Origin: Caulobacter sp. 32-67-35
GTDB lineage: Bacteria > Pseudomonadota > Alphaproteobacteria > Caulobacterales > Caulobacteraceae
Assembly (NCBI GenBank): GCA_002280875.1
Contig: NCEV01000032.1
Location: 1 to 43,645 of the forward strand
Length of the DNA stretch: 43,645 nt
Reading direction: 5' to 3'
Position numbers and translations under genes: made by a program. The notes below the pieces were generated by a model. It was given only the letters and a program-made list of their open reading frames with translations. It was not told the DNA's origin and made no database searches. Within the stretch, counting starts at the first letter, position 1. Every line of letters starts with the position of its first letter. Positions 1 through 43,645 of this stretch are shown here, in pieces.

Positions 1-582
1 GCCACGGGCCTTGGCCTGTTGATCATGTTCGCCTGCGAGGCCGCCGCCATCGGCTTCACCGTCTATGGCCCCGCCTTCATCCAGGCCCGGCACGCGGCCT
101 CGCCCCTGATGGCCGGCTATGTCACCGGCGCCATAGCCGCCGGCTGGACGGTCTGCGCCTTGCTGATTGGCGGCCTGCCGCAGGCGCGAGAGGGCCTGGC
201 GATCCGGACCGGCGTCGGAACCCTGCTGGTCGGCGTGATCTGGAGCGCCTGGGCGGTCACGCGCGGCGGCCTGGTCGAGACCGGCGTCGCCTTTCTAGTC
301 ATCGGCTGCGGCTTTGGCCTGTGCTGGGCCTTCCTGGCTCGCCAGGTGATCGCCGCCGCCCCGGCCGGCGAACAGGCCCTGGCCTCTTCGGCCGTGCCCA
401 CCGTGCAATTGATCGGCGGCGCAGCCGGCTCAGCGGCGGCCGGGGCCATGGCCAACCTGCTGGGTTTCGGTCACGGCGTCGAACCGGCGGCGGCCTATGC
501 GGTCGGGCCGTGGCTGTTCGGCGCCTTCACCCCGCTGGCGCTGATCGCCTTCGCGGCGGCCTGGCGGTTGGGGCGACGTTAG
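1..582 (+). CDS. MFS transporter, C-terminal part (5' end outside window)
   Basis: The reading frame is open from base 1 to the TAG at 580-582, so this is the C-terminal ~193 residues of a longer protein. It shows alternating hydrophobic stretches of about 20 residues rich in Gly/Ala (LLVGVIWSAWAV, VAFLVIGCGFGLCWAFLA, GPWLFGAFTPLALIAFAAAW) separated by short polar loops, typical of the second half of a 12- or 14-helix major facilitator superfamily permease in the inner membrane. Substrate cannot be told from this half; drug/H+ antiporter-like MFS proteins often look like this. The TTG at 19 and ATG at 25 are internal codons, not starts. Confidence 0.75.
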   Translation, partial: ATGLGLLIMFACEAAAIGFTVYGPAFIQARHAASPLMAGYVTGAIAAGWTVCALLIGGLPQAREGLAIRTGVGTLLVGVIWSAWAVTRGGLVETGVAFLVIGCGFGLCWAFLARQVIAAAPAGEQALASSAVPTVQLIGGAAGSAAAGAMANLLGFGHGVEPAAAYAVGPWLFGAFTPLALIAFAAAWRLGRR

Positions 583-594
583 GACCCCTCCGCG

Positions 595-885
595 TCACGC
601 AAAGACGGTCTCGCTCATCACGCGGGCCTGAAACATCCGGTCCAGGCCGTCTTCCGTGACCAGATCGACCGGCCGCTCAAACAGGGCGGCCAGATCACGC
701 TCAAGCCGGAAGACGCCAAACCCTGGCAGCACCTTCGGTGCGAACTCCACCAGCACGTCCACGTCGCTGTCCGGGCCCGCCTCACCCCGGGCCGTCGAGC
801 CGAACACGCCCACGCGCTGGACGCCATAGTGGTCCAGCAGCGGCTTGGCCGCGCGCAGTCTGGCGAGGGCGTCGTCGAGGGTCAT
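595..885 (-). CDS. MNT-type nucleotidyltransferase (minimal NTase, antitoxin-like)
   Basis: A 96-residue protein with the minimal nucleotidyltransferase signature GSx10DxD: G29-S30, then D41 and D43 (FGSTARGEAGPDSDVDVLVEF region). Such MNT proteins usually pair with a HEPN toxin and can AMPylate it, but no HEPN gene is present here. It lies 22 bp downstream of a TumA-like DNA-binding protein and TumE-like toxin on the same strand, so it looks like the third gene of that locus. A perfect TATAAT lies at 893-898 (minus strand), 7 nt before the ATG, so a separate, possibly leaderless, transcript is also possible. Substrate is unknown; the family assignment is firm, the TA role is inferred. Confidence 0.85.
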   Translation of the reverse strand: MTLDDALARLRAAKPLLDHYGVQRVGVFGSTARGEAGPDSDVDVLVEFAPKVLPGFGVFRLERDLAALFERPVDLVTEDGLDRMFQARVMSETVFA

Positions 886-892
886 GACCTGA

Positions 893-898
893 ATTATA
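893..898 (-). promoter_or_regulatory. Perfect TATAAT -10-like hexamer just before the MNT start
   Basis: Reading the minus strand, TATAAT is followed by TCAGGTC and then the ATG at 885, which would place the transcription start at or within a base or two of the start codon. No convincing -35 box sits 16-18 bp upstream, inside the end of the preceding gene. A weak AGG is the only ribosome-binding hint. Confidence 0.4.
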
Positions 899-907
899 GC
901 ATGAAAC

Positions 908-1252
908 TCAGGCCGCCGCCGTCAGCATGAAGTCGACATGGACGGCGTCGTAGGGGAAAGCCACCCCGCCGCCGGGCGCAGCTTCCAGCACGCCGGCGTC
1001 GAGCAGGGCGTGGATGTCGCCATGCACGGCCTTCACATCGCGCTCGACCCGGCGGGCGACCTCGCGGATCGACAGGGGCCCCTGCCCCGTCATGGCGCGC
1101 AGGATCTCCCAACGCTTGCGGGTCAAGGTGGTCCAGAGCAGTTCGGCCGAGGCGAACGAGATGTGTGCGCCCTGGGCCTCGCCGGCGAAGGCCGACTGGA
1201 CGCGCCGGTTCAGATCGTCCCGAGATGCGACGGACAGGGTCACAGTGGTCAT
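908..1252 (-). CDS. TumA-like antitoxin / HVO_A0114-family winged-helix protein
   Basis: About 114 residues with a winged helix-turn-helix segment (SIREVARRVERDVKAVHGDI then LLDAGVLE), as in the COG4190/HVO_A0114 family of DNA-binding proteins that serve as antitoxin to TumE-type toxins. The start at 1252 is chosen because its ATG overlaps the upstream toxin's TGA by four bases (ATGA, 1249-1252), implying translational coupling; an in-frame ATG at 1264 would add four residues. The gene order is toxin first, antitoxin second, the reverse of most type II pairs but seen in several such families. It probably represses its own promoter at the inverted repeat upstream of tumE. Antitoxin role is inferred from family and neighbour. 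Confidence 0.75.
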   Translation of the reverse strand: MTTVTLSVASRDDLNRRVQSAFAGEAQGAHISFASAELLWTTLTRKRWEILRAMTGQGPLSIREVARRVERDVKAVHGDIHALLDAGVLEAAPGGGVAFPYDAVHVDFMLTAAA

Positions 1253-1533
1253 TGGGGCCTCCATCGGTCGACATCGTTCCAGAAGTCAGCGAGCAAGGCC
1301 TGCGGCGTGCTGAACACGTAGGGCATTTCAAGCTCACCCAGGTGCCGGTGATCGCCTTTGCCAGCCTCGTTGTCATAGCGAAGCACGCAAACGCCGCTCA
1401 CCACATAGGCCAGCGAATACTTCAAATCGTGCTGGGAGCCCCGCACCGGCTCAGCGACCCTCCAGATCTTGATCGTCGCGAAAGCGGCCTCCGCGACCTG
1501 GTGGCGCTCCTGCAGGAGAAGCTCAGCCTTCAT
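1249..1533 (-). CDS. TumE-like toxin (DUF6516 family)
   Basis: A 94-residue protein matching the TumE/DUF6516 pattern: an N-terminal strand MKAELLL, then IKIWRVAEPVRGSQHDLKY, the conserved YDNEAGKGDHRH motif (residues ~53-64) and a C-terminal ALLADFWNDV helix. Family members are toxins of type II toxin-antitoxin modules paired with an HTH antitoxin, which is the next gene here, overlapped by four bases. The gene starts directly after a good TTGACA/TAAAAA promoter with almost no room for a leader. The molecular target of the toxin cannot be told from the sequence. Confidence is high for the family and moderate for toxic activity. Confidence 0.78.
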   Translation of the reverse strand: MKAELLLQERHQVAEAAFATIKIWRVAEPVRGSQHDLKYSLAYVVSGVCVLRYDNEAGKGDHRHLGELEMPYVFSTPQALLADFWNDVDRWRPQ

Positions 1534-1570
1534 GTTGGACTTTTTACCAACAGGCCGGGCATGTTGTCAA
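1534..1570 (-). promoter_or_regulatory. Promoter and putative operator of the tumE-tumA-MNT locus
   Basis: On the minus strand, TTGACA (1570-1565) is followed by an 18-bp spacer and TAAAAA (1546-1541); the ATG of tumE begins 8 nt after the -10, so the transcript may be leaderless, and no Shine-Dalgarno is visible. An inverted repeat GTTGG-N8-CCAAC (1534-1551) overlaps the -10, a natural place for autorepression by the HTH antitoxin. The promoter lies between tumE and the ecm stop codon. Confidence 0.6.
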
Positions 1571-1583
1571 ATACTCAAACAAC

Positions 1584-3572
1584 TCAAGCCTCGACCAGCG
1601 CCGCGCCTTCCACCAGCTTGACGATGTCGCCCATGATGTCGGTGATCTTGAAGTCCTTGGGGGTGTAGATCCGCGCCACACCCATCTGTTTCAGGATCAG
1701 GGCGTCGGCGTCAGGGATGATGCCGCCCACCACGACGGGGATGTCGCCCAGCCCCTCGACGCGCATCACACGCACCACTTCCTGCACCAGATCCAGGTGC
1801 GAGCCCGACAGGATCGACAGCCCCACCACATGGGCCCGGCTCTCCTTGGCGCGGCGGACGATCTCGTCCGGGGTCGAGCGGATGCCGTCATAGACGACCT
1901 CCATGCCGCAGGCCCGGGCCCGGGTGGCGATCTGCTCGGCGCCGTTGGAGTGACCATCCAGGCCCGGCTTGCCGACCAGATAGGTCAGGGTGCGGCCCAG
2001 CACTTGCGAGACCCGTTCGACCTCGCGCTTGACGGACTCGACGTCCTCGGCGTCACCGGTCGAGACCACGACGGCCACGCCGGTCGGGCCTCGATATTCG
2101 CCGAACACCTCGCGCAGGGCGCCGGACCATTCGCCGGTGGTGACGCCGGCCTTGGCCGCCACGATCGAGGGTTCCATGATGTTGCGACCGTCCTTGGCCG
2201 CCGCCTTCAGGTCGGCGAGAGCCGCCTCGACGGCGCCCGCGTCGCGGGCCGCGCGCCAGGCCTTGATGCGTTCGACGACGCCGGCCTCAAGACGCGGATC
2301 GACGGTCTCGATCGAGCTTTCGCCCGCCGACAGGGGGGAGACCTCGGTATCGGTCCAGCGGTTGACGCCGACCACGGTCATGTCGCCGGTCTCGACCGAG
2401 CGCACGCGCTTGGCGTTGGACGCCACCAGCTGGGTCTTCATGTAATCGATGGCGCTCGCGGCGCCGCCCATCCCGTCGATCAGGGCCAGTTGCTCCAGCG
2501 CGCCCTTGCTGAGTTCGGCAACCTTGGCCTCGACCACGTGGGAGCCGTCGAACAGGTCTTCGTATTCCAGCAGGTCGGTCTCGTAGGCCAGCACCTGTTG
2601 CAGGCGCAGCGACCACTGCTGGTCGAACGGACGCGGCAGGCCAAGCGCCTCGTTCCAGGCGGGCAGCTGCAGGGCGCGGCAGCGGGCGTCCTTGGACAGC
2701 GTCACCGCCAGGGCCTCGATCAGGATGCGATAGACGTTGTTCTCGGGCTGCTGCTCGGTGAGCCCCAGCGAATTGACCTGAACCCCGTAGCGGAAGCGGC
2801 GCGCCTTCTTGTCCTGAACGCCATAGCGCTCCAGCAGGATCTGGTCCCACAGGCGCGTGAAGCTACGCATCTTGCACAGCTCGGTGACGAACCGCACGCC
2901 GGCATTGACGAAGAAGCTGATGCGCGAGGCGACGATCTCGAAGTCCTGCTCGGGCACCTGGCCACCCGCCTTGACGGTGTCGAGCACCGAAATGGCGGTG
3001 GCCAGGGCGAAGGCCAGCTCCTGCTCCGGCGTCGCGCCGGCTTCCTGCAGGTGATAGCTGCAGACGTTCATCGGGTTCCACTTGGGAACCTCCAGATAGC
3101 ACCAGGCGATCATGTCGCCGATCAGCCGCAAGGACGGGCCCGGCGGGAAGATGTAGGTGCCGCGGGAGAGGTACTCCTTGATCAGGTCGTTCTGGGTGGT
3201 GCCCTGCAGCAGCTTGCGATCGGCCCCCTGCTCGTCGGCCAGGGCCACATACATCGCCAGCAGCCAGGCGGCTGGGGCGTTGATGGTCATCGAAGTGTTG
3301 GACTGGTCCAGCGGGATCTGGTCGAACAGCTGGCGCATGTCGCCCAGATGGCTGATCGGCACGCCGACCTTGCCCACTTCGCCGCGCGACAGGATGTGGT
3401 CAGGATCGTAGCCCGTCTGGGTCGGCAGGTCGAACGCCACCGACAGCCCGGTCTGGCCCTTGGACAGGTTGGCCCGATAGAGGGCGTTGGACTTCTCGGC
3501 CGTCGAATGGCCGGCATAGGTGCGGAAAATCCACGGCGCATCCGGCTCGTGCTGATACGGCTTGCCTGACAT
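1584..3572 (-). CDS. ecm: Ethylmalonyl-CoA mutase
   Basis: A 662-residue coenzyme-B12-dependent acyl-CoA mutase that converts (2R)-ethylmalonyl-CoA to methylsuccinyl-CoA in the ethylmalonyl-CoA pathway. The N-terminal ~500 residues form the methylmalonyl-CoA-mutase-type TIM barrel (PWIFRTYAGHSTAEKSNALY, GLSVAFDLPTQTGYDPD). The C-terminal domain carries the B12 signature DGHSNG (D539, H541) with the downstream SIL and GG motifs. Single-chain size and the N-terminal sequence fit Ecm/MeaA better than methylmalonyl-CoA mutase. ATG 3572 is preferred over a longer frame to 3635 because it has GGGAG upstream. ccrA and mcd are close by, and a cobalamin adenosyltransferase lies at 13.3 kb. The upstream region holds a palindromic operator-like site. 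Confidence 0.93.
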   Translation of the reverse strand: MSGKPYQHEPDAPWIFRTYAGHSTAEKSNALYRANLSKGQTGLSVAFDLPTQTGYDPDHILSRGEVGKVGVPISHLGDMRQLFDQIPLDQSNTSMTINAPAAWLLAMYVALADEQGADRKLLQGTTQNDLIKEYLSRGTYIFPPGPSLRLIGDMIAWCYLEVPKWNPMNVCSYHLQEAGATPEQELAFALATAISVLDTVKAGGQVPEQDFEIVASRISFFVNAGVRFVTELCKMRSFTRLWDQILLERYGVQDKKARRFRYGVQVNSLGLTEQQPENNVYRILIEALAVTLSKDARCRALQLPAWNEALGLPRPFDQQWSLRLQQVLAYETDLLEYEDLFDGSHVVEAKVAELSKGALEQLALIDGMGGAASAIDYMKTQLVASNAKRVRSVETGDMTVVGVNRWTDTEVSPLSAGESSIETVDPRLEAGVVERIKAWRAARDAGAVEAALADLKAAAKDGRNIMEPSIVAAKAGVTTGEWSGALREVFGEYRGPTGVAVVVSTGDAEDVESVKREVERVSQVLGRTLTYLVGKPGLDGHSNGAEQIATRARACGMEVVYDGIRSTPDEIVRRAKESRAHVVGLSILSGSHLDLVQEVVRVMRVEGLGDIPVVVGGIIPDADALILKQMGVARIYTPKDFKITDIMGDIVKLVEGAALVEA

Positions 3573-3619
3573 CCTGCGCTCCCACCTGTGTTCTTGATTA
3601 CCGCCGATCATGAACCCGG

Positions 3620-3645
3620 TTTTGCTGCGATGCAATATCGCAAAA
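3620..3645. promoter_or_regulatory. Palindromic operator-like site upstream of ecm (PhaR-like)
   Basis: Nested inverted repeats: TGCGAT-N5-ATCGCA (3626-3642) inside TTTTGC...GCAAAA (3620-3645). It also contains CTGC-GAT-GCAA (3625-3635), which fits the (C/T)TGC-N3-GCA(A/G) pattern found before other acyl-CoA genes in this window. It is centred about 60 bp upstream of the ecm start, in the promoter zone. Confidence 0.5.
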
Positions 3646-3657
3646 GCGAAGCCTGCC

Positions 3658-4092
3658 TTACGGACGAAAGCCCCCGCCCAACCGGGTCACGACCGTGACG
3701 AAGAAGGCGGTGGACCAACCCATCAGCAGCACGCCATTGACGCCCTCTATACCGCTGACGAGCCGCCAGGCGGGCGAGATATAGGCGTCATCGAAGCCGA
3801 TCCCGGCATAGGCGATGGTCGAGAAATAGACGGCGGTCTCAAGATCGCCAATCGCGCCCAGGGCCATGAACAGCAGGGCGTAGGACCAGATCTCGACCCC
3901 GTGCAGCACAAACAGCGCCACCACCAGCACCAGGGTGAAGACCAGGGTTCGTCGGGACAGGGCGGGAACATGCCGTGACATCTCGTCCCGCGCCTCCAGG
4001 CGCAGGTATTTGCCCAGTAGAGCCAGGCCGACGCCGTGGATCGTGACGGTCAGCAGCACCATCAGGGTGGCGACCGCCAGTTGGATGATCAT
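3658..4092 (-). CDS. Small ion-channel-like membrane protein (2-TM pore family)
   Basis: A 144-residue protein with hydrophobic segments at the N-terminus (IIQLAVATLMVLLTVTIHGVGLALL) and middle (TLVFTLVLVVALFVLHGVEIWSYALLFMAL), a re-entrant pore-like region (ETAVYFSTIAYAGIGFDD) and a final helix (VNGVLLMGWSTAFFVTVV). This layout matches the bacterial 'ion channel family' related to potassium channels, whose filter usually reads TTxGYGD. Here the filter region is AGIGFDD, so K+ selectivity is doubtful. ATG 4092 is chosen; a GTG two codons earlier is possible. Function is unknown beyond the fold; it lies downstream of ydcH on the same strand. Confidence 0.6.
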   Translation of the reverse strand: MIIQLAVATLMVLLTVTIHGVGLALLGKYLRLEARDEMSRHVPALSRRTLVFTLVLVVALFVLHGVEIWSYALLFMALGAIGDLETAVYFSTIAYAGIGFDDAYISPAWRLVSGIEGVNGVLLMGWSTAFFVTVVTRLGGGFRP

Positions 4093-4120
4093 GTGCACGT
4101 GAGCGTCGGCCTGGCGGGGA

Positions 4121-4363
4121 TCAGGCCAGCTTGGCCAGGGCGGAGGCGATCTTGTCCTTCAGCTCAAGACGCTGCTTCTTGAAGTCCTCAAGAACCGCGT
4201 CGGCCACCGCCTCGATGTTGGTTTCCATGCGGTGCACGGCGCGATTGACCTCGTTGTAGCCCTCAAGAAGCTTGGCGAAGTGGGCGTCGCTGGTCTTTAG
4301 CGCATGGATCCGCGCGGCGTCCTCGGGAAACTCTTCGTGCAGTTCGTGGGGGGTGTTGCTCAT
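4121..4363 (-). CDS. YdcH family protein (DUF465)
   Basis: An 80-residue, charged, all-helical protein with the DUF465/YdcH pattern: EFPEDAARIHALKTSDAHFAKL, then EVNRAVHRMET and a C-terminal LEDFKKQRLELKDKIASAL helix. Members are small soluble coiled-coil proteins of unknown function, widespread in Proteobacteria. The start codon ATG at 4363 is the only good choice. It probably shares a transcript with the channel-like gene 28 bp downstream. Confidence 0.85.
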   Translation of the reverse strand: MSNTPHELHEEFPEDAARIHALKTSDAHFAKLLEGYNEVNRAVHRMETNIEAVADAVLEDFKKQRLELKDKIASALAKLA

Positions 4364-4469
4364 CGGTCGGGACTTCCAGGAAATGACGCCCAGCTTGGCG
4401 CCGGCGCCATCCTGCGCGCCCGGCGGACGGCAGCCTTGCGGTCGATCAATTTCGCTGGGGGCTTTGGGA

Positions 4470-5198
4470 TCAGGCCCTGCGAAACAGGGCTGATCGCTTG
4501 GTCATGAAGGCCATGACAGCCTCGGCGTGATCAGCGCTGTTCACCAGCCCCGCCAGATCCTCCCGGGCGCCCGCAACCGCCCGCTTGGCGGCCTCGACGG
4601 CCAGGGGCGCGCGCGTGGCGATGCGCTGCGCCAGATCCAGAGCCGCCGGCAAAAGCGCGTCGACGGGATGGACCGCCGTCACCACGCCGTCCGACAGCGC
4701 CCGCGCCGCATCGAAGCTCGCTCCCGTCAGCAGATGCGCCTTGGCCCGCGCCTCGCCGATCAGGCGGGGAAGCCTGACCACCGACGCCATCAAGCCGATA
4801 TTGACGCCCGAGGCCGCTAAGAGAGCGCGCTCGCTTGCGATGCGGACGTCGCAGGACAGCGCAAGCTCCAGCCCGCCGCCCAGACACCAGCCGTCGATCG
4901 CGGCGATGACGGGGACCCGGCAGGTCTCGACCTCGTCCATCAGGACGTTGAAGCCCAGAACCGCGTCCAGCTGGCCCGGGCCGCGTTGCGCCGCCTCGCG
5001 AAGGTCATCGCCCGCACAGAAGACGCCGCCCCGGCCGGTCAGCACCACGACCCGCACCGAAAGATCTGCGTTGACCGTCGCGACGGCGTCCGAAAGCTGA
5101 CGACGCAGCGCCATGCCCAGCCCGTTGGCGGGCGGAGCGTCGAGTTCCAGCAGGATGATGGCTTCGGCGGGTCGGGAGACATGGAGGGTCGGGTTCAT
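4470..5198 (-). CDS. Crotonase-fold protein (enoyl-CoA hydratase/isomerase family), atypical active site
   Basis: A 242-residue crotonase. The oxyanion-hole region is clear: FCAGDDLREA (residues 60-69) and IDGWCLGGGLELALSCD (101-117), with E111 matching the first catalytic Glu of enoyl-CoA hydratases. At the second catalytic Glu (usual context QPEI.LG) it reads AASGVNIGL, with G131 in the Glu position, so ordinary hydratase activity is unlikely. Crotonase-fold decarboxylases or thioesterases lack this residue too. ATG 5198 has GAGG 8 nt upstream; a TTG two codons earlier is weaker. It is divergent from ccrA, which makes an ethylmalonyl-CoA-related role attractive, but that is inference. Confidence 0.75.
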   Translation of the reverse strand: MNPTLHVSRPAEAIILLELDAPPANGLGMALRRQLSDAVATVNADLSVRVVVLTGRGGVFCAGDDLREAAQRGPGQLDAVLGFNVLMDEVETCRVPVIAAIDGWCLGGGLELALSCDVRIASERALLAASGVNIGLMASVVRLPRLIGEARAKAHLLTGASFDAARALSDGVVTAVHPVDALLPAALDLAQRIATRAPLAVEAAKRAVAGAREDLAGLVNSADHAEAVMAFMTKRSALFRRA

Positions 5199-5237
5199 GC
5201 CCAAGCCTCGCCGATCGCAGCCCGCCTGACCAGTATG

Positions 5238-5250
5238 TTGCGTCGCACAA
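5238..5250. promoter_or_regulatory. Operator-like TTGC-GTC-GCA site between crotonase and ccrA
   Basis: TTGCGTCGCACAA contains TTGC-N3-GCA and the exact core palindrome TGCG-T-CGCA. It is 40 bp upstream of the crotonase ATG and ~180 bp upstream of ccrA, so it could act on the crotonase promoter. The same nine-base core TGCGTCGCA recurs upstream of hbd at 20367-20375. Confidence 0.42.
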
Positions 5251-5399
5251 GATTCCGCTTGCCAGTTTCAAACACTTGTCTCAGCTTAAGCGACTTCGGG
5301 GTCGATTTATCCGCCTCGGGACCAAAAAAGACGGGTCGGCGAGGTATTTTCACCATTTCGACCGCCCCGCGCGCAGCCGAGTTGAGCTTTCGGACGTTG

Positions 5400-5410
5400 T
5401 TGCAGCGCCG
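5400..5410. promoter_or_regulatory. Half-conserved PhaR-like site at the ccrA start region
   Basis: TTGCAGCGCCG keeps TTGC-N3-GC but not the terminal A-A/G. Its reverse complement shares the ten bases GCGCTGCAAC with the site in front of maoC (29485 onward). It lies 18-28 bp upstream of the ccrA ATG, where a repressor would block transcription. Confidence 0.35.
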
Positions 5411-5427
5411 AAAGAATGGGGAGTGAC

Positions 5428-6702
5428 ATGACGACCGCCACGCTAGAAAAGTCGCCCGTGAAGGATCTCTACGAGATCGGCGAAATCCCGCCACCCTTCC
5501 ACGTGCCGAAAAACATGTACGCCTGGAGCATCCGCAAGGAGCGCCACGGCAAGCCGTCCACCGCCATGCAGGTCGAGGTCGTGCCCACCTGGGAGATCGG
5601 CGAGGACGAGGTGCTGGTCCTCGTGATGGCCGCCGGCGTCAACTACAACGGCGTCTGGGCCGCGCTCGGCGAGCCGATCAGCCCGCTCGACGGCCACAAG
5701 CAGCCCTATCATATCGCTGGCAGCGACGCCTCGGGCATCGTCTGGGCGGTGGGCTCCAAGGTCAAACGCTGGAAGCTGGGCGACGAGGTCGTCATCCACT
5801 GTAACCAGGACGACGGCGACGACGAAGAGTGCAACGGCGGCGACCCGATGTTCTCGACCAGCCAGCGCATCTGGGGCTACGAGACGCCGGACGGCAGCTT
5901 CGCCCAGTTCTGCCGGGTGCAGTCGCGTCAGCTGCTGCAGCGCCCCAAGCACCTGACATGGGAAGAAGCCGCCTGCTACACCCTGACCCTGGCCACAGCC
6001 TATCGCATGCTGTTTGGCCACAAGCCGCATGAGCTGCGCCCCGGTCAGAACGTGCTGGTCTGGGGCGCTTCGGGCGGCCTGGGCGTCTTTGCGGTGCAAC
6101 TGGCCGCCGTCGCCGGCGCCAACGCCATCGGCGTGGTCTCAAGCGAGGACAAGCGCGAATTCGTCCTGTCGATGGGCGCCAAGGCGGTGTTGAACCGCAA
6201 CGAGTTCAACTGCTGGGGCCAGCTGCCCAAGGTCAATGGCCCCGAATTCAACGACTACATGAAAGAGAGCCGGAAGTTCGGCAAGGCCTTGTGGCAGATC
6301 ACCGGCAACAAGGACGTCGACATGGTGTTCGAACACCCTGGCGAGCAGACCTTCCCGGTCTCGGTGTTCGTGGTCAAACGCGGCGGCATGGTCGCCATCT
6401 GCGCCGGCACCAGCGGCTTCAACCTGACCATGGACGCCCGCTTCCTGTGGATGCGCCAGAAGCGCGTCCAGGGCAGTCACTTCGCCAACCTGATGCAGGC
6501 CAGCGCCGCCAACCAGCTGGTCATCGATCGCCGCGTCGACCCCTGCCTGTCGGAGGTCTTCCCCTGGAATGACATCCCCCTGGCTCACGAAAAGATGCTG
6601 GCCAACCAGCATCTGCCCGGCAACATGGGCGTGCTCGTCTGCGCCCAGCGGCCGGGTCTGCGGACGTTCGAAGAGGTGCAGGAGCTGAGCGGTCCGCTCT
6701 GA
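5428..6702 (+). CDS. ccrA: Crotonyl-CoA carboxylase/reductase
   Basis: A 424-residue member of the medium-chain dehydrogenase/reductase superfamily that reductively carboxylates crotonyl-CoA to (2S)-ethylmalonyl-CoA with NADPH and CO2, the key step of the ethylmalonyl-CoA pathway. Ccr hallmarks are the N-terminal LYEIGEIPPPFHVPKNMYAW, the active-site segment AAGVNYNGVWAALGEP, the nucleotide-binding GASGGLGVFAVQLA and a late RVQGSHFANLMQA with a conserved His. Length fits the family (about 420-450). ATG 5428 follows GGGGAG directly, while ATG 5416 four codons earlier lies inside that site. Operator-like elements are upstream and a hairpin-rich convergent region follows. Confidence 0.95.
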   Translation: MTTATLEKSPVKDLYEIGEIPPPFHVPKNMYAWSIRKERHGKPSTAMQVEVVPTWEIGEDEVLVLVMAAGVNYNGVWAALGEPISPLDGHKQPYHIAGSDASGIVWAVGSKVKRWKLGDEVVIHCNQDDGDDEECNGGDPMFSTSQRIWGYETPDGSFAQFCRVQSRQLLQRPKHLTWEEAACYTLTLATAYRMLFGHKPHELRPGQNVLVWGASGGLGVFAVQLAAVAGANAIGVVSSEDKREFVLSMGAKAVLNRNEFNCWGQLPKVNGPEFNDYMKESRKFGKALWQITGNKDVDMVFEHPGEQTFPVSVFVVKRGGMVAICAGTSGFNLTMDARFLWMRQKRVQGSHFANLMQASAANQLVIDRRVDPCLSEVFPWNDIPLAHEKMLANQHLPGNMGVLVCAQRPGLRTFEEVQELSGPL

Positions 6703-6725
6703 TCTAGCCGCCTCAGGCCATCCGG

Positions 6726-6781
6726 CGGACCTTCGGGTCCGTATCTCTCCCCGGAGGCGCCTCCCCGATCGCCGGAGAGAT
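6726..6781. terminator. Hairpins after ccrA
   Basis: CGGACC-TTCG-GGTCCG (6726-6741) is a perfect six-pair stem with a TTCG tetraloop, 24 nt after the ccrA stop. Directly behind it lie arms ATCTCTCC (6743-6750) and GGAGAGAT (6774-6781) enclosing the palindrome GGAGGCGCCTCC (6753-6764). There is no T-run, so a Rho-independent terminator is not certain; transcript-end stabilisation is equally likely. Confidence 0.45.
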
Positions 6782-6825
6782 GGCCGCCGGAGAGACGAGC
6801 GCCAGTGAACAGTTCCAGGATAAGT

Positions 6826-6898
6826 CCGAGGTCGGCCGCCACGATACCGCGCGCGACCGACCTCGGGCGGCGGACTCCCTTACGCGCCCAGCGCGTAA
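6826..6898. repeat. Inverted repeats at the gst 3' end
   Basis: CCGAGGTCGG (6826-6835) pairs perfectly with CCGACCTCGG (6857-6866). Next to it TTACGCGC-CCA-GCGCGTAA (6880-6898) is an eight-pair hairpin that includes the gst stop codon. Together with the hairpins after ccrA these fill the 177-bp space between two converging genes, which otherwise holds no gene. Confidence 0.5.
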
Positions 6899-7518
6899 GG
6901 CCCGCTCTTGTCCAGGGCGGTCTTCCACGCAGGACGAGCGTGCATGCGTTCGATCCAGGCGGCCATGTGCGGATACTCGGCCAGCTTGCCCATGGCCTTG
7001 GCCACCTCGGGAACGAAGCTCATCTGGATGTCCGCGCCGGTCAGGTGGTCGCCAACCAGGACCTGACGCCCGGCCAGGCTGTCATTGACGAAGGCCAGGT
7101 GGTTGGCGATCTCGGACTGGATGCGAGGCTGCAGCGGCGCGCCGCCTTCGCCCAGGCGGCCGACATACATGTTGAGCATCAGGGGCAGCATGGCCGAGCC
7201 CTCGGCATAGTGCAGCCACTGCTGATAGCGGTCGTAATCGGCCGTGGCCGGATCGGGCGCCAGCCGGCCACCGCCATGGCGGCGGATCACATAGTCGATG
7301 ATCGCGCCGGACTCGATCACGGTCAGGTCGCCCCCGGCGCCCTCATCGACGATCACCGGCGACTTGCCCAGCGGGTGGACGTCAGTCAGGGACGGCGGCG
7401 CCAGACGCGTCTTGGGATCGCGTGTGTGAAAGACGATCTCGTAGGGGACCTGCAGCTCCTCAAGCAGCCAGAGGATGCGCTGCGACCGAGACTCGTTGAG
7501 GTGGTGAACCTTGAGCAT
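6880..7518 (-). CDS. Glutathione S-transferase
   Basis: A 212-residue cytosolic GST with the thioredoxin-like N-domain (MLKVHHLNESRSQRILWLLEEL, where the Ser of ESRSQ is the likely catalytic residue; HPLGKSPVIVDEG with the cis-Pro; ESGAIIDYV glutathione-binding motif) and an all-helical C-domain ending in the conserved GADIQMSF and PHMAAWIERMHARPAWK. Members conjugate or reduce electrophiles with glutathione; the substrate here is unknown. It is divergent from mcd, sharing the 104-bp promoter region with the PhaR-like palindrome, so co-regulation with the acyl-CoA genes is possible. The ATG at 7518 is the only good start. Confidence 0.9.
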   Translation of the reverse strand: MLKVHHLNESRSQRILWLLEELQVPYEIVFHTRDPKTRLAPPSLTDVHPLGKSPVIVDEGAGGDLTVIESGAIIDYVIRRHGGGRLAPDPATADYDRYQQWLHYAEGSAMLPLMLNMYVGRLGEGGAPLQPRIQSEIANHLAFVNDSLAGRQVLVGDHLTGADIQMSFVPEVAKAMGKLAEYPHMAAWIERMHARPAWKTALDKSGPYALGA

Positions 7519-7544
7519 GTTTCTTCCCGTTTTGTCGTTTTATG

Positions 7545-7567
7545 CTGCACTGCGACATTGCTCGCAG
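7545..7567. promoter_or_regulatory. Palindromic operator-like site in the gst/mcd divergent promoter
   Basis: CTGCGA (7550-7555), six bases, TCGCAG (7562-7567): a perfect inverted repeat. On the minus strand it reads TGCGAGCAATGTCGCA, nearly identical to the ecm site TGCGATGCAATATCGCA including the central GCAAT. Overlapping it, CTGC-ACT-GCGA (7545-7555) fits TGC-N3-GC. It is 56-78 bp upstream of mcd and 27-49 bp upstream of gst. Confidence 0.5.
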
Positions 7568-7622
7568 ATGCGAAAAGAGCCAGAGTGAAAGAAAACAACT
7601 GTTTGGCGCAGGGGAGCAAGTC

Positions 7623-9314
7623 ATGACCGACACGATCACCCAGGATACCACTTCCATCGTTCTGCCCGGCCTGACAGGCCTGCTGCGCGAGGCCGCCACG
7701 GCCGCCCAGGCCTTTGTCGACAAGGTCCATCCCATCGTGAAGGCCCGGATCGCCGGGCCGGGCGGCAAGGTGGATCGCAGGCTGGCTGACCTGGAGCAGC
7801 ACGTCGTTCACGGCTTTGGCTGGTACGCTTCCTATGCAGAACTGCTGAACCAGGTGGCCGGCTGGGCCGAGCGCCTGGAGGCCGGCGGCCGCTTTACCGA
7901 GATCGAGGCCCTGCTGGCGCAGCTGCTGTTCGCCGAATATGGCGTCCAGCTGGCGACCGGCATCGCCATGAACCAGGGCGAGATCATCCGCCCCCGCGAC
8001 CTGACCCCCGATCGCGCCATGCTCGACACCCTGTCGGCCCCGGCCCTGGTCACCCTGACGACCCAGGGCGGCGGCCAGGCGGTCAAGACGGCCATCGCCC
8101 AGCGCCTGGCCGAGGCGCGGGGTCGCGCCACGCTGGAAAATACCGGGCTCGACGAAACCTTCGAGATGATCCGCGATCAGTTCCACGCCTTCGCCGAGGA
8201 AAAGGTCACCCCCTTCGCCCACGAATGGCACCTGAAGGACGAGCTGATCCCCATCGAGCTGATCGAAGAGCTGGGCGCCCTGGGCGTGTTTGGCCTGACG
8301 ATCCCTGAGGAATACGGCGGCAGCGGCATGGGCAAGACCGCCATGTGCGTGGTCTCCGAAGAGCTGTCGCGCGCCTGGATCGGCGTTGGCTCGCTGGCGA
8401 CGCGTTCCGAGATCGCCGGCGAGCTGATCCTGACCGGTGGCACGGAAGCCCAGAAGCAATACTGGCTGCCGCGCATCGCCAGCGCCGAGATCCTGCCCAC
8501 CGCCGTCTTCACCGAGCCCAATACCGGTTCCGACCTTGGGGCCCTGCGCACGCGGGGCACGCTGGACGGCGACCACTATGTGGTGACCGGCAACAAGACC
8601 TGGATCACCCATGCCTCGCGCGCCGATGTGATGACCCTGCTGGTCCGCACCGATCCCAACACGACCGACTATCGCGGCCTGTCGATGCTGCTGGCCCCCA
8701 AGCCGCGCGCCACCGACGAGGAAGACTTCCCCGCCGCCGGCATGAGCGGCGGCGAGATCGAGGTGATCGGCTATCGCGGCATGAAGGAATATGAGCTGGC
8801 CTTCGACGGCTTTACCGTGCCGGCCGAAAACCTGCTGGGCGGGGTCGAGGGCCAGGGCTTCAAGCAGTTGATGGCCACCTTCGAGAGCGCCCGCATCCAG
8901 ACCGCCGCCCGCGCCGTTGGCGTCGCCCAGTCCGCGCTGGAGGTCGGCCTGTCCTACGCCCTGGACCGCAAGCAGTTTGGCCAGGCGATCTTCGAATTCC
9001 CCCGCGTCGCCAACAAGCTGGCGATGATGGCGGCCGAAATCATGGGTATCCGCCAGCTGACCTATTACGCCGCCGCCCAGAAGGACGAAGACAAGCGCTG
9101 CGACATCGAGGCCGGCATGGCCAAGCTGATCGCCGCCCGCGTGGCCTGGGCTGCGGCCGACAACGCCCTGCAGATCCACGGCGGCAACGGTTTTGCGATG
9201 GAATATGGCATCAGCCGCGTGCTGGCCGATGCCCGGATCCTCAACATCTTCGAGGGCGCCGGCGAGATCCAGGCCCAGGTGATCGCGAGGCGACTGCTGG
9301 ACGGCGGGAACTAG
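7623..9314 (+). CDS. mcd: Methylsuccinyl-CoA dehydrogenase
   Basis: A 563-residue flavin-dependent acyl-CoA dehydrogenase, about 180 residues longer at the N-terminus than ordinary family members, which is the mark of Mcd. It oxidises (2S)-methylsuccinyl-CoA to mesaconyl-CoA and passes electrons to ETF. The helical extension is followed by the canonical domain: EYGGSGMGKTAMCVVSEEL, TEPNTGSDLGALRTRG (FAD/acyl contact), WITHASRADVM, then DRKQFGQAIFEFP and the C-terminal GGNGFAMEYGISR and IFEGAGEIQAQVIARRLL with the likely catalytic Glu. ATG 7623 has GGGGAG six bases upstream, so the longer frame from 7542 is rejected. Ecm, its upstream pathway step, and EtfAB are both in this window. Confidence 0.93.
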   Translation: MTDTITQDTTSIVLPGLTGLLREAATAAQAFVDKVHPIVKARIAGPGGKVDRRLADLEQHVVHGFGWYASYAELLNQVAGWAERLEAGGRFTEIEALLAQLLFAEYGVQLATGIAMNQGEIIRPRDLTPDRAMLDTLSAPALVTLTTQGGGQAVKTAIAQRLAEARGRATLENTGLDETFEMIRDQFHAFAEEKVTPFAHEWHLKDELIPIELIEELGALGVFGLTIPEEYGGSGMGKTAMCVVSEELSRAWIGVGSLATRSEIAGELILTGGTEAQKQYWLPRIASAEILPTAVFTEPNTGSDLGALRTRGTLDGDHYVVTGNKTWITHASRADVMTLLVRTDPNTTDYRGLSMLLAPKPRATDEEDFPAAGMSGGEIEVIGYRGMKEYELAFDGFTVPAENLLGGVEGQGFKQLMATFESARIQTAARAVGVAQSALEVGLSYALDRKQFGQAIFEFPRVANKLAMMAAEIMGIRQLTYYAAAQKDEDKRCDIEAGMAKLIAARVAWAAADNALQIHGGNGFAMEYGISRVLADARILNIFEGAGEIQAQVIARRLLDGGN

Positions 9315-9323
9315 ACCCGAAGC

Positions 9324-9390
9324 CGCCCCCTTCCGTCACGGTGCGAATACGCACCGCGCGGTGTCGATAGACGCCGTGACGGAGGGGGCG
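9324..9390. repeat. Three-way-junction (cloverleaf) palindromic element
   Basis: An outer stem pairs 9324-9341 (CGCCCCCTTCCGTCACGG) with 9374-9390 (CCGTGACGGAGGGGGCG), one base bulged. Inside are two small hairpins side by side: GGTGCG-AATA-CGCACC (9340-9355) and GGTGTC-GATA-GACGCC (9360-9375, one G-T pair). It sits between mcd and the serine hydrolase gene and is probably a mobile REP-like repeat or a structured 3' end. Confidence 0.6.
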
Positions 9391-9455
9391 TCCCGGCGCT
9401 TGCGGGGAACACAGGCATCAGCATAGCCTGCGCGCCTGCCATCCAAGGACGCGCC

Positions 9456-11066
9456 ATGATCGCCACGACCCGCCGCACCGCCCTGCTCTCCGCCCTGGCC
9501 ACTGGCGGGCTCGCCGCGTTTGGGACGTCCGCCAAAGCCCGGGAAACCGGCTCGGTCGGCGCGGCGGTCGACAGATATGCCCTGGAGGTCATGGCCGCCT
9601 TCCCCGACCAGCCGGGCCTTGGCGTCTGCGTGGTCGAAAACGGCGAGATCACCCTGGCCAGGGGCTATGGCGTCAAGCGTCTGGGCTCGCCGGCCCGGTG
9701 CGACGAGAACACCCTGTTTGGCATCGCCTCCAACACCAAGGCCATGACGGCCGCCGCCCTGGCCATGCTGGTCGAGGACGGCAAGGTCGAGTGGGACGCG
9801 CCGGTCACCAAGTATCTGCCCGACTTCGCGATGAGCGACCCGGTGGTGACCAGGCTGATGACCGTGCGCGACCTGCTGGTTCACCGCAGCGGCCTGACGC
9901 TGGGGGCCGGCGACCTGATGATCTGGCCCGCGCCCACCCATACCCGGGCCGAGATCGTGGCGGGGCTCAAGTACCTGCCCATCGGCAGCCAGTTCCGGGG
10001 CGGCTACGCCTATGACAACGTGCTCTACGTCGCCGCTGGCGAGGTGGTGGCCGCCGTCACCGGCAAGCCCTGGGAAGACTTCATCCAGACCCGGATCCTC
10101 GCCCCCCTGGGCATGACCGACACGGTCGCCACGCCCGCCAAGGTCGACAGGAGCCGCCGGGCCGAACCGCATTGCCGCCTGGGACCGCCCGTGCGCGGCA
10201 TGGGTCCTCAGACCGTCCTGCCCTTTGACGACAGTTTCGACGCCGCCGCCGCCGCGGGCGGGGTCAACACGACCCCGGCCGATATCGGCAAATGGATGCG
10301 CGCTCAGTTGGCCCTGGGGGCCCTGCCGAACGGCAAGCGACTGTGGAGCGAAGCCACGGCCCGCGAGATGTGGAAGCCCCAGACGATCACCACCTCGTCG
10401 GACGGCCCAACGGCGGAAAACCCCGTGCGCCCCTCCATGCAGGCCTATGCCCTGGGCTGGTTCGTGCAGGACCATCGCGGCGAGCGGTTGCTTTGGCACA
10501 CCGGCGGCCTGGCGGGCTTCATTTCCTATACGGGCCTGCTGCCTGGCCGGAAGTCCGGGATCATGGTGATGACCAACGCCGAGGAAAGCCCGGTGCTGCG
10601 GGCGCTGCGCTTTGGCGGTCCCGATCGCCTGCAGGGCCGCAGCGACTTCGACTGGATCGCGTCTAGCAAGCGCGTCCAGGCCGAGGCGGACGCCCAGACC
10701 CTCAAGGACGCCGCCGAAGCCGCCACGCCCAAGGCCGGCGGCAAACCGCCCAGCCTGCCGCTGGACGCCTATGTCGGCGTCTATCGCGACCCCTGGTATG
10801 GCACGGTCACGATCGGCAAAGCGAAAGGCAAGACGGCGAAGGGCTTGACGGTCTCCTTCGACAAGACCCCCGCGCTACGGGGCAGGCTGGAGCTGTTCGA
10901 CGGCGAAACCTTCAAGACCGTCTTTGACGACCGCACCCAGGAAGACGCCTTCATCACCTTCGACGTGGCGGGTGGCAAGGTGACGTCGGCGCTCGCCAAG
11001 GCGGTGTCGCCCCTGGCCGACTTCTCCTTCGACTTTCAGGACCTGCGGCTGACGCGGCTTCCCTAG
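9456..11066 (+). CDS. Exported serine hydrolase (class C beta-lactamase/esterase family) with C-terminal DUF3471-like domain
   Basis: A 536-residue penicillin-binding-like serine hydrolase. The N-terminus (TTRRTALLSALATGGLAAFG) looks like a twin-arginine signal, so it is probably periplasmic. Catalytic motifs are SNTK (S92, K95), YDN (Y186-N188) and HTG (348-350), the SxxK/YxN/KTG-type triad with His in the third motif, as in EstB-like esterases and Pab87-like peptidases. Residues ~415 to the end (LDAYVGVYRDPWYGTVTI onward) are a lipocalin-like DUF3471 domain. Substrate is unknown; beta-lactam resistance is not implied. The stop codon overlaps a palindromic repeat that may end its transcript. 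Confidence 0.85.
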   Translation: MIATTRRTALLSALATGGLAAFGTSAKARETGSVGAAVDRYALEVMAAFPDQPGLGVCVVENGEITLARGYGVKRLGSPARCDENTLFGIASNTKAMTAAALAMLVEDGKVEWDAPVTKYLPDFAMSDPVVTRLMTVRDLLVHRSGLTLGAGDLMIWPAPTHTRAEIVAGLKYLPIGSQFRGGYAYDNVLYVAAGEVVAAVTGKPWEDFIQTRILAPLGMTDTVATPAKVDRSRRAEPHCRLGPPVRGMGPQTVLPFDDSFDAAAAAGGVNTTPADIGKWMRAQLALGALPNGKRLWSEATAREMWKPQTITTSSDGPTAENPVRPSMQAYALGWFVQDHRGERLLWHTGGLAGFISYTGLLPGRKSGIMVMTNAEESPVLRALRFGGPDRLQGRSDFDWIASSKRVQAEADAQTLKDAAEAATPKAGGKPPSLPLDAYVGVYRDPWYGTVTIGKAKGKTAKGLTVSFDKTPALRGRLELFDGETFKTVFDDRTQEDAFITFDVAGGKVTSALAKAVSPLADFSFDFQDLRLTRLP

Positions 11067-11115
11067 AGCCCTTTCCGACCTGATTGTTTCATCAGGGTCG
11101 GGCGAAAAGGGCTCT
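11065..11115. repeat. Intergenic palindromic element 1 (AGAGCCCTTT...AAAAGGGCTCT)
   Basis: AGAGCCCTTTCCGACCTGAT (11065-11084) pairs with ATCAGG...AAAAGGGCTCT (11091-11115) around a TGTTTC loop, with small mismatches. It begins inside the stop codon of the serine hydrolase. The form, TAGAGC ends plus a long stem, resembles dispersed alphaproteobacterial intergenic repeats. Confidence 0.6.
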
Positions 11116-11127
11116 AAATCAAAAGTT

Positions 11128-11179
11128 TAGAGCGTTTTTCGATCCGATAACCGTTTCACACTTATCGGAAAACGCTCTA
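11128..11179. repeat. Intergenic palindromic element 2 (TAGAGCG...CGCTCTA)
   Basis: TAGAGCGTTTTTCGATCCGATAA (11128-11150) pairs with TTATCGGAAAACGCTCTA (11162-11179) around an 11-nt loop. It stands 12 bp after element 1 with the same TAGAGC edge but a different stem, so two related repeats sit in tandem between convergent genes. Confidence 0.6.
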
Positions 11180-11185
11180 GACAGC

Positions 11186-11794
11186 CTAGCGGGGGCGCCA
11201 GCCGTCGGCGATGGCCAGGATCTGGCGGTCCATGGCGGCCGACATGGCCGACGCGTCGCCCTTCCCGCCGCTATTGGCGGCCATGCGGTAGTTCCAGGCA
11301 TAGGCGGCCTTCAGCACGTCGATGGCCACCTGCTGGTCGAGGTCGGCGCGGACCTCGCCGCGTCGGACGCCTTCGCTCAGAACATCGCGCAGCATGTTGG
11401 TCAGCCGCTCATTGCGGCCATAGGGCGTGACGCCGGGATCGACGCTGGGATTGTAGGAGGCGGCGATGTGGGCGAGGAACAGCTTCACCCGCCGGGTCTC
11501 GAACTCGTAGTGGATCGCGAAGATCGAGCACAGGCGGTCGGCGGTGGCGCCCCGCAGATACGGCAGAACCCGGTCGAATTCGGTGTAGAGATCGGTAAGG
11601 CGGTGCTCCATCACGTGGCTGAGCACCTCGGCTTTCGAAGCAAAGGTCGTGAAGACGCTGCCGACCGAGACGCCCGCCCGCTCCGCGATGGCGCGGATGG
11701 TGGTTTCCTCGTAACCGACGTCATTGAACAGGTCGCGAGCGGCCTCCAGGACCTTCTCGCGCGTCGCCTGCTTCTGGTCGTCCCTTACGCCCAA
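11186..11794 (-). CDS. TetR family transcriptional regulator
   Basis: A 202-residue regulator with a TetR N-terminal HTH: TREKVLEAARDLFNDVGYEETTIRAIAERAGVSVGSVFTTFASKAEVL, followed by a variable helical ligand domain. The start is a TTG at 11794 (MGVRDDQKQATREK) with AGGGGG upstream; the frame runs on to a TTG at 11851, but that extension covers a hairpin and is unlikely. It lies downstream of a second TetR gene on the same strand with a terminator-like hairpin between them. The ligand and targets are unknown. Confidence 0.8.
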   Translation of the reverse strand: MGVRDDQKQATREKVLEAARDLFNDVGYEETTIRAIAERAGVSVGSVFTTFASKAEVLSHVMEHRLTDLYTEFDRVLPYLRGATADRLCSIFAIHYEFETRRVKLFLAHIAASYNPSVDPGVTPYGRNERLTNMLRDVLSEGVRRGEVRADLDQQVAIDVLKAAYAWNYRMAANSGGKGDASAMSAAMDRQILAIADGWRPR

Positions 11795-11836
11795 GCCCGT
11801 CCCCCTCGAACACGCCAGCGTCTGATGATGATCGAG

Positions 11837-11860
11837 GACGCCCCGCCCCAACGGGGCGTC
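11837..11860. terminator. GC-rich hairpin between the two tetR genes
   Basis: GACGCCCC (11837-11844) pairs with GGGGCGTC (11853-11860) around an eight-base loop, directly after the stop codon of the upstream tetR gene (minus strand). There is no T-run, so termination is only possible, not certain. Confidence 0.4.
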
Positions 11861-11866
11861 CCCGGA

Positions 11867-12514
11867 TCAGGCGCGAGCGCCCGCGAAAATGACTTTCAGT
11901 TGATCCGAAAGCCGCGCGAGCAGTGCTTCCACCGTCCAACCATCGAAAACGGCGCGGCGATAGTTGGCGACATACACGTCCCAAGTCATTTCAGCCAAGA
12001 GCTTTGCATCAATATCGCTCTTCAGCTGACCTTGATCGATGCCCCGCTGGGTGACTTCGCCGATCAGGCGGAAGATGTGCTTGAGATCCGTACGCGAACG
12101 ACGCTCGGCGGCCTCGGTACGGGTCCACGACACGGCGATGCTGGCGCGCAGCAGCGGCAGCTGGTCGAGGTGGAAGCTGTAGGCGACGCCAAACAGGCCC
12201 AGCAGCGCCTCGTCGACCGTGGCGCCCGCTCGGGCGGCCTGAACCATCTGGGCGTAGATGACCTCGTAGTCAGCGGTCAGGATCTCGTCGAACAGTTCGG
12301 TCTTGTCGGCGAAGCTGGCGAACACGGCGCCAGTCGACATGCCGGCGGCCTGGGCGATGTCGCGGATCGTCGCGCCCTCATAGCCACGCTCGCTGAACAG
12401 ACGGCGGGCGGCCGACAGCACGCGTTCGCGCGTACGCTGCTTGGCCAGGGCCCGGCGGGTCAGTTTGACCGGGGTGTCAATGGCGGGCTCGATATTGACG
12501 GATACAAAACTCAT
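11867..12514 (-). CDS. TetR family transcriptional regulator, coupled to a small helical protein
   Basis: A 215-residue TetR regulator: TRERVLSAARRLFSERGYEGATIRDIAQAAGMSTGAVFASFADKTELF is a textbook TetR HTH, and the C-terminal helices show a hydrophobic ligand-pocket pattern. Its ATG overlaps the TGA of the upstream small gene by four bases (12511-12514), so the two are translationally coupled. An inverted repeat in front of that small gene is the likely autoregulatory operator. It is paralogous in layout to the next TetR downstream, but the ligand domains differ. No target is evident. Confidence 0.85.
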   Translation of the reverse strand: MSFVSVNIEPAIDTPVKLTRRALAKQRTRERVLSAARRLFSERGYEGATIRDIAQAAGMSTGAVFASFADKTELFDEILTADYEVIYAQMVQAARAGATVDEALLGLFGVAYSFHLDQLPLLRASIAVSWTRTEAAERRSRTDLKHIFRLIGEVTQRGIDQGQLKSDIDAKLLAEMTWDVYVANYRRAVFDGWTVEALLARLSDQLKVIFAGARA

Positions 12515-12735
12515 GCTGCGGCCTCCAGGCGGGCGAGGGCGGCTTCGGCGCGCTTCTCAAACTCGGTGCAATACTCATCGACGACGTTTTGCAGGACGTC
12601 GGCGTAGCGGCGCGCCAGCTGGCGGCCATCCTGCGCAGCGTCGCGCAGGTCTGTGATCAGCTGGCGGACTTCCGCCATGGCGTCTTCGCGTTCGGACGCG
12701 GAGAACGCGGCGGCGGCTAAAGCGGCCTTTGCCAT
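12511..12735 (-). CDS. Small helical protein upstream of tetR
   Basis: A 74-residue, Ala/Arg/Glu-rich protein (MAKAALAAAAFSASEREDAM, then AEVRQLITDLRDAAQ and RRYADVLQNVVDEYCTEFEKRAEAALARLEAAA). It appears wholly alpha-helical, with heptad-like spacing in the second half suggesting a coiled coil, and has one Cys. There is no signal peptide or membrane segment. The start ATG 12735 has AGGAG seven bases upstream. Its tight overlap with the TetR gene suggests they act together; phasin-like helices are a loose resemblance only. I do not recognise the family. Confidence 0.7.
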   Translation of the reverse strand: MAKAALAAAAFSASEREDAMAEVRQLITDLRDAAQDGRQLARRYADVLQNVVDEYCTEFEKRAEAALARLEAAA

Positions 12736-13047
12736 AATTCTTTCTCCTGCCTCCCCGCTGGGGAAAAAGCGTTGAACGACCTGCGGTGAGGTGGCGATCA
12801 TGTTCAACGAACGCATACTACGAAAATCGGAGCGGGGGCCATATCGCCGTACTGGCGCCATTGCAACCGCTAGACAGAACTAAAATCACCGAACATCGGC
12901 TGGTTTTGATATATATGCGGGCACTGGGATTGTGCAGTGCGACAAAAGCGCTCAGCGAACCTGTTCGGCGAATTCGCTCATTGGACAGCGTTCCGCAAAA
13001 TGCGCAGCGGTGTGGCAAAGTTCCGCTCGAACGCCTATCTTCTGCCC
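12736..13047. promoter_or_regulatory. Divergent regulatory region with a probable TetR operator
   Basis: This 312-bp stretch between the small-protein/tetR operon (leftward) and the HIG1 gene (rightward) holds no credible gene. It contains perfect eight-base inverted arms CGTTGAAC (12770-12777) and GTTCAACG (12802-12809), placed between a minus-strand TAGTAT -10-like box (near 12815-12820) and the start at 12735. On the other side are an AT-rich GATATATATG (12909-12918) and the repeat GCACTG-N8-CAGTGC (12921-12940), possibly the HIG1 promoter. The TetR link is inferred. Confidence 0.4.
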
Positions 13048-13245
13048 ATGGACAGAGTATTCGACTTTCTCATACCGGCCGCGCTCCTGGCGGTGCTCCT
13101 CGCGCTCAGCGGCGGTCTCTACGCCCTCTTCCGGGGCGGCGACTTTGGCCGTTCCAATTCCAACAAGCTGATGCGGCTCCGCGTGGTGCTGCAGTTCGTG
13201 GCGATCATCGTGCTGGTGGCCGCATATTGGTGGCGCACGCGCTAG
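13048..13245 (+). CDS. HIG1-domain (twin transmembrane) protein
   Basis: A 65-residue protein with two membrane helices (FLIPAALLAVLLALSGGLYALF and LRVVLQFVAIIVLVAAYWW) joined by a charged loop containing NSNKLMRLRVVLQ, the HIG1/'twin transmembrane protein' signature. In eukaryotes HIG1 proteins assist respiratory supercomplexes; the role in alphaproteobacteria is assumed to be similar but unproven. ATG 13048 is chosen because upstream codons in the longer frame are not hydrophobic or conserved-looking. It lies 26 bp before the adenosyltransferase and likely shares its transcript. Confidence 0.75.
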   Translation: MDRVFDFLIPAALLAVLLALSGGLYALFRGGDFGRSNSNKLMRLRVVLQFVAIIVLVAAYWWRTR

Positions 13246-13271
13246 AATGCGATAACGGCGGTCCGCGACCC

Positions 13272-13850
13272 ATGGTCACGCTCAACAGAATCTACACCCG
13301 CACGGGTGATGGCGGCTCGACGCGGCTGGCGACGGGAGAGCCTGTCAGCAAGGCGTCGCTGAGAGTGGACGCCTATGGCGGTGTCGATGAGACCAACGCC
13401 TTCCTGGGCGTGGCGCGACAACACACCGCACATGATCCAGAACTCGACGCCATGCTGGAGCGCATCCAGAACGACCTTTTCGACCTGGGCGCGGATCTGG
13501 CCACGCCGGAGCAGCATGAGAAGCCGGCCTGGGAGCCGCTGCGCGTCGTCGAGAGCCAGGTCGAACGCCTGGAGCAGGAGATCGACCGCATGAATAGCGA
13601 GCTGTCCTCCCTGACCTCGTTCATCCTGCCGGCCGGATCACCCGCCTCGGCCGCCCTGCATGTGGCCCGGACGGTCTGTCGGCGCGCCGAACGCGTCGTG
13701 GTGCTGCTGTCGGAAACCGAGGGCGAGGTCGTGGGCAAGCCGGCGCTGAAATATCTCAACCGCCTGTCGGACCTGTTGTTCGTGGCCGCCCGCTGGGCCA
13801 ACGACAAGGGCGCGTCGGACGTGCTCTGGAAGCCCGGCGCGACGCGCTAG
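13272..13850 (+). CDS. ATP:cob(I)alamin adenosyltransferase (PduO type)
   Basis: A 192-residue PduO-family enzyme that transfers the adenosyl group of ATP to cob(I)alamin, giving adenosylcobalamin. Family signatures are RIYTRTGDGGSTRL (ATP-binding N-terminus), VDAYGGVDETNAFLG, the central IQNDLFDLGADLATP, and near the end CRRAERVVVLL and KYLNRLSDLLFVAARWAN. The ATG at 13272 gives the usual length; the frame open to 12786 is non-coding in appearance. In this window it supplies the cofactor of ethylmalonyl-CoA mutase. Its stop is one base from the stop of the convergent small membrane gene. Confidence 0.93.
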   Translation: MVTLNRIYTRTGDGGSTRLATGEPVSKASLRVDAYGGVDETNAFLGVARQHTAHDPELDAMLERIQNDLFDLGADLATPEQHEKPAWEPLRVVESQVERLEQEIDRMNSELSSLTSFILPAGSPASAALHVARTVCRRAERVVVLLSETEGEVVGKPALKYLNRLSDLLFVAARWANDKGASDVLWKPGATR

Positions 13851-13851
13851 A

Positions 13852-14130
13852 CTATTTCTTCTCGGGCGGAGACGCGGGCGCGGGCGTCGCGGGCGCAGCC
13901 GGCGTGGCAGCCTCGCCGTTGATCGGCGGCACGTTCAAGGGCCGGCGCGTGAGGGTCTCGATCGAATAGATGGTGCCGCACTTGAGCCACTTGCCGGCCC
14001 AGGCTCCGCCACGCGCCTCGCAGCGCTCCTTGGGCCAGACCCAGAGGTAGTGATAGCCAAACACCCCGGCGCTGCTGAGCAGGAAGATGCCGATAAAGAT
14101 GATCTTGAGGCGATTGATCGTGCGGTTCAT
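13852..14130 (-). CDS. Small membrane-anchored protein of unknown function
   Basis: A 92-residue protein with one N-terminal membrane helix (LKIIFIGIFLLSSAGVFGYHYLWVW), a short extracytoplasmic segment with two cysteines (ERCEARGGAWAGKWLKCGTIYSIETL, possibly a disulfide loop) and a Pro/Ala-rich tail ending PPEKK. The CEARGGAW...C pattern is seen in many short periplasmic proteins. ATG 14130 is preferred over an upstream frame that runs to 14304 because the membrane helix then lies at the N-terminus. It is convergent with the adenosyltransferase gene. No function can be assigned. Confidence 0.6.
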   Translation of the reverse strand: MNRTINRLKIIFIGIFLLSSAGVFGYHYLWVWPKERCEARGGAWAGKWLKCGTIYSIETLTRRPLNVPPINGEAATPAAPATPAPASPPEKK

Positions 14131-14288
14131 GGCCCGGCTGTTTAGGGGGCGAGCGAAAGCCTGACCAGTCCTTTCGCGCGGCCCTTTGCCCTGCGGCGCG
14201 TTGACCGTGGCGGACGGCGCCGACGAAGTGTCGTACACCTGTTTGAACCCGACGCGTGATGCAGCTTTACGCTTACGCCAAGGGAAAC

Positions 14289-14330
14289 TTGCGTTGCGGT
14301 GCAAAAAGGGTAATTCCCCTGCCCACGCAG
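14289..14330. promoter_or_regulatory. Two PhaR-like sites upstream of etfB
   Basis: TTGC-GGT-GCAA (14294-14304) is a perfect site of the TTGC-N3-GCAA form, and 15 bp further on CTGC-CCAC-GCAG (14319-14330) is a perfect CTGC-N4-GCAG. They lie 33-69 bp upstream of the etfB ATG. Two sites in 40 bp suggest real binding by a dimeric regulator. Confidence 0.5.
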
Positions 14331-14362
14331 GATAAAAACGCAGCCTGGAGGCGTGAAACCCG

Positions 14363-15109
14363 ATGAAGGTCCTAGTCCCGGTTAAACGGGTTATCGATTA
14401 CAACGTGAAGGTTCGCGTCAAAGCGGACCAGACGGGCGTCGATCTGGCGAACGTCAAGATGTCCATGAACCCGTTCTGCGAGATCGCGGTCGAAGAAGCC
14501 GTGCGTCTCAAGGAAAAGGGCGTGGCGACCGAGATCGTCATCGTCAGCATCGGCCCGGCTCAAGCCCAGGAAACCATCCGCACGGCCCTGGCCATGGGCG
14601 GCGACCGCGGCGTGCTGGTGACGACCGACGCCGATCCCGAGCCCCTGGCCGTGGCCAAGCTTCTGGCCGCCGTGATCGCCGAAGAGCAGCCAGGCCTGGT
14701 CCTGATGGGCAAGCAGGCGATCGACGGCGACAATAACGCCGTGGGCCAGATGTTGTCGGCCCTGCTGGGCTGGCCGCAGGCCACCTACGCCTCGGCGCTG
14801 GACGTCTCGGGCTCGACCGCCAAGGTCACCCGCGAAGTCGATGGCGGCCTGCAGACCCTTGATGTGGACCTGCCTGCGGTCATCACCGCCGACCTGCGCC
14901 TCAATGAGCCGCGCTACGCGTCGCTGCCCAACATCATGAAGGCCAAGAAGAAGGAGATCGTCAGCAAGACGGTCGCCGACTACGGCGTCGACATCGCGCC
15001 GCGCCTGAAGGTCCTGAAGGTCACCGAGCCCGCCAAGCGCTCGGCCGGCATCAAGGTGGAAACCGCCGCCGACCTCGTTTCCAAGCTCAACACTGCGGGA
15101 GTGCTCTAG
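14363..15109 (+). CDS. etfB: Electron transfer flavoprotein, beta subunit
   Basis: A 248-residue EtfB. It binds AMP and, with EtfA, carries electrons from acyl-CoA dehydrogenases (here most obviously Mcd) to ETF-ubiquinone oxidoreductase. Family marks are the start [20 protein letters not shown], the [18 protein letters not shown] stretch, the [21 protein letters not shown] motif and the [14 protein letters not shown] signature near residue 195. The ATG is preceded by GGAGG eight bases upstream. It abuts etfA with no gap (stop 15107-15109, next ATG 15110), an operon ended by the strong terminator at 16074. Two operator-like repeats lie upstream. Confidence 0.95.
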
Positions 15110-16051
15110 ATGGCTGTTCTCGTCGTCGCCGATAACGACAACGCGCACCTGCGCGATGGCACCCACAAGACCGTCACCGCCGCCCTGAAACTGTCGGGCG
15201 ACGTGGACGTGCTGGTCCTGGGTCACGGCGCCAAGGCCGTGGCCGATGCGGCCGCCAAGATCAGCGGCGTCCGCAAGGTGCTGCTGGCCGACAGCGCCGC
15301 CCTGGGTCATGGCGTGGCCGAAGCGCAAGCCGACGCCGTGCTGGCCCTGGCCGGCAACTACGACGCGATCCTCGTGCCGGCCACCTCGGGCGGCAAGAAC
15401 TTCGCGCCGCGCGTCGCCGCCAAGCTGGACGTCGCCCCGATCAGCGAGATCGTGGAAGTCGTCTCGGCCGACACCTTCGTGCGTCCGATCTATGCCGGCA
15501 ACGCCCTCGAAACCGTCCAGTCGTCGGACGCCAAGAAGGTGATCACCGTCCGTCCCACCGCCTTCGCGGCGGCGGAAGAAGGCGGCTCGGCCCCGGTCGA
15601 GAACGCCTCCGGCGCGGACGCCGACAAGACCCGCTTCGTCAGCGAAGAGATGGTCAAGTCGGACCGTCCGGAACTGGCTGCGGCCAAGATCGTCGTCTCG
15701 GGCGGTCGCGCCATGGGCTCGGCCGAAGAGTTCCAGAAGGTGATCGAGCCCCTGGCCGACAAGCTGGGCGCCGCCGTCGGCGCCTCGCGCGCGGCGGTCG
15801 ATGCGGGCTACGCCCCCAACGACTATCAGGTCGGTCAGACCGGCAAGGTGGTGGCTCCGGCCCTGTATGTCGCCATCGGCATCTCGGGCGCCATCCAGCA
15901 CCTGGCCGGCATGAAGGACAGCAAGATCATCGTCGCCATCAACAAGGACAGCGACGCCCCGATCTTCCAGGTCGCCGATTTCGGCCTGGTGGCTGACTAC
16001 AAGACCGCTGTGCCGGAACTGATGGACGCGCTGGCGGCCGCCGGGAAGTAG
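15110..16051 (+). CDS. etfA: Electron transfer flavoprotein, alpha subunit
   Basis: A 313-residue EtfA, the FAD-binding partner of EtfB. The C-terminal FAD domain is unmistakable: [37 protein letters not shown], then [21 protein letters not shown] and the end [24 protein letters not shown]. The N-terminal half ([20 protein letters not shown]) is the Rossmann-like domain shared with EtfB. Length is normal for the family. It is translated directly after etfB. With Mcd and the other acyl-CoA dehydrogenases of the cell it links the ethylmalonyl-CoA pathway to the respiratory chain. Confidence 0.95.
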
Positions 16052-16073
16052 GCTTGCGCCCACAAGACCCTGA

Positions 16074-16103
16074 AAAGGCCCGGAGGCGACTCCGGGCCTT
16101 TTT
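16074..16103 (+). terminator. Rho-independent terminator of etfBA
   Basis: AAAGGCCCGGAG (16074-16085), GCGA tetraloop, CTCCGGGCCTTT (16090-16101) followed by TT: twelve perfect pairs, a GNRA loop and a T-run, 22 bp after the etfA stop. This is the clearest intrinsic terminator in the window. Confidence 0.9.
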
Positions 16104-16128
16104 GTTTGGGCGGTGCGGGTCGCCGCTG

Positions 16129-16326
16129 TCATCGGCGCTGCAGGGTCGACGAGGCCAGGGCGATCTGGCGCGGTGTCTCCGGTCGACCGATCTTCGCCGC
16201 CGCGTAAGGCGCCAGCAGATAGGTCGGATCGCGTTGCCAGCGCAGATCGTCGAGCGGTTTGGCCGGTTGGCCGACGCTCATGAATACGGCGAGCGTCAGC
16301 GCGCCCGCAACAAGCAGGATCTTCAT
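16129..16326 (-). CDS. Small exported protein of unknown function
   Basis: A 65-residue protein with an N-terminal signal-like helix (MKILLVAGALTLAVFMSVGQ) and a short polar mature part (PAKPLDDLRWQRDPTYLLAPYAAAKIGRPETPRQIALASSTLQRR). ATG 16326 has AAGGTGA upstream; a longer frame to 16377 would bury the signal. It is divergent from the LysR regulator, which may control it, since LysR regulators often regulate their divergent neighbour. No family recognised. Confidence 0.6.
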   Translation of the reverse strand: MKILLVAGALTLAVFMSVGQPAKPLDDLRWQRDPTYLLAPYAAAKIGRPETPRQIALASSTLQRR

Positions 16327-16449
16327 TTCGTCACCTTGCGGAGAGGGGTGGTGGAAAGAGCGGCGCCGAGGGGACAATCGCTCCAGAGCCTCCCGGAAAC
16401 CAACGATCTCTATTGGTCCAGCTTGTGAGCTGCACTAACATCTCTGCCC

Positions 16450-17331
16450 ATGCGCCTGCCCCCCTTCTCGACCCTGACCGCCCTGGAAGCCGCCGCGCGT
16501 CATCGCAGCTACAGCCGCGCGGCCGACGAGCTGTTTGTGACCCATGGCGCGGTCAGCCAGCAGATCCGCAAGCTGGAGGAGGACCTTGGCGTTCGCCTGT
16601 TCCTGCGTCAGGGCAATCGCATGGAGCCCACCGACACCGGGGCGGCCCTGGCCGCGAGCGTGACCGAGGCGCTGGCCAGCCTGAAGCGCGGTGTTCAGGC
16701 CGCCCGCAACGCGGCCTGTGGGCCCATCGTACTCAGCACGGGCGCGGCCTTCGCCACGCGCTGGCTGGTCACGCGCCTGGCCCGCATCTCGGCCGAGACG
16801 GGCGAACTGGACCTGACGGTCCGGGTGGAGGACCGGGTGTCTGACCTGTCTTCAGATGGCGCCGACGTCGCCCTGCGGTTTGGCGTTGGCCCCTGGCCGG
16901 GACTGGAATCAGTGCGCCTGCTCAATGAGCGCCTGTTTCCCCTCTGCAGTCCCGCTCTGCTGGAGCGGCACCCGATCAACAAGCCCGAGGACCTGCTGAA
17001 CGCGCCCCTGCTGCGCCATACCGCCCTGCCCTGGAGCGCCTGGTTCCAGGCCATGGGCCTGCCAGCCCCCGACCTGCCGCCCAGCCTGGGCTTTGACGAC
17101 ACCTCGATGATGCTGGACGCCGCCGCCCAGGGCCTGGGCGTCGCGCTGGCCCGTAGCGGCCTGTCCGAGCGCGACATTCGCGACGGCCGGCTGGTGCGAC
17201 CCCTGGCGGGCGAGGTCGAGGTCGACACCGGCCACCACTTCGTCTGGCGCGCCGACAATCCCAAGCTGCCGCGCCTGCTCAAGCTGCGCGACTGGTTCGT
17301 GGCCGAGACAGCGAACAGTCGGGGCCAGTGA
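16450..17331 (+). CDS. LysR family regulator, GcvA-like
   Basis: A 293-residue LysR-type transcriptional regulator. The N-terminal winged HTH (STLTALEAAARHRSYSRAADELFVTHGAVSQQIRKLEEDLGVRLFLRQG) is typical, and the sequence RLPPFSTLTALEAAARH with the effector domain (SDGADVALRFGVGPWPGLESVRL) puts it in the GcvA/AmpR branch. The effector pocket occupies residues ~90-290; the inducer is unknown. It is divergent from the small exported protein, its most likely local target; glycine cleavage genes, the classic GcvA target, are not in the window. Start ATG 16450. Confidence 0.9.
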   Translation: MRLPPFSTLTALEAAARHRSYSRAADELFVTHGAVSQQIRKLEEDLGVRLFLRQGNRMEPTDTGAALAASVTEALASLKRGVQAARNAACGPIVLSTGAAFATRWLVTRLARISAETGELDLTVRVEDRVSDLSSDGADVALRFGVGPWPGLESVRLLNERLFPLCSPALLERHPINKPEDLLNAPLLRHTALPWSAWFQAMGLPAPDLPPSLGFDDTSMMLDAAAQGLGVALARSGLSERDIRDGRLVRPLAGEVEVDTGHHFVWRADNPKLPRLLKLRDWFVAETANSRGQ

Positions 17332-17450
17332 GGTCGGCCGGGGGCTGGCGCTTCGCTGCGCTACGGCCGGGATGACAAGATTTTTTGGGCTAGCTGGAAG
17401 TCTGAGACGCGGGCCTTTCGAACGTCCGACTAGGATCGTGTGGCCCAGCG
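17332..17450. other. Repeat remnants between lysR and efp
   Basis: No gene. GGGGCTGGCGCTTCGCTGCG (17341-17360) followed by CCGGGATGACAAG (17367-17379) resembles one end of the fold-back element at 32457-32570 (GTCCGGGATGACAG), so this may be a decayed copy. Confidence 0.35.
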
Positions 17451-17480
17451 AAAAAGGCCCGGCGCTTACGCACCGGGCCT
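17451..17480 (-). terminator. Rho-independent terminator of efp
   Basis: On the minus strand AGGCCCGG-N10-CCGGGCCT (17480-17455) is followed by TTTTTCGC: eight perfect pairs and a five-T run, 45 bp beyond the efp stop. Confidence 0.8.
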
Positions 17481-17493
17481 CCTGATCTCGCCA

Positions 17494-17512
17494 TTCTCCC
17501 ACAAGGGGAGAA
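17494..17512. repeat. TTCTCCC-N5-GGGAGAA hairpin (short intergenic repeat)
   Basis: TTCTCCC-ACAAG-GGGAGAA lies between the efp stop and its terminator. The same design occurs at 30891-30913 (CCTTCTCCC-CTCGC-GGGAGAAGG), with the same stem and a different loop, indicating a dispersed short palindrome family. Confidence 0.55.
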
Positions 17513-17524
17513 GGAAAACCGTCC

Positions 17525-18091
17525 CTAGTCCTTGGCGCGTTCCTGATACGAGTTGTCCTCCGTCAGGATCACCACCCGCACGCCCACGGCGATATAGGGC
17601 GGCACGGTGGTCTTGATGCCGTTGCTGAGCAGGGCCGGCTTGTACGACGAGCTGGCGGTCTGGCCCTTCACCGACGGTTCGGTGTCGACCACTTCCAGGA
17701 TCATGGTGCGCGGCAGTTCGATGGCGATCGGGATGTCGTTGTGGGTCGACAGCTGGACCGTCATGTTCTCCTGCAGATAGGGGGCGGCGTCGCCGATCAC
17801 GTCCGGGGTGGCCACGACCTGGTCGTAGTTTTCCGGGTTCATGAAGTGGAAGCCTTCGGCGTCCTGATACAGGAAGGTGTGGTCGCGCTGGTCGACAAAG
17901 GCGCGCTCGACCTGCTCGGTGGTGCGGTAGCGTTCCGAAACCTTCACGCCGTCGCTGATGCGGCGCATGTTCAGCTGGGTCACCGGGGTGCCCTTGCCGG
18001 GGTGGATGTTGTCGACGGTCAGAACGACATAGAGCTTGCCGTCCATATCGACGACGGCGCCCTTGCGGAGCGAGCTGGCGGCTACCTTCAC
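17525..18091 (-). CDS. efp: Translation elongation factor P
   Basis: A 188-residue EF-P, which enters the ribosomal E site and relieves stalling at polyproline stretches. It shows the KOW-like N-domain ([20 protein letters not shown]), the modification loop NIHPGKGTP with the target Lys at about residue 33 (E. coli K34), then the OB domains (NPENYDQV and the C-terminal [21 protein letters not shown]). The start is GTG 18091 with AAGGA upstream, giving the family's normal length. The divergent epmA-epmB pair encodes the enzymes that beta-lysylate this Lys. The Pro10 run in the EAL-like protein at 42 kb is a plausible EF-P client. Confidence 0.95.
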
Positions 18092-18213
18092 TTCGTAGGT
18101 CCTTGGCTTTTCCGCGCGTCCAGACGAACCAGCGCGAAGGGGGTGGTGATCCTGTGACCGCCCTCCTATAGCGAACGCGGCAAGATCGCCAGTCTCTACT
18201 ACATGGAGGCCCT

Positions 18214-19263
18214 GTGGCTGCAGACGCCCCTTCTCCCTGGTGGACGCCACAGGTCCATGCAGACCGCCGGCCGTTCCTGATGGTCCGCAACCGGATCACC
18301 CGGGCGGTGCGCGGCTGGTTCGAGGATCAGGACTTCGTCGAGGTCGAGGCCGCCGCCCTGCAGGTCTCGCCCGGTAACGAGGCCCATCTGCACGCCTTCC
18401 AGACCACGATGCTGAGCCTGGCCGGCGAGCCGGACCAGACCTTCTATCTGCACACCTCGCCGGAATTTGCCTGCAAGAAGCTGCTGGCGGCGGGCGAGGC
18501 CAAGATCTTCGACTTCGCCCGGGTGTGGCGCAATCGCGAGCGCGGGCCGCTGCACCATCCCGAGTTCGTGATGCTGGAATGGTACCGGGCCGGCGCGCCG
18601 TACCAGACCCTGATGGACGACTGCGCGGTGCTGCTGTCGCTGGCGGCCGAGACGGCGGGAACCCGGCGTTTTTCCTTTCGCGGCCTGGAGTGCGATCCGC
18701 ATCAACCGCCCGAGCGGCTGACCGTCGCCGAGGCTTTCGAGCGTCATGCCGGTGTTGATTTGCTGGCGAGTCTGGGCCCCGGCGGCGGGACGGATCGCGA
18801 TACGCTGGCTGCGTCCGCCAAGGCGGCGGGGATTCGCGTGGCCGACGACGACAGCTGGGCCGACGTCTTCAGCAAGGTGATCGTCGAGAAGGTCGAGCCC
18901 AACCTCGGCCAGGGCCACGCCACGATCCTGTGTGAGTATCCCGTGGCTGAGGCCGCCCTGGCGCGGCCCAAGCCGGGCGATCCGCGCGTGGCCGAACGCT
19001 TCGAGCTCTATGCCTGCGGGGTCGAGCTGGCCAACGCCTTTGGCGAACTCACCGACCCCGCCGAACAGCGCCGCCGCTTCGCAGCCGAGATGGACGAGAA
19101 GGCGCGGATCTATGGCGAGCGCTATCCGATCGACGAGGATTTCCTGGCGGCGCTGGAGATCATGCCCGAGGCGTCGGGGGCAGCGCTGGGCTTTGACCGG
19201 CTGGTGATGCTGGCGGCGGGGGCCAGCCGGGTGGATCAGGTGATGTGGGTTCCGGTGGCTTGA
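18214..19263 (+). CDS. epmA: EF-P--lysine ligase EpmA
   Basis: A 349-residue class II lysyl-tRNA synthetase-like catalytic core without the tRNA anticodon domain, the EpmA/GenX/PoxA type that attaches (R)-beta-lysine to EF-P. Motifs are [16 protein letters not shown] (motif 1 region), [25 protein letters not shown] (motif 2) and GASGLDRLVML-like [17 protein letters not shown] (motif 3). It starts at GTG 18214 behind GGAGG; a nearby ATG at 18203 is out of frame. It is followed 49 bp later by epmB and divergent from efp, 122 bp away: the whole pathway in one place. Confidence 0.93.
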
Positions 19264-19312
19264 GGGCCGACATTGCTTCCAAAGCCCTTTTCAGCCATAT
19301 CCCGCCGCTCCC

Positions 19313-20350
19313 ATGCCCCCCGCCCACACCCTCCGCAGCGCCCAGGCGCTGGCCGACGCCGGCCTGATCGCTCCCGAGCGGTTGCCGGCGCTTGAGCGGG
19401 TGGCGGCGCAGTATGCGGTGGCGATCACGGCCGACATGGCCGCCCTGATCGAGCCGGCCAACGCGGCCGACCCTATCGCCCGGCAGTTCGTACCCCAGAC
19501 CGCCGAGCTGGTCAGCGCGCCCGGCGAGGATCCCGACCCGATCGGCGACCTGACCCACAGCCCGGTCGAGGGGATCGTCCACCGCTATCCCGACCGGGTG
19601 CTGCTGAAACCCACCCACACCTGCGCGGTCTATTGCCGGTTCTGCTTCCGCCGCGAGATGGTGGGGCCCGAGGGGCTGAAGACCCTGTCGCCTGACCAGC
19701 TGGACGCCGCCTTCGCCTATGTCGCCAGCCACCCGGAGATCTGGGAGGTGATCGTCACCGGCGGCGATCCGCTGGTGCTGTCGCCCCGCCGCCTCCGTGA
19801 CATCGGCGAGCGGCTGGCGAAGATCGAGCACGTGAAGGTCGTCCGCTTCCACACCCGCGTGCCGGCCGTGGATCCGGCCGCGATCACGGGCGAGATGGTT
19901 GACGCGCTGAAGGCCAGCGGCAAGGCGGTCTATGTGGCGCTGCACGCCAACCATCCCCGCGAACTGACCGCCGCCGCCCGCGCCGCCTGCGCGAAGATCG
20001 TCGATGCGGGCGTCCCGATGATCAGCCAGACCGTGCTGCTGGCCGGGATCAATGATGATCCCGAAACGCTGGGCGCCCTGATGCGCGCCTTCGTCGAGAC
20101 GCGGATCAAGCCCTACTATCTGCACCATCACGACTACGCGCCCGGCACCGCCCATCTGCGCACGTCCATCGCGGAGGGCCAGGCCCTGATGAAGGCCCTG
20201 CGCGGCGCGATCTCGGGCCTGTGTCAGCCGACCTACATTCTGGACATCCCGGGCGGCCACGGGAAGGTGCCCGTGGGACCCGCCTATCTGGGCGATCAGA
20301 GCGTCGAGGATCCTCAAGGCCAGGCTCATCCCTACCCGCCCGCGGGATAG
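19313..20350 (+). CDS. epmB: EF-P lysine 2,3-aminomutase EpmB (radical SAM)
   Basis: A 345-residue radical SAM/PLP enzyme related to lysine 2,3-aminomutase. The CxxxCxxC cluster motif is C104-A-V-Y-C108-R-F-C111, next to the conserved THTCAVYCRFCFRREMVG. It then has VIVTGGDPLVLS and the LHANHPRELT and LLAGINDD strands, typical of the family. The short chain without the C-terminal oligomerisation region and its place beside epmA identify EpmB, which makes (R)-beta-lysine for EF-P. EpmC, the hydroxylase of enterics, is not in the window. Confidence 0.92.
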   Translation: MPPAHTLRSAQALADAGLIAPERLPALERVAAQYAVAITADMAALIEPANAADPIARQFVPQTAELVSAPGEDPDPIGDLTHSPVEGIVHRYPDRVLLKPTHTCAVYCRFCFRREMVGPEGLKTLSPDQLDAAFAYVASHPEIWEVIVTGGDPLVLSPRRLRDIGERLAKIEHVKVVRFHTRVPAVDPAAITGEMVDALKASGKAVYVALHANHPRELTAAARAACAKIVDAGVPMISQTVLLAGINDDPETLGALMRAFVETRIKPYYLHHHDYAPGTAHLRTSIAEGQALMKALRGAISGLCQPTYILDIPGGHGKVPVGPAYLGDQSVEDPQGQAHPYPPAG

Positions 20351-20364
20351 CGCGACACATCCCC

Positions 20365-20377
20365 GCTGCGTCGCAGC
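20365..20377. promoter_or_regulatory. PhaR-like site upstream of hbd
   Basis: GCTGCG-T-CGCAGC is a perfect 6+1+6 palindrome and exactly CTGC-N3-GCAG (20366-20376), the published PhaR consensus form. It stands ~100 bp upstream of the hbd start and just after the epmB stop. The core TGCGTCGCA is shared with the site at 5239-5247. Confidence 0.5.
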
Positions 20378-20478
20378 AAAGCCTTGGCGAGCCCGTGGTT
20401 TCTCGTGCTAGAAAAGCCGCCACAATCAAGGCGCGGATTCACAGTCCTGTCGCCGTATCAAGCGAAGGCTTGGCGTTC

Positions 20479-21357
20479 ATGAGTGAAATCAAGACGGTCG
20501 GCGTTATTGGCGCTGGCCAGATGGGCTGTGGCATCGCGCATGTCTGCGCCCTCGCGGGCTATGACGTTATGCTGCACGACGTCACGCGCGAGCGGATCGA
20601 CGCGGGTCTGGCGCTGATCGACAAGAACCTGGCGCGTCAGGTGGGCCGCGGCATCATCGACCAAGCCGCCATGAACGCTGCCCTGGCGCGAATCAAACCC
20701 GCCGAAGGCCTGGAAGCCGTTGGCCAGACCGACCTGGCCATTGAGGCGGCGACCGAGAACGAAGAGACCAAGAAGGCCATCTTCCGCAGCCTGCAGCCGC
20801 ACCTGAAGCCGGATACACTGCTGGCGTCGAACACCTCGTCGATCTCGATCACCCGCCTGGCCTCGGCCACCGACCGCCCCGAGCGCTTCATCGGCCTGCA
20901 CTTCATGAACCCCGTCCCGCTGATGAAGCTGGTCGAGATCATTCGCGGCATCGCCACCGACGTTCCGACCTATGAACGGGCTGTGGCCTTCGCCCAGTCG
21001 CTGGGCAAGATCACGTCGAACGCCGAAGACTTCCCGGCCTTCATCGTCAACCGCGTACTGGTGCCGATGATCAACGAGGCGATCTATACCCTGTACGAGG
21101 GCGTGGGTACGGTCGACGCCATCGACACCGCCATGAAGCTGGGCGCCAACCATCCGATGGGCCCGCTGGAACTGGGCGACTTCATCGGCCTGGACACCGT
21201 GCTCAGCATCATGAACGTGCTGCACGAAGGTCTGGCCGACAGCAAATACCGCCCCTGCCCGCTTCTGGTGAAGTACGTGGAAGCGGGATGGCTTGGCAAA
21301 AAGGCCGGGCGCGGGTTCTATGACTATCGGGGCGAGACGCCGGTTCCCACGCGCTAG
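20479..21357 (+). CDS. 3-hydroxybutyryl-CoA dehydrogenase
   Basis: A 292-residue short 3-hydroxyacyl-CoA dehydrogenase of the Hbd/PaaH type, interconverting acetoacetyl-CoA and (S)-3-hydroxybutyryl-CoA with NAD(P)(H). The N-terminal Rossmann fold has GAGQMG (G11-G16); the catalytic His is H141 in LHFMNPVPLMKLVEI, and the C-domain shows NRVLVPMINEA and GANHPMGPLELGDFIGLD. The translated start is ATG 20479; the upstream part of the frame is not coding. There is no hydratase domain, so it is not FadB. It fits between acetoacetyl-CoA and crotonyl-CoA in the same pathway as Ccr, though beta-oxidation is possible. Confidence 0.9.
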   Translation: MSEIKTVGVIGAGQMGCGIAHVCALAGYDVMLHDVTRERIDAGLALIDKNLARQVGRGIIDQAAMNAALARIKPAEGLEAVGQTDLAIEAATENEETKKAIFRSLQPHLKPDTLLASNTSSISITRLASATDRPERFIGLHFMNPVPLMKLVEIIRGIATDVPTYERAVAFAQSLGKITSNAEDFPAFIVNRVLVPMINEAIYTLYEGVGTVDAIDTAMKLGANHPMGPLELGDFIGLDTVLSIMNVLHEGLADSKYRPCPLLVKYVEAGWLGKKAGRGFYDYRGETPVPTR

Positions 21358-21385
21358 GCGTGCGGCGTCTCCTTAGGGGACGCCG

Positions 21386-22609
21386 ATGACCGACAACCAG
21401 ATCTTGCGGCCGGTGGCGGCCAGCGAGCGCCATATGAGCCTGGACGTCCTGCGGGGCCTGGGCGTGATGGGCATATTGGCGGTCAACGCCGTCGCCTTCG
21501 CCATGCCGATGGAAGTCTATATGACGCCCAACCTCTCTCCCTTCCCCCTGACCGGGGCGGAAGGCGAGGCCTGGTGGGCGGTTCAGACCTTTTTCCACTT
21601 CAAGTTCGTCACCCTGTTCTCGATGCTGTTTGGCGTGTCGATCCTGCTGGTCGGCGGCGAGCGCAGCGACAAGCCGCGCGGCGCCCTGCTGCGGCGACGG
21701 CTGGGCTGGCTGCTGGTGTTCGGCCTGATCCATGGCCTGCTGATCTGGTTTGGCGACATCCTGCTGCTCTATGCGGTCACCGGCTTTGTGGTTTTGCTGT
21801 TCCGCTCCTGGAAACCGCGCACCCTGTTTATCGTGTCGATCATCGTCATCCTGCTGGGCTCAGCCCTGGCGGTGCTGCCGATGATGGCGCTGCAACACGC
21901 CCCGCCCGAGACCCGGGCCGAGGTGCTGGCCCAGATGGCCATGGGCGGCCCTGCTGAAGTGGCGCGCGCGATCGCCCTGGTGAAATCGGGCCTGGCCGGG
22001 GCCATGGCCGAGAACACCGAAGCCTGGATCAAGGTTCAGGTGATGAGCGTGACCATCATCATCTGGCGCACCGGCGCCCTGATGATGCTGGGCATGGCGC
22101 TCTACAAGTGGGGCTTCCTGACCGGCCGCGCGCCGACCTGGGTCTATGGCGCTCTGGTGGTCGTTGGCGCCGCAGGCCTGTGGGTGACGGGCCTGGAGTC
22201 ACGCGAGAAGCTGGCGATCAATTTTGCTCAGCCCCGTTCGAACGGCGAACTGCAACTGGGCTTTGAGTTCCTGACCCTGCCGATCACACTGGGCTATGCC
22301 TCCCTGGCGATCCTGCTGCTGAAGCTGGATATCGCTCGCAAGCTGCTCAACCCGCTGGCCCGCCTGGGACAGATGGCCTTCACCAACTACATCACCCAGT
22401 CGATCATCATGACCACGATCTTCTGGGGCGGCCGGGGGCTGGGCTATTTCGGCGACGCCAGCCGGGTGGACCTGTGGATGATCGTCGCAGCGATCTGGGT
22501 GCTGCAGCTGATCTGGTCGCCGCTGTGGCAAGGGGCTGGCGCGGGCGTAGAGCGGGCTACCAGAGCAGCTCAATCTCATAGGCCTCAAACGCGCGGTCTC
22601 TGGTCATGA
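21386..22609 (+). CDS. DUF418 family membrane protein with altered C-terminus
   Basis: A 407-residue polytopic inner-membrane protein of the YeiB/DUF418 family (start RHMSLDVLRGLGVMGILAVNAVAF, then FSMLFGVS and GRLGQMAFTNYITQS-like RLGQMAFTNYITQSII). Family members normally end with a motif such as W...F..GP.EWLWR..TY; here the sequence leaves the pattern after LIWSPLW and continues with an Arg/Gln-rich 25-residue tail to 22609. That tail overlaps the vapC gene by 53 bp on the other strand, so the original 3' end seems to have been replaced by the TA module. Function of the family is unknown (possible transport or cell-envelope role). Confidence 0.82.
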   Translation: MTDNQILRPVAASERHMSLDVLRGLGVMGILAVNAVAFAMPMEVYMTPNLSPFPLTGAEGEAWWAVQTFFHFKFVTLFSMLFGVSILLVGGERSDKPRGALLRRRLGWLLVFGLIHGLLIWFGDILLLYAVTGFVVLLFRSWKPRTLFIVSIIVILLGSALAVLPMMALQHAPPETRAEVLAQMAMGGPAEVARAIALVKSGLAGAMAENTEAWIKVQVMSVTIIIWRTGALMMLGMALYKWGFLTGRAPTWVYGALVVVGAAGLWVTGLESREKLAINFAQPRSNGELQLGFEFLTLPITLGYASLAILLLKLDIARKLLNPLARLGQMAFTNYITQSIIMTTIFWGGRGLGYFGDASRVDLWMIVAAIWVLQLIWSPLWQGAGAGVERATRAAQSHRPQTRGLWS

Positions 22610-22937
22610 TGGGACATTGGCTCCTGATGCCCTGGGCAATCAGGAACCGGTCCCAGGGATCGCGATGATGGCGAGGCAACTGGCCTGCGATGATCGCGTC
22701 TTCGGGCGTGATCGGCAGCCAATCAAACCCTTCCGCGAAGACAGCGTGCGCGAGATCGGCGGGCAAGCGTTGCAGCAGCGGGTCGGCGCAACGCTTGAAT
22801 TCGATCTCATAGGCGCTGACGGCGCTGACCAAAACGCTCACATCGCCTGATCCGAGACGATCCAGACAGGCAGACGAGAGCCGCGACGGCTCGGTGAGCC
22901 ACCAGATCAACACGTGCGTGTCGATCAGAAGCGTCAA
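22557..22937 (-). CDS. VapC-like PIN-domain toxin
   Basis: A 126-residue PIN-domain RNase: LLIDTHVLIWW with D6, SAYEIEFKR with E44, and HHRDPWDRFLIAQ with D93 and D96, plus D114 in MTRDRAF, the acidic set that binds the catalytic metal. VapC toxins cleave tRNA or rRNA. The start is TTG 22937, whose TTGA overlaps the antitoxin's stop by four bases, as expected for a coupled pair. The module sits at the end of the DUF418 gene and appears to have arrived there by insertion. Confidence 0.88.
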   Translation of the reverse strand: MTLLIDTHVLIWWLTEPSRLSSACLDRLGSGDVSVLVSAVSAYEIEFKRCADPLLQRLPADLAHAVFAEGFDWLPITPEDAIIAGQLPRHHRDPWDRFLIAQGIRSQCPIMTRDRAFEAYEIELLW

Positions 22938-23191
22938 GTCTCCGGAAAGATCGGGCCGTCGGCGGCTTGTTCCATATCCGGATCAGGACGCAGGAAAAGG
23001 TCAGGATCCTGAAGTTGGCCAAGGTGCGCCCAGGCGCCCGGCGTGCGTTTGCGAACGCGCTGGGGCTCGGAGGGCCTGGCGACCGCGATGGCCTGCCCGT
23101 CAGACGTGAGAACAACGTCCTCGCCCGCCCGAACATGGGCGACGAGTTCCGCCAGGGCGTTCTGTTTGGCTATGTCGACCTGGATCGTCAT
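22934..23191 (-). CDS. Phd/YefM-type antitoxin (VapB-like)
   Basis: An 85-residue antitoxin with the Phd/YefM N-terminal pattern (TIQVDIAKQNALAELVAHVRAGEDVVLTSDGQAIAVARP), a DNA-binding dimer fold, and a disordered C-terminal tail (ADGPIFPE) that would occlude the PIN toxin. It is followed by the toxin with a four-base overlap and probably represses the operon. Located between feoB and the DUF418 gene. Confidence 0.82.
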   Translation of the reverse strand: MTIQVDIAKQNALAELVAHVRAGEDVVLTSDGQAIAVARPSEPQRVRKRTPGAWAHLGQLQDPDLFLRPDPDMEQAADGPIFPET

Positions 23192-23230
23192 GCGCCCAGC
23201 CTAGCACAAGGCCTGACGCCGGACGATCCC

Positions 23231-25111
23231 CTACCCCGCCCCCAGCGCCACGGCCGTGTGATAGGTCGCAAACGCCGCCAGATAGGCCAGGGCCACCATG
23301 TAGACGAACATCACGGTCGGCCACAGCCAGCTGTTGGTCTCGCGCTTGACCACGCCCAGGGTGGGCGCGCACTGCGGGGCGAAGACGTACCAGGCCAGGA
23401 ACGACAGGGCCGAGGCCAGCGACCACTGGCTGGACAGCACCGTCGACAGGGCCGTGGTGGCGCCGTCCGGATCGCTGACCGCATAGACCGTGCCCAGGGT
23501 GGCGACGGCCACTTCGCGGGCGGCCATGCCGGGGATCAGGGCGATCGACATCTGCCAGTTGAAGCCGATCGGACGCAGCAGCGGCTCGATCCAGCCGCCG
23601 AGGATGCCGGCAAAGCTGTAGTCGATGGCCGGGCCGGTGGCGCCCTCCGGCGGATAGGGGAAGGTGGCCAGCACCCAGATCAGCACCATCAGCGGCAGGA
23701 TGATCCTGCCGGCGCGGGTGATGAAGATCTTGGCCCGGGTCCACAGGTTCAGCAGCACATTGCGCGGCTCGGGCCAGCGATAGGTCGGCAGCTCCATCAT
23801 GAACGGCTCGACCGTACCCCGCCAGAACACCTTGCGGATCACGAAAGACACCAGCAGCGCGCTGACGATGCCGCTGGCATAGAGGCCAAACATCACCAGC
23901 CCCTGCAGCGACAGGAAGCCCCACACCGTGGTCTGCGGAATGAAGGCCCCGATGATCAGCGTATAGACCGGGATACGGGCCGAGCAGGTCATCAGCGGCG
24001 CCACCAGAATGGTGGTCAGCCGGTCGTGCCGGTTATCGATCACCCGCGTCGACATGATGCCGGGAATGGCGCAGGCGAAGCTGGACAGCAACGGGATGAA
24101 GGCGCGGCCATGAAGCCCCGCCCCGCCCATGATCTTGTCCATCAGGAAGGCCGCGCGGGCCATATAGCCGCTGTCTTCCAGCAGCAGGATGAAGAAGAAC
24201 AGGATCAGGATCTGCGGCAGGAACACCAGCACGCTGCCGACGCCGGCGATCAGGCCGTCGGCGATGAAGCTGCCCAGCAGTCCCTCCGGCAGATGCGCGC
24301 CAACCCAGCCGGCCAGGGCCGCGAAGCCGCCATCGATCAGGTCCATGGCCGGGGTGGCCCAGGTAAACACCGCCTGGAACATCACAAACAGCAGGGTCGC
24401 CAGGATCAGCAGGCCGGCCGCCGGGTTCAGCAGCACATCGTCGATCTTGCCGGTGATGGTGTCGGGCCGCTCGGGCGGCTTCACGCAGGCGCGGAAGATG
24501 CGCTGGGCCTCGGCATGGGCGGCGCGGATTTCGGCGGCGTTGGGCTCGCGCCAGGTGCTGGCGTGCTCGCCCGCATGGCTGATCGTCAGGGCCTCGGCCT
24601 GGGCGATCAGGTCGTCCAGGCCGCGCTTGCGGGTGGCCACGGTGGTGACGATCGGCGCGCCGATCTCGGCGCCCAGCCTTTCCAGATCGATCCGCAGGCC
24701 CTGGCGCTGGGCGATATCGTACATGTTCAGCGCCAGCACGAACGGCCGGCCCACCTGTTTCAGCTCCAGCACCAGGCGCAGCACCAGCCGCAGATTGGTG
24801 GCGTCGGCCACGCAGACCAGCACGTCGGGCGCGGGCTCCCCGGCCAGCCGGCCCAGGATGGCGTCGCGGGTCACCACCTCGTCGGGACTGCGGGCGCGCA
24901 GGGAATAGGTGCCGGGCAGGTCGAGGATGCGCAGGGTCCGGCCACCGGCCGTGGTCAGCGCGCCTTCCTTCCGCTCAACGGTGACGCCGGCATAGTTGGC
25001 CACCTTCTGGCGGCTGCCGGTCAGGGCGTTGAACAGGGCCGTCTTGCCGGAATTGGGATTGCCGACCAGGGCGATGCGCGCGGGGCCGAGCGTAGCGGCT
25101 TCAGTACTCAA
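23231..25111 (-). CDS. feoB: Ferrous iron transport protein FeoB
   Basis: A 626-residue Fe2+ permease. The N-terminal G domain has G1 GNPNSGKT (residues 17-24), the Gln/Ala-rich KVANYAGVTVERKEG switch, G3 DLPGT and G4-like ALNMYD. The C-terminal part is polytopic with the paired gate motifs (LLEDSGYMARAAFLMDK and IPLLSSFACAIPGIMSTR). The start is TTG 25111, whose TTGA overlaps the feoA stop (25108-25111). It is somewhat shorter than E. coli FeoB (773), as usual in this group. There is no FeoC. A Fur-box-like site lies upstream of the operon. Confidence 0.95.
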   Translation of the reverse strand: MSTEAATLGPARIALVGNPNSGKTALFNALTGSRQKVANYAGVTVERKEGALTTAGGRTLRILDLPGTYSLRARSPDEVVTRDAILGRLAGEPAPDVLVCVADATNLRLVLRLVLELKQVGRPFVLALNMYDIAQRQGLRIDLERLGAEIGAPIVTTVATRKRGLDDLIAQAEALTISHAGEHASTWREPNAAEIRAAHAEAQRIFRACVKPPERPDTITGKIDDVLLNPAAGLLILATLLFVMFQAVFTWATPAMDLIDGGFAALAGWVGAHLPEGLLGSFIADGLIAGVGSVLVFLPQILILFFFILLLEDSGYMARAAFLMDKIMGGAGLHGRAFIPLLSSFACAIPGIMSTRVIDNRHDRLTTILVAPLMTCSARIPVYTLIIGAFIPQTTVWGFLSLQGLVMFGLYASGIVSALLVSFVIRKVFWRGTVEPFMMELPTYRWPEPRNVLLNLWTRAKIFITRAGRIILPLMVLIWVLATFPYPPEGATGPAIDYSFAGILGGWIEPLLRPIGFNWQMSIALIPGMAAREVAVATLGTVYAVSDPDGATTALSTVLSSQWSLASALSFLAWYVFAPQCAPTLGVVKRETNSWLWPTVMFVYMVALAYLAAFATYHTAVALGAG

Positions 25112-25425
25112 GTCGGGGTCCTGTCGAATTTCACGGTCACGGCGCTGGCCTCGCGTCGACGCAGGGCCACGCGGGTATCGTCCAGCCGCACGGCGATCGG
25201 ATCACGACCGAACAGGCCCTCGTGCAGAACCTCGACATGCGCGCCCTCGACGAAGCCCATCTCCAGCAGGCGTCGCTCCAGCTCGTCGGCCTCGACGGCT
25301 TCGGCCGCGCCGGTCTGGCCGGTAACGCTGACGATCACGCCCGCATCACCGCGCGAAGCCTCACCGAGCGAGCGCCCGAGAGAGGCAAGATCAGTGCTGG
25401 AATCAAAGGCAAGGGCGTCAGACAT
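25108..25425 (-). CDS. feoA: Ferrous iron transport protein FeoA
   Basis: A 105-residue protein with the SH3-like FeoA domain in its second half (LERRLLEMGFVEGAHVEVLHEGLFGRDPIAVRLDDTRVALRRREASAVTV). The first 30 residues (SSTDLASLGRSLGEASRG) precede that domain. FeoA is a cytosolic partner of FeoB needed for Fe2+ uptake. ATG 25425 has GGAG upstream. Coupled to feoB by a TTGA overlap. Confidence 0.9.
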   Translation of the reverse strand: MSDALAFDSSTDLASLGRSLGEASRGDAGVIVSVTGQTGAAEAVEADELERRLLEMGFVEGAHVEVLHEGLFGRDPIAVRLDDTRVALRRREASAVTVKFDRTPT

Positions 25426-25441
25426 GGCCGCTCCGCGAAAA

Positions 25442-25459
25442 CTTGCGAGTGATTATCAG
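25442..25459 (-). promoter_or_regulatory. Fur-box-like operator upstream of feoAB
   Basis: The minus strand reads CTGATAATCACTCGCAAG. GATAATCA-T matches the Fur consensus GATAATGATAATCATTATC in its right half and the form TGATAATCATTCGCAA seen in many proteobacterial Fur sites. It lies 17-34 bp upstream of feoA, consistent with iron repression of the operon. Confidence 0.6.
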
Positions 25460-25617
25460 TCCAAAGCCCTGCTGTCGATGCGGCGTTCTCACCGGGTTGC
25501 GTTATGCTGTCCGGGACTCCCAAGGGGCGAGGCGGAATGGCGCAGGCGCGTTAATCTGTTCGACTCTTGGGGTCTGGACCGGTCTGATTGCCTGTAACGA
25601 TTCGCGTGGACGGACTG

Positions 25618-26880
25618 ATGCGAAGGCTGATGCTGGGGCTGCTCACGGGCGCCTATCTTTGTCTGGCTCTGATCATCTCCCTGGTGCTGTGGCGCACGGG
25701 GGCGGCTCCGGCTGTCGGTCTGTCGGCCTTTATCGGCACGCTGGGCCTGTGCTTCGCGTTTCACGGTCTGATCTCCAACACCTTCGATTCCGCTCGTACG
25801 CGCCTGGACATCGACACCGTGCGCGAGGCCCACGCCATCCTGCTGGACCAGATCGAGAAGATCGACGCCCGCATGACCCAGCTGGTCGAGAGCGTCGCCC
25901 TGGACGCCCAACGTCGTTCGGAAGAACTGTCGACCGAGGTCCACCAGCTGGAAGACCTGATCGCCGGCATGAACGAGCGGCTGGAGCACCAGCTGACCCA
26001 TCAGGTCGCCGCCGCCCGCGTCGAGGTTCGCGGCCGCACCCCGCAATCCAATGTCATGCTGCAGGTGGTGCAGGAGGCCCTGGCCGAAAACCGGGTCGAC
26101 CTCTATCTGCAGCCCATCGTCAGCCTGCCCCAGCGCCGGACCGTCTTCTACGAAAGCTTCTCGCGCCTGCGCGACGACACCGGCCGGGTGATGATGCCGG
26201 CTGAATATCTGGCCGTGGCCGAGCCCGAAGGCCTGATGACCGCCATCGACAACCTGCTTCTGTTCCGCTGCGTGCAGATCGTGCGGCGGCTGGCCAAGCA
26301 GGACCGCAAGGTCGGGATCTTCTGCAACATCTCGCTGGCCAGCCTGGCCGATGAGAGCTTCTTCCCGCAGTTCCTGGAATTCATGCAGGCCAACAAGGAC
26401 CTGGCCGGCGCGCTGATCTTCGAACTGGGCCAGGCCGCCTTCGAGCGGCGCGGCGCGGTGGAAGCCCGCCACATGTCGCGCCTGGCCAGCCTGGGCTTCA
26501 GCTTCAGCCTCGACAAGGTCAATGACCTGGACCTGGACTTCCAGGACCTGGCCCGCGCCGACGTCAAGTTCCTCAAGGTCGGCGCCCAGATGATGCTGGA
26601 CCAGCTGCAGGAGCAGGACGGCAAGCTGGTGATCGCCTCGCTGCCCGACCTGAACGCCAGCGACTTCGCCGCCCTCACCCGCCGCTACGGCATCGAGGTG
26701 ATCGTCGAGAAGGTCGAGGCCGAAAAGCAGATCGCCGAGATCCTGGATCTCGACATCGGCTATGGCCAAGGTCACCTGTTCGGCGAGCCCCGCGCCATCC
26801 GCGACGCCGTGCTGGCCGAGGCCGAGCCTCCGGTCGACTTCATGCGCGGCGCCCTGCGTCGTCGCGCTTCAGGCTGGTGA
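25618..26880 (+). CDS. tipF: TipF-like degenerate EAL protein (flagellar assembly, c-di-GMP receptor)
   Basis: A 420-residue protein with two N-terminal membrane helices (residues ~5-50), a long coiled coil (~62-130: LDQIEKIDARMTQLVESV, QLEDLIAGMNERLEHQL) and a C-terminal EAL domain. That order is the layout of Caulobacter TipF, a c-di-GMP-binding polar factor for flagellum assembly. The domain is catalytically altered: the EAL triplet reads ESF (YESFSRLR) and the DD metal site reads DK (SLDKVNDLD), so it should bind but not hydrolyse c-di-GMP. ATG 25618 is chosen for the membrane helix; TTG 25588 and GTG 25606 are alternatives. TipF identity is a strong architectural match, not checked by alignment. 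Confidence 0.78.
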   Translation: MRRLMLGLLTGAYLCLALIISLVLWRTGAAPAVGLSAFIGTLGLCFAFHGLISNTFDSARTRLDIDTVREAHAILLDQIEKIDARMTQLVESVALDAQRRSEELSTEVHQLEDLIAGMNERLEHQLTHQVAAARVEVRGRTPQSNVMLQVVQEALAENRVDLYLQPIVSLPQRRTVFYESFSRLRDDTGRVMMPAEYLAVAEPEGLMTAIDNLLLFRCVQIVRRLAKQDRKVGIFCNISLASLADESFFPQFLEFMQANKDLAGALIFELGQAAFERRGAVEARHMSRLASLGFSFSLDKVNDLDLDFQDLARADVKFLKVGAQMMLDQLQEQDGKLVIASLPDLNASDFAALTRRYGIEVIVEKVEAEKQIAEILDLDIGYGQGHLFGEPRAIRDAVLAEAEPPVDFMRGALRRRASGW

Positions 26881-26962
26881 CAGTTTTCGGTACCCGGCCG
26901 CAAGCTTCGGAATGACCGACAGGCGATGAAGGCGCAGGCTCCCGTCGAAGGGAGCCCCCGCC

Positions 26963-27205
26963 ATGAACCCATCCGCCTATCCTGACGACGACGCCCGCTG
27001 GGCCGCGTGCCTGGCCCGAGATCCCGCCGCCGACGGCGCGTTCTTCATCGCCGTGCGCACCACAAAGATCTATTGCCGCCCGGTCTGTCCAGCGCGTCCG
27101 CTGCGCAAGAACGTGGTGTTTCACGCCACCGGCGCGCAAGCCCGCGCCGCCGGCTTCCGGGCGTGCAAGCGCTGCAAGCCCGACCTTCTCGAGACCGCCG
27201 CTTGA
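26963..27205 (+). CDS. Stand-alone Ada N-terminal (methyl phosphotriester) domain protein
   Basis: An 80-residue protein that is only the zinc-binding domain of the Ada DNA-repair regulator. The four metal-ligand cysteines are C38 and C42 (YCRPVCPARP) and C68 and C71 (FRACKRCKPD); C38 corresponds to the Ada Cys that accepts a methyl group from phosphotriesters. There is no AraC HTH and no MGMT part. A TTGA overlap couples it to the 2OG oxygenase gene. It may sense or repair methylation damage and hand over to its partner, or be a DNA-targeting module; this is inference. Confidence 0.85.
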   Translation: MNPSAYPDDDARWAACLARDPAADGAFFIAVRTTKIYCRPVCPARPLRKNVVFHATGAQARAAGFRACKRCKPDLLETAA

Positions 27206-27888
27206 CCCTGGACTGGAAGCGCATCGCCGCCGAGCTGGACGCCCGCGGCTGGGCCCTGACGGGTCCGATGTTCACCCCCGAGCAATGTGCGACGCTGGCG
27301 GCGCTGTATGATCAGCCGGCGCTGTTTCGCAGTCGCGTGGTCATGGCCCGGCACGGCTATGGCAAGGGCGAGTACCAGTATTTCGCCTATCCGCTGCCCG
27401 AGCCCATCCAGAGCCTGCGGATGAGCCTCTATCCGCCCCTGGCCTGGATCGCCAATCGCTGGGCCGAGCGGCTGGGCGAGGAGCGGCGCTTTCCAGAAAC
27501 CCTGGCGGAAATGCTGGAGCGCTGCCACGCGGGCGGCCAGGCCCGGCCGACGCCGCTGATGCTGACCTATGGTCCGGGCGACTACAACTGCCTGCACCAG
27601 GACCTGTATGGCGAGCATGTCTTCCCGCTGCAGGCGGCCTTTCTGCTCGACGCGCCGGGGCGCGATTTCGAGGGTGGCGAGTTCGTGCTGGTCGAGCAGC
27701 GGCCGCGCCAGCAGTCAGCGCCCCAGGTCGTGCCCCTGGGCCAGGGCGAAGGCGTGATCTTCGCGGTGCGTGAACGACCGGCAGAAGGGTCGCGCGGCGT
27801 CCATCGGCGCATGCTGCGGCATGGAGTCAGCGAGGTTCGCAGCGGGCGGCGACGCACGCTGGGGGTGATCTTCCACGACGCCACCTGA
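27202..27888 (+). CDS. 2OG-Fe(II) oxygenase, DUF2086-like (predicted nucleic-acid-acting)
   Basis: A 228-residue double-stranded beta-helix oxygenase. The iron site HxD is H132-Q-D134 (YNCLHQDLYGEH); the distal His is H201 or H207 (GVHRRMLRHG) and 2-oxoglutarate could bind the Arg of RRRTLGVIFHD (216-218). The preceding segment LTYGPGDYNCLHQDLYG and FEGGEFVLVEQRPR fit the family Pfam names Oxygenase-NA (DUF2086), thought to act on nucleic acids. Start TTG 27202 overlaps the Ada-domain stop by four bases, so both are translated together. It is not AlkB, which has a different HxD context. Confidence 0.75.
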   Translation: MTLDWKRIAAELDARGWALTGPMFTPEQCATLAALYDQPALFRSRVVMARHGYGKGEYQYFAYPLPEPIQSLRMSLYPPLAWIANRWAERLGEERRFPETLAEMLERCHAGGQARPTPLMLTYGPGDYNCLHQDLYGEHVFPLQAAFLLDAPGRDFEGGEFVLVEQRPRQQSAPQVVPLGQGEGVIFAVRERPAEGSRGVHRRMLRHGVSEVRSGRRRTLGVIFHDAT

Positions 27889-27891
27889 GGG

Positions 27892-28458
27892 CTATCCCAG
27901 CGGCGACACGCCGAAGAACACCCGGTGCAGGAACAGCACGAACAGCGCGTAGAGCGCTGTCCCGGCCACGACCATGATCACGTCGGCCATGGGCTTGGTC
28001 GCCACGGGCGGCGGTTCCCGGCGTCCCAACGCCGAGACCAGATCGACGAGGCCATAGGCCAGAAACGCGCCGAACAGCAGCGCCGAGGCCTGGTCGCCAT
28101 TGGCCATCAGATGCGCCACCGACCACAGGATGATCCCGATCAGCATCGGATGGCGCACCGTCGCCTTGATCCGGCCAACGGGACCGTTCGAGCCGGCCAG
28201 CAGGATGAAGGCCGGCAGCATCAGGGCCATGGAAGCATGACGGCCCCAGGCTGGCGGATCATAAAGCTGCGGGGCCATCAGCCGATACTGCATCCAGCCC
28301 CAGATGATCAGGCCAAGCCCGATGGCCGAAGCCAGGGAATAGAGTCCCTTCCAGCGGCCAGGACTGACCGCGACCTGCGCGTCCCGAAACGACCCGGCGA
28401 AAATTCGCACGGAGTGAACGCCCAAAAACAGCACAAGTCCCAGGACCAGAATCGTCAT
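27892..28458 (-). CDS. NnrU family membrane protein
   Basis: A 188-residue polytopic membrane protein of the NnrU family: LVLGLVLFLGVHSVRIF, then KATVRHPMLIGIILWSVAHLMANGD, the conserved HP...W..AH..ANGD motif, and later GRREPPP. NnrU is named from denitrification regulons and is related to isoprenylcysteine methyltransferase/steroid-reductase-like membrane folds; its reaction is unknown. It is convergent with the oxygenase gene (3 bp apart) and divergent from the HAD gene. No denitrification genes are near, so the name should not be read as a role. Confidence 0.85.
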   Translation of the reverse strand: MTILVLGLVLFLGVHSVRIFAGSFRDAQVAVSPGRWKGLYSLASAIGLGLIIWGWMQYRLMAPQLYDPPAWGRHASMALMLPAFILLAGSNGPVGRIKATVRHPMLIGIILWSVAHLMANGDQASALLFGAFLAYGLVDLVSALGRREPPPVATKPMADVIMVVAGTALYALFVLFLHRVFFGVSPLG

Positions 28459-28600
28459 CTGTCTCTCCCCGTCTTCGTGAGCAGGGTAGTCACGAAACGG
28501 CGTTCACCGGAAGGGACGCCCCTTGAAACCGCACGGCCAGGCGTCACCTAAGCGGTCCGTCAAGTTGACGCCCAGCCCGCCGACCGGTACGCGCCCAGCC

Positions 28601-29461
28601 ATGATCACCTTCCCCGCCGGCCTTTCCGCCCTGTCCGACCGCTACGACATCGTGCTGTGCGACGTCTGGGGCGTGATCCACAACGGCGTCCAGAGCTTCC
28701 CGCAGGCCTGTGACGCCCTGGTTCAGTGGGGCGAAAAGGTCGGGCCGGTCGTGCTGATCTCCAACGCGCCTCGCCCCGCCTCGGACGTGGTGGCGCAGCT
28801 GGACAGCCTGGGCGTATCCCGCGCCGCCTGGAGCGGCTTCGTCACCTCGGGCGACGCGACCCGGGCCCTCCTCAGCGCCCGCGCGCCGGGCAAGGCCTGG
28901 AAGATCGGACCTGGCCGCGACGCCCCGCTCTATGCCGGTCTCGACCTGCAGGACGCCGCCTGCGAGGACGCCGACTTCATCGCCTGCACCGGCCTGTTCG
29001 ACGACGAGACTGAGACCCCCGAGGACTATCGCGACCGTCTGGTCGTGGCCGCCGAGCGCGGCCTGACCTTCATCTGCGCCAATCCCGACCGCGTCGTGCA
29101 GCGGGGCGACAAGCTGATCTTCTGCGCCGGCGCCCTGGCCGACCTGTATGAAAGCCTGGGCGGCGAGGTGATCATGGCCGGCAAGCCGTTCGCGCCGATC
29201 TATGACCTGGCGATCGCCAGGGCCGCCGAACTGACCGGCAAGCCCGTCGACCGGACGCGCGTGCTGTGCATCGGCGACGGCGTCATCACCGACGTGCTGG
29301 GCGCTGAAAACCAGAACCTGGCCTGCCTGTTCATCGCCAAGGGCATCCATGGCGAGAAGGCCATCGGCCCCGACGGCCTGCTGAACCCCGAGGCCGTCCT
29401 GGCCCTCCTCGCCGCCGACAAGACCGGCGCCACGCACGCCGTGGGCGATCTGGTCTGGTGA
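28601..29461 (+). CDS. HAD-family phosphatase (TIGR01459-like, NagD-related)
   Basis: A 286-residue class IIA HAD hydrolase. Motif I is YDIVLCDVWGVIHNG with the nucleophilic Asp, but Trp replaces the usual second Asp (DxD), a feature of this subfamily. Motif II is PVVLISNAPRP (Ser), then the cap domain, and motif IV CIGDGVITDVLGAENQNL with the Gly-Asp-Gly. ATG 28601 is the start that gives MITFPAGLSALSDRYD. The substrate is unknown. It lies upstream of maoC-ribF on the same strand but with a separate promoter region at 29462-29522. Confidence 0.85.
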   Translation: MITFPAGLSALSDRYDIVLCDVWGVIHNGVQSFPQACDALVQWGEKVGPVVLISNAPRPASDVVAQLDSLGVSRAAWSGFVTSGDATRALLSARAPGKAWKIGPGRDAPLYAGLDLQDAACEDADFIACTGLFDDETETPEDYRDRLVVAAERGLTFICANPDRVVQRGDKLIFCAGALADLYESLGGEVIMAGKPFAPIYDLAIARAAELTGKPVDRTRVLCIGDGVITDVLGAENQNLACLFIAKGIHGEKAIGPDGLLNPEAVLALLAADKTGATHAVGDLVW

Positions 29462-29481
29462 ATTGAGGATCAGCGGTTAGA

Positions 29482-29499
29482 TTGCGCTGCAACGCACAA
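29482..29499. promoter_or_regulatory. PhaR-like site upstream of maoC
   Basis: TTGC-GCT-GCAA (29482-29492) is a perfect site of the TTGC-N3-GCAA form, within the larger near-palindrome TTGCGCTGCAACGCACAA. It lies 24-41 bp upstream of the maoC ATG, in the core promoter position. Confidence 0.5.
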
Positions 29500-29522
29500 T
29501 AAGAACCGCAGGGGAAAGCGTC

Positions 29523-29945
29523 ATGCAGGGTCTGTTTCTTGAGGATCTCAGCGTCGGCCAGAGCGCCGATCTGGTCCGCACCGTTGGCGAAGCCGACATC
29601 ATCGCCTTTGCCGCCGTGACTGGCGACAACAACCCCGTCCATCTGGACGCCGACTATGCGGCGACCACATCCTTTGGCGAGCGCATCGCCCATGGCATGT
29701 TGTCGGCCGGCTATATCTCGGCGGTGATCGGCACCCAGCTGCCGGGCCCCGGGGCCATCTATCTGTCGCAGGCCCTGCGCTTCAAACGGCCGGTCAAGAT
29801 CGGCGACGAGGTCACCGCGCGGGCCACCATCACCGAAATCGACGAGGCCAAGGCCCGCGTCACCCTGGCCACCGTCTGTCTGGTCAATGGCAAGCCCGTG
29901 GTCGAGGGCGAGGCCCTGATCATGGTTCCGCGCAAGGCCGCCTGA
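29523..29945 (+). CDS. MaoC-family (R)-specific enoyl-CoA hydratase, PhaJ-like
   Basis: A 140-residue hot-dog-fold hydratase of the PhaJ/MaoC type. The catalytic pair is D35 and H40 in VTGDNNPVHLDADYA, followed by FGERIAHGMLSAGYISAVIGTQLPGPGAIYLSQALRF, all standard for (R)-3-hydroxyacyl-CoA/crotonyl-CoA hydratases. It could make (R)-3-hydroxybutyryl-CoA from crotonyl-CoA, linking PHB metabolism to Ccr, or hydrate mesaconyl-CoA. Proper mesaconyl-CoA hydratases are longer (about 340 residues), so the first is more likely. Its TGA overlaps the ribF ATG (TGATG at 29943-29947). Confidence 0.88.
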   Translation: MQGLFLEDLSVGQSADLVRTVGEADIIAFAAVTGDNNPVHLDADYAATTSFGERIAHGMLSAGYISAVIGTQLPGPGAIYLSQALRFKRPVKIGDEVTARATITEIDEAKARVTLATVCLVNGKPVVEGEALIMVPRKAA

Positions 29946-30886
29946 TGACGCTGAAGATCGTCCACGCCTGGAAGGACCTTTCGCCGGAGGAACGCGGCGC
30001 GGCCGTGGCGCTGGGCAATTTCGACGGCGTGCATCGCGGCCACCAGCAGGTGATCGCCGAGGCCGCCAGGGCCGCCCTGGCCCTGAAGGCGCCGCTGGGG
30101 GTGATCACCTTCGATCCGCACCCGCGCCGCCTGTTCCGCCCCAGCGAGCCGGCCTTCCGCCTGATGACCATCGAGCAGCAGGCCCGGGTGCTGGCCAGTA
30201 TGGGCGTGGATATCCTGTATCTGCTGCCGTTCGACTTCCAGATGGCCAGCTTCTCGGACAAGGAATTTGTCGAGCAGGTGCTGGTCGAAGGCTTGGGCGT
30301 TCGCCACCTCGCCGCCGGCTTCGACATCTCGTTCGGCAAGGGTCGCACCGGCAGCCCTGAGGGGATGAAGGCCTATGGCGCCGAGCATGGCTTTGGCGTC
30401 TCGATCGCTGAGCCTGTCGCGGGCAAGGCTGGCGACAAGTTCTCGTCCACCAGCGTCCGCGACGCCCTGCGCGACGGCCACCCCGAGGAGGCTTCGCGCA
30501 TCCTGGGTCGCCCCTTCGCCATCGAGGGCGTGGTCCGGCGCGGCCAGCAGCTGGGCCGCCAGCTGGGCTTTCCCACCGCCAATGTCGAGATCATCGACTA
30601 TGTGGTGCCAAAGCTGGGCGTCTACGCCACCCGCACCCGCCTGCCCGACGGCCGCGAAGTGCCCGGCGTCGCCAATCTGGGCAACAATCCCACCACCGGC
30701 ACGGTCGAGACGCGGCTGGAAACCTGGCTCTTCGATTTCGACGAGGACCTGTACGGCCAGGTCATCGAAACCCAGCTGATCGCCTTCCTGCGACCCGAGC
30801 TGAAATTCGGCAGCGTCGAGTTGATGGTCGAGCAGATCCGGCGGGACGAGACCGCGGCCCGGGCGATCGTGGCGCCGGGATTTTAG
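29945..30886 (+). CDS. ribF: Bifunctional riboflavin kinase / FAD synthetase
   Basis: A 313-residue RibF making FMN and FAD. The N-terminal adenylyltransferase half has GNFDGVHRGHQQVI (the nucleotide-binding GxFDGVHxGH motif), then FDPHPRRLFRP and FDISFGKGRTGSPEGMKA. The C-terminal kinase half has GRQLGFPTANVEI, the VYATRTRLPDGR strand and GTVETRLETWLFDFDEDLYGQ. Length is normal. It is translated with maoC by a one-base overlap. In context it would provide FAD for Mcd and EtfA, but RibF is essential everywhere, so co-location may be incidental. Confidence 0.95.
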   Translation: MTLKIVHAWKDLSPEERGAAVALGNFDGVHRGHQQVIAEAARAALALKAPLGVITFDPHPRRLFRPSEPAFRLMTIEQQARVLASMGVDILYLLPFDFQMASFSDKEFVEQVLVEGLGVRHLAAGFDISFGKGRTGSPEGMKAYGAEHGFGVSIAEPVAGKAGDKFSSTSVRDALRDGHPEEASRILGRPFAIEGVVRRGQQLGRQLGFPTANVEIIDYVVPKLGVYATRTRLPDGREVPGVANLGNNPTTGTVETRLETWLFDFDEDLYGQVIETQLIAFLRPELKFGSVELMVEQIRRDETAARAIVAPGF

Positions 30887-30890
30887 AAAC

Positions 30891-30913
30891 CCTTCTCCCC
30901 TCGCGGGAGAAGG
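30891..30913. repeat. CCTTCTCCC-N5-GGGAGAAGG hairpin after ribF
   Basis: A perfect nine-base stem 4 bp after the ribF stop, of the same family as the hairpin at 17494-17512. Possibly a weak terminator or 3'-end stabiliser; no T-run follows. Confidence 0.55.
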
Positions 30914-30937
30914 AAGGTTGAACCCCAGAGCTTCGCT

Positions 30938-30953
30938 GTTAACTTCGGTTAAC
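30938..30953. promoter_or_regulatory. GTTAAC-TTCG-GTTAAC element upstream of the protease
   Basis: Two copies of the palindrome GTTAAC separated by TTCG, 19 bp before the GTG start. It contains TTAA-N6-TTAA, one base shorter than the CtrA full site (TTAA-N7-TTAA), so it may be a CtrA-like or an unrelated dimer site. Confidence 0.35.
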
Positions 30954-30971
30954 CACTGCGAGGGCGGGATC

Positions 30972-32057
30972 GTGAAAGCGCGCAAGTACGAACATTTCGC
31001 CCGGGCGCGCCGCCCCGCGCCCAAGCGACATCACGAAATCCTGTCCTATCCGGCTGACGCCCAGTTCGTGTTCGACACCGGCAAGGCGATCGAGGTCGAG
31101 GGCGGCTATTGCGCCCTGCCCAATGGTGATTTGCTGGACGCCTATTCCAACGCCGTGGTCCGGGCCGTCGAGGTGGTGGGGCCGGCCGTGGTGCGCGTGC
31201 ACCCGATGCTGGAAGACCCGCGCATGCAGGGCATCGGCTCGGGCTTCGCCTTCGCGCCCGGCGGTCTGATCCTGACCAACAGCCATGTGGTGCAGGGCGC
31301 CACGCGCTTTGTGGTTATCACCGCCGAGGGCCGCAGCCTGACGGCGCGCTGCGTGGGCGATGATCCCGACACCGATCTGGCGATCCTGAAGATCGACCAG
31401 ACCATCGACCTGCCCGTCGCCAAGCTCGGCGATTCCAAGAAGCTGCGGCGCGGCCAGCTGGTGATCGCCATCGGCGCCCCGCTGGGCTTTGAGGCCACCG
31501 TGACCACCGGCGTCGTCTCGGCGCTGGGCCGGTCCTTGCGCGGCGAACGCGGCCGCCTGATCGAGGACCTGATCCAGACCGACGCCGCCCTCAATCCCGG
31601 CAACAGCGGCGGGCCCCTGGTCAATTCGGCTGGCGAGGTGGTGGGCATCGCCACCGCCGTGATCGCCGGCTATCAGGGGCTGTGCTTCGCCGTCGCCGTG
31701 AACACCGCCACCTATGTGATCGCCGAGCTGATGGCCCACGGCTTCGTGCGGCGCGGCTCCATCGGCCTGATCGCCCAGCAGGCCCCGATCCCGGCGGGCC
31801 TGGCCCGCGCCACCGGCGTCACCCAGCCCTATGCGGTGTTCGTGGCCCATGTGGACACCGGCGGACCCGCGGCCAAGGCCGGCGTCAAGGAAGGCGACCT
31901 GCTGATCTGCGCCGGCGATCACGTGCTGACCGGGTTGGACGATCTGTTGCGGGCGCTGGATCACCACAGCATCGGCAAGGCCATCCTGTTCACCCTGATC
32001 CGCGAAGGCCGGCTGATGACGGTGTCGATCACGCCGAGGATCCGGCGGCGGGGTTAG
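30972..32057 (+). CDS. HtrA/DegP-like trypsin-family protease with PDZ domain, no signal peptide
   Basis: A 361-residue S1C serine protease. The catalytic triad is H105 (LTNSHVV), D135 (DPDTDLAILK) and S212 (ALNPGNSGGPL); a PDZ domain follows (AYGVFVAHVDTGGPAAKAGVKEGDLLICAG region). HtrA-type proteases are normally exported, yet there is neither a signal peptide nor a membrane helix in the first 90 residues, which are basic and rich in Arg/Lys. The start is GTG 30972 with GAGGG upstream; an earlier TTG at 30918 also gives no signal. It may act in the cytosol or be exported unconventionally. Confidence 0.82.
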   Translation: MKARKYEHFARARRPAPKRHHEILSYPADAQFVFDTGKAIEVEGGYCALPNGDLLDAYSNAVVRAVEVVGPAVVRVHPMLEDPRMQGIGSGFAFAPGGLILTNSHVVQGATRFVVITAEGRSLTARCVGDDPDTDLAILKIDQTIDLPVAKLGDSKKLRRGQLVIAIGAPLGFEATVTTGVVSALGRSLRGERGRLIEDLIQTDAALNPGNSGGPLVNSAGEVVGIATAVIAGYQGLCFAVAVNTATYVIAELMAHGFVRRGSIGLIAQQAPIPAGLARATGVTQPYAVFVAHVDTGGPAAKAGVKEGDLLICAGDHVLTGLDDLLRALDHHSIGKAILFTLIREGRLMTVSITPRIRRRG

Positions 32058-32063
32058 GCGGCG

Positions 32064-32453
32064 ATGCGGGAGCACGCCTATGCCGTCTACATGATGACCG
32101 ACAGTCGCCGTGGCGTGCTCTATGTCGGCGTGACGTCAAATCTGGTGTCTCGCGCGCAGCAGCATCGCGACGGTGAGGTCAGCGGATTTACGCGCCAGCA
32201 TGGGTGCAAATCGCTGGTCTGGTTCGAGACGCACGAAGATATCGCGGCGGCCATACACCGCGAGAAGCTCATCAAGCGATGGCGGCGAAGCTGGAAAATC
32301 ACCCTCGTCGAGACGCGCAATCCTGAATGGGTGGATCTGGTTCCGGGGTTGCTGGGCGAGGAACGACTTCCCTGGGAGACCATGGCTGAGTTCCAGGTGG
32401 CGCTGGAGCCTGACGCGATCGGACTGTTCCCACGGAAAGACCCCTACCCCTAA
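32064..32453 (+). CDS. GIY-YIG nuclease-like protein
   Basis: A 129-residue single-domain GIY-YIG protein: YAVYMMTDSRRGVLYVGVT (with YVG for YIG), then SRAQQHRDGEVSGFTRQHGC, and the conserved Glu helix AIHREKLIKRWRRSWKI. This UvrC-like domain alone is the DUF/COG2827-type protein common in alphaproteobacteria; target is unknown. It starts six bases after the protease stop, so it is likely transcribed with it. A large fold-back repeat follows. Confidence 0.85.
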   Translation: MREHAYAVYMMTDSRRGVLYVGVTSNLVSRAQQHRDGEVSGFTRQHGCKSLVWFETHEDIAAAIHREKLIKRWRRSWKITLVETRNPEWVDLVPGLLGEERLPWETMAEFQVALEPDAIGLFPRKDPYP

Positions 32454-32456
32454 AGA

Positions 32457-32570
32457 CTGTCATCCCGGACAAGCGCGCAGCGCGCCGATCCGGGACCGAC
32501 GCCTGAGCGCCGCGCTCCAGGTCGGTCCCGGATCTTCACCCGGCTTCGCCGGGTTCGTCCGGGATGACAG
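32457..32570. repeat. 114-bp fold-back repeat with three internal hairpins
   Basis: Outer arms CTGTCATCCCGGAC (32457-32470) and GTCCGGGATGACAG (32557-32570) pair perfectly. Inside are GCGCGC-A-GCGCGC (about 32473-32485), GATCCGGGACCGAC (32487-32500) with GTCGGTCCCGGATC (32521-32534) enclosing GAGCG-CCG-CGCTC, and ACCCGGC...GCCGGGT (about 32538-32554). The whole would fold into a multi-armed junction. The gap between the GIY-YIG protein and ileS (32454-32792) is mostly this repeat and its relative at 32714. Confidence 0.75.
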
Positions 32571-32792
32571 GCTGTTTGTAGCTTGCGGGTTTGCCCCTTC
32601 CGCAACCCTCTGCTATCCCCCAGCCCATGACTTTCGTTCGGAAAACCCCGCGAATTATCCGCCCGGCGTAACGCTGGACGCAGGTTCGAGCGCGCGCCGG
32701 GACTACTAAATCCGTCATTCCCGGCCAACGAAGCGGCGTAGCCGCGTAGGCCGTGCCGGGAACCCCGAACTCCCCAGCTGGATAGCTCTCCC
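32571..32792. other. Region between fold-back repeat and ileS
   Basis: No gene found. It holds a second, shorter palindrome (TTCCCGGC 32718-32725 with GCCGGGAA 32755-32762, enclosing GCGGC-GTA-GCCGC 32733-32745), preceded by CCGTCAT like the first repeat. A 14-codon frame 32627-32671 has no ribosome-binding site. The ileS promoter is presumably here but no clear boxes are seen. Confidence 0.45.
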
Positions 32793-35700
32793 ATGGCCGA
32801 CGACGCCACGCCCGCCCGCGACTATCGCGAAACCGTCTTCCTTCCCGACACCCCGTTCCCGATGCGCGGCGGTCTGCCCAAGAAGGAGCCCGAGATCATC
32901 GAGGGCTGGGCCGCCCTTTCGCCCAAAGGCCTGTACGGCGCGGTCCGCGCCAAGCGCCAGGCCGACGGCGCCCCGCTGTTCGTGCTGCATGACGGCCCGC
33001 CCTACGCCAATGGCGCCATCCACATCGGCCACGCCCTGAACAAGACGCTGAAGGATTTCGTGGTCCGCTCGCGCTTCGCCCTCGGCTACGACGTCGACTA
33101 CGTGCCGGGCTGGGACTGCCACGGCCTGCCGATCGAATGGAAGATCGAGGAAGAGTTCCGCGCCAAGGGCCGCCGCAAGGACGAGGTCCCGGCCGAGGAA
33201 TTCCGCACCCGCTGCCGCGAATACGCCGGCGGCTGGATCGAGGCCCAGAAAGTGGAATTCCAGCGCCTGGGCATCCTGGGCGACTGGTGGAATCGCTACG
33301 CCACCATGGACTTCTCGTCCGAGGCCACGATCGTGGCCGAGTTCCACAAGTTCGCGGCCTCGGGCCAGCTCTATCGCGGCTCCAAGCCGGTGATGTGGAG
33401 CCCGGTCGAGCGCACGGCCCTGGCGGATGCGGAGATCGAGTACCACGACCATGTGAGCCCGACGGTGTGGGTGAAGTTCCCGGTCGTGTGGCGAAGGAAG
33501 ATCGAGAAACTCAAGTCCCCTCAACTCGGCATCAGCGGCAGCAGCCTCTTGGTGAAGCGCGAGGAGCCCGAGCTTGAAGGCGCGAGCGTGGTGATCTGGA
33601 CGACCACGCCGTGGACTATCCCCGCCAATCGCGCGATCTCGTTTAACCCAGAGATCGCCTACGGCCTGTACGAAGTCGAAGCGATGGAAACCGACCTCGC
33701 CTTCGAACCTTGGGCCAAGCCTGGCGATAAGTTTGTTGTCGCCGACAAGCTGGCTGAAGATGTGCAGAAGGCGGCCAAGATCGCCTCGTGGCGTCGGCTC
33801 AAGCAGGTTGATTGCAAGGGGCTATTTTGCGGCCATCCACTTCGCGAATTCGCCGATGGATACAAATTCTGGGTTCCTCTTCTCGCGGGTGAACACGTCA
33901 CGGACGATGCCGGCACCGGCTTTGTCCATACCGCGCCCGGCCATGGTCAAGACGACTACCTTGCTTGGCTCAACAATCGCGCGTCCTTCGATGAAGCCAA
34001 TGAACAGGTCGATAGCGACCCGGAACTCCAAGAGCTCAATTATGAGCGTTTGGACCCTGAAATCCGTAACACCGTCGATCCCGACGGCGCCTATTTCCCG
34101 CACGTGCCGCTGTTCGCGGGCCTGAAGGTCATCGAGACCGAGGGCAAGAAGGCCGGCAAGTTCGGGGCCGCCAACGGCGCGGTGATGGACAAGCTGATCG
34201 AGGCCGGGAACCTGCTGGCGCGCGGCCGGGTCGAGCACAGCTATCCGCATAGCTGGCGCTCGAAGGCCCCGATCATCTTCCGCAACACGCCCCAGTGGTT
34301 CATCCGCATGGATCAGCCGCTGGAAAGCGGCAAGACCCTGCGCGAGACCGCCGTCCAGGCCATCGCCGACACCGCCTTCCACCCTGACGCCGGCCGCAAC
34401 CGCATCGGCTCGATGGTGGAAAGCCGTCCCGACTGGCTGGTCAGCCGCCAGCGCGCCTGGGGCACGCCGCTGGCCATGTTCGTCGACAAGGACAGCGGCC
34501 AGCCCCTGATGGACGAGGCGGTCAACGCCCGCATCCTGGCGGCCATCCGCGAAGGCGGCGCCGACGCCTGGTTCACCCGCCCTGACGCCGAGTTCCTGGG
34601 CGAGGCCTATGACGCGGCCCAGTACGAGAAGGTCGGCGACATCCTCGACGTCTGGTTCGACTCCGGCTGCACCCACGCCTTCACGATCGAGGGCCGCGAC
34701 GACAGCCACTGGCCGGCTGACCTGTATCTGGAAGGCTCCGACCAGCATCGCGGCTGGTTCCAGTCGTCGCTTCTGGAAGGCTGCGGCACCCGCGGCCGCG
34801 CGCCCTACAAGGCGGTTCTCACCCACGGGTTCACCCAGGACGAGAACGGCGAGAAGATGTCCAAGTCCAAGGGCAACACCGTCGAGCCCCAGACCGTCAC
34901 CAAGGAAAGCGGCGCCGAGATCCTGCGGCTGTGGGCGGCGATGGTCGACTATTCGGAAGACCAGCGGATCGGCAAGACGATCCTGGCCACCACCACCGAC
35001 GCCTATCGCAAGCTGCGCAACACCACGCGCTACCTGCTGGGCGCCCTGGCCGGCTTCGACGAGGCCGAGCGGGTCACCAACTATGACGACTTCCCGCCGC
35101 TGGAGAAGTTCATCCTGCACCGCCTGTGGGAGCTGGATGGTCAGGTCCGCGCCGCCTACGAGGCCTATCGCTTCGCCGACGTCACCCGGCCGCTGATCGA
35201 GTTCTGCCAGGGCGACCTGTCGACCCTGTTCTTCGACATCCGCAAGGACAGCCTGTACTGCGACAAGCCCACGGAACTGCGCCGCCGGGCCTATCGCACC
35301 GTGCTGGACTATGTGTTCGAGCGCCTGACCATCTGGCTGTCGCCCCTGACCAGCTTCACCATGGAAGAGGCCTGGCAGACGCGCTTCCCCGAGGCGGGCA
35401 GCAACAGCCTGCGGGTGATCCCGGAGACGCCGGCCCAGTGGCGCAACGACGCCGAGGCCGCGCGCTGGGCCAAGGTCGAGACGGTGATGTCGGTGGTGAC
35501 CGGCGCCCTGGAAGTTGAGCGTCGTGAAAAGCGGATTGGCTCGGCGCTGGAGGCTGCGCCGGTGGTGCATGTCGCCGACGCTGACCTGCTGGCCGCCTTC
35601 GACGGCCTCGACGCCGCCGAGGTGTTCCGCACCAGCGCCGCGACGCTGGTGGCTGGCGAAGGCGGCGCGTTCTCGACCGACGAGGTCAAGGGCGTGTCGG

Positions 35701-35840
35701 TGGATCCGCTCCAGGCCGAAGGTAACAAATGCGCCCGCTCCTGGCGGATCCTGCCCGAAGTCGGAACCGATCCCAGCTATCCGGAGCTTAGCCTTCGTGA
35801 CGCGGAAGCTGTGGCGTGGTGGGATAGCCAGAAGGGGTGA
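32793..35840 (+). CDS. ileS: Isoleucyl-tRNA synthetase (mosaic gene)
   Basis: A 1015-residue class I synthetase that charges tRNA-Ile. The HIGH motif is at 77-80 (NGAIHIGHALNK), the KMSKS motif at 688-692 (GEKMSKSKGN). The CP1 editing domain (about 200-430) includes WTTTPWTIPANRAIS and GTGFVHTAPGHGQDDYL, and the anticodon/C-terminal part extends to SRRWDEEVGTD-like ILPEVGTDPSYPELSLRDA. Bases ~33500-34080, covering most of the editing domain, use Leu codons unlike the rest: CTG only 2 of 18 by my count, against 10 of 14 upstream and nearly all downstream. This suggests recombination. ATG 32793. Confidence 0.96.
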   Translation: MADDATPARDYRETVFLPDTPFPMRGGLPKKEPEIIEGWAALSPKGLYGAVRAKRQADGAPLFVLHDGPPYANGAIHIGHALNKTLKDFVVRSRFALGYDVDYVPGWDCHGLPIEWKIEEEFRAKGRRKDEVPAEEFRTRCREYAGGWIEAQKVEFQRLGILGDWWNRYATMDFSSEATIVAEFHKFAASGQLYRGSKPVMWSPVERTALADAEIEYHDHVSPTVWVKFPVVWRRKIEKLKSPQLGISGSSLLVKREEPELEGASVVIWTTTPWTIPANRAISFNPEIAYGLYEVEAMETDLAFEPWAKPGDKFVVADKLAEDVQKAAKIASWRRLKQVDCKGLFCGHPLREFADGYKFWVPLLAGEHVTDDAGTGFVHTAPGHGQDDYLAWLNNRASFDEANEQVDSDPELQELNYERLDPEIRNTVDPDGAYFPHVPLFAGLKVIETEGKKAGKFGAANGAVMDKLIEAGNLLARGRVEHSYPHSWRSKAPIIFRNTPQWFIRMDQPLESGKTLRETAVQAIADTAFHPDAGRNRIGSMVESRPDWLVSRQRAWGTPLAMFVDKDSGQPLMDEAVNARILAAIREGGADAWFTRPDAEFLGEAYDAAQYEKVGDILDVWFDSGCTHAFTIEGRDDSHWPADLYLEGSDQHRGWFQSSLLEGCGTRGRAPYKAVLTHGFTQDENGEKMSKSKGNTVEPQTVTKESGAEILRLWAAMVDYSEDQRIGKTILATTTDAYRKLRNTTRYLLGALAGFDEAERVTNYDDFPPLEKFILHRLWELDGQVRAAYEAYRFADVTRPLIEFCQGDLSTLFFDIRKDSLYCDKPTELRRRAYRTVLDYVFERLTIWLSPLTSFTMEEAWQTRFPEAGSNSLRVIPETPAQWRNDAEAARWAKVETVMSVVTGALEVERREKRIGSALEAAPVVHVADADLLAAFDGLDAAEVFRTSAATLVAGEGGAFSTDEVKGVSVDPLQAEGNKCARSWRILPEVGTDPSYPELSLRDAEAVAWWDSQKG

Positions 35841-35842
35841 CC

Positions 35843-35970
35843 CCCTTCCCCCTTGATGGGGGAAGGGTTGGGGATGGGGGTGACGCGGCGGTGAGACTGG
35901 ATCGAAGTCCCCGCCTAATTGCCGCCGCCGCATCACCCCCACCCTGCCCTCCCCCATCAAGGGGGAGGGT
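35843..35970. repeat. Long inverted-repeat element between ileS and lspA
   Basis: The ends are each hairpins: CCTTCCCCC-TTGAT-GGGGGAAGG (35844-35866) and CCCTCCCCC-ATCAA-GGGGGAGGG (35947-35969), and they also pair with each other, the arms extending inward through GGGATGGGGGTGA.../...CATCACCCCCACCC. About 130 bp with ~45-base imperfect arms: MITE- or REP-like, non-coding. Confidence 0.65.
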
Positions 35971-36004
35971 AGAGACCTAATTGAAGAGCCTTGGGGCTGA
36001 GAGA

Positions 36005-36511
36005 ATGACGATCAACATCACCCGCCAAGGCTGGATCGCCTACGCCATCGCCGCCGTGACGGTGGCGCTCGATCAGCTCAGCAAGCTGTGGATCCTTCAC
36101 GGCCTGGACCTGCCGTCCAAGGGCACAGTCCCCCTGCCCGGTCCGGTCGATCTGACCATGGTCTGGAACAGGGGCATGAGCTTTGGCCTGCTGAGCGACC
36201 ACGCCGAGTGGAGCCGCTGGCTGCTGACCGGCTTTTCGGCGGTCGTGGTCGTGGCCCTGGCGATCTGGGCGCGCAAGGCGACCAAGCCGCTGATGGCCAT
36301 CGGCCTGGGCCTGATCATCGGCGGCGCAATCGGCAACAACCTGATCGACCGGGTGGTCTATGGCGCGGTCGCCGACTTCATCGACGTGCGCGACCTTTAT
36401 TTCCCGTGGATCTTCAATATCGCCGACGCCGGGATTTCGATCGGCGTGGCCTTCCTGCTGCTCGACAGCTTCCTGACGGGCGAGGACAAACTGGCCCATC
36501 CGACCGAATAA
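36005..36511 (+). CDS. lspA: Lipoprotein signal peptidase (signal peptidase II)
   Basis: A 168-residue aspartyl membrane protease that removes signal peptides from diacylglyceryl-modified prolipoproteins. Four membrane helices are visible, and the catalytic Asp pair is D115 (GGAIGNNLIDR) and D141 (FNIADAGISIG), with the signature VWNRGMSFG before them. ATG 36005 is used; the ORF opens earlier at 35981. It lies 97 bp before a lipoprotein gene, a natural substrate, and behind ileS, the classic ileS-lspA pairing. Confidence 0.95.
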   Translation: MTINITRQGWIAYAIAAVTVALDQLSKLWILHGLDLPSKGTVPLPGPVDLTMVWNRGMSFGLLSDHAEWSRWLLTGFSAVVVVALAIWARKATKPLMAIGLGLIIGGAIGNNLIDRVVYGAVADFIDVRDLYFPWIFNIADAGISIGVAFLLLDSFLTGEDKLAHPTE

Positions 36512-36608
36512 GGCCGCAATCGCGAGAGAGATTGGCGCCCGCGCCATGATGTCGTATCGAGAGCGCTCGAAATTTTGGCCCGGGGCGGGCCACGTGGAGC
36601 ATCTGTTC

Positions 36609-37178
36609 ATGAGTTTCAATCGGGTCGCGACCCTGAGCGTTCTGGCCGCCGTGGCCGCCACGGGCCTCGCCGGTTGCCAATCGGCCTCCAAGGCTCTGGG
36701 CATGAGCAAGGTGGTTCCCGACGAATTCCGCGTCGTCACCAAGGCCCCGCTGGTGGTGCCACCCGACTATGCCCTGCGTCCGCCGGCCCCCGGCGAGCCC
36801 CGCCCCCAGGAGCTGCAGCCTGAAAGCGCCGCCCGTCAGGCCCTGATCGGCCAGAGCATGGCCGCCGGCCGCTCGGACGGCGAGAAGCTGCTGGTGGCCC
36901 GCGCCGGCGTCGACAAGGCTGATCCGCTGATCCGCTTCGTCGTCGACGACGAAACCGGTGACCTGGCCCACAAGGACGAAACCTTCGCCAGCAAGGTGAT
37001 GTTCTGGAAAAAGGACAAGGCGGCCGAGGTCGCCGCCACCGCCACCGAGACCGGCGCCAACGCCCCGATGGTGGTCGACGCCGCCGCCGAAGAAGCCCGC
37101 CTGAAGGCCCTGATGGGTCCGGGCAAGGTGGTGATCAGCCGCGACAAGCAATCCCGGATCAAGCTGCCGGGCCTCTAG
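36609..37178 (+). CDS. DUF3035 lipoprotein, BamF-like
   Basis: A 189-residue outer-membrane-type lipoprotein: signal MSFNRVATLSVLAAVAATG followed by lipobox LAGC, mature Cys at about residue 23. The mature part begins with the conserved VVPDEFRVVTKAPLVVPPDYALRPP, which is the DUF3035 signature and resembles the N-terminus of BamC. In Caulobacter such a lipoprotein (BamF) is a BAM-complex component that helps insert beta-barrel proteins. The C-terminus is Ala/Glu-rich and charged. The start ATG 36609 puts the signal peptide first. Confidence 0.75.
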   Translation: MSFNRVATLSVLAAVAATGLAGCQSASKALGMSKVVPDEFRVVTKAPLVVPPDYALRPPAPGEPRPQELQPESAARQALIGQSMAAGRSDGEKLLVARAGVDKADPLIRFVVDDETGDLAHKDETFASKVMFWKKDKAAEVAATATETGANAPMVVDAAAEEARLKALMGPGKVVISRDKQSRIKLPGL

Positions 37179-37204
37179 GCTCAAGCCACCGCCTCGATAT
37201 TCGA

Positions 37205-37245
37205 CCGACCCCGGAAGCACCGCTTTCGGGGTCGGCTTCGTTTTG
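37205..37245 (+). terminator. Terminator after the DUF3035 lipoprotein gene
   Basis: CCGACCCCG (37205-37213) pairs with CGGGGTCGG (37227-37235), loop of 13, followed by CTTCGTTTTG. Located 26 bp after the stop codon; a good intrinsic terminator for the lspA-lipoprotein operon. Confidence 0.75.
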
Positions 37246-37257
37246 CATCAACAGAAT

Positions 37258-37297
37258 CCGCTCTCCCCGGCGACCCGTAGGGCCGCGGGGAGAGCGG
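37258..37297. terminator. Hairpin at the 3' end of the TraB/GumN gene
   Basis: CCGCTCTCCCCG (37258-37269) pairs perfectly with CGGGGAGAGCGG (37286-37297), 16-base loop, just downstream (minus strand) of the gumN stop. No T-run; may be a repeat-family member rather than a strict terminator. Confidence 0.5.
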
Positions 37298-37307
37298 GGT
37301 GTGAGGT

Positions 37308-38249
37308 TCAATCCCCCGGCGTCTTCACCGTAAAGCCCTTGGCCCGCATGCGGTCCAGCAGGCCGTTCTGGGCCACCAGCCCCCGGATCGAGAACAGGGC
37401 CACCGCATGGCCGGGGGTCTTCATGGCCTCGGTCAGGGCGGCGATCTCGTCGTCCATGGCCCGCTTTTCCAGCTCGACCATGCCCGGCAGGCTGCGGATG
37501 CAGCGCTGGAAGTTGCGCGGCCCGGCGATGGCCTCGCGCACGTCGCCTCGCGCCCAGGCCTGGGCGGCCGAACGGGCGGCGGCGCCGCCGGCCTCGGCCT
37601 CGCTGAGCACGCCCTCCAGACACAGGCGCCCGGCCTCGGCGGAGTGGTCGCGTACGGCGGCCTTGACCACCGGCATGGCCTTGTAGGTCCCGGCGGGCCT
37701 GGCCTTGACGCGATGCTTGCGGGCCAGCTTGCCGACCGCGCGCTCGGGCTCGCCGGGGTCCAGCCTGTTGGTCTTCTGATAGTCCATGGCGATCATGATC
37801 CCCGCGCCCAGCGGGCTCCATTCGCGATAGGCGTCGGGCTTCTTGCCCAGCTGGGCGCGGACCTTGGCCAGACGCGGCGCCAGCTCGGGCGCGGCGGCGT
37901 CGAGGGGCTGGTCGGATTTCAGCTTGCCCCGCAGCCTCAGCATGGCGGGGATGTCGGTGATACCCGCCCGCCCGACCGGCGGCAGGATCAGCGCGAAAGC
38001 GCCGTCCAGGCGGCGCTCCAGCACCGACCTGTCCCAGGCCGCGCCCTTGGGCAGGGAGGCGAGGGTCCCCAGCACGTAGATCGTGGTGTCAGCGTCGGAG
38101 ATCCGCCACCAGGCCGGGCCAGGCAGCCTGGCGTTGACCACCAGCTCCTCAACCAGATTGGCCTCGGGATCCTCCGGGATCTGCGCGTAGGCCGCGATGG
38201 GCGAGGATGCGAGCAGCGCCAGCGCCGCCGCCAAGGTTCTCAATCTCAT
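37308..38249 (-). CDS. TraB/GumN family protein, exported
   Basis: A 313-residue protein with a signal peptide (MRLRTLAAALALLASSPIAAYAQ) and a TraB/GumN domain: PAWWRISDADTTIYVLGTLASLPKG near residue 45-70 and the C-terminal GHAVALFSIRGLVAQNGLLDRMRAKGFTVKT. The family is predicted to be metalloproteases related to Tiki, but the usual N-terminal HxxG-type site reads LGTLASL here (no His), so catalytic activity is doubtful. ATG 38249 is favoured because the signal peptide follows it. Divergent from mutL. The function is unknown. Confidence 0.82.
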   Translation of the reverse strand: MRLRTLAAALALLASSPIAAYAQIPEDPEANLVEELVVNARLPGPAWWRISDADTTIYVLGTLASLPKGAAWDRSVLERRLDGAFALILPPVGRAGITDIPAMLRLRGKLKSDQPLDAAAPELAPRLAKVRAQLGKKPDAYREWSPLGAGIMIAMDYQKTNRLDPGEPERAVGKLARKHRVKARPAGTYKAMPVVKAAVRDHSAEAGRLCLEGVLSEAEAGGAAARSAAQAWARGDVREAIAGPRNFQRCIRSLPGMVELEKRAMDDEIAALTEAMKTPGHAVALFSIRGLVAQNGLLDRMRAKGFTVKTPGD

Positions 38250-38426
38250 GTCGCCTACCCCAACCATCGATCATGACCATGATAGCCGGGCTGCGGCGAA
38301 AGCGTGGCCGCAAGATGCGGGCTTTCCATCCGATGTCCTTGCGCCATGGGCTGGCGGAATCGCTCTAGTGTGAGGTTTCTCTGCGTCCCGGCGGGCCAGC
38401 GTGCGCCTGCCTCCGAAAGTTCGACC

Positions 38427-40331
38427 ATGCCGATCCGCCGCCTGCCGCCCGAGACCGTCAACCGCATCGCCGCCGGCGAGGTGGTGGAACGGCCGGCCAG
38501 CGCCATCAAGGAGCTGGTCGACAACGCCGTCGACGCCGGCGCGACGCGGATCGAGGTGGAAGCCCATGGCGGCGGCCTGACCCGCATCCTGGTGGCCGAT
38601 GACGGCATGGGCCTGAGCGCCGAGGAACTGCCCGTTGCCATCGAGCGCCATGCCACCTCGAAACTGGCCCCCGACGCCGACGGCCTGTGGGACCTGCTGC
38701 GCATCCACACCATGGGCTTCCGGGGCGAGGCCCTGCCCTCGATCGGCTCGGTGGCGCGGCTGTCGATCAGCTCGCGGGCCAAGGGCGCCAAGGACGCCTT
38801 CTCGATCCTGGTCGAGGGTGGTCAGGTCGGCGATGTGGCCCCCGCCGCCTTCCCGGGCCCGCACGGGGCGCGGATCGAGGTTCGCGACCTGTTCTACGCC
38901 ACCCCCGCCCGGCTGAAGTTCATGAAGTCGGAACGGGCCGAGGCCCTGGCGATCACCGAGGAGATCAAGCGCCAGGCCATGGCCCACGAGGCGGTCGGCT
39001 TCTCGCTGGATATCGACGGCCGCCGGGTGTTGCGCCTGTTGCCCGAACATCCCGGGCCGCAGGGCCGGCTGGCGCGCCTCGCCGCCGTTCTGGGGCGCGA
39101 CTTCCAGGACAATGCCATCGAGATCGACCAGACCCGCGACGGCGTCCGCCTGACGGGGTTCGCGGGCCTTCCGACCTACAATCGCGGCAACGCCGCCCAT
39201 CAGTATCTGTTCGTCAACGGCCGCCCCGTGCGCGACCGGCTGCTGCAGGGCGCCCTGCGCGCCGCCTATGCCGATTTCCTGGCCCGCGACCGCCACCCGA
39301 CGGCGGCGCTCTATGTGTCGCTCGACACCGCCGAGGTCGACGTCAACGTCCACCCCGCCAAGGCCGAGGTGCGGTTTCGCGATCCGGCCCTGGTGCGCGG
39401 CCTGATCGTTGGAGCGCTGCGCCATGCCCTGGCCGGCGCCGGGCACCGGGCCTCGACCACCGTGGCGACCCAGGCGCTGGACAGCATTCGCGCGCAAGGG
39501 GCGGGCTTGGGCAGTTCGCCGTTTCAATTCCAGGCCGGCCCCTCACCCGCTGGCTTCTCGGCCTGGCGCGAAGGCGGCTGGGCGCCGCCCCGTCCGCAGG
39601 TGCTGCCGGGCCTCTCGGACGTTTCGGCGCGGGTCGAGCCTGGCTTCAGCGACGTGTTGGGACAGGCCTATGACGCGGTCCAGAACACCGAGGCCTCGCC
39701 GAGTTATCCACAGGCTGGCGACTATGCCGCCCCGCCGTTCGACCCGGTCGACTTCCCGCTGGGCGCGGCGCGGGCCCAGGTGCACGAGACCTATATCGTG
39801 GCCCAGACCCGCGACGGCATGGTCATCGTCGACCAGCACGCCGCCCACGAGCGCCTCGTCTATGAGCGGATGAAGGGCGAGATGGCGGCCGGCGGCGTCG
39901 CCCGTCAGACCCTGCTGCTGCCTGAGGTGGTGGATCTGGACCCTGCCGAGGCCGAGCGTGTCCTGGCCCGGGCCGAAGAACTGGCGACCCTGGGCCTGAT
40001 CGTCGAGAGCTTCGGCCCCGGCGCGGTGCTGGTGCGCGAAACGCCCGCCCTGCTGGGCAAGACCGACGCCGCCGGCCTGATCCGCGACATCGCCGACGAT
40101 CTGGCCGAGAACGGTCAGGCCCTGGCGCTGAAGGAGCGGCTGGAAGAGGTGTGCTCCACCATGGCCTGCCACGGCAGCGTCCGCGCCGGCCGCCGCCTCA
40201 ACGGCGCCGAGATGAACGCCCTGCTGCGCGAGATGGAAGCCACGCCCCATTCGGGCCAGTGCAACCACGGCCGTCCCACCTATGTGGAGCTGAAACTGGC
40301 CGATATCGAGCGATTGTTCGGCCGGCGGTAG
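38427..40331 (+). CDS. mutL: DNA mismatch repair protein MutL (endonuclease type)
   Basis: A 634-residue MutL. The N-terminal GHKL ATPase has [16 protein letters not shown] (E29, N33) and [11 protein letters not shown], then RHATSKL and [14 protein letters not shown]. The C-terminal domain keeps the nicking motif DQHA-x2-E-x4-E at 469-480 ([14 protein letters not shown]), with ACHGSVRAG and QCNHGRPTY, so this MutL is a latent endonuclease, as in bacteria lacking MutH. It starts at ATG 38427 ([21 protein letters not shown]). Its stop is directly next to the stop of the convergent EAL-like gene. Confidence 0.96.
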
Positions 40332-41564
40332 TCAGGCGACCTGCGAGGCCGCCGCCCCGGTAACGCGGGCGGACCAGTCATGCAGCGGCAGATGCAGGGC
40401 CGAGCATGGCGACACATGCGCAGGCGTTTCGAGCAGATCGGTGACCCCCGGGCCGGTGATGAACGGCACGCCCAGTTCGATGCAGGCGTTCACTTCGCGC
40501 CGGTTACGCACATCGGTCACCCCCTGCCAGATGCGCTTGCGACGATAACCGGCCGCATCGCGCATGAAACGGGAAATGGCCGCCAGGCGCACGGCCTCCA
40601 CCCCGGTCGGCAGCATCAGGGTGACACTGGAGGCGAGGTCCGGCGGCAGGTCATCGACCTGAAAGGCCGGATCGGAGACCCGCAGGTCTATGCGGCCAAA
40701 GAACGGATTCAGATACTGCTTCATCTGCGACAGGGCCGAGAACGACGGCGCGCGGGGCGTGTCATAGACCGCCGCCGCCAGCCGGGCCCGCGAAGCCTGA
40801 GGCAGGGTTTCCAGATAGGGCGTCAATTCGGCCCGCGCGCTGGGCTTGACCAGGGTGGAAAAACTGATCGGGAAGAACATCACCCCGGACGTTTCGCCTT
40901 CCAGGGCCCGGCGGGCGCTTTCCAGATTGGGTATGTCGTGACCCGCCTCGCTGGCGTCAGCGGCCGGGGGCTCCATGCCGAAGACCGAGACCGATCCGGC
41001 TTCGCGCCAGACCGAGATATTGCCGACAAACACTTCGCGCTGCGTGTGGAAGACGCCGCGATAGGCGGTGCGGGCCGGGGCGACCATGTGCTCCTGCGCG
41101 CGCAGGGCCTCCATGGGCGGCTCGCCCGCCACGGGTCCGCCCGGAGGCGCGACGGAGGAGACATCAGTCGGGGTGATCTTGCAGACCCGCCCCGCGAAGG
41201 CGCCGTCATCTTCGCCGTCAAGCAGACCCTTGAGCTGCAAGGCCGTGGCGCCGGCGAAACGCATGACGTCGGTCTGGTCGCCCTCGAAGGTCAGCAGGGT
41301 GACATCGCCGTCGCCCTGGTCGCCAAACAGCTTGTGCTGCAGGGCCCGCGCCAGGTCCTGAAGCTCGCGCGCATCCAGCCGCTCGGCGCGCGGATCGGCC
41401 AGGACGAACGAGAACGGCGCGACCAGGCCATAGCGGCGCGGCCACTTCCAGGTGGTTTCCAGATAGGCGCCGGCCACCTTGGCCACCAGCGCGGCCATGG
41501 AGTCGGTATCGGTAAAGCACAGGTCCGCGCCGACGAAGATTCTCAAACACGCTAAAGCCGTCAT
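40332..41564 (-). CDS. Degenerate EAL-like protein, paralogue 1 (family unknown)
   Basis: A 410-residue cytosolic protein without signal or membrane segments. Residues ~1-115 form a small alpha/beta-looking domain (APFSFVLADPRAERLD, ELQDLARALQHKLFG, LLTFEGDQTDVMRF). Residues ~165-380 resemble an EAL fold read position by position: AYRGVFHTQREVFVGNISVWR (EAL replaced by NIS), FFPISFSTL, FFGRIDLRVSDPAFQVDDLPPDL, and KRIWQGVTDVRNRREVNACIELGVPFITGP, matching the AEGVET...ELG...QG end. Catalytic residues are absent. It is a clear paralogue of the next gene upstream (YRxVF/FVG/LGV blocks). Function is unknown. Confidence 0.7.
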   Translation of the reverse strand: MTALACLRIFVGADLCFTDTDSMAALVAKVAGAYLETTWKWPRRYGLVAPFSFVLADPRAERLDARELQDLARALQHKLFGDQGDGDVTLLTFEGDQTDVMRFAGATALQLKGLLDGEDDGAFAGRVCKITPTDVSSVAPPGGPVAGEPPMEALRAQEHMVAPARTAYRGVFHTQREVFVGNISVWREAGSVSVFGMEPPAADASEAGHDIPNLESARRALEGETSGVMFFPISFSTLVKPSARAELTPYLETLPQASRARLAAAVYDTPRAPSFSALSQMKQYLNPFFGRIDLRVSDPAFQVDDLPPDLASSVTLMLPTGVEAVRLAAISRFMRDAAGYRRKRIWQGVTDVRNRREVNACIELGVPFITGPGVTDLLETPAHVSPCSALHLPLHDWSARVTGAAASQVA

Positions 41565-41673
41565 GCGCCCATCGTGACCGGGGAAGGTTATCGAACCTGA
41601 ACGAAGAGACGTATCTAACCCGCGACCAACCGACGCGGCGCAATCATAGCTTGAGCATTGGGGCGGGCCGATT

Positions 41674-42960
41674 TCAGGCCGCGTCGCGCGCCTGGACCAG
41701 CGGCGCGCCTTCGGCCTGGGCGACCGGCTTGTCGAGGAAGGCGGTCACGGCAGGGCCCGACACCCGCGCGACGCCGCCCTGGCGGCAGGCTTCCAGCTCG
41801 TTGGCGCTGGAGACGCCGGCCACGATCTGGGCCACGCCCTTGCCGCGATAGACGCCCTGGCGTTCGACGAACTTCAGAATCTGCGCCAGCCGCTCGCGTT
41901 CGTCTTCACCGGTCAGGGTCAGGGTGACGCTGTCGATCAGCTCGGGCGGCAGGTTGTGGACCGGGAAGGTGGGGTCCACCACGTTGAGATCGAGGAAGGC
42001 GAAGCTGCCCTTCAGGAAGGCGCGGATCTGGCTGACCAGGCCCAGCGAGGCCTCGCGCGGCGTGCCATAGACGGTAGCGCCCAGACGAGGCTGCAGGTCC
42101 AGCGGATAGCGCGACAGTCGGCCCTTATAGGCGTCCTGGGCGTGGGGCGTGGTCAGGTTCCAAAAGCCGAACGGCACATGAAACTCGCCAAACGGCGCAG
42201 TCTTGAAGGCCGTCTGGGCGTCGTTGAGGCCCGTGAGATCGCGGGTCAGCAGCGCCGAGTCGGCTTCCGGCGGCGGCTGGGTGAGGTCGGCGCGCAGGCC
42301 GATAATCGAGCCGACGAAGGCCTCGGTCGGTAAATCATAGAGCCCCCACCAGCCCGTCTGGGACGGCGGTGGCGGAGGCGGTGGCGGCGGCGGCGCCTTG
42401 ACCTTGGCGACCGGTGCGGGCGCCGGGGCGGCGGCGCGTTTCTCGGCCGGAACAAGCGCGGGCGAGGGCGCAGGCTCGGGAGCCTTGGTCACAAGCGGCG
42501 CTGGCGCGGGGGCCGGCGCCGAGGCCGCGGCGGCGGCCAGACGCGCTTCCTCGTGCGTGCTGGGCACGGCGCGAATGGCGTCGGCGGTGATCACCTGAAC
42601 CCGGCCAGCGGCGCCGCCATAGCCCTTGCCGGCGACCAGACCGGCCAGCTCGGCCTGGGTCAGGCTGGCGAACTTGAGCACCGCGCTCTCGTCGCCCTCG
42701 AAGGTCATCAGGCAGACCTGACCGCTCTTGCGGCCCGGGAACAGCGCCGATTCCAGTTCGGCCGCCAGGGCCTGCATCTCGGTCGGATCAAGCTGCCCGG
42801 TGCGATTGTCGGCCAAGACGAAAGCCAGGGGCGCAACGGCGCCATAGCGACGCGGCGCCTTCCAGCGTTCCTTCAGATAGACGTCCGCCGCCGCCTGGGC
42901 CCGCGCGGCGGGAAAGGCGTCGTCATCGATCAACAGCCGGAGACAAGCAATCGCGGTCAT
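41674..42960 (-). CDS. Degenerate EAL-like protein, paralogue 2, with Pro-rich linker
   Basis: A 428-residue homologue of the gene downstream. The same N-domain is present (PRRYGAVAPLAFVLADNRTGQ, MTFEGDESAVLKF) and the same degenerate EAL-like C-domain (AFVGSIIGLR, FHVPFGFWNL, LKGSFAFLDLNVVDPTFPVHNLPPEL, IVAGVSSANELEACRQGGVARVSGP). Between them lies an Ala/Pro-rich disordered linker (about 140-205) with ten consecutive prolines (190-199), which the paralogue lacks. Such a stretch is a strong stall signal that would need EF-P, whose gene is in this window. No recognised family; tandem duplication is certain from the shared blocks. Confidence 0.7.
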   Translation of the reverse strand: MTAIACLRLLIDDDAFPAARAQAAADVYLKERWKAPRRYGAVAPLAFVLADNRTGQLDPTEMQALAAELESALFPGRKSGQVCLMTFEGDESAVLKFASLTQAELAGLVAGKGYGGAAGRVQVITADAIRAVPSTHEEARLAAAAASAPAPAPAPLVTKAPEPAPSPALVPAEKRAAAPAPAPVAKVKAPPPPPPPPPPSQTGWWGLYDLPTEAFVGSIIGLRADLTQPPPEADSALLTRDLTGLNDAQTAFKTAPFGEFHVPFGFWNLTTPHAQDAYKGRLSRYPLDLQPRLGATVYGTPREASLGLVSQIRAFLKGSFAFLDLNVVDPTFPVHNLPPELIDSVTLTLTGEDERERLAQILKFVERQGVYRGKGVAQIVAGVSSANELEACRQGGVARVSGPAVTAFLDKPVAQAEGAPLVQARDAA

Positions 42961-43064
42961 GGTCCGCGACGCTAGGGTCGAATGCTCGACAATTCGTTAC
43001 ACGTAATGGTGGAACGGCGTTATCTTTGTTGCGGGGATTGCGACAATTGCGCGCGGGTCGCCCT

Positions 43065-43645
43065 CTAGACGAACGACTCCGTCAGGCGGAAATCCAGTCG
43101 CTGCTTGACGCCCGGCCAGTCGGCGTCGGTGATCGAGAACACGGCGGTGTCGCGCACATGGCCGGTCCAGGTAATCTTGTGATTGCGCAGCACGCCATCC
43201 TTGTGGGCGCCCAGCTTTTCCACCGCCGCCTGGCTGCGGCCGTTGCGGACGTCGACCAGAAACTCGACCCGGATCGCACCGGCATTGAAAGCGTTGGCCA
43301 GCAGCAATCGCTTGGATTCCGGATTGACCGGACCCGAGCGCGCATCGGGATGCAGGAAGGTGGAGCCCACCTCCAGACCCTTGTGCAGCTTGCGAATGTT
43401 CAGATAGCTGGAGGTGCCCACCACCTTGCCGTCCGACAGCCGGCGGATGGCGAAGCCGATCCGCTCGCCACGCTGGGTCTCGCCCTGCAGCGCGCCCCAC
43501 CAGTCCTCGAAACCCTCGCCGCAGCCATTGGTCGACATGATCTCCCAGCTGGCGGGGTCGCAGTCGATGGCGCCGCGCAGCGCGTCGCGCAAGGCGGGCG
43601 TGATGGGTTCCAGCCGGACGTAGCGGCCTTCCAGGGGGAGACTCT
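43065..43645 (-). CDS. GNAT acetyltransferase, RimJ/RimL-like (5' end outside window)
   Basis: The frame stays open to the window edge: residues before the TTG at 43592 read LEGRYVRLEPITPALRDA, the normal N-terminus of this GNAT group, so the gene starts beyond 43645. The rest shows IGFAIRRLSDGKVVGTSSYLNI, the acetyl-CoA loop region LEVGSTFLHPDARSGPVNPESKRLLL and RVEFLVDVRNGRSQAAVEKLGAHKDGVLRNHKITWTGHVRDTAVFSI, typical of the family that acetylates small molecules or N-termini. Acceptor unknown. 104 bp separate it from the EAL-like gene downstream. Confidence 0.88.
   Translation of the reverse strand, partial: SLPLEGRYVRLEPITPALRDALRGAIDCDPASWEIMSTNGCGEGFEDWWGALQGETQRGERIGFAIRRLSDGKVVGTSSYLNIRKLHKGLEVGSTFLHPDARSGPVNPESKRLLLANAFNAGAIRVEFLVDVRNGRSQAAVEKLGAHKDGVLRNHKITWTGHVRDTAVFSITDADWPGVKQRLDFRLTESFV

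Follow-up and report, generated by a model that had tools for sequence, protein, structure and literature searches.

To our knowledge, a switch of the ethylmalonyl-CoA pathway has been described for few organisms. The closest described systems are PhaR of several alphaproteobacteria and RamB of Paracoccus denitrificans. The regulon of Sinorhizobium meliloti PhaR (AniA) resembles the present case in the YGCRNYGCR core, the AT-rich arms and the phasin and PHB depolymerase promoters, and includes panC, which is also preceded by a PhaR-like site here; the genes carrying the motif there are mostly repressed ones (22 of 71 genes in module 1), and seven activated genes carry it as well (PMC12542648). 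Unlike here, the targets described comprise exopolysaccharide and central carbon genes, and the word 'ethylmalonyl' is absent from the main text of that report (PMC12542648). PhaR of Bradyrhizobium diazoefficiens has the consensus TGCRNYGCASMA, derived from footprints and aligned promoters (PMC6201568), and represses phasins, phaZ1 and phaZ3; its candidate promoters include those of sdhB and an acyl-CoA dehydrogenase, but no ethylmalonyl-CoA-pathway operon was noted among its targets (PMC6201568, PMC10888616). Methylorubrum extorquens AM1 uses the ethylmalonyl-CoA pathway, and its PhaR is said to act in acetyl-CoA flux partitioning, but no operators at ecm or ccr were noted there, and the main text does not contain 'ccr' (PMC6520949). 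RamB is alike in being a transcription factor that ties acetyl-CoA assimilation routes to the state of the pathway, but it belongs to the ScfR family, binds a two-box site, controls the glyoxylate cycle and responds to CoA and CoA esters, and 'PhaR' is absent from the main text of its report (PMC10370305). No report of PhaR sites at ecm or ccr was found in the open-access literature (PubMed Central).

In Caulobacter sp. 32-67-35, acetyl-CoA assimilation genes appear to have the same kind of switch site as PHB genes, which suggests PhaR control of assimilation. The window, i.e. the whole stretch of 43,645 nucleotides analysed, contains every string quoted in the earlier note on this DNA, and the promoter sites listed there stand (Table 1); one site missing from that list, at 12933 before the cobalamin adenosyltransferase gene pair, is new. 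The CTGC-N4-GCAG also listed before etfB (14319) was removed, as it does not match the PhaR spacing and occurs five more times in the window, each time in a gene. The core is identical to the consensus TGCRNYGCASMA of Bradyrhizobium. The cores at 3626, 5239, 7546, 12933, 14295, 20367 and 29488 fit YGCRNYGCR, and all of these except 7546 and 12933 also fit the strict form TGCRNYGCA, while the ccrA site at 5401 fits neither.

The genes were called with a codon-based caller of this analysis. The ecm product is assigned at family level, methylmalonyl-CoA mutases being its nearest matches among solved structures; ccr was found in 67 of 80 loci homologous to the ecm locus, and a separate gene of methylmalonyl-CoA mutase small-subunit type lies elsewhere in the same genome. 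The mcd product matches 6es9 (716 bits), deposited as an acyl-CoA dehydrogenase, and 8ciw, a (2S)-methylsuccinyl-CoA dehydrogenase. The PduO-type cob(I)alamin adenosyltransferase would provide coenzyme B12 for the mutases, and the HIG_1/twin-helix gene in front of it is possibly the first gene of a common operon. The maoC product is likely a PhaJ-like, (R)-specific enoyl-CoA hydratase, judging from family and length. No isocitrate lyase was found above the cut-off in this genome (96% complete).

Table 1. Putative PhaR operators and neighbouring genes in the window. For sites, the string quoted in the earlier note (where given) precedes the PhaR-like core; the last two columns give matrix score and, in brackets, rank in the window.
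Feature	Position	Strand	Sequence or evidence	Location or remark	PHB matrix	Sinorhizobium matrix
ecm, ethylmalonyl-CoA mutase	1587..3572	-	methylmalonyl-CoA mutase family	662 aa		
ecm site	3625-3635; core 3626..3634		CTGCGATGCAA; core TGCGATGCA	54 bp upstream of ecm	13.8 (2)	20.1 (2)
enoyl-CoA hydratase/crotonase	4473..5198	-	ECH_1, 4.2e-46			
crotonase/ccrA site	core 5239..5247		TTGCGTCGCAC; core TGCGTCGCA	41 bp upstream of crotonase gene, 181 bp from ccrA	13.7 (3)	16.0 (5)
ccrA site	5401..5409		TTGCAGCGCCG; weaker PhaR-like site TGCAGCGCC	immediately upstream of ccrA	8.3 (7)	12.95 (7)
ccrA, crotonyl-CoA carboxylase/reductase	5428..6699	+	TIGR01751, 663 bits; structure match 4gi2			
gst, glutathione S-transferase-like gene	6883..7518	-		divergent from mcd, 28 bp from common site		
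gst/mcd site	core 7546..7554		CTGCACTGCGA; core TGCACTGCG	between gst and mcd	22.5 (1)	21.5 (1)
mcd, methylsuccinyl-CoA dehydrogenase	7623..9311	+	6es9, 8ciw			
adenosyltransferase-pair site	12933..12941		TGCAGTGCG	59 bp upstream of 13000	12.0 (5)	19.4 (3)
small HIG_1/twin-helix membrane protein	13000..13242	+				
PduO-type cob(I)alamin adenosyltransferase	13287..13847	+	TIGR00636, 215 bits			
etfB site	14294-14304; core 14295..14303		TTGCGGTGCAA; core TGCGGTGCA	~60 bp upstream of etfB	7.1 (8)	13.2 (6)
etfB, electron transfer flavoprotein beta subunit	14363..15106	+				
etfA, electron transfer flavoprotein alpha subunit	15110..16048	+				
hbd site	20366-20376; core 20367..20375		CTGCGTCGCAG; core TGCGTCGCA, flank GCAGCAAAG	104 bp upstream of hbd	10.5 (6)	7.1 (9)
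hbd, 3-hydroxybutyryl-CoA dehydrogenase	20479..21354	+	PRK07530, 543 bits			
maoC site	core 29488..29496		core TGCAACGCA	27 bp upstream of maoC; core overlaps quoted string TTGCGCTGCAA (29482-29492)	12.5 (4)	18.3 (4)
maoC, short MaoC-type hydratase	29523..29942	+	N-terminal part of PRK08190, 4e-42	140 aa		

Two matrices rank these positions high. The PHB matrix, trained on 23 sites from promoters of PHB genes and on nothing from the pathway, gives ranks 1–8 of the 43,625 window positions to eight intergenic promoter sites, preceding mcd, ecm, crotonase, maoC, the adenosyltransferase pair, hbd, ccrA and etfB; with 11.8% non-coding DNA, the chance of all eight being intergenic is about 4e-8. The genes behind its 18 phasin-type training sites matched Pfam Phasin_2 in 9/9 cases (three above the cut-off) and gave no NCBIfam match; neighbouring PHA synthase and PhaR genes could be verified in the few training loci tested. 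The Sinorhizobium matrix was built from 17 sites marked 'Efficient' for PhaR gel shift in Table 3 of PMC12542648, leaving out acyP, a mirror entry, and all but one of the four exoH sequences, and its ranks 1–7 in the window are seven of the same eight sites, hbd coming only ninth. At a score of at least 13, this matrix has 6 matches in the window of 43.6 kb but a single one in other stretches totalling 180 kb, and that match is a phasin (PhaH) promoter. The mcd site is the window's best by both matrices, by which the flanks of the sites also resemble those of proven PhaR sites, being AT-rich with TGC/GCA repeat arms.

The earlier note found no phaR in the window; the genome's single copy lies on another contig (G000:C41) and scores 170 bits with TIGR01848 (cut-off 109.45); a sequence search with this PhaR gave no relative of solved structure. 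Scanning the genome with the extended pattern YTGCRNYGCAR yielded 103 matches versus 93 for the reversed control (100 of the 103 were covered site by site), but the published consensus TGCRNYGCASMA yielded 61 versus 18. It marks 54 distinct sites, of which the 19 best-scoring are all intergenic (five of them training sites) and include promoters of phasin, PHB depolymerase, 3-hydroxybutyrate dehydrogenase, phaA/phaR and methylmalonyl-CoA mutase genes. The comparison with phasin and pha promoters advised in the earlier note thus places the same kind of site on the PHB side. For some high-scoring sites of the genome, the nearest gene has no relation to PHB (TypA, ispDF/dusB, an unknown small protein).

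Orthologous promoters, on whose conservation the earlier note had made its case depend, bear it out for hbd, ecm, ccr and, within the genus, mcd, but not for maoC, the 12933 site or mcd outside the genus, and etfB is mixed. Among alphaproteobacterial loci, YGCRNYGCR occurs upstream of ecm in 77/80 and of ccr in 65/67, and TGCRNYGCA in 44/80 and 26/67, respectively, compared with 159/553 and 33/553 in the other promoters of these loci; the ecm and ccr counts are not independent, since the two genes are divergent with starts at most 400 bp apart in 24/67 loci. A matrix score of at least 10 is reached before ecm in 56/80, before ccr in 48/67 and in 9/553 other promoters, and none of 200 column-permuted matrices reaches the ecm median. 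Of 1,024 inverted dyads, TGC-N3-GCA ranks first before ecm (45/75 versus 10.8 in Markov-shuffled sequence); before ccr it is sixth, the top dyad being TAA-N2-TTA. phaR is present in 49 of the 50 ecm-bearing genomes searched (of 80 such); the one where none was found, encountered in looking for a phaR-free alphaproteobacterium with ecm as a natural control, is a 1.9 Mb assembly whose ecm locus (L151) has the site. The ecm loci L117, L123 and L125 show no site, although phaR is in their genomes.

Within the genus, all 11 Caulobacter ecm upstream regions contain TGCRNYGCA, hbd has YGCRNYGCR at the corresponding place in 30/30 loci, and mcd scores at least 10 in 24/28 promoters, versus 3/146 control promoters after removal of overlaps. 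This control replaces a first one (17/179 at this score), which included promoters common to the tested genes. Outside Caulobacter, where mcd may sit inside operons, a clear site was found in 1/22 upstream regions (L405), besides two weak scores, and the mcd claim is therefore confined to the genus. TGCRNYGCA precedes maoC in only 8/28 Caulobacter promoters, etfB scores at least 5 in 15/30 loci, at differing places, and 12933 does so in 3/13 usable loci, the window's own counted. L354 and L355 (39% and 37% identity) were left out of the mcd set, and L324 and L325 (54% and 29%) out of the maoC set, as non-orthologous.

Taken together, genome distribution and the conserved hbd, mcd, ecm and ccr sites support the earlier reading of a PhaR regulon linking acetyl-CoA/PHB status to the pathway, and from sequence the sites are very probably PhaR operators of one regulon that would join the PHB cycle and the ethylmalonyl-CoA pathway under direct PhaR control. 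The PHB side would comprise phasins, PHB depolymerases, 3-hydroxybutyrate dehydrogenase and phaA/phaR, and the pathway side hbd, crotonase, ccrA, ecm, mcd, etfBA and methylmalonyl-CoA mutase, with the cobalamin adenosyltransferase as a perhaps. That PhaR sits on the sites, acts as a repressor and is released through granules is inferred for this organism: most likely, it would keep the promoters repressed as long as PHB is scarce, and in acetyl-CoA surplus PHB granules would draw it off, switching on granule coating, the turnover of PHB and the assimilation of acetyl-CoA at the same time. With somewhat less assurance, direct regulation of the pathway by PhaR is probably ancient and common to the Alphaproteobacteria as a whole, with PHB as the signal that sets acetyl-CoA assimilation via ecm/ccr operators retained in Caulobacter as well as in Rhodobacterales, Rhodospirillales and Hyphomicrobiales. 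If the direct link is true, a central assimilation route would take its signal from a storage polymer, metabolic engineers would gain one regulator over two competing uses of acetyl-CoA and crotonyl-CoA, and the altered acetyl-CoA partitioning in phaR mutants of a methylotroph (PMC6520949) would have a possible reason.

It is rather unlikely that the sites bind PhaR as an activator or in both ways, for example activating at low PHB. The seven motif-bearing activated genes of S. meliloti (PMC12542648) and the 42 genes lowered in the Bradyrhizobium phaR mutant, which may have sites (PMC6201568), would agree with this, but the operators here lie about 19–104 bp before the start codons, and the Sinorhizobium motif genes are mostly of the repressed kind. 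A different pathway-specific regulator (a member of the ScfR family such as RamB or PccR, a TetR protein resembling CcrR, or some unknown factor), with likeness to PhaR sites by convergence, is improbable. Such a protein would suit the Rhodobacterales, where the ecm sites differ from phasin sites in having a CGC arm and an invariant GCGAAT flank and where ccr is preceded by the further conserved element TAAAATTACAAAA, and RamB does respond to pathway intermediates in Paracoccus (PMC10370305); however, operators of this type also stand before the phasin, phaZ and phaA genes of this genome, the matrix from gel-shift-proven PhaR sites picks the same positions, and the RamB site is built of two nearly identical boxes separated by 18 bp (PMC10370305). 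In the promoter sequence, viewed by eye, no such pair was noticed.

That the sites are functionless GC-rich palindromes fallen into promoters by chance is hardly credible given the position tests and the conservation at hbd, mcd, ecm and ccr, even though, besides the near-equal genome counts of YTGCRNYGCAR, the window excess of TGCRNYGCA is not clear (9 versus 6.1 expected; 16/100 shuffles reach 9) and YGCRNYGCR is rarer than in shuffles (43 versus 60 expected); for maoC, etfB or 12933 taken singly, a chance origin is possible. As counts of the loose pattern and of the short cores exceed expectation little or not at all, the case is built on position, flanks and conservation. The originally proposed YTGC-N3-GCAR proved loose, with 7 of 11 window matches in genes (11 versus 4.86 ± 1.99 in shuffles, one of 100 reaching 11), but the promoter sites other than 5401 fit the published core TGCRNYGCA or its variant YGCRNYGCR. 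Four of the 11 matches are not wholly within a called gene (binomial 0.03; 11.8% non-coding), as are four of five (0.0009) once the pattern is narrowed to the published R-N-Y centre.

PhaR, a PHB-binding transcription factor, and its operator type are already known, and CcrR is a regulator of ccr in Methylobacterium. In the open-access literature, no paper was found that assigns PhaR operators to ecm, ccr, mcd or hbd, and the predicted operators described here are therefore classified as new targets of, and a new metabolic link for, this known regulator. An effect of PhaR on acetyl-CoA partitioning was claimed earlier for Methylorubrum, according to a citation in PMC6520949.

The earlier note had placed PhaR-like operators of the form YTGC-N3-GCAR before ethylmalonyl-CoA-pathway operons, and the sites that it quoted are present in the sequence. 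The pattern occurs 11 times in the window versus 4.86 times in shuffled sequence, with four intergenic and seven genic matches; such short-core counts are by themselves no proof. All four intergenic matches contain a purine-N-pyrimidine centre, as do the near-matches upstream of crotonase, mcd and ccrA; of the seven genic matches, one has it. The intergenic sites share this centre with the PhaR core YGCRNYGCR given for Sinorhizobium (PMC12542648) and the PhaR consensus TGCRNYGCASMA given for Bradyrhizobium (PMC6201568).

The genome under study (4.10 Mb, 163 contigs, 96% complete) includes the window as contig C138, and its genes were called with a codon-based caller written for this analysis. 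Ecm shares 97% identity with the Ecm of a MAG labelled Alphaproteobacteria and 94% with that of Caulobacter sp. Root1455, and the genome is accordingly treated as one of Caulobacter. The protein is assigned as Ecm because it belongs to the mutase family, ccr is present in 67 of 80 homologous loci, and a separate small-subunit-type methylmalonyl-CoA mutase gene lies elsewhere in the genome. CcrA is identified by TIGR01751 and PDB 4gi2 and Mcd by PDB 6es9 and 8ciw; family models identify hbd, etfBA, crotonase and a short hydratase of the MaoC type. Two loci from records titled Candidatus Sulfopaludibacter (L113 and L116) encode Ecm proteins that share 76% and 74% identity with the one from Caulobacter, and these bins may be mislabelled. 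Two genes directly upstream of hbd (18280-20347) encode an EpmA-type EF-P lysine aminoacylase and a protein resembling lysine 2,3-aminomutase.

The symmetric PHB-promoter matrix draws on 23 sites from promoters of PHB genes and includes no pathway promoter; 18 are paired sites upstream of phasin-like genes at nine loci around phaR, mostly from Rhodobacterales, and the remaining five come from the genome under study. All nine phasin-like genes match Phasin_2 (three above the cut-off), and PHA synthase and PhaR genes adjoin them in the loci tested. The best eight of 43,625 window positions are all intergenic (see table). One of them, upstream of genes for a small membrane protein and a PduO-type cobalamin adenosyltransferase, was absent from the earlier list; Ecm and methylmalonyl-CoA mutase both use the product of the latter enzyme as their cofactor.

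Best eight PHB-matrix positions in the window (first base of the 9-bp core)
Downstream gene	Position
ecm	3626
crotonase	5239
ccrA	5401
mcd	7546
small membrane protein, PduO-type adenosyltransferase	12933
etfB	14295
hbd	20367
maoC	29488

With the Sinorhizobium matrix, derived from 17 sites with efficient PhaR gel shift, ranks 1-7 are seven of these eight sites and hbd takes rank 9. Scores of at least 13 are reached by six sites in the window versus a single site in 180 kb of sequence from elsewhere, the latter being the promoter of phasin PhaH, and scores of at least 7 by nine sites versus 14. A lower-scoring site (10.6 with this matrix) lies at 16426-16434, just upstream of a LysR/GcvA-type gene at 16450.

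The genome encodes a single PhaR, whose gene adjoins the thiolase and acetoacetyl-CoA reductase genes (phaAB), with a PhaR-like site between phaA and phaR. Of 103 genomic YTGCRNYGCAR sites, 100 were examined and 28 are intergenic, the non-coding share of sampled sequence being 16%. The pattern TGYTGCRMYGCARCA with at most one mismatch yields 34 listed matches (28 distinct sites) versus seven for the reversed control, and its six perfect sites precede genes for a phasin, two PHB depolymerases, 3-hydroxybutyrate dehydrogenase, a family-less small protein and a TetR/phosphoesterase pair. TGCRNYGCASMA yields 61 matches versus 18 for its reversed control; 29 of the 54 distinct sites are intergenic, including all of the top-scoring 19, five of which are training sites of the PHB matrix. 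Thirteen of these 19 lie at PHB genes (seven), pathway genes of the window (four), a methylmalonyl-CoA mutase gene and an acetyl-CoA hydrolase/transferase family gene, while the nearest genes of the other six are TypA, ispDF/dusB, the family-less small protein, the TetR pair and an ExbB-like gene (twice). Weaker candidate targets are a propionyl-CoA-carboxylase-type carboxyltransferase, ETF-ubiquinone oxidoreductase and panC, the last with a site 60 bp upstream (C101:12684). For Sinorhizobium, panC is listed for PhaR in PMC12542648.

Within Caulobacter, where counts include the window's own locus except for ecm, YGCRNYGCR is found 82-125 bp before the hbd start in 30/30 loci and the strict core TGCRNYGCA in 29/30. 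The strict core precedes ecm in 11/11 loci, and mcd scores at least 10 in 24/28, versus 3/146 control promoters of the genus that do not overlap the tested ones. Conservation is weak for maoC (core in just 8/28 loci), etfB (score of at least 5 in 15/30, at varying positions) and the adenosyltransferase-associated site (3/13 usable loci).

Across alphaproteobacteria, YGCRNYGCR and TGCRNYGCA occur upstream of ecm in 77/80 and 44/80 loci (77/80 and 43/80 with slightly different region cuts), upstream of ccr in 65/67 and 26/67, and in 159/553 and 33/553 of the promoters of other genes at these loci; this control and the Phasin_2 check support the PhaR reading. Scores of at least 10 are reached at ecm in 56/80, at ccr in 48/67 and at other promoters in 9/553, and none of 200 column-permuted matrices reaches the ecm median. 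Since ecm and ccr diverge from starts no more than 400 bp apart in 24/67 loci, their counts overlap. Of 1,024 inverted dyads, TGC-N3-GCA shows the strongest enrichment upstream of ecm (45/75 dereplicated regions versus 10.8 in Markov-shuffled sequence) and ranks sixth upstream of ccr, after TAA-N2-TTA and related TGC/GCA dyads. Outside Caulobacter, mcd has a clear site in 1/22 upstream regions and weak scores in two. Of the 80 genomes, 50 were searched for phaR and 49 contain it; the remaining genome, of 1.9 Mb and with no match, nevertheless carries a site at ecm, and the three site-less ecm loci are all in genomes with phaR.

The sites lie about 19-104 bp upstream of the start codons, which fits repression, and we infer PhaR binding at them with this sign of regulation, under granule control. 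In the most likely logic, PHB accumulation would draw PhaR off its operators, and this withdrawal would raise phasins and the turnover of PHB together with the route that leads from acetoacetyl-CoA via crotonyl-CoA to succinyl-CoA. The 96%-complete genome yielded no isocitrate lyase match that exceeds the family cut-off, and the ethylmalonyl-CoA pathway is therefore probably its route for assimilating acetyl-CoA.

Upstream of ecm in Rhodobacterales (e.g. loci L142, L152 and L154), the PhaR-like site reads TGCCGC-N3-GCAGCGAAT and is flanked on one side by GCGAAT, a flank absent from phasin sites. At about -130 from ccr, mostly in Rhodobacterales loci (e.g. L154, L168 and L180), there is a conserved element, GGTCATAAAATTACAAA, which may act as a promoter element or as the site of a second regulator; TAA-N2-TTA precedes ccr in 21/62 dereplicated regions versus 1.7 in shuffled sequence. 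Four alphaproteobacterial genomes of just 1.4-1.7 Mb (G088, G098, G116 and G129) encode an Mcd homologue.
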